From Ignavibacteriota bacterium (GTDB lineage: Bacteria > Bacteroidota > Ignavibacteria > Palsa-1295), in NCBI GenBank assembly GCA_003151825.1, contig PLYO01000024.1, positions 1-40,619 of the forward strand: a stretch of DNA of 40,619 nucleotides, in the 5' to 3' direction. Positions 1-40,619 of this stretch are shown here, piece by piece. The notes under the pieces are model-generated. The model made no database searches. It was not told the origin of the DNA and was given only the letters and a program-made list of their open reading frames with translations. The translations under genes were made by a program, and so were the position numbers. Positions within the stretch are counted from its first letter, which is position 1; each line of letters opens with the position of its first letter.

Positions 1-38
1 TTCCGCTTGAATGATTCGTCGTACTTCTGTTTGCTCAT
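1..38 (-). CDS. IS3-family transposase OrfA, N-terminal 12 residues (runs off the window)
   Basis: The minus strand reads MSKQKYDESFKR from an ATG at 38-36 before leaving the window. This is the usual opening of IS3-family OrfA (an IS911/IS150-like helix-turn-helix protein, MSK-x-R/K-Y-x-x-x-FK-R). OrfA normally binds the element ends, and a frameshift fuses it to the OrfB integrase. It lies 65 bases inside the predicted inverted repeat, which is the expected distance. Too little is visible to say whether the gene is intact. Confidence 0.65.
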   Translation of the reverse strand, partial: MSKQKYDESFKR

Positions 39-103
39 ATTGATGATTCGTTTAGACCCCTCAGGCTAACAAATCACCTGTCCAGTAATTTAGGGCAAGT
101 CCA
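1..103 (-). mobile_element. IS3-family insertion sequence, one end (partial)
   Basis: Read on the minus strand, the element begins at position 103 with TGGACTTGCCCTAAATTACT, followed by GGACAG. This has the look of an IS3-family terminal inverted repeat: it starts with TG and has a CCCTAAATTACTGGACA-like body. A transposase OrfA start codon follows 65 bases further in. Only this end is in the window; the rest lies beyond position 1, so the other inverted repeat and the target duplication cannot be seen. It stops 46 bases from the stop codon of the penicillin-binding protein gene, so insertion was just downstream of that gene and did not break it. Family assignment is by recognition of the end and of the first residues of OrfA. 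Confidence 0.7.
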
Positions 104-149
104 GAACTATAGAATGATACCGAGCGAAGCTTTGATCCCCATGTTCAGA

Positions 150-2354
150 CTAATATTCCACCGGCCTTCGCATCGAATCGACCCGTGGGATTTGCGGGAG
201 CATCGCGGTTGAATCTCGCTTCGTCGTATCTACGGGGACCGGCGCGCCAGGATAGCTCGTATTGAAATATTCGATCTTCGGATGGAGGGCATCGTAGGAA
301 TACTTCATAAACTTTCCCCAGATTGGCGCAGCGGCGCGGCCACCCTGACCGTTAGCACTGTTGAATGTAATTCGCTTGTCGTCGAAGCCGACCCACACGC
401 CGGCCGTGTATTGCGGGGTATAACCGATAAACCACGCATCGGCATAGTTCTGCGTCGTACCCGTTTTGCCGGCTGCGGGGAAATGGAATCCGACGGAGCG
501 AATGCGAGTGCCCGTTCCTGCATTGACAACATCCGTAAGCGCGGAGGTCATCTCATGGCAGATACTCGGCTCAAGAACATTATCGAACTCCGGATGCGCG
601 CGGTACAGAATTTTTCCATTGCGGTCTTCGACGCGAATCACTGCATATGGCGTCGCGCGGACGCCTTCGTTTGCAAACGTGCTGTATGCGCTCGTAAGCT
701 CGAGCGGGTTTACTTCCGCCGTTCCAAGCGCGATCGAAGGATAGGGCGGAATGTTCGAGCGAATCCCAAGCCGCTTCGCCATTTTGACGACATCGCTGAC
801 AGAGGTAATTTCTAAAATCGCATGGACTGCGCATAGATTCACGGAATATTGCAGTGCGGTACGAATCGAACGCATCCCACCCGGCGCTTCGCCTTCGAAA
901 TTGCCCGGAGTCCAAATACGATCGCCATCGGGAATCGAGATTGGGTCATTGGAAACCTCGGTCTCCGGGCTTGCACCACGCTCGAAGCAGGACGCATAAA
1001 TAATCGGCTTAAACGCCGAACCGGGCTGGCGTTCGATTTGCGTCACGTGGTTCAATCCATATCGCTCCTCCCGGAAATTCGAGCTTCCGACCATCGCTAA
1101 AATCTGTCCCGTCGTTTGATCGATGCAAACAAACCCGCATTGCATTCGAAGCACCGCATGTTTCACGCTGTCAATAAAATTTTTGTTCGTGCGGAGCTTC
1201 ATCGCCACGCCTTTTCGATCTTGAGGAAGCGCAAAACGATATTCTATATTTAAATGGACCGCTTTCGTGATGAGAGAATCGAACAGCCCTTTGTGGGCCT
1301 CCCAATTCCAGCGTTTATCGACGATATTTTTTTGGTATTCGGCAAGGTGCTCCTCGGTGGCCCGGTTTGCCGCGCGCTGCATTGTGGCGTTCAGCGTGGT
1401 ATAAACGACGAGGCCATCGCGATACAGATCGTAACCTTGCAGTTCCGGGTTGCGCGAAAGTTCCTGCCGAATCATTTCGACAAAATGCGGCGCAATGCCC
1501 TGATAGCCCTTCATCGCCAGAACTTTTATCGGTTCCATTTTACATGCATTCGCCCGATCGAGTGAAAGATATTTCGTTTCGACCATGTTTTCAAGCACGG
1601 TATTTCTACGGGCAATTGCGCGATCGTAATTATCATCTGGATCGTAATTTTCGGGGCCTTTGAGGATGCCAATGAGGTACGCGCCTTCGGGCGTTGTGAG
1701 TTGATTTACGTCCTTCCCGAAATACACTTGGCTCGCCGCTTCGATCCCATACGCGCCGCGCCCGAAATATGCGACATTGAGATACATTTCGAGGATTTCG
1801 TTTTTCGTGTGACTTCGCTCGATCTCGACGGCGGATGCCATTTCCCGCAGCTTGCGCATCACGCTCTTTTGCTGCGAAAGATAAAGGTTCCGTGCGAGTT
1901 GCTGCGTGATCGTACTCGCGCCCTGACGCGGCGAGAGCGTGATGAGGTCCGTCCACGCGGCGCGGATATTGCCCCAGAGATTGATGCCCCAATGCTTGTA
2001 AAAATCGCGGTCTTCCGTCGAAATAAGCGCGGCGATGACGTCGCGCGGAACATTCTTCAATCGGGCGGTCGTGCGGTTCTTGATGTAATATTGATCCAAC
2101 CGCTCGCCATCGGCACTGATGAGCTGCGTGGCAAGTTCGGGATGAGGATTTTCAAGCTGATCGAGCGTCGGCATTCCGCGAGAAACAGCAAACCAAAGCC
2201 AGATACCAACTCCGAGCACAATCACAAACACGGACCCGAGCACCATCTGCCATCGCTTGACGCGCCACGCGCGAACCGGGTGCGTGGGACGCAGAAAGTC
2301 AGGCACATCATGCGCCGCTTCTTCGCCTTCTTCCAGCCACCAGTGTTTTGGCAT
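150..2354 (-). CDS. mrcA: Class A penicillin-binding protein (PBP1A-like, bifunctional)
   Basis: Makes peptidoglycan in the periplasm: glycan polymerisation by the GT51 domain and peptide cross-linking by the transpeptidase domain. 734 residues, normal for the family. A cytoplasmic N-terminus is followed by one membrane helix at about residues 36-57. The GT51 domain shows the catalytic STEDRDFY motif (Glu114) and GASTITQQLARN (145-156). The transpeptidase domain has the SxxK box S446-A-F-K449, the SxN box S504-V-N506 and the KTG box at 630-632. All catalytic residues are present. The ATG start gives a complete transmembrane anchor. The gene lies downstream of lpxH on the same strand, with a 17-bp hairpin between them, and an IS3-family end lies just past its stop. 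Confidence 0.97.
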   Translation of the reverse strand: MPKHWWLEEGEEAAHDVPDFLRPTHPVRAWRVKRWQMVLGSVFVIVLGVGIWLWFAVSRGMPTLDQLENPHPELATQLISADGERLDQYYIKNRTTARLKNVPRDVIAALISTEDRDFYKHWGINLWGNIRAAWTDLITLSPRQGASTITQQLARNLYLSQQKSVMRKLREMASAVEIERSHTKNEILEMYLNVAYFGRGAYGIEAASQVYFGKDVNQLTTPEGAYLIGILKGPENYDPDDNYDRAIARRNTVLENMVETKYLSLDRANACKMEPIKVLAMKGYQGIAPHFVEMIRQELSRNPELQGYDLYRDGLVVYTTLNATMQRAANRATEEHLAEYQKNIVDKRWNWEAHKGLFDSLITKAVHLNIEYRFALPQDRKGVAMKLRTNKNFIDSVKHAVLRMQCGFVCIDQTTGQILAMVGSSNFREERYGLNHVTQIERQPGSAFKPIIYASCFERGASPETEVSNDPISIPDGDRIWTPGNFEGEAPGGMRSIRTALQYSVNLCAVHAILEITSVSDVVKMAKRLGIRSNIPPYPSIALGTAEVNPLELTSAYSTFANEGVRATPYAVIRVEDRNGKILYRAHPEFDNVLEPSICHEMTSALTDVVNAGTGTRIRSVGFHFPAAGKTGTTQNYADAWFIGYTPQYTAGVWVGFDDKRITFNSANGQGGRAAAPIWGKFMKYSYDALHPKIEYFNTSYPGAPVPVDTTKRDSTAMLPQIPRVDSMRRPVEY

Positions 2355-2361
2355 CTTTGGG

Positions 2362-2418
<57 letters not shown>

Positions 2419-2423
<5 letters not shown>

Positions 2424-3156
2424 GTTTCTCGATTCGAAATCCATTCTCGTCGAACACACCATACGTATAGCTGTGAATCCAGTCGCCGAGATTAACATAC
2501 GTTCCCTTCTCGAATGGGATAAACTGCGGCGCATGCCGATGGCCCATTACAACGAAGTCGAATCCTTTTTTCTCGATAAGCTTTTCTGCAAATGTGAGTA
2601 AGCCATCCGTTTTGTGAAGTGCATCGCGCTGATCGGTATAGGCGCGCGAGCGCCCGGAGATCCATTCGGCAAAGCGTATGCCGAGATCGGGATGCACGAG
2701 CCGGTAAGCAGATTGCAGCGCCGGATTTCGAAGAATGCTGCGCAAAATCAGATAGCCTGTGTCGTTTGCGGCTTTTCCATCGCCGTGGGAAATATAGAAG
2801 CGTTTGCCCAGCAGCGTCCGCTCGATGTCACCATGGTGAACGGGGATGGAAAGCTCTTTTTCAAAATAATTTCGGTGGCCGAAATCATGGTTGCCCATGA
2901 GATATTCGACCGGAGCAAGCTCGGCGATTCGCGCGAGCGCGGCAATCGTCCGAACATGGCGACGCGGAATGACAGAAGAGAATTCGAACCAGGAATCGAA
3001 AAGATCACCCACGATGAAAACGCCGCCGATTTTGCCCGCCCGCGCCTGTTTTAGGATTTCATCGAGCAACAGCACGAGCCGGCCTTCCCGCACGCGGTCT
3101 TCCGGTGGAGGGCCATAACCCAAATGCACATCGCTGATGAAATAGTATGTTGGCAT
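2419..3156 (-). CDS. lpxH: UDP-2,3-diacylglucosamine diphosphatase
   Basis: Calcineurin-like metallophosphoesterase of lipid A synthesis. It removes UMP from UDP-2,3-diacylglucosamine to give lipid X at the inner face of the cytoplasmic membrane. The two-metal site is complete: D9-x-H11 (SDVHLG), G50-D51-xx-D54 (GDLFD), G88-N-H-D91, H124-G-D-G127 and G205-H-R-H208. The length of 245 residues fits LpxH. Start ATG at 3156. Its presence implies the organism makes lipid A, that is, a real outer membrane. It precedes the PBP gene on the same strand, so the two envelope genes may be co-transcribed. Other UDP-sugar hydrolases of the same fold are possible but less likely. Confidence 0.9.
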
Positions 3157-3201
3157 ACTTCCTTAACAAACGGCGATTGGACCTCGTGTCCCTATGGGAC
3201 T

Positions 3202-3435
3202 TTAGGGAAGGACGACCATCCCCCGCGTAGCGGACTGCCCGCCGCTCTCCAACCGGAAGAAATACACGCCGCTTGGGGTGTTGCCGCGCTGGAACGACAC
3301 ATCATGCTCGCCCGTATCCATAAACCCATTGGCAAGCGCAGCCACTTCGCGGCCCGTGGCGTCGTAGAGGGTGAGCGTGATGTAGGATGGTTCGGGAAGC
3401 GTGATGGAAAACGATGTGTTAATTGTGATCTTCAT
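3202..3435 (-). pseudogene. Orphan T9SS type A sorting domain (3' end of a lost secreted protein)
   Basis: The 77 codons encode almost nothing but a T9SS C-terminal signal. The body SITLPEPSYITLTLYDATG is followed by REVAAL, then SGVYFFRLESGG, and ends in MVVLP. In complete cargo proteins this tail follows a large extracellular domain and a YPNPFN motif; here the first 10 or so residues (MKITINTSFS) replace that motif and there is no signal peptide. It therefore cannot be secreted alone and looks like the surviving 3' end of a larger gene. A signal-peptide stub on the same strand at 5797-5877 could be the other end, with restriction-type genes between. The repeat GTCCCTATGGGAC at about 3188 lies just past its stop. 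Confidence 0.75.
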
Positions 3436-3480
3436 AATTTTTATGAGAATGAATGTGGCACTTGTTTGTTAGACCTAGGA

Positions 3481-3738
3481 ATGAAGAAAAAAGCGAAGAT
3501 TCTGAAAGGCGGACCACCTCCGCTCTACGCTAAAGTAAAAGGAGCCGCTTATTTAGGCGACAGCCTAAAACTTATGGGCAACCTTGAGAATGAATCAATC
3601 GATTTGATTCTTACTTCCCCTCCTTTCGCGCTTACCCGACAAAAAGAGTATGGAAATAAGGCTTCAGAAGATTATGATTGGCGAATAAGGTGCCAAAGTC
3701 CATCACGAAGCTCAATTTTTCCGCCGCGCCTAAGATAA
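3481..3738 (+). pseudogene. Truncated DNA methyltransferase (N-terminal fragment)
   Basis: From ATG 3481 the frame reads a typical beta-class/N4-type methyltransferase start: AAYLGDSLKLMGNLENESID, then LILTSPPF, then ALTRQKEYGN. TSPPF is catalytic motif IV (S/D-PP-Y/F), and the DSL region is the substrate pocket that precedes it. After roughly residue 65 similarity ends abruptly, and the remaining 20 codons are antisense to the end of the nuclease gene at 3672-4538. The AdoMet-binding FxGxG motif and target-recognition region are missing, so it cannot be active. A deletion appears to have joined the methyltransferase 5' end to the tail of the convergent nuclease gene. AGGA lies directly before the start. 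Confidence 0.8.
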
Positions 3739-4538
3739 ACTTGAGATGTTCGAACATAGTGCTTCCACTTCTTACCAAAATGCACGTCTCCAATAACCCT
3801 ATCTTCCGAATCGTTGCATAGATCGGGATGCATTTGTTGAATCGCCGGCTGTAAATCGACCGTTCTCATGGGTCGTTGAGCGAGAAGAAATAAAATAGCT
3901 TGCGCAAAAATCGCATGTGTACTTTTTCCAGCCGCGCGAACGGTGAGAAGTTCTTCGTTCACGTTCGAGAGCCGTGCCTTAAGAGCCTTGCGGAAGTCCT
4001 TCTTTAAGTTTTGCTCACTTGCCTTATAAAGTTGCCTTAACTCGTTTGCAGCCGTCGAAAGTGCTTCTAAACTGGCGTCTGACACGCTGCTTCCCAGAAG
4101 CGCATAATCAGCCATGTCGTTTCGAACGTTGGCAACATTTATAGCGCTCTCTATAATTACCCCATACTCAAAATTACTTCGAAAGCCTCCCGCCGTAAGA
4201 TTCGCCGATGTTACGATGGCAGCTTTGTCGTCAGTGACATACACTTTTGCGTGCAGCCGCGGAAGGTAAGTGATCTCTGTTTTAGGTGATGCGCTGCGAA
4301 ATGCTCGAAGAGCTTCAACATCAAGACTTCCTGAGAGTAGGCTCTCGGGTCTGATGTCAGTAAGAATACTAACCTTTAGTTTGCTTAAATCGACCGAATT
4401 CGAAAGTCGTTCAAGAAGCCTTAAAGATAGTTCGGTCGTAATGAAGGGTGAGGCTATCAGCAGGTCTCGCTTGGTTTTGGCGAGCACGCTAAAAATATCT
4501 GCCTCACATGGTGATTTCAAGAGAGAAAGTGAGTTCAT
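3672..4538 (-). CDS. PLD-family nuclease with C-terminal winged-helix-like domain, probable restriction endonuclease
   Basis: 288 residues from ATG 4538. The phospholipase D catalytic signature is present once: H96-x-K98 in RLHAKVYV, then TSANLTAGG with S111 and N113. A single HKD motif fits dimeric nucleases such as BfiI/NgoFVII-type restriction enzymes rather than lipid enzymes, and there is no signal peptide. The C-terminal 70 residues (MHPDLCNDSEDRVIG, HFGKKWKHYVR, ending GLWHLIRQS) resemble a small DNA-binding winged helix found in restriction-modification genes; this part is recognition, not proof. It is preceded by, and overlaps by 35 bases, the small gene at 4504-4890, and it converges on a methyltransferase fragment. 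An in-frame upstream start at 4652 would add 38 residues unlike a PLD N-terminus. Confidence 0.8.
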   Translation of the reverse strand: MNSLSLLKSPCEADIFSVLAKTKRDLLIASPFITTELSLRLLERLSNSVDLSKLKVSILTDIRPESLLSGSLDVEALRAFRSASPKTEITYLPRLHAKVYVTDDKAAIVTSANLTAGGFRSNFEYGVIIESAINVANVRNDMADYALLGSSVSDASLEALSTAANELRQLYKASEQNLKKDFRKALKARLSNVNEELLTVRAAGKSTHAIFAQAILFLLAQRPMRTVDLQPAIQQMHPDLCNDSEDRVIGDVHFGKKWKHYVRTSQVYLRRGGKIELRDGLWHLIRQS

Positions 4539-4890
4539 GTGGTGATTTTGATCGAAGTAACGCTGACGAGACTTGTAAAACAAGGCTCTCGTAGTCAGAA
4601 TCTCTGATTTGTGAGAGGATGCATTCATCAATCGGAACCTTCGCATCAGCAAGAATAAAGGCAGAATCGATTGCTATCTGTTTGTAACCGAGTCTGATCG
4701 CCATCTCGGTCACCTCGCTTCGAGTGTAAGTTCCACCCCGTGGCTTATTCGAAACGAATCCAGAATCAAAATCCAATTCACTGAGCGAATGCGTATCTCC
4801 TGCGGGAACTCGAAAAGCGTAGTAGCTATCCTCAGCTTCCCACACAAAATAGAGTATCCAGTGATGAACCATAAATTTCGATTTTTCCAT
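4504..4890 (-). CDS. Small protein of unknown function, partner of the PLD nuclease
   Basis: 128 residues, soluble, no signal peptide. I do not recognise the family. Visible features are an aromatic, beta-rich N-terminus (HHWILYFVWEAEDSYYAFRV), then a segment GGTYTRSEVTEMAIRLGYKQ that could be a helix pair. Its 3' end overlaps the start of the PLD nuclease gene by 35 bases, so the two are almost certainly translated together. By position it may be a specificity, regulatory or immunity partner of the nuclease; this is inference from gene order only. The start ATG at 4890 faces the HNH reading frame (earliest ATG 4927), leaving only 36 bases for divergent promoters. Confidence 0.65.
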   Translation of the reverse strand: MEKSKFMVHHWILYFVWEAEDSYYAFRVPAGDTHSLSELDFDSGFVSNKPRGGTYTRSEVTEMAIRLGYKQIAIDSAFILADAKVPIDECILSQIRDSDYESLVLQVSSALLRSKSPHELTFSLEITM

Positions 4891-5199
4891 ATTTTACAAA
4901 CACTACTATCATGCTGAGAATTCAATATGTTAAAGACAAGGTTAACGCATGGGGGAGGTCAATTTAGGCCGACAGACGAGATGAGAATCCAAGTAACCGG
5001 GGTGGATCATTTCGAGAATATCCCACCGGAATTGACACTTATTCTGGGATGATGGGCTGAGCAAGATGGCTTCGCTGCTTTCGATTTTGCTAAGCACAGT
5101 CAGGCGATAGGATGGTCAGCTTCCATTCAAATTAGAAAAAAGGCATTAGAGGAAGCTCATAAAAACGGTTTCGGAATTTGGACGAAAGATACCGAGATC

Positions 5200-5781
5200 G
5201 TGGTTGCCGTGAAACCGGAATACTTGACCGAGTATATTCGAAGCCATAATGATATTCATGCATTTGGTAACTTCCCGGAATCGCCGAGAGTATTGGAACT
5301 GGCGCTGCAAGACGAAAATTTGCCTGACGAAGAGATAGCACTAACACCCGCAGATAGAAAGATTGTTCTTACAACACTTAGGAAACGCTCTAGGGATGCT
5401 TCTTTCCAATCCAGAGTGCTGAATGCCTATTCCTATTCCTATTCCTGTGCGATGTGCAATGTTCAACTGAGGCTGATTGATGCCGCGCATATCCTTCCAG
5501 TAGAGATTGATGGAAGCTCAGACGAAACTTTCAATGGTATAGCGCTTTGCGCCATTCATCATCGAGCATACGATAGGGCTTTAGTAACTTTCAATGAAGA
5601 TTTCCAGGTAAGGCTAAACGACAACCGACTTGAATCTTTAGAGAAAGAAAAATTGGGAGGTGGAACTAAAGAGTTCCGTGCGGGCCTTAGACCCCTTATT
5701 AACCTTCCTCCGTCAAGACGAGACAGACCCCATCCTGAATATATCGCTAAAGCAAATTTGTTGCGAGGATGGGCAAGGTAG
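5200..5781 (+). CDS. HNH endonuclease (restriction type), 5' part probably broken
   Basis: The C-terminal half holds an HNH nuclease core: CAMC (first zinc pair), DAAHILP (catalytic His), then NGIALCAIHHRAYD, which supplies the Asn and His residues. This layout fits HNH restriction endonucleases. The given start is GTG 5200, but the same frame stays open back to 5053 with convincing protein sequence (WAEQDGFAAFDFAKHSQAIG and onward). It is then stopped by TGA at 5050-5052 and opens again to ATG 4927. No usable start lies between 5053 and 5199. The gene is therefore either truncated at GTG 5200 or a longer gene of about 284 codons carrying a nonsense mutation. It sits with a methyltransferase fragment and a PLD nuclease. 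Confidence 0.75.
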   Translation: MVAVKPEYLTEYIRSHNDIHAFGNFPESPRVLELALQDENLPDEEIALTPADRKIVLTTLRKRSRDASFQSRVLNAYSYSYSCAMCNVQLRLIDAAHILPVEIDGSSDETFNGIALCAIHHRAYDRALVTFNEDFQVRLNDNRLESLEKEKLGGGTKEFRAGLRPLINLPPSRRDRPHPEYIAKANLLRGWAR

Positions 5782-5796
5782 CGCATTCGCCGGCTC

Positions 5797-5877
5797 TCAA
5801 AAATTCTGCGCTACGCTGGCGCTGTCGGCGAACAGCGCCAGCGCGGCGAGGAGGAACGGCCAAAATTTAAGCTTCAT
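5797..5877 (-). pseudogene. Signal-peptide stub of a lost secreted protein
   Basis: The minus strand encodes 26 residues from ATG 5877: MKLKFWPFLLAALALFADSA, then SVAQNF and a stop. This is a clean signal peptide: a Lys-rich start, a hydrophobic core and an ASVAQ cleavage-like end as in FCB secreted proteins. It stops immediately, 15 bases before the end of the HNH gene on the other strand. It starts 12 bases after the DUF2283 stop. Together with the orphan T9SS tail at 3202-3435, on the same strand, it could be the 5' end of one cargo gene whose middle was replaced. The 11-bp hairpin at 5815-5842 falls within its coding sequence. Confidence 0.5.
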
Positions 5878-5889
5878 TGCATCGTAAGA

Positions 5890-6096
5890 TTACGCTGCCA
5901 CAAATGGTGGCGCGATCTCGAGTTTTCTCAGGTCGATGATCTTGCTGGCATATTGATAAATGTCGATGCCGACGATGTTGCCGTCCCTATCGAAATCGAG
6001 CACAACGTTCGGCGCGACTTCCTTCGCATCGGCGGATTCCCGGTCGGAAAGCGCGATGTACATCGAATCGGTATCCTTGTAATAGCTGAATTTCAT
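5890..6096 (-). CDS. DUF2283 domain protein
   Basis: 68 residues: MKFSYYKDTDSMYIALSD, then ESADAKEVAPNVVLDFDRDG, then NIVGIDIYQYASKIIDLRKL. This is a textbook DUF2283 protein (Y-x-D-x-D-x-(L/M)Y-I, then D-x-D-x-x-G-x-I-x-G-I-(E/D)-I). The family function is unknown; it is often encoded beside DUF4258 proteins in suspected toxin-antitoxin pairs, but no DUF4258 gene is visible here. ATG 6096 is chosen because it begins the domain exactly and GGAG lies 7 bases upstream on the minus strand; a longer frame to 6192 adds residues that do not belong to the family. Confidence 0.85.
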   Translation of the reverse strand: MKFSYYKDTDSMYIALSDRESADAKEVAPNVVLDFDRDGNIVGIDIYQYASKIIDLRKLEIAPPFVAA

Positions 6097-6194
6097 TTTA
6101 TGTCTCCGCATTTCGGGAACATGGTTGCAATGAAAAGCCGCGCCGGGAGCCAAAAGTGCCCATGGGGATGGGTAATTCAGAGTGCCCTGCATGT

Positions 6195-6400
6195 AGCTCC
6201 ATAGGAGCGCAATCTTTGTAGCCCACGGCGTGAGCCGGGGGTTGTGAAAGATGAACGACCATCAAGCTCCGTAGGAGCGGCATATTATTCGGCAACCCCA
6301 AGGAGAAGATGTCGCTCCTACGGAGCTTTGAATTTTATGATTGACGTTAACCCCGGACTCACGTCCGGGGCTACAAATATGCCGTCCCTACGGGACTAAA
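6195..6400. repeat. Cluster of short palindromic genomic repeats
   Basis: No gene is seen between 6097 and 6901. The left part is filled by short GC-rich repeat units. AAGCTCCGTAGGAGCG at 6264-6279 has a perfect 16-base inverted copy at 6313-6328, and a diverged copy at about 6195. GTAGCCCACGGCGTGAGCCG at about 6218 is related, in inverted orientation, to CCCCGGACTCACGTCCGGGG at 6351-6370 followed by CTAC. GCCGTCCCTACGGGAC at about 6381 matches a diverged unit at about 3188. These look like REP-type or small-RNA-like dispersed repeats common in FCB and planctomycete genomes. I see no transposase. Confidence 0.7.
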
Positions 6401-6430
6401 AATATTTTTTCGATTATTTTGACGAAACGC

Positions 6431-6459
6431 TTGCTTTTTGGTTTTTGGCGCCGTATATT
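6431..6459 (+). promoter_or_regulatory. Possible promoter upstream of the mutase and glycosyltransferase operon
   Basis: TTGCTT at 6431-6436 and TATATT at 6454-6459 are separated by 17 bases, which fits a housekeeping promoter. It faces the seven-gene run that begins at 6902, about 440 bases away. The long leader contains the direct repeats at 6543-6667. This is pattern matching only; the FCB-type TAnnTTTG box is not present here. Confidence 0.3.
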
Positions 6460-6542
6460 GGTGGGTACTATGATGGGCACCATTTCAATTACGAATGACA
6501 AATTACGAATGTGGGGAGGGGAATCGAATTGGTTTTCATCGA

Positions 6543-6667
6543 GAAATTAATGAAAAGTAAAATGAGTATTAACCGAGCACACACAACGGGCACCTATTTC
6601 TCTGTGAAATTAATGAAAAGTCAAATGAAAATTAACCGTGAAAACACATTTTGAGCACCTTTTCTGA
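6543..6667 (+). repeat. Two imperfect tandem direct repeats of about 62 bases
   Basis: GAAATTAATGAAAAG occurs at 6543-6557 and again at 6606-6620. The following bases also match: AAATGA, ATTAACCG, ACACA and GCACCT recur in order. Each unit is about 62 bases. They lie in the leader region of the mutase operon, outside any gene, and could be binding sites for a regulator or a simple duplication. Confidence 0.7.
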
Positions 6668-6901
6668 AAGACAGAATGCCGATTCTGGCTCATTCTCGAC
6701 TGTGATGCGTGAGATTTTTGGGGGATTTACAGGATGGGCGAGAGAAATTATGTAGTCGGCGTGTGCTTTTATGCAGTCCGCAATTCGGGAGTGCTGATCG
6801 CATTTTTTGGATGTCGCTACAAAGGAATGGCTGCGAAGGCACTAATTTTCCCATGGGGACGAAATCCCCGAGGCAATCGTTGAAGATCGTTGAGGAAAAT
6901 T

Positions 6902-8662
6902 ATGGCAAATACAAACGGGAAAGCTACTATGAATGGGGTGAGGGCGGCGGGGTCGCCGCCCACCACGCGGTCTTTTGAAGAGAGCAAGGAATACCAGGAA
7001 GCGTATCTGCTCTGGAAAGCCAAAGCGGGCGCGAGTCCGGAGACGGGGATGAAGTTCACGACGCTTTCGGGGAAAGCGCTGGATACGCTTTATTCGCCAT
7101 CCAGCGATGGGAAGGACGTGCGCAGCACGTCCCTACAAGATCCGGTCGAGTTCATTGATAATATCGGTTTTCCGGGGCAGTTCCCATATACGCGGGGCAT
7201 CCATCCGAATGGTTACCGTGGAAAAATTTGGACGATGCGGCAGTTCGCGGGATTCGGCACTCCGGAAGATACGAACGAGCGATTCAAATATCTGCTGGCG
7301 CATGGTCAGACGGGTCTTTCGACCGCGTTCGATCTGCCGACGCTCATGGGCCGCGATGCCGATGACCCGTGGTCGGAAGGCGAAGTAGGGATTTGCGGCG
7401 TAGCGATTAGTTCCTTGAAAGATATGGAGACGCTGTTCGCGGGCATTCCCTTAGATAAAGTTTCCACTTCGATGACGATCAATTCGCCGGCGGCGATGAT
7501 CTTTGCATATTATCTTTGCGTGGCGGAGCAGCAAGGAGTTCCGTTCAACAAATTGCGCGGAACGTTGCAGAACGATATTCTGAAAGAGTACATCGCGCAG
7601 AAGGAATTTATCTATCCGCCGGAACCATCGATGCGGATCATTACGGATATGATCGAATTTTGCACAGCGGAAGTTCCGCAGTGGAATCCGGTTTCGGTCT
7701 CCGGCTATCATATCCGCGAAGCCGGCTCGACGGCCGCGCAGGAGCTGGCCTTCACGCTGGCCGATGGCTTTTGCTATGTCGAGCATTGCGTAGCACGCGG
7801 CATGGATGTGGATGAATTCGCGCCGAGGTTATCGTTCTTTTTCAATTCGCATATCGACTTTTTCGAGGAGATCGCGAAACTCCGCGCCGCGCGAAGAATT
7901 TGGGCGAGACGTTTGAAAGAAAAGTATGGCGCGAAGACGGCGAAATCGCTTTCCCTAAGGTTCCATACGCAAACAGCAGGATGTTCATTGACAGCACAGC
8001 AGCCGGAGAACAATATCGTCCGCACCGCTTACGAAGCGCTTGCAGGAGTGCTCGGTGGTACGCAATCGCTGCATACAAATTCAATGGACGAGACGCTTGC
8101 ACTGCCAAGCGAGAAAGCCGTGAAGATCGCGCTCCGAACTCAGCAGATCTTGGCGTATGAAATTGGCGTTATCAATACGGTCGATCCGCTCGGTGGCTCG
8201 TACTTCATTGAATCGGAGACCGATCGTTTGGAACGCGAAGCGAATGTGTATTTCGATCAGATCGATGCGTTGGGCGGTGTGATTGCGGCCATCGAAGCAG
8301 GATTTTTCCAGCGCGAAATAGCCGATGCGGCCTATCGCTATCAGATCGAATTAGACAAGAAAGAGAAATTCATCGTCGGCGTGAATGAATTTGTCGAAAA
8401 AGATGAAAAGATCGATATTCCGATCCTGCAAATTTCTCCCGAAGTGGAGCGATCCCAGAAAATAAAACTTGCGGAAGTGCGAGCGAACCGTTCCCAATCA
8501 GCGGTGGATGAATCCATCGAGGATATTCGCGCCGCCGGATTTGGACACACGAATCTCATGCCATTATTCATCCAAGCGGCACGGAATTATGTAACGCTTG
8601 GCGAAATGGTGGATACGCTGAAAGTTCCATTCGGGGAATACACGGAATCGGTGGTATTTTGA
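6902..8662 (+). CDS. Methylmalonyl-CoA mutase large subunit (catalytic domain only)
   Basis: Acyl-CoA mutase catalytic (TIM-barrel) subunit, interconverting methylmalonyl-CoA and succinyl-CoA (or isobutyryl/butyryl-CoA) with adenosylcobalamin. Family motifs include FPYTRG (94-99), TMRQFAGFG (111-119), then [13 protein letters not shown], and a C-terminal region with HTNSMDE and [10 protein letters not shown]. It ends at 586 residues, just after the barrel, without the DxHxxG cobalamin-binding domain. It is therefore the large partner of a two-subunit mutase, and the B12 subunit must be encoded elsewhere. ATG 6902 is chosen over TTG 6890 because GAGG lies 6 bases before it. Two palindromic repeats sit in frame within it (6942-6961 and 7114-7132). 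The stop overlaps the next gene. Whether the substrate is methylmalonyl- or isobutyryl-CoA cannot be told from the sequence read here. Confidence 0.93.
6942..6961 (+). repeat. Palindromic repeat within the mutase N-terminus
   Basis: GGGCGGCG (6942-6949), a 4-base loop, then CGCCGCCC (6954-6961). It encodes residues of the segment [11 protein letters not shown], which precedes the conserved start of the mutase domain. The unit looks like a dispersed GC-rich hairpin repeat that has been accepted in frame. Confidence 0.6.
7114..7136 (+). repeat. Palindromic repeat inserted in frame in the mutase
   Basis: GGACGTGC (7114-7121), GCA, then GCACGTCC (7125-7132) followed by CTAC. It encodes the extra segment [10 protein letters not shown] at about residues 70-79, between the conserved LYSP and the segment leading to FPYTRG. 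Mutases of this family normally have only a short linker there. The CGTCCCTAC tail is shared with intergenic units at about 6384, pointing to a common repeat family. Confidence 0.65.
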
Positions 8663-10347
8663 GGACTGAATCCGGAGCCTTGCCTTCGAGCGGTGAACCG
8701 TTTCGCCTTCCGCGCGTGCTGGAGATTCTTCTCGCGCTCGTCGTCCTGCTCGAACTGATCGCTCCATTTGTTTCCAATACGTATGGGGTCGATGGCGGCT
8801 ATCACGTGAGCTGGATCGGTGAATTTACGAGTCTGCTCGCGCGTGGAGTTTACCTTCCGCGATGGATTCCGGAAGCATATTCTGGGTTTGGGGCGCCCTC
8901 GTTTTATTTTTATCCTCCGTTAACATACTATATCGCATATGTATTTCGTGCTGCGACCGGCGTCACGAACTCGATCACGCTCTTTCAAATGACCGGACTA
9001 TTTGCGACGGTTGCAAGTTTTTTCACCGTTCGTACACTTTTGAGCGCGCTGGGCTCCGAAGGGTATCAAAAAAATATTGCGGCATCACTCTATGCCTTTG
9101 CGCCGCTTCGCATTGCGGAACTTTATTCCCGATCGAACCTCTCCGTTCATGTTGGCTATATCTTTCTTCCGCTTGTCTGGTATGGTATCGTCGTCATTCT
9201 TCAATCTCAACGCGTGACTCGGTTGCGAGGAATTCTGATTCTTGCATTTTCGCTGGCATTGCTCGCGATCACGAACATACCCCTTCTTTTCGTCACGCTC
9301 ACATCCATTGGCGTTGCAGCTATTTTGTTTTACAAGCGGATTACTCGTTCCGTCATGGAAGATGTTGCGCTTGCCGGCCTGCTGGTTATTGCCCTTAGCG
9401 CCTTTCACTTTTTTACGGTGTTGTCTTATATGCCATACTCCAACCTAACCGGCTTATTGGTAATCCGGCCAGCGTATCTTCTCACCGACCTACTTCATGG
9501 AGCAAGCATGGCGGCAGCGTATCATGTTTTTCTCGTATTCATAGCTATTGTAATTATTGGAGGCGCCTTTACAAAGCTTCGTAGATCGAAGCGTGGCATT
9601 GACCCACAAGAGCGAACGGTTATGAAACTTGGTCTGGCGGTTGCATCGCTGGTAGTATTTCTGAGCCTTCCGGTTGTAAGTGTCCCGTTCTGGAGATTTT
9701 TGCCGCCCTTGCCGCTCATTCAGGATAGCTGGCGGTTTTATTCTTATGGACTTCTTTTTGTGGTAGCGATGGTGGCGATAGCGTCCACGCCGACGATGCG
9801 GAAAGCCTCTCGCGCGGTCGTGTGGATTTGGGTCTTAGGCGCACTGGGCCCCATGTTATTGGTGGTGTTCCATTTTCACCTCTATCCCCACTTTGAACGG
9901 CCTTCGGACATTGCAACAGAATATCTCACAAACCACGCGGTGTCCCGCGATTCTGTTGTGCTAACGATGAAGCGACACCAAAACGATGTGCCAGCGCTCG
10001 CAAGTCTTTCCGGGAATGAACGTGTGGAATTAGCAGCGCAAAGCCTGACCTCCGAGACCTTCGAAGCCACGCTAAAAAGCCCTCGTACCGTTACCTTTCA
10101 CCGTTTCTATTGGCCGGCTTGGCGCCTTTATTCGAACGGGCAGGAGCTAAAGACCTGGCCAGACTCGATCGGACGGGCAACAGCGGATTTGCCGGCGGGA
10201 AATTACGAAGCCATCTGGAAACTCGAACGCTCGCCCTTAGAACAAGCAGGGCTTTGGGTTTCCGTCCTTACGGTCGCGGGAATTATTGCAATAATGGCGG
10301 CAGGGCGCGTTCGCCGGCGCGGAATGGCGAAAGGTGCGCAGCCGTGA
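8659..10347 (+). CDS. PTPS-related / GT-C-like membrane protein, paralog 1
   Basis: 562 residues, about a dozen membrane helices, then a soluble C-terminal beta domain. It resembles the 6-pyruvoyl-tetrahydropterin synthase-related membrane family (PF10131-like), thought to be GT-C glycosyltransferases that use lipid-linked sugars. The first loop carries [15 protein letters not shown], then [20 protein letters not shown], the family hallmark. The C-terminal part has [19 protein letters not shown], as in YfhO-like proteins. The start is TTG 8659, overlapping the mutase stop as TTGA, chosen because the FRLPR-LE segment shared with both paralogs begins soon after and no ATG is nearby. It is the first of three tandem copies. 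Donor and acceptor are unknown. Confidence 0.85.
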
Positions 10348-12056
10348 AGACAACCTCGAAACTACAATTTCAGGCTTCTGGGAATCCGCAAGACGGATTC
10401 CGATTGCCGCGTCTGCTGGAAGCGCTCTTCGTCGTCCTCATTTTTTTAGAACTGCTGGCTCCGTTTGTGACGACGACCTTAGGGTTGGATGGACGCCTTC
10501 AGTTAAAAATGGTCGTTGAATTTAATAAACTCTTATCGTCTGGGATTCTGGTGCCCACCTGGGCTCCTGACGGCTTCTATAATTTTGGCGCGACTTCTTT
10601 TTATTTTTATCCTCCACTCACGTTTTACCTCACCTCGATCGTTGGTCTGACGGGTATGAGTAATCCGATGGCCCTCTTTCAAGCGGTGAGCCTGCTTGCC
10701 ACGATTGCCAGTTTTTTCACCGTTCGCTGGATGCTTCGAAAAGTAGGGTCTTCTGGATATCGCTTAAGCTTGGCCTCTGCATTGTATGCGTTTGCTCCGC
10801 TTCGGGTAGCGGAGTTGTATAGCAGGTCGTCGCTCTCCACGCATGTTACGTATGTGCTCCTTCCCTTGATTTTGGGCGCGCTGATCGCCATTGTTCGAGA
10901 AGACGGAACCTCCCGGACGAAACGAGTTCTCTTGCTTGCTCTTTGGTGCGCGCTCCTTGCGCTAACGAACGTTCCGATAACAGTGATGATGGCAATGTCC
11001 ATCGGTATCGCGGCAATTGCCGTGTGGAAGAAACTAACATGGAACGCCGTTGGGGAAGTAGCTCTTGCCGCGACAATCGCCGCAGGGCTCGCGGCCTATC
11101 ATTATGCTTCGGTATTGTCGGCTCAATCTTTCGCCAGACTCCAGTATCTGTATTTCATTCACCGGCCGTCAGACATCGAGCTATACTTCCATCTCGGCCC
11201 TGGAACGTACCACCTGCTGGCACTCTATGCAGGAATCGGAATTATTGTATCGGCTTACGCCCGGCTTCGGTGGAAGAGGGTGATGTTATCGGACACCGAA
11301 GATACCGTCATCCGAATCGGACTCTCGATCACTGCGTTTGTATTGTTTCTGGACTTTTTCCCTCTTAGCGCGGCCGCCTGGAATGCATTCCAATCGCTTC
11401 AACTGATTCAGTTCCCGTGGAGATTTTATTCGCTATTGTTGCTCTTCGCTGTAATAGTAGTAGGAACCGCACGCTCAAGCAGGGTAGCGCGCGCGGCGAA
11501 GTGGATCTCCGCGTTGTGGATTGCCGGAGCCATGCTTCCGACGATTCTTGTTGTCTTTAACGTGCATGTGTTTTCTCATTTTGAAAGCCCTTTGGAAGAC
11601 GCACCGGAATTCCTTCCCATCTTTTTCAATCCCTCTCACGTTTCGAATGGCGGCACAATGCAGGAAACCATCGACCAAACCCTTCAACCCCACGCCTCCG
11701 ATCCGGTAGTATTGGGTGATTTTACCCTAGGCGAGCGCGTGGAGCGCACGATGGCTCGGCCCTACCACGAAACCCTTTCCATGATGCTCGAAGCGCCGCG
11801 CACTATTACATTTCACCGTTTTTATTGGCCCTATTGGCATCTTTATGCGAATGGGAAGGAACTTCACTCACGCCCGGACAGCATTGGCCGCGCGACGGCG
11901 ATGCTTCCCGCCGGGCACTATGCCGCGACGTGGCAGCTCCAACGCACGCCGCTTGAATGCGCGGGACTCTGGATTTCCGGACTTACCGCTGGAGGAATTC
12001 TACTCTTGGGAGCAGTCGGCTATATTCGGCAAAAACGTAAGATCGGAGGAGTGTAG
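10344..12056 (+). CDS. PTPS-related / GT-C-like membrane protein, paralog 2
   Basis: 570 residues, same architecture as its neighbours: FRLPRLLEALFVVLIFLELL opening, a first loop with LGLDGRLQLKMVVEF, then [13 protein letters not shown], multiple helices, and a C-terminal domain with [19 protein letters not shown] and [21 protein letters not shown] 10344 overlaps the preceding stop by four bases (GTGA); a longer frame to 10110 only repeats the neighbour's sequence in another frame. The Asp of the first loop is kept, but the conserved His found three to four residues later in paralogs 1 and 3 is Gln here, so substrate use may differ. Arose by tandem duplication. Confidence 0.85.
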   Translation: MKTTSKLQFQASGNPQDGFRLPRLLEALFVVLIFLELLAPFVTTTLGLDGRLQLKMVVEFNKLLSSGILVPTWAPDGFYNFGATSFYFYPPLTFYLTSIVGLTGMSNPMALFQAVSLLATIASFFTVRWMLRKVGSSGYRLSLASALYAFAPLRVAELYSRSSLSTHVTYVLLPLILGALIAIVREDGTSRTKRVLLLALWCALLALTNVPITVMMAMSIGIAAIAVWKKLTWNAVGEVALAATIAAGLAAYHYASVLSAQSFARLQYLYFIHRPSDIELYFHLGPGTYHLLALYAGIGIIVSAYARLRWKRVMLSDTEDTVIRIGLSITAFVLFLDFFPLSAAAWNAFQSLQLIQFPWRFYSLLLLFAVIVVGTARSSRVARAAKWISALWIAGAMLPTILVVFNVHVFSHFESPLEDAPEFLPIFFNPSHVSNGGTMQETIDQTLQPHASDPVVLGDFTLGERVERTMARPYHETLSMMLEAPRTITFHRFYWPYWHLYANGKELHSRPDSIGRATAMLPAGHYAATWQLQRTPLECAGLWISGLTAGGILLLGAVGYIRQKRKIGGV

Positions 12057-12058
12057 CT

Positions 12059-13747
12059 TTGGAAAAAAAATCATTTGTGCAAGTAGAAAGTTCCGCCAAC
12101 AGCGTCGATTCATTTCGGTTGCCGAGAATGCTTGAACTCTTTCTCGGCTTAATGGTATTCCTCGAACTTGTCGCTCCCTTCGTGACAAAGACGTATGGAA
12201 TCGATGCACGGTTCCATCTGCTTTGGATTGACCAATTTTCGAGGCTCATCTCCGAGGGGGTCTTTATTCCAACTTGGGTTTCGTCGGGCTTCCATGGGTT
12301 TGGCTCGAGCACATTTTATTTTTATCCGCCAGTAACCTATTACGTAGCTTCCGGGATTCACCTCCTTAGTGGTATCACTCAGCCGACCCTTCTTTATCAA
12401 ATCACAAGTCTGCTCGCCACGATAGCGAGCTTTTTTACCGCAAGGGTATTTCTTCGGAGTTTGAATGCATCGCGCTATCAGGCCATGCTGGGAGCGGCAC
12501 TCTATGCGTTTGCGCCCGTGCGGATGTTCGAATTATACAACCGGGGCGCGCTCGCTTCGCATCTTGCTTACGTCTTCCTACCCTTGGTCTGGATGGGTTT
12601 GCTTCAGATCGTTCAGAATAAGGTTCCCATTCGGGGCCGACGCATACTCTTGCTTGCGGTTTCCTCGGCACTCCTCGCACTGACGAGCGTTGGAATCACG
12701 TTGGCGACGGCAATATGCATTGCCATCGCGGCGTCCCTGCAATGGAAACAATGTACTCGGCGCGTATGGATCGAATCGGCAATGGCGATCTGTCTGGCCG
12801 CATCGCTCGTGGCTTATCATTACGCCAGCGCACTGTCTGCGCTGTCATTTTCCCGGGTGAGCAATTTATACTATCATCACGCAGCCGGGGACATCTGGTT
12901 ATGGTTTCATCCCGGCGCCGGCACCTACAATCTGTTGTTGATTTATGCAATGGTGGGGATTATTGCGGTTTCCTACATCGTGGCACGAAGGAGAAAAGAA
13001 TATCTCGTCAGAGTGGAGCAGCTGACGATTCAAGTGGGTTTGTCGATTAGCGTTTTTGTTCTTTTTCTCGATTTCTCGCCGCTCAGCGCGTGGCTCTGGA
13101 ACAGCCCACTCTTTCACCTCATTCAAATCCCCTGGCGGTTTTATCCACAGTTATTACTTTTTGCCACTGTGGTGGTTGGCATAGCGTATTCGGGATCACT
13201 GCGGCTTGGAGCGAAAGCAATCATCTGGCTTTCGGCTCTGGGCCTGATATTACCCATTGCGGTCGTACTCAGTAGTTGGCACAGCTTGGATCGGCCGCCA
13301 GCGGAAGATGATGCATATGCCCCTCGTTCATCCATCCCCTCTGATAATCTCGAAGCAATGATTCTTTCCCATCAACAGGATCCGTTTGCCTTAACGGACC
13401 TTCACGATGGAGAGGAAATTAGAGGCATTCCTGGCATACCGTATTCCGGTAAATTCAACGTTGCGTTTCAAACAGTCCACTCCATTACGTTTCACCGATT
13501 CTACTGGCCCTACTGGCACCTCTACGTAAACGGCAATGAAATTCCATCGCGGCCCGATAGTATTGGCCGCGCTACCGCGGTTCTCCCCGCGGGCCGCTAC
13601 AGTGCCGATTGGCAGCTCGAACGGACGCCGCTCGAAACTGCGGGGCTTTGGATTTCTGGTATTGCATGGTCCGGCGTGGTGATCTTTTGGGGAATAGGTC
13701 TTGCCCGGAGACATGTTAGGAAAAAGCATCCTATCGTTACCGCGTGA
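12059..13747 (+). CDS. PTPS-related / GT-C-like membrane protein, paralog 3
   Basis: 562 residues; third tandem copy. FRLPRMLELFLGLMVFLELV opens the first helix, the first loop has YGIDARFHLLWIDQF, then GFGSSTFYFYPPVTYY, and the C-terminal domain has [19 protein letters not shown]. The start is TTG 12059, two bases after the previous stop; the strong GGAGGA at 12045-12050 lies 8 bases before it and decides this unusual start. Likely to act in the cytoplasmic membrane with its C-terminal domain outside, transferring a sugar from a polyprenyl carrier, by family inference. The last four bases overlap the next gene. Confidence 0.85.
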   Translation: MEKKSFVQVESSANSVDSFRLPRMLELFLGLMVFLELVAPFVTKTYGIDARFHLLWIDQFSRLISEGVFIPTWVSSGFHGFGSSTFYFYPPVTYYVASGIHLLSGITQPTLLYQITSLLATIASFFTARVFLRSLNASRYQAMLGAALYAFAPVRMFELYNRGALASHLAYVFLPLVWMGLLQIVQNKVPIRGRRILLLAVSSALLALTSVGITLATAICIAIAASLQWKQCTRRVWIESAMAICLAASLVAYHYASALSALSFSRVSNLYYHHAAGDIWLWFHPGAGTYNLLLIYAMVGIIAVSYIVARRRKEYLVRVEQLTIQVGLSISVFVLFLDFSPLSAWLWNSPLFHLIQIPWRFYPQLLLFATVVVGIAYSGSLRLGAKAIIWLSALGLILPIAVVLSSWHSLDRPPAEDDAYAPRSSIPSDNLEAMILSHQQDPFALTDLHDGEEIRGIPGIPYSGKFNVAFQTVHSITFHRFYWPYWHLYVNGNEIPSRPDSIGRATAVLPAGRYSADWQLERTPLETAGLWISGIAWSGVVIFWGIGLARRHVRKKHPIVTA

Positions 13748-14640
13748 TCCCGATCAAAGCCATTCTTCGCCTCCTTCGCTTTAAGCAATGGACGAAAAAT
13801 ATTTTCGTCTTTGCCGCGCTGGTGTTTTCGAAGCAGCTCCTCAATCCGGATTCCGTTTATCTTTCGCTTCGCGCGTTTTTTGCGTTCGGGTTCACGGCGA
13901 GCTTCATCTACGTGATGAACGATGTTGCCGATCGCGAGCGCGACCGACTGCATCCTAAGAAACGCTTTCGGCCTATTGCCTCGGGCGAGATTTCTCTTCG
14001 CGCCGCATTTTTTATTGGCGCGATTTTACTCGCGCTTATCGTCGTGTTCGTTTCGGGCCTCGACTGGCGCTTTGTGATGTGCCTCGCCCTCTATCTTGTA
14101 ATGAATCTCGCGTACAGCTTTTATCTGAAAGATGTCGTCCTCATCGACGTGTTTGTGATTGCTATTGGATTTATGTTGCGCGTCATTGGCGGCGCGTTGG
14201 TATTGAACGTCGCGCGAAGTTCCTGGCTGATTCTCACGACGATGTTCCTTTCGCTCTTTCTTGGGATTGCAAAACGGCGAGGGGAACTCATTGCGCTTGA
14301 CGATCACACCGCTCCGGGCAAAGGTAATTACCACACGCGCAAAGTGCTCGAAGATTATTCCATCGGATTTGCCGAGCAAATGACGACGATCTGCGCCGCA
14401 GGTTTCGTGTTTAGTTACGCGCTCTATACCGTCTCGGAGCGGACGGTGAAAATGTTCGGAACGGAAAATCTTATTTTCACCACGCCCTTTGTCCTCTATG
14501 GCGTGTTCCGCTATCTTTACCTGCTGCACAAAAAGCACCTCGGCGAAAATCCGACGGACGTGGTGCTCACGGATCTTCCGATGCTGCTGAATTTCGCGGC
14601 GTATGCCATCGCTATGTTCGCCATTATTTATTTGCGATGA
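13744..14640 (+). CDS. UbiA-family decaprenyl-phosphate phosphoribosyltransferase-like protein
   Basis: 298 residues, 8-9 membrane helices. The UbiA polyprenyl-binding motif N59-D-xx-D63-xxx-D67 is followed by RLHPKKRFRPIASG, which is specific to the 5-phosphoribosyl-1-pyrophosphate:decaprenyl-phosphate branch (Rv3806c type). A second acidic motif lies in LKDVVLIDVFVIAIGFMLRV. The enzyme of this branch makes polyprenyl-phosphoryl ribose-5-phosphate, the precursor of polyprenyl-phosphoryl arabinose. GTG 13744 overlaps the upstream stop (GTGA). It lies between three PTPS-related proteins and two GT-C proteins, which suggests it supplies a lipid-linked pentose to them. The epimerase pair (DprE1/DprE2) is not in the window. 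Confidence 0.88.
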   Translation: MIPIKAILRLLRFKQWTKNIFVFAALVFSKQLLNPDSVYLSLRAFFAFGFTASFIYVMNDVADRERDRLHPKKRFRPIASGEISLRAAFFIGAILLALIVVFVSGLDWRFVMCLALYLVMNLAYSFYLKDVVLIDVFVIAIGFMLRVIGGALVLNVARSSWLILTTMFLSLFLGIAKRRGELIALDDHTAPGKGNYHTRKVLEDYSIGFAEQMTTICAAGFVFSYALYTVSERTVKMFGTENLIFTTPFVLYGVFRYLYLLHKKHLGENPTDVVLTDLPMLLNFAAYAIAMFAIIYLR

Positions 14641-16172
14641 GTGCCGGCCGAGTACGCTTGCCCAATTTTCGGAATTTGCGGACGTATCGGATCGATCTGC
14701 TATTGATCCTTGCGGGAATCATTGTTCTTGCGGGCTTTTCAGTCTTCCAGCAAATAATACTCAGTACAGGAGTATCGGTGGATTTGCATTTACTTGGAGT
14801 CCCGCTCGATGATGTGTATATTCACGCGCGTTACGCGGCGAATCTTCTGCATGGATTTGGATACTCCTTTCGTCCTGGATACACGTTGACTGCGGATACT
14901 TCTCCGCTTTGGGTTTTGCTCATCGCCATCGGCGGACTTTTTACTTCACGGCTCGAACTCGTTGCAATAGTTTTTTCGATGCTCGCGTATCTCATGCTGG
15001 GACCGGGCGTTTACCGCGTGGCACGAGATGTGTTTGGATTCGCCGAGGGCCATGCCCGGCTTGCCGGACTTGCAGCCGTGCTTTCCTCGCGTCTTGCGTG
15101 GAGCGGCACGAGCGGGATGGAAACGGCGCTCGCGGCGCTCCTCATGCTTCTGGTTGTGGAAGAACATGCGCGTTCACGGAACCGAAATGTCCTTCGCGCG
15201 CGCGAAGGAATTTGGCTGGGATTGGCGCTGCTGTTGCGTCCTGAATTCATGTTCGTCGCGCTTACGCTGATCGTCGATTGGGTGATTGCGGCCACCCGGC
15301 GACGGGCGAATGTCGCCGTTGCTCCCATCGCGATTACGCTCGCTTTCGTTATTGCATCTCCCATGTTTTTGCTGCCACTTATTATGCGGGGCAGCCTGAT
15401 TTCACATTCGAGCGTGGTGCAGGGCGCGGGAATTTCCTTCATCCCTAATTTAGCCTATCTCTGGTTTGCGCTGAAAATTCTGACAAGCAACAATGCAATC
15501 ATCTTTGCCTTCCTCATTGCGGGGATTTGGCTGTTAAGTCACAAGCCGCAATATTATCTCCTTTATATTATTGCACTCGGCCTCCCTCTCCTGCAAGCTT
15601 TTATTGCACCGCAGTTCCGGCATCACGGCAGATATTTTTTTCCAATACTCCCACTTATCATAATACTCGGCATTGCGGCATGGCAGGAAATCGAGCAGCG
15701 AATGCATCCTCAAGCAATAATCAGGATTGTGGCGGTTACACTTATTAGTTTGGCTGGAGTTTTCGAGACGGGCCGCTGGGCGATGATCGAAGCCGAATCC
15801 GTTCGCAATATCAACGATCAGCACCTTGCCGCCGTGGGATGGCTCAGGCAAAATATGCTGCCGACCGATACGCTTGCCGTGGATGACGTAGGTGCAATTG
15901 GATATTTTTCCCACAAGCCGATTATCGATCTCACGGGTCTCATGACGCCATCGCTCTGGTCGCTTCAGCATAATCAGGATTCCGTCTGGGGTGCAGCACG
16001 CACAATGGGAGCGAATCTTTTCGTGATTTACCGAAGGCTCAACCCGCCATTTTACGCGGATCATAAAGACTCGCTTGTGCTTCAGCAGGAATTTCGGGTG
16101 CGGCTGCCGCTTGCTTCTTCCGCCGATACGACCATGAGCATTTATCGCGTGAAAGGACCCAATGGACGGTAG
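14637..16172 (+). CDS. GT-C membrane glycosyltransferase (arabinosyltransferase AftB-like layout)
   Basis: 511 residues with about ten membrane helices. The first extracellular loop begins LDDVYIHARYAANLLHGFGY with the Asp-Asp pair D58-D59 expected for GT-C catalysis, and continues FRPG...TSPLW. That string (DD-x-YI-xx-RYA-xNL-xxGxG, then TSPLW) is typical of AftB/ArnT-like enzymes that use polyprenyl-phosphate sugars. The ATG 14637 overlaps the previous stop as ATGA. Next to a decaprenyl-phosphate phosphoribosyltransferase-like gene, a pentofuranose donor is a reasonable guess. Acceptor unknown. Confidence 0.82.
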   Translation: MSAGRVRLPNFRNLRTYRIDLLLILAGIIVLAGFSVFQQIILSTGVSVDLHLLGVPLDDVYIHARYAANLLHGFGYSFRPGYTLTADTSPLWVLLIAIGGLFTSRLELVAIVFSMLAYLMLGPGVYRVARDVFGFAEGHARLAGLAAVLSSRLAWSGTSGMETALAALLMLLVVEEHARSRNRNVLRAREGIWLGLALLLRPEFMFVALTLIVDWVIAATRRRANVAVAPIAITLAFVIASPMFLLPLIMRGSLISHSSVVQGAGISFIPNLAYLWFALKILTSNNAIIFAFLIAGIWLLSHKPQYYLLYIIALGLPLLQAFIAPQFRHHGRYFFPILPLIIILGIAAWQEIEQRMHPQAIIRIVAVTLISLAGVFETGRWAMIEAESVRNINDQHLAAVGWLRQNMLPTDTLAVDDVGAIGYFSHKPIIDLTGLMTPSLWSLQHNQDSVWGAARTMGANLFVIYRRLNPPFYADHKDSLVLQQEFRVRLPLASSADTTMSIYRVKGPNGR

Positions 16173-17931
16173 GGACAAAAAGCTTCGGCTTCTGGGCGGA
16201 ACGGCGCTCGCCGTCGCGACTGTGGCGACGCGTCTGCCCATTCACGCGAAGACTTTTTTCGAATTCGACTCGATCAATTTCGCGGTCGCGGCCATTCGTT
16301 TCAACTTAGGTGAAGTTACGCCGCACATGCCGGGATATATCCTTCACGTCCTGTTCGGACGATTGCTATACTTGCTTACGTGCGATCTCAATCTTGCCTA
16401 TATCTGGGTGAGTATTTTGCTTTCGATCGGGGCAGTCCTTTTTTTGTGGCGCGCGGCGGCGGCGTTGCGTGGCGAGCGCGTGGGCATCATCGCCGCCCTC
16501 CTCTGGCTCACCACGCCGCTTTTTTGGTTCCACGGCGCTGTGGCGGCGATCTATGCGGAGGAAGCATTTTTCTCAAGCCTTTTGCTTTATCTTGGAATCA
16601 AAGTAATTGCGAATTGCGAATTACGAATTATCGGTGACAGGTTAGGCATAAGGAATGACAACGAACAACCTCATTCATCATTTGTCATTCGTCATTTGTC
16701 ATTCGTCATTTACTTCATCACGTTTTCGCTTGCGGGCGCAGCTCGGCCCACGAGCCTGCTCTTTTTTCTGCCCGCTGCGATTTTTTTGATATGGAAACAG
16801 AAACCTTCCCGGCTGCTTTTGTCAGCTGCGATGGCGTGTTTTGTTGCTGTAACCGCACTTTGGATATTTGAACTCTTGCGGGAATCGGGTGGGAGTTCAA
16901 CGTATTGGTCCTATTTCATCGCGGAGAATAATTTTAAGACCCAATCGATCCTGTTCGGGAACTCGTGGCAAAGCCAGTTCGATACACTTAGTAAATGTGC
17001 ATTTTATCTGCCACTTTCGATGGGAGCAGGAACCATCGCGCTCGTGGGAATAATGGCGTGCTTTCCACGGCGGGTGTTTGCGTTCTCCCGAGCGCACCTT
17101 GGCAATGTCAAGCTGCATTTTATTGTGCTTCTGGCGCTGCCGGCTCTTCTTTTTTATGCGTTTATCTTTTTTATGAAGGCAGCGTATTTATTAAATGTCG
17201 TGCCTTCGGCGATTCTTATCGTTGCGGTGCTGCTCGATCAAGCGGCGATTTGGATTGCAGAAAGACAAAAGGGACGGTTGAAGAACAAAAAAAGACTTAC
17301 GCGACCAATCATCACGAGGAATGTCGCAGTGCTTACCGGCATAGTAATAGTGTTGAATGTTGTATGGTTTTTCGTTCCATGGCCCGGAACGGAACAGAAC
17401 ATTTACGATAATGAAGACACCCGCAATTCCTTCATTCACGGCGCACTGCACCGCTATGAGCATTCGGAATCGCGGATGCTTACGCTTGCGAACCGCGCTT
17501 TGGAATACACAAACGTCTCGGGCATTCGTGCCGTCGATAGCTTGAATACCATGACGATGAGCGCCTTGCTCGCAAATGGCGCCAATCATTCCGGCGAGGT
17601 CATTCTTGCTTCGTGGTGGTACCGATGGTGCTATCTTCTACTGCCAAATGCCACGACCTACGATCTTGAACTCGACCCAGTTCATCCCGGCTCGTTATGG
17701 GTTGGGCGCTCGCATGAAATGAAGCGAGTCAATTTATATGATTCGGTAATTCGATTTCATTCTTCCGCGCCGGTGCTGCTTCTGTTGCGCCGCGACCGGC
17801 CCGATTTTGAACAGGTCGCCAGTCAAGTCCATCTCGAACGGCTGCCGCTGCCAGAATATCTCGATATTTATAAAATTCTCGATTCAACATTCGTTCTGAA
17901 ATGGGGGAATAGGATGTTCAGCAGAGAGTGA
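16162..17931 (+). CDS. GT-C family membrane glycosyltransferase with in-frame repeat insertion
   Basis: 589 residues. FFEFDSINFAVAAIRFNLGE at the first loop, then HMPGYILHVLFGRLL, resembles DUF2723/PMT-type GT-C proteins; the acidic D36 is the likely catalytic candidate. Helices follow to about residue 410 and a soluble tail ends the protein. Residues about 151-183 are not family-like: they are translated genomic heptad repeats (NCELRIIGDRLGIRN and SSFVIRHLSFVI) placed between two helices, just before the conserved GAARPTSLLFFLP helix. The frame is kept throughout, so the gene is probably functional. ATG 16162 overlaps the upstream gene by 11 bases. Last gene of the operon. Confidence 0.82.
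   Translation: MDGRDKKLRLLGGTALAVATVATRLPIHAKTFFEFDSINFAVAAIRFNLGEVTPHMPGYILHVLFGRLLYLLTCDLNLAYIWVSILLSIGAVLFLWRAAAALRGERVGIIAALLWLTTPLFWFHGAVAAIYAEEAFFSSLLLYLGIKVIANCELRIIGDRLGIRNDNEQPHSSFVIRHLSFVIYFITFSLAGAARPTSLLFFLPAAIFLIWKQKPSRLLLSAAMACFVAVTALWIFELLRESGGSSTYWSYFIAENNFKTQSILFGNSWQSQFDTLSKCAFYLPLSMGAGTIALVGIMACFPRRVFAFSRAHLGNVKLHFIVLLALPALLFYAFIFFMKAAYLLNVVPSAILIVAVLLDQAAIWIAERQKGRLKNKKRLTRPIITRNVAVLTGIVIVLNVVWFFVPWPGTEQNIYDNEDTRNSFIHGALHRYEHSESRMLTLANRALEYTNVSGIRAVDSLNTMTMSALLANGANHSGEVILASWWYRWCYLLLPNATTYDLELDPVHPGSLWVGRSHEMKRVNLYDSVIRFHSSAPVLLLLRRDRPDFEQVASQVHLERLPLPEYLDIYKILDSTFVLKWGNRMFSRE
16604..16711 (+). repeat. Heptad-type repeat block inserted in a glycosyltransferase gene
   Basis: The left part is built of GCGAATT/ACGAATT units (16604-16630); the right part, 16671-16711, of TCATTCATCA/TTTGTCATTCG units. 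The total is about 108 bases, a multiple of three, so the reading frame survives. The same unit families occur outside genes at 2365-2423, 6490-6515 and 27686-27700, which marks the block as a genomic repeat rather than native coding sequence. Confidence 0.75.
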
Positions 17932-17979
17932 ATGATTGATTATGATTAGGAAAATCCTTTTCCATCACAAGCATGATAG

Positions 17980-19203
17980 TCACTCATAGCGCAGCGCCTC
18001 GATTGGGTCGAGTCGCGCGGCCTTCATCGCCGGATACCAGCCAAAGAAGACGCCAACAGCAGTCGCGGCCGCGAAGGATAATCCCACGGCCTGCGGAGCA
18101 ATGATTAGGCTCCAACCATTCTGATGCGAAACGAAATCGCTCGCAAGAAATCCCAGGACAACGCCAATCGCTCCTCCGGAAAGACTGAGCGCAACAGCCT
18201 CCGTAAGGAATTGCGTCAGGATGTTCGATCGCTTGGCGCCAATCGACTTTCGAATTCCGATCTCGCGCGTCCGCTCGGTCACGCTGACGAGCATAATGTT
18301 CATAATGCCGATGCCGCCAACCACAAGCGAGATCACAGCGGCCATCCGAAGGAGGTCCGTCATCGTCTCCGTCGATTGCGCGGCTGCTTGCGCCATCTCT
18401 ACTTGAGAACGGACACGGAAATCATCCGATCCGGTTCCTGAAAGCTTGTGTTGGATACGAAGAATGCGCGTCACGTCGGCAATAGCAATCTCCGTCATAT
18501 CGGTCGAAATAGTACTCACGAAAATATCTTCGAGCCACGTGATGCCCATCAATCTTCGTTGAATGGTAGAAAACGGAGCCAGAATGTTATCGTCCTGATC
18601 CTGCCCATAGGAGTTCGAGCCTTTCGCTTTCAGCAGACCGATCACCATAAACGGGATATTGCCAATACGTATCGACTGGCCGACCGGATCGGCGCCTTCG
18701 CCGAACAAATTGTCCGCAACGGTTTTGCCGAGTAGGCACACTTTCCGCCCCATCTTCGCATCCGCATCGGTAAACATTTCACCTTCACTCACCGAATAGT
18801 TACGGATACCCATGATTTCCGGCGTACTGCCTGTTATGCGTGTTTGCCAGTTAGCATTTCCCGCCACGACCTGCGCGCGGGTATCGACCGAGGCAGCAAC
18901 GTCCGTTACATAGGGCGATGCACGAAGGGCGTCTGCGTCCTGTTCAACCAAGTGAACGCTGCCGCCCGCGCCGGAGGATACGCCGCCGATATTCATGGGG
19001 CCAGGATCGATCTGCAGCATGTTCGACCCCATGGAGTTGATCTGGTTTGCAATGACCTGCTGCGCGCCCTGCCCGATGGCCGTCATCGTAATGACGGCCG
19101 CCACTCCTATGATAATGCCCAGCATCGTGAGCAGCGCGCGCGCCCGGTTCGCGGCGAGCGCCTGAAACGCCATCACAAGGCTGCTGATGAATTGAGTCCA
19201 CAC
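17980..19203 (-). CDS. MacB-like ABC transporter permease
   Basis: 407 residues: an N-terminal helix at about 20-42 (RALLTMLGIIIGVAAVITMT), a large periplasmic MacB_PCD domain, then three C-terminal helices of the FtsX domain, with the signature GGIGIMNIMLVSVTERTREI and GIRKSIGAKR. Ends DPIEALRYE as usual. Such permeases work with a MacB-type ATPase and often an outer-membrane partner to move peptides or lipoproteins, or drive periplasmic machines by mechanotransmission. No ATPase gene is adjacent, so its partner is elsewhere. It converges with the glycosyltransferase operon and lies downstream of the large T9SS gene, separated by a pair of palindromes. Confidence 0.93.
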   Translation of the reverse strand: MWTQFISSLVMAFQALAANRARALLTMLGIIIGVAAVITMTAIGQGAQQVIANQINSMGSNMLQIDPGPMNIGGVSSGAGGSVHLVEQDADALRASPYVTDVAASVDTRAQVVAGNANWQTRITGSTPEIMGIRNYSVSEGEMFTDADAKMGRKVCLLGKTVADNLFGEGADPVGQSIRIGNIPFMVIGLLKAKGSNSYGQDQDDNILAPFSTIQRRLMGITWLEDIFVSTISTDMTEIAIADVTRILRIQHKLSGTGSDDFRVRSQVEMAQAAAQSTETMTDLLRMAAVISLVVGGIGIMNIMLVSVTERTREIGIRKSIGAKRSNILTQFLTEAVALSLSGGAIGVVLGFLASDFVSHQNGWSLIIAPQAVGLSFAAATAVGVFFGWYPAMKAARLDPIEALRYE

Positions 19204-19267
19204 GCGAACGAAAACAGTGAACGTGCAGCAATCGTCCGTGACTGGTTGGTAACCATGCGCCGGTAGT

Positions 19268-19324
19268 CGTGACCTTCAGGTCACGGTTGCGAATTAAAAC
19301 CACGCCCTGACCTGAAGGTCACGG
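19268..19324. repeat. Palindrome doublet between the T9SS gene and the permease
   Basis: CGTGACCTTCAGGTCACG (19268-19285) and TGACCTGAAGGTCA (from 19308) are two copies of one GTGACCT-NN-AGGTCAC palindrome, 22 bases apart, with outer flanks ending in GTAG/CTACC. The same doublet arrangement lies at 22296-22348. The layout resembles REP/BIME elements. The 150 bases between the two genes hold nothing else recognisable. Confidence 0.8.
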
Positions 19325-19353
19325 CTACCAGGAAAGAGACGCCCGCAGCGCAG

Positions 19354-22300
19354 CTATTTGACGAGTATAATCTGTTTCGAACGAATATTTTGTCCGCACG
19401 TGAGCCCAATCGCCGAGGCACGCAGTGTGAGCGGGCCGGAGGGTAGGTTCGCTGGCAGAGAAAGCTCTCGATCGTTGGAGCCGGCGGCGCAGGAAAGCTC
19501 GCTGTTCCAAAGAGGACGGCCAAGCATATCGAAGAGGGAAAGAGTAACATTTCCAGCCGTCGGCATCAGCATTACAATATCTAAACTGCCATCGCTCGAA
19601 ATTTCGGCGCGGTCGATCACCAGCGATTTGCCGAGCAGAGCGGTGCGTAAAACCGAATCGCCGCAAAGATCCTTCCCGAGGAACATCGCCGAAGCTATGG
19701 GGGAGGCAAAGACGATCGGGCAGTTTGCATACGTCCCCGCAAGGGAACTGGTAATCGCAATTGGCGAATACGAAGAATCGGCCACGAACGTCTCGAACTG
19801 CAAATGCGCCAGTATTCCCGAAACCGTTTGAAGCGATACGAACGAGGTGAAGGCCAACGTATCCGTTGAAATGCCAAGCATGGGTTTGGGCGGTGGCCAT
19901 GTGCCGGTGAGCGTACCGGCGAGGTCCGCTCCACTATATGTCAGCACATCATGGTTGTAAGTTATGTACAAATCGAATTGCTTCACATCCGCGCTGGCGG
20001 GAAGCCCGGAGAGACTTACATCGGCCAATGCCTGATTGCCCAGCGAGACAGGAGAAGTCGAGACCGTAAGCACGGTATGCGTGGTATCGGGAACTTGAAC
20101 GACGGGAAACTCAAGCGTGAGATCGCGCGTGAGGGTGTCGCCACACCGAAGATACGAGATGCGAACATGAATCTGGGACTCGGCACTTACCTTTTGTGGA
20201 TCGATCTGCAAGAGGAGCAGCGTATCGCTTCCCGCGAGCGCCACGGGATTGGTCACGGATAACTCGTAATCGCCTGTGGCTTGACCGCTCTCCGTATAGC
20301 GGACATTGGTGAGTAACCCACCCGGCGTTGAACCGAGGAAATGTTCCGTGGCTGTATCGAACGTGATTTCTATCTTCGAAAGAACGAATTCATTCCCCGG
20401 GGTAATGACGGAATCCGTGGTAACAGCAATGGTGAGTGGTTCGCAGACGGCGGCGATGGAATTCCCATTGCCGACGATGGAAAGCAGAATGTGCCGGTCG
20501 AGCGAATCAGTCGAGGGATGGATGGCGAAGGTCACCGGCTGGATGGTAAGGATTTCGGAGTCATCCCCGCAATAACCGGGATCGGAATTTTTTCCGACCG
20601 TCGTGGCCGCGACCGATTTCCATCCCACGAATACTATTCGAAAGAGATCGCTGCCCGTGATGAATGGAGATCCATACATCGTTACCGTAATATTCCCCGG
20701 CGTTCCAGAATCTACCGTATAATTCCCAGCTAATGGAATCGCGCCCGGTTGGAGCCCCGCGATATGAAGCGATGCGGGATCGAATGTGATTGGAACAGTA
20801 AGAGAAATTACATTTTCCGAAGGGAGAATAGGGGTCCCGAGCGAAACACTCACGATCTCATCCGCGCATGTCTCGGCGGAATCGGCTTGAAGGAGAATAG
20901 CATGAGAAACAGTGTCGCGGGGCAGCGGCTCGCCAGCCGTGCCGGGCATGAACGAGTAGGCGTCCCCTGCATCGAAGCCGGCAACAATCGCAAAGATGGG
21001 ATCGGGCGAGATGATTTTGTGCTCTCCCGGGCGGACCGAAGGATTAATCGCGCTGAACGCTCCGCCGTTAATAACGGACGATTGCGCGCCCGTAAGCGTG
21101 AGCGGCGTTCCGTCGAGCGTGGCCCGGCCAAGATCGGACGTTTGGCAAATGATCGGAACCCAGTGCTCGAAGGTCCCATCCAGGAGTGGCGTGTTCCAAA
21201 CAAGCGTATCGGTATAATAGGATGTATCAAGGACGGTCACGAGCGTCGGATCGCCGACGGGATTGCCGAACGCAAAAAAATCGAACATGCTGCCGCGAGT
21301 CAGTTGATGCGCTTCGACCGGCACGGGATGATTTTGCAGATCGAAGGTATGGATTTCCGCCGTGCCGGAAAATTCGGCTGCAAGACGGCCATTGGTCGAG
21401 TTCGAAAAGCCATTATCGAACTTCGCGTAAAAATCGCGGTCACTCGTCAGGACGATCTCGACGCCCGAATCCCCATCTCCAAGCGGTTGAACGAGAAAAT
21501 GCGAACCCCACCATTTTTTCCCAATGAGTTCATCGAGCAGTTCGTTGCACGACTGATCCCCGACGGGCACATAGCCGCACGTCAGTCCCGAAATCACGCT
21601 GACCGGTTTCGTCGATTGTATTATCGAGCCCGAAAGCGATGGATCCGAGGGATGGTCCGATGTATCCGCTTTCACGATATAACACTCGCCGCGACCCAGC
21701 AGGACTGTGAACGGCACACTCTCCGGCAGGCCATTCAATGTATTGACGGAAGGCGTAATGGTAACGAGCGTGGAATCGGACGCGGCGGTCACCAGAAATT
21801 CGTTGCAATTGCGCTCGGAAGGCGTGACAATCGTGTCCGCAGGGTCGTTCCAAATACCCCATCCGAAGGTTACGTAGCTCGTATCGAGCGCATTATCGGG
21901 AAGAATTTGCGTGGCGTCACCGGCATCCGGAACGAAATCATGCAGTACGAGATTGACCGGCTCCGTCGTATGCACGAGCAATCCTTTGTTTGACTTCCCA
22001 AGATCGTGCAGAAGCATAAGATTATACGGAAGATCGATAATCGTTGCCGCGCCGGGGATAAATGTGAAGTCCTGCGTATAGCCGGAAGTGGAACTAATCA
22101 CGCCGCAGCCCGAATACGCACTCACGACGGTCAGCGTGAGAGTCGTAAGCTGCTGGGCGCTATCGCCCAAAAGAAGATCGGGGCCTTGCACGATGCCAAA
22201 GCTGAAGTTTTGGCCTGCGCGAGGAAGCGTGGTCTGAGCGTTCGCAAAACGCGGGGCTGCAATTACTCCCAAGACGAACAGAAGCACACTTGTAACCGTG

Positions 22301-22395
22301 ACCTTCAGGTCACGGTGTGCGCCTTGCGAGCGTGACCTAAAGGTCACGGCTACGATCGAACGAGTAGATAAAAACGACGTGAACGATCGGAGCAT
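19354..22395 (-). CDS. Large T9SS-secreted protein with IgGFc-binding-like domain
   Basis: 1013 residues. A signal peptide with core SVLLFVLGVIAAPRFANAQ ends at about residue 53. The next 400 residues resemble the IgGFc-binding domain (PF17517-like: SGYTQDFTFIPG, SNKGLLVHTTEPVNLVLHDF). Then come three or four beta-sandwich segments of cohesin/T9SS-surface type, and a C-terminal T9SS type A signal (LSLFDMLGRPLWNSELSCAA and a KQIILVK end). It should be exported, carried across the outer membrane by T9SS and attached to the surface; an adhesin-like role is inference. Residues about 14-35 are encoded by a palindrome doublet, which lengthens the region before the signal peptide core. MLRSF at 22395 is the only start upstream of it. 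Confidence 0.85.
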   Translation of the reverse strand: MLRSFTSFLSTRSIVAVTFRSRSQGAHRDLKVTVTSVLLFVLGVIAAPRFANAQTTLPRAGQNFSFGIVQGPDLLLGDSAQQLTTLTLTVVSAYSGCGVISSTSGYTQDFTFIPGAATIIDLPYNLMLLHDLGKSNKGLLVHTTEPVNLVLHDFVPDAGDATQILPDNALDTSYVTFGWGIWNDPADTIVTPSERNCNEFLVTAASDSTLVTITPSVNTLNGLPESVPFTVLLGRGECYIVKADTSDHPSDPSLSGSIIQSTKPVSVISGLTCGYVPVGDQSCNELLDELIGKKWWGSHFLVQPLGDGDSGVEIVLTSDRDFYAKFDNGFSNSTNGRLAAEFSGTAEIHTFDLQNHPVPVEAHQLTRGSMFDFFAFGNPVGDPTLVTVLDTSYYTDTLVWNTPLLDGTFEHWVPIICQTSDLGRATLDGTPLTLTGAQSSVINGGAFSAINPSVRPGEHKIISPDPIFAIVAGFDAGDAYSFMPGTAGEPLPRDTVSHAILLQADSAETCADEIVSVSLGTPILPSENVISLTVPITFDPASLHIAGLQPGAIPLAGNYTVDSGTPGNITVTMYGSPFITGSDLFRIVFVGWKSVAATTVGKNSDPGYCGDDSEILTIQPVTFAIHPSTDSLDRHILLSIVGNGNSIAAVCEPLTIAVTTDSVITPGNEFVLSKIEITFDTATEHFLGSTPGGLLTNVRYTESGQATGDYELSVTNPVALAGSDTLLLLQIDPQKVSAESQIHVRISYLRCGDTLTRDLTLEFPVVQVPDTTHTVLTVSTSPVSLGNQALADVSLSGLPASADVKQFDLYITYNHDVLTYSGADLAGTLTGTWPPPKPMLGISTDTLAFTSFVSLQTVSGILAHLQFETFVADSSYSPIAITSSLAGTYANCPIVFASPIASAMFLGKDLCGDSVLRTALLGKSLVIDRAEISSDGSLDIVMLMPTAGNVTLSLFDMLGRPLWNSELSCAAGSNDRELSLPANLPSGPLTLRASAIGLTCGQNIRSKQIILVK
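22296..22348. repeat. Palindrome doublet inside the 5' end of the large T9SS gene
   Basis: CCGTGACCTTCAGGTCACGG (22296-22315) and CGTGACCTAAAGGTCACG (22331-22348) are paired palindromes of the same family as 19268-19324. They fall in the first 35 codons of the gene at 19354-22395 and encode VAVTFRSRS and HRDLKVTVT-like residues ahead of the signal-peptide core. Confidence 0.8.
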
Positions 22396-22472
22396 CGGAA
22401 GCTGATTAGACCTTATTCTCTTTAATTAACGCTCGCCGCCAGGAAAGTAGTCCTCGCTCCGGCTGGCCGGTA

Positions 22473-22600
22473 GACAGGTTAAAGCCTGTCCTACAATAAC
22501 ACGAAAAAGTGAAAAAGGTAACGGCATGATCGATCAAGCGGTCATTCGAGCCGAATTCACCCAGTATAATTACCGTTTACCCCAGCATGATCGATCATGC
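22473..22600. repeat. Palindromic repeats upstream of the alpha-toroid/DUF354 pair
   Basis: GACAGG (22473-22478) and CCTGTC (22485-22490) with flanking CTAC form a common dispersed hairpin repeat. GCATGATCGATCAAGC at 22524-22539 and the perfect 16-base palindrome GCATGATCGATCATGC at 22585-22600 follow. A third copy, GCATGACCGATCATGC, lies at 24812-24827, after the two genes. The 190 bases between the T9SS gene and the alpha-toroid gene hold nothing else I recognise. Confidence 0.75.
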
Positions 22601-22604
22601 GCCA

Positions 22605-23732
22605 ATGGCAAGCATTCAAACCGCCCTGCAAGAATTGTATGGATGGGCAACGCGGCAGGATTTTGCCGGGTACGACCCGCATGATCTTTTGTCATCGCCC
22701 ACACTGAGGCGAATAAAAAATCCTTTTGCCCGGCTTCTGGCGTTGCAGCTTGGCCGACGGTCAGCTATTAATTTGCACAGGCTGCTTCACGTGCCGCGTG
22801 CGGAGAATCCGAAAGCGCTCGCGCTTTTCATCATGGGATTACTCCGAGCGCGCGACAAAGCTGTGCTCAATTGGATGGAAGAAGCCGAGCGACTCGCCAA
22901 GCGCCTGCTTGCTTCGATGCACGAAGATGGCGGATGGGGCTACCCGTTTCCCTGGCAATCGCGCACCCATTATCTTTCCGCGAATACTCCAAACATCGTG
23001 ACGACATCGTTTGCCGGCAATGCGCTCATCGAATTGAACGATCATTTACCCTCCGATATTTGGATAGAAGCAATACACCGGTCCGCGAATTATATTGTAT
23101 CTCTCGAAACCCGGAACCCGAAACCCGGAACCCAAAACCAGGAACCCGCTTTTGGTTACGCCGAGAACGATCCGCAAATCGTTTTCAACGCCTCGCTGCT
23201 CGGCGCGGAATTTTTGTTGAAGGCTGGGCAATTGCTTTCTAATCAAACGTATATCGAGTTAGCTCGCCGCGCTGCGGAATTTGTTGCGGATCATCAGCGC
23301 GCGGATGGCGGATGGGATTATGGCCTCGAAAAATCGCAGCGATGGACCGATTCGTTTCACACCGGATTTGTGATTTGCTCGATGAAGGCAATCGCTGATG
23401 TAGTGGGAGATGATCGCCTTCGGCAATCGGCGGTGCGCGGATTCGAGTATTATCGCCAAACGTTTCTCGAACCGAATTATGCCATTCGCTATTTCCCCGG
23501 CAAGTGTTATCCCATCGACGCGCACGCGCTTGGGCAGGCGATGGTAACTTTTACCGCGTTCGGCGAGCACGAAACAGCGCAACGCATCTGCGAATGGTCG
23601 ATCCGGCACATGCGCTCTCCGAAAGGCTATTTTTATTATCAACGCCATCGGCTTTTCACCAATCGCATTCCTTATATGCGCTGGTCGAACGCATGGATGT
23701 TTCGAGGGCTAAGTTCTTTGGAGCAACGATGA
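22605..23732 (+). CDS. Alpha-toroid (six-hairpin-type) protein of unknown function
   Basis: About 375 residues, soluble. It has repeated helical-hairpin motifs of the terpene-cyclase/glycoside-processing toroid type: MHEDGGWGYPFPWQSR, later HQRADGGWDYGLEKS, then DSFHTGFVICSMK and DAHALGQAM. The family occurs in bacterial polysaccharide and glycolipid regions, but its reaction is not established. Residues about 168-181 (ETRNPKPGTQNQEP) are a translated degenerate AACCCGG repeat. ATG 22605 is preferred because ATG 22587 lies inside a palindrome that also occurs outside genes; neither has a clear ribosome-binding site. The stop overlaps the next start (ATGA), so it works with the DUF354 gene. 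Confidence 0.75.
   Translation: MASIQTALQELYGWATRQDFAGYDPHDLLSSPTLRRIKNPFARLLALQLGRRSAINLHRLLHVPRAENPKALALFIMGLLRARDKAVLNWMEEAERLAKRLLASMHEDGGWGYPFPWQSRTHYLSANTPNIVTTSFAGNALIELNDHLPSDIWIEAIHRSANYIVSLETRNPKPGTQNQEPAFGYAENDPQIVFNASLLGAEFLLKAGQLLSNQTYIELARRAAEFVADHQRADGGWDYGLEKSQRWTDSFHTGFVICSMKAIADVVGDDRLRQSAVRGFEYYRQTFLEPNYAIRYFPGKCYPIDAHALGQAMVTFTAFGEHETAQRICEWSIRHMRSPKGYFYYQRHRLFTNRIPYMRWSNAWMFRGLSSLEQR
23105..23148 (+). repeat. AACCCGG-type repeat inserted in the alpha-toroid gene
   Basis: Four near copies of GAACCCGGAA/CGAAACCCGG occur in a row, encoding RNPKPGTQNQEP. The segment joins two helical hairpins (NYIVSLE and AFGYAENDPQ) and is low in complexity. It is a second kind of repeat, unlike the palindromes, that has been kept in frame. 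Confidence 0.7.
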
Positions 23733-24772
23733 AACGCCCTCTAATTTGGATCGATCTCGAAAACTCGCCACACGTCCCGTTTTTCGTGCCGATTATCGAG
23801 GAACTGGAGCGCGCGGGTTGTGAGGTTATTTTGACCGCACGCGACTTTGCGCAAACGCGCGAGCTTGTAGCGCGCGCCGGACTGAATGCGCGTATCATTG
23901 GCGGAGAATGGGGAAATTCCACTCCGATAAAATCATTCGGACTGCTCCTACGAGCAATCCGTTTAGCCCGGAGGATGCGAAGCCGTAACATCTCGCTTTC
24001 AGTTGGACATGGTTCCCGCGGGCTGCTCCTTGCCTCGAAAATGCTGCGCATTCCCGTTCTGGAACTTTACGATTATGAAGGCGCGAGCGTCGGTCTCTTC
24101 AACCGCCTGAGCACGTATGTGATGACGCCCGAGGCGATTTCATTCTCGACGCTTGAAAAACTCGGTCTCGTTAAAGAAAAACATCTTACCTATCCCGGAC
24201 TCAAGGAAGATGTTTATGTTTCGAATTTCCAGCCGGATGATTCCATCCTGCGTGAGTTGAATCTGGATCCATCGCGCATTATTATAACCATTCGGCCGCC
24301 TTCGCGCACGGCACATTACCGGAGCGAAGAATCGTTTCGATTGTTCGATGAGCTGATGCAGTTACTGCGTGAGCGGGATGATGTTCAAATCGTATTTCTT
24401 CCGCGAGAGAAAAACCACCCCCCAGCCCCCTCCTACTCCGCTTCGCTACGCAGGAGTGGGAGTTTTATCATTCCACCAACAGCCATCGATGGGCTGAACC
24501 TTCTTTATCATTCCGATCTTGTCATTTCCGGTGGCGGGACGATGAACCGCGAAGCCGCCGCGCTCGGCGTTCCGACGGTAACAATTTTCAAAGGACCGAT
24601 GGGCGCCGTGGATAAATGGCTAATCGATTCGCGCAAAATGATCGCGATTAATAATGCTGAAGAAATCCTGGCAATGTTGCGGAAACGAGAACGGGCAGCA
24701 ATCCGGGAATCGAGCGCGACAAAAGAGATTATCATTAAAACGATACTCCGGCTCGCGGATAGATCTGTTTAA
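23729..24772 (+). CDS. DUF354 glycosyltransferase-like protein
   Basis: 347 residues from ATG 23729, which overlaps the upstream stop (ATGA). It matches DUF354 (PF04007): IWIDLENSPHVPFFVPIIEE start, SVGHGSRGLLLAS, then LELYDYEGASVGLFNRLSTY, and the GT-B-like SGGGTMNREAAALGVPTVTI nucleotide-sugar-binding turn. Likely transfers a sugar or acts on a UDP-sugar in the cytoplasm; the family reaction is not settled. Residues about 229-247 (NHPPAPSYSASLRRSGSF) are a translated repeat inserted after FLPRE. A longer frame starting at 23504 is a shadow of the preceding gene. Confidence 0.85.
   Translation: MKRPLIWIDLENSPHVPFFVPIIEELERAGCEVILTARDFAQTRELVARAGLNARIIGGEWGNSTPIKSFGLLLRAIRLARRMRSRNISLSVGHGSRGLLLASKMLRIPVLELYDYEGASVGLFNRLSTYVMTPEAISFSTLEKLGLVKEKHLTYPGLKEDVYVSNFQPDDSILRELNLDPSRIIITIRPPSRTAHYRSEESFRLFDELMQLLRERDDVQIVFLPREKNHPPAPSYSASLRRSGSFIIPPTAIDGLNLLYHSDLVISGGGTMNREAAALGVPTVTIFKGPMGAVDKWLIDSRKMIAINNAEEILAMLRKRERAAIRESSATKEIIIKTILRLADRSV
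24413..24473 (+). repeat. Hairpin repeat inserted in the DUF354 gene
   Basis: CCACCCCCCAGCCCCCTCCT is followed by ACTCCGCTTCGCTACGCAGG and AGTGGGAG. ACTCC and GGAGT pair around a loop containing GCTTCGC-like bases. The wording is that of a dispersed repeat seen in many genomes and it is unlike its surroundings in composition. It adds about 19 residues and keeps the frame. Confidence 0.65.
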
Positions 24773-24811
24773 CAGTTGTGGTTGCGAATGTTCTCCTGTA
24801 TAAGACTCCTC

Positions 24812-24890
24812 GCATGACCGATCATGCGCGCAAAGACGTGCTTAAAAGAATTAATCAGAGGTTCCCTAACTCTTAACTCTTAATTCTTAA
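24812..24890. repeat. Third GCATGAYCGATCATGC palindrome and TTAACTC/TTAATTC repeats
   Basis: GCATGACCGATCATGC at 24812-24827 is the downstream partner of the copies at 22524 and 22585. At 24860-24890 AACTCTTAACTCTTAATTCT, then TAATTG, gives a run of seven-base units between two convergent genes. No terminator-like hairpin with a T-run is clear in this 120-base gap. Confidence 0.65.
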
Positions 24891-24893
24891 TTG

Positions 24894-26813
24894 TCACAGG
24901 CTGACATCGATCTGCAGTGATGCATTGAAATCCGAAGTGCCCGTGTGCGCGGTAACGCCTGAGCCGAGTGTGCGGGGAACGTCATACACCGTGCCGGCAA
25001 TATAGGCCGAGCAAGCGAACTTCTTGAATGGCCGAACGCTCGCTCGCAAAGCCACGCGCCAGCCTAACCCATCGAGCGAGTTGATGACCGCCGTGCCGGG
25101 AGAACCCGCCTCGTAGGATGAGATCGCTGAATTTGTGGAAGCCGTTTCGAATCGGGAGGTCGTCATGGTAATTTCCGATTGAACGATGGGAATCTTTATC
25201 CTCACTTCTTCCGAGGCTTGCCAGCCATCTTCCTTGGTGGTCAGAGAGTAATGGATATGATCGAAGCGCGTTCTAAGCGTGGCGTCATTGGCCGGATTAT
25301 ATGCCGCATCGAGCTGAATGTTCAGCGTCTGGCCTTGCAAGGTTACAATACCCTTGTCGGAAACGTAGCTCGCGTTTTCCTGATCGCGGACAGTTGCTTT
25401 AAGTTCGAGCGCATCCATGCACAAATAGGATGCGTCGGCAAGATAATCATGCTTCTGTTTGCCGAAGAGATCACCTAATGGGACCAGTTCAGTCTCAAAC
25501 TGGGTGTACGCATTCATGCGCAGGCGACCGGGAATCGGAGCAAGTTCAACGCCAATGTAATATCCATCTAAATTGGAGAGCGAAGAAGCCGCAGCGCCAG
25601 AAATCTCGCCAAACGGGGATAAAAAACGATAGGGCATGTGCCGATAGTTGAGAGAAAACGCGACATTTTTCTCAGGATTGAAGATGGTCGAAAATAATAG
25701 CGCAGTCTGCCGAGAGGTATCGTTCACGGAGTGTGCAGCCTCGGCCAAAGCGGTCCATGCGCCACTCATGGCGAGCGCATCCACACCGGCGATGCCGAGC
25801 CGCGATCCGATAAATGTTGCGCCTGTTGTGTCAACAAAAGGATGATCGTAGCGAAGCTCACAGGCGGTTGCTCCGGCCTTAAAGTAAAGATTGGCCGTGT
25901 CCGCAGTCGCAATTTCCACCCGGGCTCCGATGAGTTGAGCAGACGCGGCATCTTCCGCTGCAATCTCGCTCTCTGTCCGGTGATAGGTGGAGGAATAAAT
26001 TGTTTGGATACTGTCATTCACTACCTTCGCATCGAAGGCACGGTCGGACGCAAACACCAGAATGCGCGATGGTCCCGCCGCCAGTTCAATTGCGGCACCG
26101 CGAAGATCTTTTGCAGTTCCATTCTCGGTTCCCCGCAATCCGAAGGAGCGTTCCTCAACCCCGCTCGCGGCATATAGGCTTTTTGCACTTGCCAGCCCTC
26201 CGCCAAAGAGCAGGCCATTGCCAAAGGCAAGCGCATAATCGCCGGCCACTGCTTTTTCTATCCTGAGCGAGCCTGCAATCGGAATCGGGTTCCTGAGTTC
26301 CACGAAGCCGGTGAGATGATCGGTGAAGCTCGGCTCGCCCGATTGTTTTTGTTCGAGCGCACTCACTTCCAATGCGGATGAACGGGCTTGAATCCGATTA
26401 TATAATGCAGTTGGCCCTCCTAAATACGCGCCATCGGCATACGCCGGTTGCGCTTCCGGATCGATGGGTGAAGAGACGCGGCTGCGCAGCGAGAACTTGC
26501 CACTCGAATCGCCGCTCACGATTGGATTGGCATACTTGGCTCGCAGTTCCCGCCGTGCCTCGCTCCAGGACACATCGGCGTTCGCGTGAAGCCGCTCCAG
26601 AGGGTCTCCCGTGAGCGTGGAAAGATCATCGAGATATTCTAAGGTTTCGTCAGGGTCCAAGCTCGAAGTTCCCGGAACATCGAAAATGCGCCGTGCTTGA
26701 GCGTCGTTCGTATCGAGGGATTGCGCGGGCGCATCGCATCGGCAAAGCATTAAAACTCCTACTACCATGCCGAGAGAAAGACACCGCTTCACAACACAAT
26801 CGTTTGTTTTCAC
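24894..26813 (-). CDS. Outer-membrane beta-barrel protein, helix-hairpin-helix-associated family
   Basis: 639 residues. Signal peptide with core LSLGMVVGVLMLCRCDAPAQ. A helical region follows (DPDETLEYLDDLSTL, GDPLERLHANADVSWSEARR) like the helix-hairpin-helix segment of a Bacteroidota surface family. Then comes a long beta-rich barrel with VAGDYALAFGNGLLFGGG, a string typical of that family. The last residue is a hydrophobic Leu after alternating beta strands, as in barrels. The start is GTG 26813, overlapping the upstream stop (GTGA), so it is made together with the 291-residue barrel gene. Role unknown. Confidence 0.75.
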   Translation of the reverse strand: MKTNDCVVKRCLSLGMVVGVLMLCRCDAPAQSLDTNDAQARRIFDVPGTSSLDPDETLEYLDDLSTLTGDPLERLHANADVSWSEARRELRAKYANPIVSGDSSGKFSLRSRVSSPIDPEAQPAYADGAYLGGPTALYNRIQARSSALEVSALEQKQSGEPSFTDHLTGFVELRNPIPIAGSLRIEKAVAGDYALAFGNGLLFGGGLASAKSLYAASGVEERSFGLRGTENGTAKDLRGAAIELAAGPSRILVFASDRAFDAKVVNDSIQTIYSSTYHRTESEIAAEDAASAQLIGARVEIATADTANLYFKAGATACELRYDHPFVDTTGATFIGSRLGIAGVDALAMSGAWTALAEAAHSVNDTSRQTALLFSTIFNPEKNVAFSLNYRHMPYRFLSPFGEISGAAASSLSNLDGYYIGVELAPIPGRLRMNAYTQFETELVPLGDLFGKQKHDYLADASYLCMDALELKATVRDQENASYVSDKGIVTLQGQTLNIQLDAAYNPANDATLRTRFDHIHYSLTTKEDGWQASEEVRIKIPIVQSEITMTTSRFETASTNSAISSYEAGSPGTAVINSLDGLGWRVALRASVRPFKKFACSAYIAGTVYDVPRTLGSGVTAHTGTSDFNASLQIDVSL

Positions 26814-27685
26814 AACTCGAATCCAATTCCAAAGGAGATAGAGGTGCCGAGATCGGGATGGCGAATGGCGGCAAAATCGGCGGTGAAGTTGTTGGAATGT
26901 ACTCCGATTCCGCCGGAAATTTCGCCTGTCTGCGTATCGGCGCCCGCGCGAACGAAGAGATGTTGGTCGATGGCATATTCAGCACCGGCATGAAACGCGG
27001 GATTGTTTTCGGGACTCGTTTCGAGTGTCGCGTCAAGCGTAAGATCCGTCGTAGGCCGATACGAAAGGCCCAGCCATGCAACGCGATCTTCGCTGGAAAT
27101 ATCTTGATTGTTATAGAGGCTGACGAGGTGCGTTACAGCTGCCGCGAACGTAAGTTGCGGAAACAGATCGAAGCTTGCGCCGAGATCGACGCCAATGTCA
27201 TCGAGCGGCAAATACGAAGCCACGGACGACGCATCGCCAAACGTCTCCTGAGAATATCGTAGGCGAATGCCCGCAACGGCATGGCGCATCGGTTGTTGAG
27301 TCGTGTCATTCTTAGTTCCGACATCGAACGTCTTCGACGCCTGAATGCCGAAGGACTGCCACGAAAAAGCATCCGTATATTGATACCGGCTGAACGATGC
27401 GCCGGCAAGCCAATGAGATTCGAACGGAATATCGCCGCTGAATCCCGCATTCCAACTTTGTGGGAGTCCTAACGGCAGCGGCGAAAGCAGCGCATGAATA
27501 TGGGAGAACGTATCGGCCGGCAATGCGGCGTTCGGCGACCATTCATCGCGCGAGTCCGCAATGTCGCTGCGCCCGAGCGCCAGCGAGCGAGGCGAATTGC
27601 TCGTTGCGCCAAAAATCTGCGCGTGCGTGGCTTGGACGCCAGCCATAGCGACGAAAATCAATACGAGAAGCGGAATCCGCAGCAC
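26810..27685 (-). CDS. Outer-membrane barrel protein (PorV/FadL-like)
   Basis: 291 residues. Signal peptide LLVLIFVAMAGVQATHAQ, then SNSPRSLALGRSDIADSRD, a start characteristic of PorV/PorQ/UPF0164 and FadL-like barrels in FCB bacteria, where the aromatic strand pattern runs to the C-terminus (ISFGIGFEL). PorV takes part in T9SS; this short form may be a PorQ-like relative, but that is inference. Start GTG 27685, since the frame is closed by a TAA nine bases upstream. Repeat-like ACGAATT units lie immediately upstream at 27686-27700. Confidence 0.75.
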   Translation of the reverse strand: MLRIPLLVLIFVAMAGVQATHAQIFGATSNSPRSLALGRSDIADSRDEWSPNAALPADTFSHIHALLSPLPLGLPQSWNAGFSGDIPFESHWLAGASFSRYQYTDAFSWQSFGIQASKTFDVGTKNDTTQQPMRHAVAGIRLRYSQETFGDASSVASYLPLDDIGVDLGASFDLFPQLTFAAAVTHLVSLYNNQDISSEDRVAWLGLSYRPTTDLTLDATLETSPENNPAFHAGAEYAIDQHLFVRAGADTQTGEISGGIGVHSNNFTADFAAIRHPDLGTSISFGIGFEL

Positions 27686-27788
27686 AATTACGAATTACGA
27701 ACAGGGAAGTATGAAGCCCGATTGCGTTCGAATATTTATTATCAAACGAAAATACGAAGAATTTCACACGGCGACACTAAAACGGGAA

Positions 27789-28601
27789 TTAAGAACGATT
27801 CGCTACCCAGGAACCATCCATCATCTCACGCGCGATTTTTCTCCAATCGACGAGCGGGGTCATCACTTCTTCGTGCATGTGCGTCGATACGCCGGGTATG
27901 GGCGATAGACATAAGGCGCGCCCACCAAAGCTATAACGTGCGAAAATGTTGTTGCTCATGTATCCATCGTCCGCGCCGGTTGCTGCGTGTTCCAGCACAC
28001 TTCGATATTTTTTCAATGTCCGCGCTTCCGCCATAAACGTGAATGTCGAATTGGCAACCTGCCGCCAGTGACAATAACGCGAGACAAAAATATACGAAGG
28101 ATCCCGCTCTCTCGGTTTGTACCGGTCGGGATAATCCGGCGGATGAATGAAAAGTGGCATTGTATTGAGCGAGCGGCGGTAATCAATCGGCAAAATGCGC
28201 TTCATGCTTCGGCGACTTTTCGTCAGAAGGATTTTTTCACGATTTGCAATTAAATCATCGATCCAAAGAAATGCTTGCGGAGCGTGAAGATAATCGTCTT
28301 CGCACACATAGACCCAATCGGCATCATCGTAAGTAAATGCCAGCCGCAAGCATGTTCGGAACGATTCATCGTTGCCGAAATTTCCTTCCGTCAGCGTGAC
28401 ATTATACTGCAGAAAAAATTGGCGAAGCTCATCGGAGATTTTGTCCGCAACGACATGAATGCTGTGCTCGAAGCCATCGAGCGATTGCACGAGACTCCGA
28501 AAGCAAAGCTTAATGGTCTCCCGTTTATCCAATCCGAACGGACGCGCTGCGCCATGCACGGAAGAAACGGCATCGCACGTTCGAAAAATGATTCGATACA
28601 T
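27789..28601 (-). CDS. Glycosyltransferase-like protein (GT-A type)
   Basis: 270 residues, no signal peptide. MYRIIFRTCDAVSSVHGAAR at the start, then VHVVADKIS-like strands, and DDADWVYVCEDDYLHAPQAF, in which CEDD is the metal-binding acidic motif of GT-A enzymes. The pattern matches a small family of glycosyltransferases found in mixed bacterial genomes. Substrate unknown. The gene follows proS by 15 bases on the same strand and may share its transcript, though the functions look unrelated. Confidence 0.65.
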   Translation of the reverse strand: MYRIIFRTCDAVSSVHGAARPFGLDKRETIKLCFRSLVQSLDGFEHSIHVVADKISDELRQFFLQYNVTLTEGNFGNDESFRTCLRLAFTYDDADWVYVCEDDYLHAPQAFLWIDDLIANREKILLTKSRRSMKRILPIDYRRSLNTMPLFIHPPDYPDRYKPRERDPSYIFVSRYCHWRQVANSTFTFMAEARTLKKYRSVLEHAATGADDGYMSNNIFARYSFGGRALCLSPIPGVSTHMHEEVMTPLVDWRKIAREMMDGSWVANRS

Positions 28602-28616
28602 CGGGAATGGGATGAA

Positions 28617-30098
28617 TCAATACGCTTTTGCCCACACGACTTCATGTTTTGCAGACACCCCGCAAACGATGCACCGCTCTGGCTTCGTCGCGCTTTGGAA
28701 TTCTGGGAACGGGATAACGCGGATCGTCGCTTTCGTTTCTTCTTTCACTTTCGCTTCGCATTCGGTCATACCGCACCATCCGGCATAGATAAATCCGGCG
28801 TCGCGCTCGATAAGCGCTTTCATTTCGGTGTAATCGGTTACGCCACGAATGCTGTTGGCCTCGCGGCGAGCATGAGCATTCCGCATGAGCTGCGTTTGCA
28901 GTTCATCGAGCAAATGCTTAATTCGGTCACCAAGATCGAGACGGCTGATGAAAAGCTTTTGTTTCCTTCCGGGCTTCGGAGCTTCCTCGTGGTCTAAAAG
29001 GATGCGAGGAACGATAACGACGGAATTATTTTGCACGTCTTTCGGGCCGATTTCCATTCTCAGCGGCACGCCTTTTAATTCCCAGTCGTAAAATTTCGCG
29101 CCGGGGCTGAGCGAATCGCGGTCGTCCAGCTTCACGCGGATGCCGGCGGCTTTGAGATGCAGAAAAACTTCCTCCGCCGCTTCCATCACCGTAAGTTTTT
29201 CCGCATCGGTCTTGAAAATGGGAACGATAACAAGCTGAATGGGCGCGAGCTTGGGCGGCGTAACGAGTCCGTCGTCATCCGAATGCGTCATGATGAGTCC
29301 GCCGACCATCCGCGTCGAAACTCCCCACGAGGTATTCCACGCATGTTCCAGATTTCCGGCGCGCGATTGGAATTGCAACTCGAACACTTTCGCGAAATTT
29401 TGCCCGAGATTGTGGCTTGTGCCCATTTGCAGCGCTTTGTTATCCTGCATCAGCGCCTCGACGGCATAGGTCCGCACCGCGCCGGCGAAACGCTCGCTGT
29501 CGCTCTTCACGCCGGTCACGACGGGCATCGCAAGATATTCTTCCATGAAGGTGCGATAGACGCCGAGCATGGTGAGCGTCTCTTCTTCGGCTTCCTGCTC
29601 GGTTTCGTGCGCGGTGTGGCCCTCCTGCCACAAAAATTCCATCGTGCGGAGAAAGAGCCGCGTCCGCATTTCCCAGCGCACGACGTTCGCCCATTGATTC
29701 ATCAAAATCGGAAGATCGCGGTAGGATTGCACCCACTTCGCGTACATGGAATAAATAATCGTCTCGGATGTTGGCCGCACGACGAGCGGTTCTTCCAAAT
29801 CCTTCCCGCCGCCTTTGGTCACGATGGCAAGCTCCGGCGCGAAACCCTCGACGTGCTTCGCCTCTTTCGCGATAAACGAAAGCGGAATGAAGAGCGGGAA
29901 ATACGCATTCTGATGTCCGGTTTCCTTGAACATCCGGTCGAGCGCCTGCTGCATCAGTTCCCAGATGCCGTAGCCATTCGGGCGAATGACCATGCAGCCG
30001 CGCACCGGCGAGTGCTCCGCCAGCTCGGCGCGCTGCACGATCTCGTTATACCACGCGCTAAAATCTTCGCTTCGTTTGGGTAGTTTGTCTTCGGGCAT
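28617..30098 (-). CDS. proS: Prolyl-tRNA synthetase, eukaryote/archaeal type
   Basis: 493 residues; charges tRNA-Pro with proline in the cytoplasm. Class II motifs: motif 2 in NVVRWEMRTRLFLRTMEFLW followed by QEGHTAHET, then GTSHNLGQNFAKVF, and motif 3 in GLIMTHSDDDGLVTPPKLAP. An anticodon-binding domain follows (IQLVIVPIF), and a C-terminal extension ends with CIVCGVSAKHEVVWAKAY. The lack of an editing insertion between motifs 2 and 3 and the C-terminal extension place it in the archaeal/eukaryote (ProS type 3) class, which is common in FCB bacteria. ATG 30098 is two bases from the DUF5615 stop. Confidence 0.97.
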   Translation of the reverse strand: MPEDKLPKRSEDFSAWYNEIVQRAELAEHSPVRGCMVIRPNGYGIWELMQQALDRMFKETGHQNAYFPLFIPLSFIAKEAKHVEGFAPELAIVTKGGGKDLEEPLVVRPTSETIIYSMYAKWVQSYRDLPILMNQWANVVRWEMRTRLFLRTMEFLWQEGHTAHETEQEAEEETLTMLGVYRTFMEEYLAMPVVTGVKSDSERFAGAVRTYAVEALMQDNKALQMGTSHNLGQNFAKVFELQFQSRAGNLEHAWNTSWGVSTRMVGGLIMTHSDDDGLVTPPKLAPIQLVIVPIFKTDAEKLTVMEAAEEVFLHLKAAGIRVKLDDRDSLSPGAKFYDWELKGVPLRMEIGPKDVQNNSVVIVPRILLDHEEAPKPGRKQKLFISRLDLGDRIKHLLDELQTQLMRNAHARREANSIRGVTDYTEMKALIERDAGFIYAGWCGMTECEAKVKEETKATIRVIPFPEFQSATKPERCIVCGVSAKHEVVWAKAY

Positions 30099-30100
30099 AT

Positions 30101-30418
30101 TTATTCTACTCGATAGAAAGTCTTTTGTAATGGTGTTGAAAGTAACGCTTCGATTTTAGGAATGATTGGCTCAATATCTTCCCACATATTTCCATGTGTT
30201 GCAATAGTAACCACGGGAATCGGCAACGTTGTCTCATTATGTTGGTACTCGAGGTTCTTATCGGAAGTGATGAATACATCGTACTCCGATGCAGCGAGAC
30301 GAAGAAGTTTGCCGTTCTTCACGCCACGCCAGCCAGCTTCCTGCACTGTTCGGATGGTGTGGGAACCCAGCGCTTGCGCGACTTTGCTATGAACGCACTC
30401 ATCGAGCAGGATACGCAT
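30101..30418 (-). CDS. DUF5615 PIN-like toxin
   Basis: 105 residues. MRILLDECVHSKVAQALGSH, then the middle YDVFITSDKNLEYQHN, fit the DUF5615 PIN-like family: the early LLDEC and the ITSDKNL segment carry conserved acidic residues of a PIN ribonuclease. Such proteins are the toxic RNases of VapBC-like pairs with DUF433 antitoxins. Its start overlaps the DUF433 gene by 20 bases, so the pair is translated together. It lies two bases upstream of proS, so proS may be read from the same message. Confidence 0.88.
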   Translation of the reverse strand: MRILLDECVHSKVAQALGSHTIRTVQEAGWRGVKNGKLLRLAASEYDVFITSDKNLEYQHNETTLPIPVVTIATHGNMWEDIEPIIPKIEALLSTPLQKTFYRVE

Positions 30419-30632
30419 GAACAGCTTCCTCGACGAGATATGATGCTTCTTCCAATGCCTTCATAGCCAAATTAACAGAAATGGATGGATAATCCGCAGA
30501 AAATGCTTCGATGGTCGAGCCGCGTTCGAGATATTCCATCAAATATGCAAATGGTACGCGCGAGCCGGCGAATACGGTCGCCCCGCTGAGCACTTCCGGA
30601 TCGGAAACGATATACCTCGATTGATTTTCCAT
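30399..30632 (-). CDS. DUF433 antitoxin
   Basis: 77 residues: RYIVSDPEVLSGATVFAGSR, then VPFAYLMEYLERGSTIEAFS, then ADYPSISVNLAMKALEEASY. This is a DUF433 (VapB45-like) helix-turn-helix antitoxin, in which V-(F/Y)-x-GSRVP(F/V) is the signature. It neutralises the adjacent PIN-like toxin and probably represses its own promoter in the gap 30633-30771. The ATG at 30632 gives the full domain. The gap also contains the start region of the surface-protein cluster, transcribed the opposite way. Confidence 0.88.
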   Translation of the reverse strand: MENQSRYIVSDPEVLSGATVFAGSRVPFAYLMEYLERGSTIEAFSADYPSISVNLAMKALEEASYLVEEAVHAYPAR

Positions 30633-30771
30633 AACATCGTAAACTACGAGCGGGCGCGTGCGGTTCGGTCACCTCGATGACTGCGAAATACCCCATCTCC
30701 CAAATCCCTGAAATCGCCCCAAATCAAGATTGCGGGCACTTTTGGCTCCCGTTCGGTTTTTCACTCAAACC

Positions 30772-32916
30772 ATGCTTCCGAAACGGCTTCTCGCGCTCAC
30801 CCTCTTCGCCGCGCTCGCGGCGATGCCGCCGTGTGTGCTGCGCGCGCAGTGGGTGCAAACGAATGGGCCGTATGGAACTTACGTTTCATGTTTTGCCGTC
30901 AGTGGTACCAATCTTTTCGCCGGTTCGGGCATCGGTGTTTTTCTCACGACCGACAACGGTACGAGTTGGACTGCGGTCAATTCCGGACTAAATAGCAAGC
31001 ACGTACAATCTCTTGCTGCAAGCGGCACAAACCTTTTTTGCGGGACCGGGGACAGCGGCGTATTCATCTCCACCGACAATGGTGTAAGCTGGAATGCGAC
31101 CAATGACGGATTAGCAAACAGAGAAGTGTTGGCACTTACGGTGAGCGGCTCGGACCTTTTAGCGATGACGTGGGACGGCAATAATGATGTTATTTATCTC
31201 TCCACCAACAACGGCATACACTGGACTCGGCTCAATACTCCAACGCAATCGACCGAAATGTCGATTGCTTTGATCGGTACCGATCTTTTCGTTGCTAATA
31301 GCAACGCAGGTAGCCCACTGGGAGTTTATGTCTCGACCAACATTGGCACAACATGGACGAAGATCAACTCCGGTCTAACGGATTCGATCGTTTATCACCT
31401 TGCGGTGAGTGGAACGAATCTATTCGCCGCTACGGAGTCTGGGCGTGTGTTTCGCTGGATAGATAGTATGAGAAGCTGGACGTTCGCCGATTCGGGACTG
31501 CACTCCACATTCGTATATAACCTTTGGGCGAGTGGCACAAGTGTATTTACCCAAACTGCTGACAGCGTATTTCGCACAACAAACAACGGATCGATTTGGC
31601 TGCCGTTTACTCTCGGACCGGGGAAGGATCAAATTATCAATACAACGGCATTGATCGGCAACCATCTCTTTGCTGCCACCGAGGTTGGAGGCATTGTCCT
31701 TTCTACGGATGACGGGAGTAGTTGGACTCCTGTCAATACAGGAATAAGAAACACACCTGTCTCCTGTCTGGCGCTGTCCGGCAAGAATTTGTTTGCAGGC
31801 TCGATGGGGTATAGCATTGGCCCTTTTCTATCAACCGATGAAGGTGCGAGTTGGTCACAAGTCAACGACTTATTGTGGACTGCTCATGTTCGATCCCTTG
31901 CTGCGATCGGTACGAATATCCTCGCGGGAATAGGTGGAGGAGATGATGGCAGCATTTTTCGTTCGACAGACGATGGAATATCCTGGACAAATGTCTATCC
32001 TGGATTTCCCGATTATGACATCTACCAAGCCTTTGCCGCGCATGAGGGAAATCTCTTTGCAGGGTCAGCATTCGGATCCGTGCTCCGTTCGACAGACAGT
32101 GGGCGAAGCTGGGCTAAGGCAGATACAACGGGCTTGCAAAACTTCCGTGGAGGCATCACGTCATTTGCAGTACTTGGGAACAACCTCTTCGCAGGGACGG
32201 TAGATAGCGGCATCTTCCTTTCAACCAACAATGGCGCAAGCTGGACTCAAATCAACAACGGCCTCTGGAACACGCAGATACGAGCACTTGCAGTCAGTGG
32301 CACGACGATCATTGCCGCGACGAATATACTTGGAGATGACTATGGCGGCATTTTTATTTCAACGAATAACGGGGGAAGCTGGACACGCATCGTTCCTGAG
32401 ATGACGAGCTATTGTACAGTAGATGCCTTTGCGGTGAGCGGCACAAATATTTTTGCAAGCACATCGTTTGGCACACCTTGTCTCTCGACTGACTTCGGTT
32501 TAAGCTGGAGGGCGGTCGATTCTGGATTACCGAGAACGCATATTACGTCGTTACTGGCGAGCAACACGAATCTCTTCGCTGGAACCGATAGCAGCGTCTG
32601 GCGCCGCCCGCTTTCGGAGATGATTGGGCAGAGTGCAGTAACACAAGAAACGGCGTTCCAGAAGGATATTCAAAGCTACCCCAACCCTTTCAACGCATCA
32701 ACCACGATCGGATTCGCGCTCTCCGAGCAGGGATTCGTTCAGCTCGATGTGTTCGATATGCTTGGCCGAACAGTGCAGAGCCTCCTGAACGAGACGATGG
32801 AGCCGGGGCAACACAGCACACGGTTCGATGCGGATAATCTGGCAAGCGGAATCTATACCGTGGTGCTATCCGCAGGTTCGTCGCAGCGGCAGATAAAACT
32901 GATATTAAGCAAATAA
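30772..32916 (+). CDS. T9SS-secreted BNR-type beta-propeller protein (13 repeats)
   Basis: 714 residues from ATG 30772. Signal peptide MLPKRLLALTLFAALAAMPP, then CVLRAQ. Thirteen copies of a roughly 40-50 residue unit, SGTNLFAG...GVFLSTDNGTSWT, as in BNR/sortilin/Ycf48-like propellers; one or two propellers are expected. The C-terminus has YPNPFNASTTIGFALSEQGF, VFDMLGR and SGIYTVVL, a T9SS type A signal. It should end up outside the outer membrane. An alternative start at 30730 adds 14 residues that do not fit a signal peptide. Five bases separate it from its paralog, so both are in one operon. Function unknown, possibly adhesive or binding. Confidence 0.88.
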   Translation: MLPKRLLALTLFAALAAMPPCVLRAQWVQTNGPYGTYVSCFAVSGTNLFAGSGIGVFLTTDNGTSWTAVNSGLNSKHVQSLAASGTNLFCGTGDSGVFISTDNGVSWNATNDGLANREVLALTVSGSDLLAMTWDGNNDVIYLSTNNGIHWTRLNTPTQSTEMSIALIGTDLFVANSNAGSPLGVYVSTNIGTTWTKINSGLTDSIVYHLAVSGTNLFAATESGRVFRWIDSMRSWTFADSGLHSTFVYNLWASGTSVFTQTADSVFRTTNNGSIWLPFTLGPGKDQIINTTALIGNHLFAATEVGGIVLSTDDGSSWTPVNTGIRNTPVSCLALSGKNLFAGSMGYSIGPFLSTDEGASWSQVNDLLWTAHVRSLAAIGTNILAGIGGGDDGSIFRSTDDGISWTNVYPGFPDYDIYQAFAAHEGNLFAGSAFGSVLRSTDSGRSWAKADTTGLQNFRGGITSFAVLGNNLFAGTVDSGIFLSTNNGASWTQINNGLWNTQIRALAVSGTTIIAATNILGDDYGGIFISTNNGGSWTRIVPEMTSYCTVDAFAVSGTNIFASTSFGTPCLSTDFGLSWRAVDSGLPRTHITSLLASNTNLFAGTDSSVWRRPLSEMIGQSAVTQETAFQKDIQSYPNPFNASTTIGFALSEQGFVQLDVFDMLGRTVQSLLNETMEPGQHSTRFDADNLASGIYTVVLSAGSSQRQIKLILSK

Positions 32917-32921
32917 TAATT

Positions 32922-34196
32922 ATGAAGAATTACTTCCGGCTACTTCTCCTTACTATCGCACTGCTTTGCTCCGCTGACCAACATGCCCGCAGTCAATGGG
33001 TTCACGCAACCGTGCCTTCGAAGGCCAGTGCAAATTGTTTTGCTGTGATCGGCACAAACCTTTTTGCAGGTACGAGCGATACAGGTGTGTGCATTTCGAC
33101 GAACAATGGGACCGACTGGACTCGTGTCAGCGCCGGCCTGACTCATTGTCCGGTCACCGCACTGGCCGCAATCAGCGCGAATCTCTTTGCCGGACTCTAC
33201 GACTATCAAATGACTGGTCTGGGCGGTGTGTTTCTCTCTACCAATAATGGAACAACATGGTCGAAGACGAGCCTGAAAAACGCCGACATCAAAGCTATGG
33301 CCGTCAGCGGCACCACCCTCTGGATTGTAACTGGGGATAACCGAATCATGTTTTCCTCGAATAATGGTTCGACCTGGAAATCTTCCTCGAACGGCCTGAC
33401 GAGTTCCAGCCTATCAGCGATCGCTTCGGACGGTGTGAACGTATTCGTAGGAACCGCCGTCGAGAGAAATACTCCTGACGTAGGAGTATTTCTCTCGACG
33501 AATGGTGGCACGAGCTGGAAGCAATCCAATAACGGTTTGACGAATACGACAATTTACTCGCTGTCGGCGAGTGGCACGAATGTTTATGCCGGGGCTTTCA
33601 TTGGCGACAATGCAGTGTATGCCTCGACCAATAGCGGCACACAGTGGGTTGGAGAGGGTCTCGCAGGTTATATCGGCACAGCTCTGGCAGTGAGCGGTTC
33701 AAATCTATTCCTCGCTACTGCGGACGGAATAGATCAGGGTTCAGTCCAACTCACGACCAACAACGGAACGACATGGATGGAGGTCAACACCGGCTTGTCA
33801 ACGGCTTATATCAACGCGATTGCGATTGGGGGTTCATATCTCTTTGTTTTTTCCAACGATGGTGTATGGCGGCGACCGCTCGCCGAAATGCCCGTGGATG
33901 CCGTAGAGCCTTCAATGCAGGCGCAGCACGCAATTACCACATACCCCAACCCCTTCTCTCAATCCACCCAAATCACCTTCACCTCACAAGCAGCCGGATA
34001 TGCGGAGGTATCCATTGTGAATATGCTTGGCGTGGAGGTTGCGCGGCTTCTAACGGGTGAGTTGGGTGCGGGAGAGCATAGCTTCCTGTGGGATTGTAGG
34101 GGCGCATTGCAATGCGCCCCTACCGATGGGGTGTATGAATGCCTCGTCCGGATGAATGGGCAGGTGGAGACGCTGCCGGTGGTAATGATTCGGTAA
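32922..34196 (+). CDS. T9SS-secreted BNR-type beta-propeller protein, shorter paralog
   Basis: 424 residues. Signal peptide with core YFRLLLLTIALLCSADQHAR, ending SQ. Six copies of the same GTNLFAG...GVFLSTNNGT-W unit, then DGVWRRPLAEM as in the upstream paralog (SSVWRRPLSEM). The T9SS tail is different from the paralog's and near-identical to the tail of the Kelch gene at 39171-40409: YPNPFSQSTQITFTSQ, then VSIVNMLGVEVARL. A 28-base palindrome lies in frame within the tail (CRGALQCAP), and a 19-base inverted repeat (33458-33500) lies within repeat 4. Start ATG 32922; little Shine-Dalgarno signal. Confidence 0.88.
   Translation: MKNYFRLLLLTIALLCSADQHARSQWVHATVPSKASANCFAVIGTNLFAGTSDTGVCISTNNGTDWTRVSAGLTHCPVTALAAISANLFAGLYDYQMTGLGGVFLSTNNGTTWSKTSLKNADIKAMAVSGTTLWIVTGDNRIMFSSNNGSTWKSSSNGLTSSSLSAIASDGVNVFVGTAVERNTPDVGVFLSTNGGTSWKQSNNGLTNTTIYSLSASGTNVYAGAFIGDNAVYASTNSGTQWVGEGLAGYIGTALAVSGSNLFLATADGIDQGSVQLTTNNGTTWMEVNTGLSTAYINAIAIGGSYLFVFSNDGVWRRPLAEMPVDAVEPSMQAQHAITTYPNPFSQSTQITFTSQAAGYAEVSIVNMLGVEVARLLTGELGAGEHSFLWDCRGALQCAPTDGVYECLVRMNGQVETLPVVMIR
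33458..33500 (+). repeat. 19-bp perfect inverted repeat inside the BNR gene
   Basis: CGTCGAGAGAAATACTCCT at 33458-33476 is the exact complement of AGGAGTATTTCTCTCGACG at 33482-33500; the loop is GACGT. The right arm encodes the conserved GVFLST of the propeller unit. The left arm encodes VERNTP, extra residues that no other unit in either propeller gene has at that point. It therefore looks as if the right arm was copied in reverse to make the left arm. Confidence 0.85.
34096..34123 (+). repeat. 28-bp perfect palindrome in the T9SS tail
   Basis: The half site is GTAGGGGCGCATTG (34096-34109), immediately followed by its full complement to 34123. It encodes the segment CRGALQCAPT. Other T9SS tails have a short loop such as DG-x-D-x-x-G-x-x-VPSGVY here, so the palindrome replaces or extends that loop. 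An identical copy is at 40309-40336. Confidence 0.9.
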
Positions 34197-34403
34197 TATT
34201 ATCGGAACCGGGATTATCGGGCTGCGATAACCAGTGTTTTTCCCCCACGACCCCCCGAAACCTTCTTGCCCATTAACTGTTTTTCATAATGCTCATCGGA
34301 TCCCTGTTCGATGAGGTGCGCTCGGATGTGTGTCCGCGCGCAGAGTATAGTCCACTTAACCCTTTACTTAACCATGAACCAACCAATGAACCACTACAAA
34401 ACC

Positions 34404-35804
34404 ATGAATCATAAAATCGTACTTTTCTTTTTCGTATTGCTGAGTCTTGGAAGCGTCAGCCGCATTCACGCTCAGACGATGCCCTTCGTTTACGATACCG
34501 CTGTCCGCACGATCGACCCCTACGATCGCGATGGCGGCTACGCCCGGTCGCTTTCCATGGGCGCCGGCGGATTCGGGATGATCAATTCCGATGGCCCGGT
34601 GCTCCAGGGAACGGCCGTCGGGTTCCAGAGCTACATCTCGAACCCGTTCCTGATCGATCCGATCGACGTCCTCACCAATCCGGCGTGGGTTTCGCATTAT
34701 AACGGCGTCGCCAGCCTGAACATCAATCCGCAATTCGCCAATGCCGCCTTCGGCATTACGCCGGATTTTTCGCTCGGTCTGATGCTTGCGAAAAAAAGCT
34801 TTCCGGGGCTTTCGATTAACACCACGCAGGATACCGGCATCACAAAGAACGTACCCAGTGCCTATAAACCTCAGTCCATCGGGCTGGACAACACCACGTA
34901 CCTCTATGGCGCCCTGCAATTGGGCAACATCGCGGTGGGGTTGGGAGTGAGCTACGTGAGCGCCGGCTATCAGGATACCCCACCGGCGGATACGATCCAG
35001 AGCATCGACGAGAGCCTTTCGCAGTTCGGCATCAATGCGGGAATGCTCGCGGCGATCTCAAAGGATCTCACAATCGATGCCGCGCTCACCATCATGTTCC
35101 CCTCCTACTCGGATAATCTCAGTCTGACCACCACAGACGCGAAAGGAAACTCCACAACAAACACCGAGACATACTCCGACAGCCGAACGATCCTCGGGTT
35201 CAATGGCCGCGCGATGATTAACACTACAAATAATTTTACTCTGATTCCGATGGTTGACTTCTACACGATGAGCGGTTCGTCCACCGATACGCATCCTGTC
35301 GGGACCAAAGATACGACCATCTCGACCACCATGCCCTCGCATACGAGCTTCGATGCGGGACTTGGGGCCAACTATCTTATCAACGATCTCCTATTGGTCG
35401 GCGGACTCAGTTTGGGGACTTATTCCGAAACACTGACCGGCACGAATGGCAGTCCAGACCTGCACACTACACAATTCATTTTTCCGAGATGGAATCTCGG
35501 CGCAGAATACCGCATCGATAAGCGCGTGAAAATCCGCATCGGATATGCCGTCTCCAACGGCACGCAGAATACCCCGTCATTCGATCTGAGCGCCAATGGG
35601 AAGAGTATCGGGTCGATCTCGCAGACCATCCGCGACCCGTATTTCTCGCCCTCGCTCGGTCAGGATGCCGGCCTCAGCTTAGGCGCGAGCTTCCTGTATG
35701 AGAAGTTCTTCCTCGATATCGCGGTCGCCAATGTCGAGGCAAACAGCCCGACGGTTGTCGCGCAGCTCGGCTTCGTCTTCGGCAATCCGCCGAAGTTCCC
35801 ATAA
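34404..35804 (+). CDS. Outer-membrane beta-barrel protein (FadL/PorV-like)
   Basis: 466 residues from ATG 34404. Signal peptide NHKIVLFFFVLLSLGSVSRI, ending HAQ. Then GYARSLSMGAGGFGMINSDG and FLIDPIDVLTNPAWVSHYNG, a FadL/PorV-like pattern, followed by alternating strands to GFVFGNPPKFP. Upstream ATGs at 34374 and 34386 are in the same frame and would add short polar stretches; 34404 gives the best signal peptide, and none has a clear ribosome-binding site. It sits between surface-protein genes, and may help carry or anchor T9SS cargo, but this is inference. Confidence 0.75.
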   Translation: MNHKIVLFFFVLLSLGSVSRIHAQTMPFVYDTAVRTIDPYDRDGGYARSLSMGAGGFGMINSDGPVLQGTAVGFQSYISNPFLIDPIDVLTNPAWVSHYNGVASLNINPQFANAAFGITPDFSLGLMLAKKSFPGLSINTTQDTGITKNVPSAYKPQSIGLDNTTYLYGALQLGNIAVGLGVSYVSAGYQDTPPADTIQSIDESLSQFGINAGMLAAISKDLTIDAALTIMFPSYSDNLSLTTTDAKGNSTTNTETYSDSRTILGFNGRAMINTTNNFTLIPMVDFYTMSGSSTDTHPVGTKDTTISTTMPSHTSFDAGLGANYLINDLLLVGGLSLGTYSETLTGTNGSPDLHTTQFIFPRWNLGAEYRIDKRVKIRIGYAVSNGTQNTPSFDLSANGKSIGSISQTIRDPYFSPSLGQDAGLSLGASFLYEKFFLDIAVANVEANSPTVVAQLGFVFGNPPKFP

Positions 35805-36137
35805 GAGTCAACGGCTTTGTTCGCGTATAACCAGAAGCTCCAGATTCGGTACGATTTCCATCGCCGAATCTGGAGCTTCGGCCTACACGCGAGTTCACGA
35901 ATGACAACGCCATTAGGCGTGGCCCGTTTGTAGATTCGCCGACTTCGGGGACATCGCCACCTGACCGATCTAATCCCTAATTAGCGGCTCAGGCTTAGAA
36001 TTGTTGTATTTTTGTATTGATGTAGTGGATGGTGACCGTTCATTGACGGGGTCATCTCCCGCATCGTGCATCCGATTTGTGGCGAATAGCAGCCACGCTT
36101 CGTGCCTGTTCTTTATCTTTAACTTATTGAAAAACTT
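35805..36137. other. 333-base intergenic region
   Basis: Contains a 16-bp hairpin (35833-35878) just after the barrel gene and a TATTTTTG box at 36007-36014, which matches the FCB -7 consensus TAnnTTTG but lacks a TTTG box 19-20 bases upstream. The bases before the next start (AACTTATTGAAAAACTT) are A/T-rich without Shine-Dalgarno. I see no gene or RNA in it. Confidence 0.5.
35833..35878 (+). terminator. 16-bp stem hairpin after the barrel gene
   Basis: GAAGCTCCAGATTCGG (35833-35848) pairs perfectly with CCGAATCTGGAGCTTC (35863-35878); the loop is 14 bases. It begins 28 bases after the stop of the barrel gene. No T-run follows, so if it ends transcription it is not a classical intrinsic terminator; it may also protect the mRNA end. 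Confidence 0.45.
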
Positions 36138-38906
36138 ATGAACGATTCACTTCTCAAGCGTGCCGCGATTGCGATCGCGCTCGGCCTTATCTTTAATGCC
36201 GCGCCCGGCGTAAGTCAGGCGCAACGGATTATTTCGTATCAGGGTCTTGTCACCGACGCCACTAACGCGCCGCTGATCGGATTGCATGCGCTCACGCTCA
36301 GGATTTACACGGCAGATACCGGAGGTGCGCCCATCTTTGAGGAGTTGCAAAAGGTGACGTTCTCATCCGAGGGAATATTCAACGTTCTCATCGGCAATTC
36401 CAAGCCTCTGCTGCCGCTCAAGGTCACGAACCCCGCGACCGATCGTTATTACCTCGGCGTTCTGGTTGATGGCTCGCCGGAGCTTGTCCCCCGCTCGCCT
36501 CTTTCGGACGTTCCCAGTGCGTTCTTCGCGGACACGGCCGGGTTTGCACGCAACGCATCTTATGCCGATACCGCCGCCTTTGCTCGCGCCATCGATCCAT
36601 CGAGCCTGAACATCGTGCCCACGACGGTCAATGGTCTTTCCAATGCTGTGATTCTCACCGGAGGTGGGTTCACGACCGTAAGCAAAAGCGGCGATACCAT
36701 TGCGATCACTTCGTCCGAGCCGCCGGCCATTCAGGACCTGATGAATTTTGACGGGATCCTTACCATCCTTGCCCCCACCGGCCCAGCCACGGCGATCACG
36801 ATCACGGACTCCGGCATTACGACGGCAAAACTTGCCGGTGGTTCCGTTACCACTGCAAAGCTTGCCAATGGAGCGGTCACGAATGCCAAATTATCGAGCG
36901 GCGCCGTGACGTTTGACAAGGTCGCGTCCGGCGCTTCCACGGCGGGGCTGGTCCTTGCCGCCGATGGCGCGGGCGGCTCGTTGTGGCAATCTGCGACCGC
37001 CTCGGCTATCTCGTTGCCATATACTGGGACAGCATCCACGAGTTCGCCTATCTTCAGCCTTATCAATACCGGAACCGGCGAAGCAGGATATTTCCAAATC
37101 AATAGTGCTGCTAATGCAGCGGTTGCCGCACTACAAGCAACGACGAACGGCATCGGAAGCGCCGGAGCGTTCAGCATCACCAACAACGCCAGTAGCGCGA
37201 TCGCTCTTTCGACCGCGACCAACGGCTCCGGCGCAAGCTTGAACGCGACAACGACCGGGACGGGTAGCGCAGGGGTGTTCAGCGTCACCAACAACGCCAA
37301 TAGCGCAGTCGGTCTTTCGACTTCCACGAATGGTTCCGGCGCAAGCTTGAACGCAACAACGACCGGAACGAGTAACGCGGGTGTGTTCAGCGTCACCAAC
37401 AACGCCAATGGCGCAGTCGGTCTTTCGACTTCCACGAATGGTTCTGGCGCAAGCTTGAACGCAACAACGACGGGAACGGGTAGCGCAGGTGCCTTCATTG
37501 TCACGAATGCCGCAAACGCAGCCAATGGGCTGACGTCATCGACCAACGGCTCCGGCATAAGCGTGGCTGCATCGACGACCGGCACGGGCGGCGCGGGCAG
37601 TTTCACTGTCAGTAACGCCGCAAACACTGCCAATGCGCTTTCTGGCACGACTAACGGCACAGGCTCCGCGGGACTTTTTCAGATTACGAACGCGACAAGC
37701 GCTGCAAACGCTCTTCAAGCCACGACCGGGAGTAACTCGAACAGCGCGAGTGCCGTCTTCGGGCGGGCTACGAACGTAAATGGCGGGGCTTACGGTGTCT
37801 GGGGTGAGGGAGATGGAGCGGGGGCTGATGCTATCGTGGGATTTGCCACTAACGCTTCAGGCGCCGGCGTCGGTCTATATGGCTTGTCCGAAGGAACTAC
37901 CGGAGTCGGACTCTATGCAGAAGCCGACGGATCGGGCGGAACGGGCGTCTATGGGTTTGTTCCAAGCTCTGCCTCAGGTTATGGAGTAAAAGGAGCGAAC
38001 AACTCCACGACCGGCGTGGCTGTGCTTGGGCTTGATTCAAGCTCGAACTACGCTGTTTGGGGATATAATAAATGGACGGGCATTGCCGTTTATGGGCAAG
38101 CCGCCAGCACAACGACGACATGTACCGGTGTCGAAGGCACTGGATACTGGGGGGTCCAGGGATATACAACATTCCCCGGTGGCTTTGGCATGCTTGGCTC
38201 GGCGAGTGGTTCAACCGGGTATGGTGTTCTCGGGATGACGGGTTCGACAACGGGTCCCGGAACAGGCGTTTATGCTTATGTCGGCAACGCCACGTTCTCG
38301 ACTCCGCCCCCATCTATCGGCCGCTCGAATGCGCTCATTGCCGACTATGGAGGCACCGGTACGTCCACTGTGACCGATAGCAACATCGCGATCTTTTGCA
38401 AAGGCGCGACGCGAGAATTTCGTTTTGCCAACAATGGCCAGGCATACACCGTAGCCGGCGGCGCATGGAATTCCGGTGGCGCGGATCTGGCCGAATCGTT
38501 CAATGTCGTCGGCGCGAAATCGGAGTATGAGTCGGGCGATGTGCTCGTGCTCGATGCGCAAGCGACCTATCACGTCGCAAAATGCTCGACGCCGTATTCT
38601 AAGTGCGTGGCCGGAGTCTATGCCACCGCGCCCGGAGTGCTGCTGGGCTTCGATGGCATGAGCGGCGATACGGCAGCGAACAACGCGAAAGTTCCCATGG
38701 GCGTGATCGGCGTTATTCCTACGAAAGTTTCCGGTGAAAATGGGCCGATCGAGGTCGGCGATTTGCTCGTGACGAGTTCGATCCCCGGTCATGCCATGAA
38801 AGGCGACCCGGACAAGCTCCGCTTTGGCAATATCCTCGGCAAAGCCATGGAGCCGTTCAACGCGAGCGGCACCGGAGTGATTAAAGTCCTGGTCGGGAAA
38901 TACTAA
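36138..38906 (+). CDS. Secreted repeat-rich fibre-like surface protein
   Basis: 922 residues. Signal peptide LLKRAAIAIALGLIFNAAPG, ending SQAQ. N-terminal domain RIISYQGLVTDATNAPLIG and PRSPLSDVPSAFFADTAG, typical of large secreted proteins of FCB/planctomycete type. Then AKL-containing short repeats (ITTAKLAGGSVTTAKLANGA), then a long low-complexity zone of 36-residue units (TNGSGASLNATTTGTGSAG), and a zone of YGVWGEG/GVYG units as in tail fibres. The C-terminal domain carries GGADLAESF, YHVAKCSTPYSKCVAGVYAT and LLVTSSIPGHAMKGDPDKLR, resembling intramolecular chaperone-type ends of fibre proteins. No T9SS tail. Likely a trimeric or beta-helical surface fibre. Confidence 0.8.
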   Translation: MNDSLLKRAAIAIALGLIFNAAPGVSQAQRIISYQGLVTDATNAPLIGLHALTLRIYTADTGGAPIFEELQKVTFSSEGIFNVLIGNSKPLLPLKVTNPATDRYYLGVLVDGSPELVPRSPLSDVPSAFFADTAGFARNASYADTAAFARAIDPSSLNIVPTTVNGLSNAVILTGGGFTTVSKSGDTIAITSSEPPAIQDLMNFDGILTILAPTGPATAITITDSGITTAKLAGGSVTTAKLANGAVTNAKLSSGAVTFDKVASGASTAGLVLAADGAGGSLWQSATASAISLPYTGTASTSSPIFSLINTGTGEAGYFQINSAANAAVAALQATTNGIGSAGAFSITNNASSAIALSTATNGSGASLNATTTGTGSAGVFSVTNNANSAVGLSTSTNGSGASLNATTTGTSNAGVFSVTNNANGAVGLSTSTNGSGASLNATTTGTGSAGAFIVTNAANAANGLTSSTNGSGISVAASTTGTGGAGSFTVSNAANTANALSGTTNGTGSAGLFQITNATSAANALQATTGSNSNSASAVFGRATNVNGGAYGVWGEGDGAGADAIVGFATNASGAGVGLYGLSEGTTGVGLYAEADGSGGTGVYGFVPSSASGYGVKGANNSTTGVAVLGLDSSSNYAVWGYNKWTGIAVYGQAASTTTTCTGVEGTGYWGVQGYTTFPGGFGMLGSASGSTGYGVLGMTGSTTGPGTGVYAYVGNATFSTPPPSIGRSNALIADYGGTGTSTVTDSNIAIFCKGATREFRFANNGQAYTVAGGAWNSGGADLAESFNVVGAKSEYESGDVLVLDAQATYHVAKCSTPYSKCVAGVYATAPGVLLGFDGMSGDTAANNAKVPMGVIGVIPTKVSGENGPIEVGDLLVTSSIPGHAMKGDPDKLRFGNILGKAMEPFNASGTGVIKVLVGKY
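37167..37680 (+). repeat. Tandem 108-base repeats in the fibre gene
   Basis: The segment GCGTTCAGC/GTGTTCAGC recurs at 37167, 37275, 37383, 37491 and 37599, exactly 108 bases apart; a shorter unit follows at about 37674 and one of 78 bases precedes. Units two and three (from 37275 and 37383) are nearly identical, with only a few substitutions, which marks recent duplication. Copy number is likely to vary between strains. Confidence 0.9.
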
Positions 38907-39009
38907 CCGCGCCGGAACCGGGATTACGCGGATTAGAACGGGTTACGCGGGCTGACTCTCTATGAGTCATTCATGCGTTGCACTTTTGCGCGCGTTCTGT
39001 CTTTCAATC

Positions 39010-39084
39010 ATGTTCCCGAAGCGGCTTCTCGCGCTCACCTTTTTTTGCCGTTACCATTCCCTTCCCGTACGAACTTCCGGCTAA
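39010..39084 (+). pseudogene. Signal-peptide stub, relic of a BNR-type surface gene
   Basis: ATG 39010 reads MFPKRLLALTFFCRYHSLPV then a stop after 24 codons. The first ten residues match the signal peptide of the propeller gene at 30772 (MLPKRLLALT), and the DNA match extends about 35 bases upstream (GCACTTTT, CGTTC, TTTC blocks). The 264 bases between the fibre gene and the Kelch gene thus contain the 5' end of a lost paralog. A GGAACCGGGATTA repeat at 38914 is also seen at 34204. Confidence 0.6.
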
Positions 39085-39170
39085 AGCAAAGGCTCACCTT
39101 TCACACAAATCCCAAAGCGTGGCACGGAAACCGCAAAATTTATCGTTCAACACTAAAGCTACCAAGGATT

Positions 39171-40409
39171 ATGAAATACATTTTTACTATCTCATTGATC
39201 GTTCTTAGTCTCTGCGCCACTCGTGAAGGCCGGTGTCAAGGATCTTGGTCCACGGATTCGTCGAGTGGTTTCACTCCGGACGGTGCCGCCGGTTCAGCTA
39301 TTCTGAACGGTAAGATTTATATTATTGGTGGCAGCCCATATTTTCAGGGAATTACTAATACCGTTCAGGTTTTCGATCCAACCACACACAAATGGACGCA
39401 AGGCCCCGATATGCCCACGACACGAGTATCCCTTACTTGCAGTGCATTAAATGGAAAAATTTACGCTTGCGGTGGAGCAACCGATACTGGCGCCAATGTT
39501 TACACGCATGTCATGGAAATTTTCGACTCTGCAACGAATGGCTGGAGCGAAGGGCCACCATTACTGATCGCACGTAGTGGACACGCGGCAAGCATAGTCA
39601 ATGGTAAACTGTATCTAATTGGAGGGTATGGAATCGGCAACAATATTATTCTCGACTCTGTTGATGTATTTGATCCATCTACGAATAGTTGGAGTTCAGC
39701 AGCTCCAATTCCAACAAAGCGAGCTGAGCTCACGTCGAGTGTATTAGCTGGAAAGATTTATACAATAGGTGGTTATAGTTCGGATGAACGTCCCATGGAT
39801 ACGGTGGAAATTTTCGATCCTGTTTCCAACTCCTGGAGCGCAGGCCCTTCCATGCCTTTAGCACTAAGCGATTGCGCCTCATGCACGTTAAATGGTAAGA
39901 TTTATGTTTTTGGCGGGATTCAAGAAACCATTGATTCAAGGGTTCTTGAAATCTTCGATTCCGCCACTAATAGTTGGAGTCTTGGTCCAGATATGCCAAC
40001 AGGCCGAATGGACTTGATGTCAGCAACGGTGAATGGCCAAATTTATGCAATCGGTGGGATTGGCAACCCGGATGCTGTAAGTGTCAACGAGGTCTTCACC
40101 CCGGGGCCGCTGGGCGTGGCGGAGAGCGAGGCTGCGGGCAGTGGCCTTCGCGTGTTTCCAAATCCCTTCACCCAATCCACCCAAATCACCTTCACCTCGC
40201 AATCGGCCGGTTATGCGGAGGTATCCATTGTGAATACGCTTGGCGTGGAGGTTGCGCGGCTGTTTTCGGGTGAGTTGGGCGCGGGAGAGCATTCCTTCGT
40301 ATGGAACTGTAGGGGCGCATTGCAATGCGCCCCTACCGATGGGGTGTATGAATGCCTCGTTCGAATGAACGGGCGGGTTGAGACGCTGCCGGTGGTATTG
40401 ATGCGGTGA
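39171..40409 (+). CDS. T9SS-secreted Kelch beta-propeller protein
   Basis: 412 residues from ATG 39171, with AAGG six bases before it and a good signal peptide (IFTISLIVLSLCATREGRCQ). Six Kelch units, each with NGKIYxxGG followed by VEIFDPxxNSW-xxGPxMP, which should close one six-bladed propeller. The T9SS tail begins VFPNPFTQSTQITFTSQSAG and is almost the same as that of the BNR gene at 32922, including the palindrome-encoded CRGALQCAPT. A longer frame from 38973 crosses the stub described above and is not used. Likely an outer-surface binding protein; ligand unknown. Confidence 0.88.
   Translation: MKYIFTISLIVLSLCATREGRCQGSWSTDSSSGFTPDGAAGSAILNGKIYIIGGSPYFQGITNTVQVFDPTTHKWTQGPDMPTTRVSLTCSALNGKIYACGGATDTGANVYTHVMEIFDSATNGWSEGPPLLIARSGHAASIVNGKLYLIGGYGIGNNIILDSVDVFDPSTNSWSSAAPIPTKRAELTSSVLAGKIYTIGGYSSDERPMDTVEIFDPVSNSWSAGPSMPLALSDCASCTLNGKIYVFGGIQETIDSRVLEIFDSATNSWSLGPDMPTGRMDLMSATVNGQIYAIGGIGNPDAVSVNEVFTPGPLGVAESEAAGSGLRVFPNPFTQSTQITFTSQSAGYAEVSIVNTLGVEVARLFSGELGAGEHSFVWNCRGALQCAPTDGVYECLVRMNGRVETLPVVLMR
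40309..40336 (+). repeat. 28-bp perfect palindrome in the Kelch protein T9SS tail
   Basis: An exact copy of the palindrome at 34096-34123, at the same distance from the stop codon, so it was duplicated together with the tail. Confidence 0.9.
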
Positions 40410-40497
40410 ACCCTTCGGCAAGCTCAGGTCAGGCGCTGGAAAAATAAAATGTTGAAATCAGTTCAAAAAAGCCAATATCTGCCAATGCGGGCACATT

Positions 40498-40526
40498 TTG
40501 TCAAAAAACTTTGTTCTATATATATG
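40498..40526 (+). promoter_or_regulatory. Possible promoter at the right edge
   Basis: TTGTCA (40498-40503), 17 bases, then TATATG (40521-40526) within TATATATATG. The 210 bases after the Kelch stop contain no gene; this A/T-rich stretch is the only promoter-like site and points towards the right edge, where the sequence ends in ATG. Confidence 0.3.
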
Positions 40527-40619
40527 GGCGGTTTATATCCGGAGGCGAATTGGCCTTCCATATACCCTCCTATCCGCGAGCGTTGAGAGTGTAAACATCC
40601 CGCTGTCAGTACAGATATG

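What the first reader, a model, noticed from the sequence alone, without database searches (positions are those of the whole stretch)
6902..40409. Many genes carry short genomic repeats kept in frame as extra protein segments
At least six genes contain segments that are not family sequence but translated dispersed repeats: the mutase (6942-6961, 7114-7136), a GT-C enzyme (16604-16711), the alpha-toroid protein (23105-23148), the DUF354 protein (24413-24473), the pre-signal region of the large T9SS protein (22296-22348), and two T9SS tails (34096-34123, 40309-40336). The repeats belong to at least four unrelated types: perfect palindromes, heptads, AACCCGG decamers and ACTCC hairpins. Each adds a whole number of codons. 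Rickettsia palindromic elements are the closest known parallel, but there one or a few families dominate. Here a genome-wide tolerance, or even a spreading mechanism, seems at work.
Basis: partly seen in the sequence, partly recalled or inferred. Interest (0 to 1): 0.75.

Follow-up and report, generated by a model that had tools for sequence, protein, structure and literature searches.

The report
Mobile DNA repeats translated inside proteins
This bacterium's genome is full of tiny hairpin-shaped repeats, and one family sits mostly inside working housekeeping genes, where it is read as extra amino acids, much as Rickettsia's palindromic elements are but in an unrelated lineage.

Summary
The window is one contig of a 3.59 Mb Bacteroidota genome (near Ignavibacteria) carrying at least eight palindromic REP-like families plus 7-bp tandem arrays. 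Against same-genus orthologs, the segments in the mutase (+10 codons), GT-C enzyme (+23) and toroid protein (+5) are real in-frame gains. In DUF354 (+2) and the twin T9SS tails (about +4 against paralogs) the repeat mostly replaced native sequence. The large secreted protein's segment may lie before its true start.

The striking part is the family of the DUF354 "ACTCC hairpin". In about 1.02 Mb sampled, 48 of 67 of its sites lie inside predicted genes, against 17 of 88 sites of seven other families in 0.78 Mb. Hosts include intact TruA, QueA, TsaD, ValS, ArgJ, MnmE and transketolase. All five stop-free frames are used, so no one peptide is favoured. Sibling species have 1 to 24 strict copies, this genome 81.

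Best reading: short, stop-poor, REP-like elements spread and persist where proteins tolerate extra residues. Rickettsia palindromic elements and intragenic GTAG/CGTC REPs are the known parallels. A mostly intragenic family with neither tag, in this lineage, is a new variant. How it moves is not shown.

The parts
6902..8662 (+). Methylmalonyl-CoA mutase family gene carrying two repeat segments
   Evidence: Pfam PF01642, E 2e-213; matches in 31 of 31 genomes searched, own included
6942..6961 (+). Family D hairpin (stem GGGCGGCG, loop GGGT) with tail CCACGCG, in the variable N-terminal tail of the mutase; weakest of the families
   Evidence: 6 hairpin+CCACGCG places in about 1.02 Mb, 0 for the reversed tail; 4 with this loop, 0 for the reversed loop; exact core 2 places against 2 for the reversed control
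7114..7136 (-). Family B REP (GTAGGGACGTGCTGCGCACGTCC) read in frame within KDVRSTSLQ; +10 codons against sibling G004; sibling G001 keeps a decayed copy at the same place
   Evidence: 78 copies genome-wide
16605..16630 (.). Heptad array AATTGCG in the GT-C enzyme gene 16162-17931
   Evidence: TRF, period-7 scan
16671..16711 (.). Second heptad array TCATTCG/TCATTTG in the same gene; with the first, +23 codons against the median of six same-genus orthologs
19262..19329 (.). Family A inverted pair, intergenic
22292..22353 (.). Family A inverted pair at the 5' end of the large secreted protein gene 19354-22395 (reader: T9SS; Pfam IgGFc_binding and Cohesin), readable as VAVTFRSRSQGAHRDLKVTVT; may lie before the true start
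   Evidence: 67 copies genome-wide
22585..22600 (.). Family K palindrome GCATGATCGATCATGC overlapping the start of the toroid gene
   Evidence: 20 copies in 777 kb, reversed control 0
23105..23148 (+). Heptad array AACCCGG in the toroid gene 22587-23732; +5 codons against the median same-genus ortholog
24414..24462 (+). Family E element (ACCACCCCCCAGCCCCCTCCT-loop-AGGAGTGGGAG) in the DUF354 gene 23693-24772, read as NHPPAPSYSASLRRSGS; net about +2 codons, so mainly a replacement
34096..34123 (.).
40309..40336 (.). Same palindrome in a second such tail whose last 250 nt are 89% identical to the first
2363..2423 (.). Intergenic heptad array (AATGATG) with its inverted copy
24867..24892 (.). Intergenic heptad array TAACTCT

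Best explanation
The segments are copies of short selfish repeats that move within the genome. Hairpin units of about 20-40 bp, in several families as inverted pairs (REP/REPIN-like), and separately 7-bp tandem arrays, arise at many places, including inside genes. Copies that break a gene are lost; copies that keep the frame, hold no stop in that frame and fall where extra residues are tolerated survive, are translated, and then decay or trim neighbouring residues. Family E survives inside genes far more often than the others, partly because it is short and stop-free in five of six frames. Shown: recurrence, presence/absence between sibling orthologs, intact host proteins, many frames used. 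Inferred: translation, movement by transposition (perhaps by a Y1 transposase of the RAYT/IS200 type in trans), and that the tolerated sites are surface loops.
For: Recurrence with about zero reversed-pattern controls (the E pattern is the exception, 21 reversed hits to 23, so E counts rest). Segments absent or different in same-genus orthologs at the same place with flanks aligning; median net gain 10.5 aa, range 0-24, over 18 sites. Hosts intact: 9 of 10 scanned E hosts exceed an NCBIfam cut-off, PGK matching along its length below a bifunctional model's cut-off; 10 of 10 others match Pfam families. E sites in genes: 21 of 30 in the first sample, 27 of 37 in a second set; other families 17 of 88 (Fisher 8e-7 for the first sample). 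Twenty-two E1 copies in genes use all five open frames, 0 the stop frame. Patchy expansion, siblings in the order G002, G005, G004, G006, G001, G003: E 81 here against 12, 5, 12, 24, 9, 1; A 67 against 1, 2, 29, 10, 3, 7; B 78 against 30, 8, 5, 8, 46, 16, with B controls of 0-2. Six Y1 genes: two over the RAYT cut-off, two over the IS200 cut-off, two below. The long families F, G, H and stop-rich A are mostly intergenic.
Against: None of families A, B, C, E, F, G, H, J, K lies within about 1.5 kb of the six Y1 transposase genes (D not tested), so the usual RAYT-REP link is missing. No target-site duplication or target motif was established; flanks were only viewed. DUF354 and the T9SS tails are replacements, not clean insertions. 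Families B (short, stop-poor) and K (short) have only 3 of 11 and 6 of 18 sites in genes, so size and stops do not fully explain E; against C alone E is not significantly different (p 0.38). The mutase structure model was too weak around the insert to show a loop. Translation is not shown.
Confidence: 0.85

Rival explanations
1. Family E is steered into coding sequence (by target choice, by coupling to transcription, or because its insertion product is usually a multiple of three), so its in-gene excess is not just what survives selection.
For: Genic-to-intergenic density ratio 0.53 (95% CI 0.31-0.91) over both sets, against 0.05 for seven other families together. Random-phase insertion would cap the ratio near one third (my inference). 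Family B, short and stop-poor, does not reach it.
Against: The interval includes one third. Stem-loop lengths of 23, 25, 26 and 35 nt all occur in genes, so a fixed triplet length is unlikely. All open frames and both orientations are used.
Confidence: 0.2
2. The inserted segments are kept because they do something useful in the protein (e.g. a flexible linker or interaction tag).
For: They sit in core enzymes, and some look shared with a sibling at the same place (QueA in G001, TsaD and ROK kinase in G006).
Against: Five different peptides are made from one DNA unit; at most aligned sites half or more of the siblings lack the segment; hosts are functionally unrelated.
Confidence: 0.05
3. Chance palindromes, low-complexity coding sequence or gene-calling artefacts.
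For: Gene calls are from my own simple caller; estimated contamination of the genome is 6.57%; the exact 6942-6961 palindrome is no more common than its reversed control; N-terminal cases (first ArgJ copy, HemH, large secreted protein) may lie before the true start.
Against: Near-zero controls for the other families, ortholog alignments on both sides of the segments, and NCBIfam alignments that run across at least one insert in all ten hosts scanned; in Pfam at least four of ten do.
Confidence: 0.03
4. The 7-bp arrays arise by local slippage, not by insertion of a mobile unit, and are a separate phenomenon from the hairpins (compatible with the best explanation for the hairpins).
For: Constant period with many unrelated units; slippage has been proposed for heptanucleotide repeats (PMC4679880, passages).
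Against: Similar units (GAATTAC/GAATGAC) recur at distant sites, and arrays at three places lie in a longer shared sequence (window near 6487, L030 near 12243, L046 near 960).
Confidence: 0.5

Closest known systems
Rickettsia palindromic elements (RPE)
   Same: Palindromic repeats in frame inside many conserved housekeeping genes, several groups in one genome, absent from orthologs of other bacteria, one host (guanylate kinase) shown active (PMC2229807 and PMC3767692, passages).
   Different: Those papers give 100-150 bp for RPEs in general (RPE-4 and RPE-6 equal short CGTC REPs, PMC3733652); family E single units have 23-35 nt stem-loops with an ACCACCCCC side sequence. This is a Bacteroidota genome, not Rickettsiales. 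Sequence kinship was not tested.
GTAG/CGTC-tagged REPs, including intragenic ones (Di Nocera 2013, PMC3733652)
   Same: Families A, B, C have 20-40 bp palindromes with a GTAG end and A and B form inverted dimers; intragenic REPs are reported there, most in Opitutus terrae and R. conorii.
   Different: Family E shows no GTAG or CGTC end (by eye), and most of its sites are intragenic, whereas most REPs there are intergenic.
REPINs of Pseudomonas (PMC3116915)
   Same: Inverted doublets of hairpins with a short spacer (families A, B, F, G, H and a minority of E sites).
   Different: In P. fluorescens SBW25 only 14 of 1,067 occurrences of the core 16-mers overlap genes (passages); here 48 of 67 family E sites lie in genes. 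No RAYT gene was found beside the tested families.
Heptanucleotide tandem repeats (cyanobacteria, Beggiatoaceae; PMC4679880)
   Same: Period 7, many loci, mostly intergenic.
   Different: Many unrelated 7-mers in one genome, some inside genes as whole-codon gains.

Membership tests
GTAG REP | 20-40 bp palindrome with GTAG at one end | tested here: met
   A, B and C copies show GTAG/CTAC ends (by eye); E, F, G, H do not show GTAG
GTAG REP | High copy number in the genome | tested here: met
   A 67, B 78; C only 9 places at up to 3 mismatches
GTAG REP | RAYT gene flanked by the same repeat | tested here: not met
   Six Y1 loci of about 3.3 kb scanned for families A, B, C, E, F, G, H, J, K: no hit; RAYTs exist in the genome
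REPIN | Inverted doublets with short spacer | tested here: met
   Pairs of A, B, F, G, H and of some E copies, e.g. L034 2793/2850, L039, L041; most E sites are single units (37 units in 30 sites, 46 in 37)
REPIN | Extragenic placement | tested here: not met
   Family E 48 of 67 sites in genes; largely met for A, F, G, H
Rickettsia palindromic element | In-frame insertions in conserved protein genes absent from distant orthologs | tested here: met
Rickettsia palindromic element | Unit length about 100-150 bp | tested here: inconclusive
   Family E single stem-loops are 23-35 nt and pairs roughly 70-100 bp by eye; but RPE-4 and RPE-6 are themselves short (PMC3733652)
Rickettsia palindromic element | Sequence kinship to RPE groups | not tested
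   RPE consensus sequences were not compared
Heptanucleotide tandem repeats | Head-to-tail 7-bp units in excess over other periods | tested here: met
   19 arrays against 0-1 for each other period from 4 to 13

The most novel reading that the evidence does not exclude
Family E is a mobile element adapted to live inside genes: short, stop-free in five of six frames, and placed or kept in coding sequence beyond what purifying selection alone would leave, in a Bacteroidota lineage; different families bloom in different sibling species and overwrite one another at the same protein loops.
Probability: 0.25. Interest if true: 0.8.

Novelty: new variant of a known kind. Interest (0 to 1): 0.63.

Why it matters
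It widens the known range of protein-coding palindromes beyond Rickettsiales and scattered intragenic REPs, with a family whose copies mostly lie in genes, among them genes of core metabolism, tRNA modification and translation. With six same-genus genomes at hand, the filled and empty sites make the old question of how selfish DNA becomes new protein sequence directly testable, enzyme by enzyme. It also warns annotators that such segments are insertions and not family sequence.

Tried and rejected
RAYT-REP linkage: looked for families A, B, C, E, F, G, H, J, K beside the six Y1 transposases, none found; the inverted repeats listed around them do not look like the families. One RAYT-like gene (L005) is flanked by two look-alike palindromes of its own.

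The first pattern for family E was too loose: its reversed control gave 21 hits to 23. Replaced by stem-paired patterns (the exact-stem version has control 0). Four C-rich hits (two in L029, two in L030) I judged spurious by eye; the final counts come from the pattern, not from that list.

Structure prediction of the mutase: mean pLDDT 65, the region of the insert below 50, so inconclusive on whether it is a loop.

Literature: nine of ten paper searches used. They listed nothing on such repeats in Kapabacteria/Ignavibacteria and no mostly intragenic REP family beyond the works cited; the library lacks most subscription papers, so this is not proof of absence.

Net-gain table covers 18 sites. 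The N-terminal cases, first ArgJ copy and HemH, and the BadF-like gene were aligned but left out because the start or boundary is unclear. GlpC lies at a site variable in all siblings. For DUF354 the script's anchors gave 0; +2 is my count on the alignment.
Full report
What the window is. It is contig C17 of a 3.59 Mb, 51-contig genome. By record titles, its mutase's nearest named relatives are Bacteroidota and Ignavibacteria MAGs. Six same-genus genomes (G001-G006) and further family members are held.

Observation. I call the hairpin families A (GTAG-CGTGACCT..AGGTCACG), B (GTAG-GGACGTGC...GCACGTCC), C (GTAG-GGGCGCAT.GC.ATGCGCCC), D (6942-6961, constant tail CCACGCG), E (ACCACCCCC...CCCCCTCCT-loop-AGGAGGGGG), F, G, H (GTCATTCCCGCG, GTCATTGCGAGG, GTCATCCTGAGC), J and K. 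Copies/reversed-control hits in the 777 kb sample: A 31/0, B 15/0, C 8/0, F 18/0, G 23/0, H 19/0, K 20/0, J 10/1 and 9/1. The looser E pattern of that call had 23/21 and was replaced; the exact-stem pattern has 81 copies genome-wide against 0. The exact core of D has 2 places against 2 for its reversed control; only its hairpin-plus-tail motif stands out, 6 places against 0. Seven-bp tandem arrays number 19 (4 in genes) against 0-1 for each of periods 4-6 and 8-13, and 0 in triplet-shuffled sequence.

Are they insertions? Mutase: G000 reads [29 protein letters not shown] where G004 reads YTPSDETPANYLANVGFPG, +10 codons by my count. G001 has the same element decayed (GGACGTGCGCGGCACATCCCTAC); G002, G003 and G005 have other short segments there; G006's match begins further on; members of other genera of the family are short there. 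GT-C: +23 codons against the median of six same-genus orthologs, made of two heptad arrays and the stretch between; toroid: +5. DUF354: the element gives about 17 residues where orthologs have a different stretch, net about +2 against four of five and shorter than the fifth. T9SS tails: 40 matches to this tail in the genome; of the 26 I aligned, two carry the palindrome, net about +4 residues against their nearest paralogs, and these two tails are 89% identical over 250 nt, so one event is likely. The A pair at 22292-22353 can be read in frame ahead of the signal sequence, but the start is uncertain and orthologs were not compared. The D hairpin lies in a variable N-terminal tail.

Beyond the window. 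Thirteen gene pieces carrying E elements elsewhere were compared with orthologs. In TruA, MoeB/ThiF and the second site of the DEDDh exonuclease all six same-genus orthologs lack the segment. In NrnA, QueA, TsaD, ValS, ArgJ (second copy), the first DEDDh site, ROK kinase and PurL, half or more lack it, while one to three siblings carry another or a related segment at the same place. In the GlpC-like protein the site is variable in all. The first ArgJ copy and HemH are N-terminal and less certain. An old-yellow-enzyme-like gene holds an E pair worth +24 codons against four siblings; a GT-C gene holds an A pair (+16) and a GalT-like gene a K unit (+11). At 13 of 18 sites at least one sibling is itself 4 or more residues longer than the shortest (my reading), so the same places are hit or kept repeatedly. 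Hosts look intact: of ten E hosts scanned with NCBIfam, nine exceed a cut-off (TruA, QueA, TsaD, ValS, ArgJ, MnmE, transketolase, HutH, CoaBC), PGK matches along its length below a bifunctional model's cut-off, and all ten alignments run across at least one insert. Ten more match Pfam families, at least four of them across the insert. The names NrnA, GlpC-like, PurL, MoeB, GalT and old yellow enzyme are mine, from the domain matches or from recall.

How unusual is family E? With a stem-paired pattern and sites merged within 150 bp, 21 of 30 sites in the sample of 40 contig starts plus window, and 27 of 37 in 20 regions fetched around other copies, lie inside predicted genes, in sequence 83% and 82% coding. 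The second set was chosen because it holds E copies, not by gene content. Seven other families together: 17 of 88 (A 2/16, B 3/11, C 3/6, of which two are the twin tails, F 0/11, G 2/14, H 1/12, K 6/18). Fisher p is 8e-7 for E (21 of 30) against all, 0.03 against B, 0.02 against K, and not significant against C alone (0.38). The genic-to-intergenic density ratio is 0.53 (0.31-0.91) for E over both sets and 0.05 for the others. Length and stops explain part: intergenic F, G and H sites have median lengths of 78-133 bp and A is stop-rich. But B is short and stop-poor and still mostly outside genes. The 22 in-gene copies of the commonest unit use rev-2 8, fwd-2 6, rev-1 4, rev-0 3, fwd-1 1, and fwd-0, which contains a stop, 0.

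Spread. Siblings in the order G002, G005, G004, G006, G001, G003. Strict E copies: G000 81; siblings 12, 5, 12, 24, 9, 1. A: 67; 1, 2, 29, 10, 3, 7. B: 78; 30, 8, 5, 8, 46, 16, reversed controls 0-2. The commonest E core (up to 2 mismatches) was found in 7 of 148 genomes drawn from the phylum, siblings not among them, with more than one copy only in G000 (71) and two genomes of one other genus (20 and 7, all at 2 mismatches among those listed). Different families bloom in different species. This argues for copying within genomes. Six Y1 transposase genes are present: two pass the NCBIfam RAYT cut-off, one falls below it, two pass the IS200 cut-off, one falls below. None of the families tested flanks them, so the mobiliser is unknown.

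Interpretation. Best supported is selfish spread plus a filter: an inserted unit survives in a gene only if it keeps the frame, has no stop in that frame and lands where extra residues are tolerated. The variety of frames and hosts argues against a selected peptide. Whether E is also steered toward genes is open, since the confidence interval of the density ratio reaches the one-third ceiling that frame alone would set.

Comparison. RPEs of Rickettsia are the nearest in behaviour; passages seen in PMC2229807 and PMC3767692 describe 100-150 bp units, several groups, in-frame insertions in conserved genes, solvent-exposed placement, and an active guanylate kinase with an insert. PMC3733652 (abstract, the sections on GTAG families and genome distribution, and passages) describes GTAG/CGTC REPs, mostly intergenic, with intragenic cases most numerous in O. 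terrae and R. conorii. PMC3116915 (passages) reports only 14 of 1,067 REP 16-mer occurrences overlapping genes in SBW25. On heptads, passages of PMC4679880 and PMC8161180 were seen. Families A, B and C fit GTAG REPs by form; E shows neither tag. I therefore rate the whole a new variant of a known kind.

Limits. Gene calls are my own dicodon caller. The genome has 6.57% estimated contamination and two ArgJ genes, so a few contigs may come from a close relative. No expression data exist here. The resemblance of E-like peptides to repeats in cyanobacterial and proteobacterial annotations is recalled and was not tested.

Noticed in passing
window 33945-34194 and 40158-40407: The last 250 nt of two different T9SS-type genes are 89% identical, as if the sorting tail was copied between genes.
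   Followed up: partly
window 37137-37568: 108-bp tandem repeats (about 3-4 copies) inside the 922-aa gene 36138-38906.
   Followed up: no
window 8716-13747: Three consecutive related genes (GT-C-like by my reading; the first has no Pfam match), apparently tandem duplicates.
   Followed up: no
window near 6487; L030 near 12243; L046 near 960: A longer dispersed sequence in which a heptad array is followed by a shared stretch (GTGGGGAGGGGAATCG... or a variant) recurs at three places.
   Followed up: no
L356:5223-5353: The MnmE gene carries four E units in a row (VPLLEKEGVNNGNPLLFKGGANNGNPLLFKEG...).
   Followed up: no
L367:5635-6357: A DUF559 domain and an RNase H domain share one reading frame with an E element at the junction, as if the repeat fused two genes.
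   Followed up: no
L005:1366-1393 and 1989-2024: A RAYT-like gene is flanked by two similar palindromes (TGGCASCGGGARTATA...), possibly its own target.
   Followed up: no
L186 (G003 TsaD): A sibling's TsaD carries a different in-frame segment, VAVGFSTRSIVEERHRGLKPTATT, that looks like another repeat pair, at the site where this genome has an E element.
   Followed up: partly
L035:13681-14736: Ferrochelatase has a second 9-residue insert (LLKKEWAAR) absent from the eight relatives aligned, which looks like a decayed E element.
   Followed up: no
L030:12660-12690; L033:714-744; L052:15134-15161: Heptad arrays also lie inside three other predicted genes of the genome; the L033 one looks like an NAD synthetase (my reading).
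   Followed up: no
G000 C27 and C11: Two ArgJ genes, 72% identical over the compared piece, on different contigs; may reflect a contaminating related genome.
   Followed up: no
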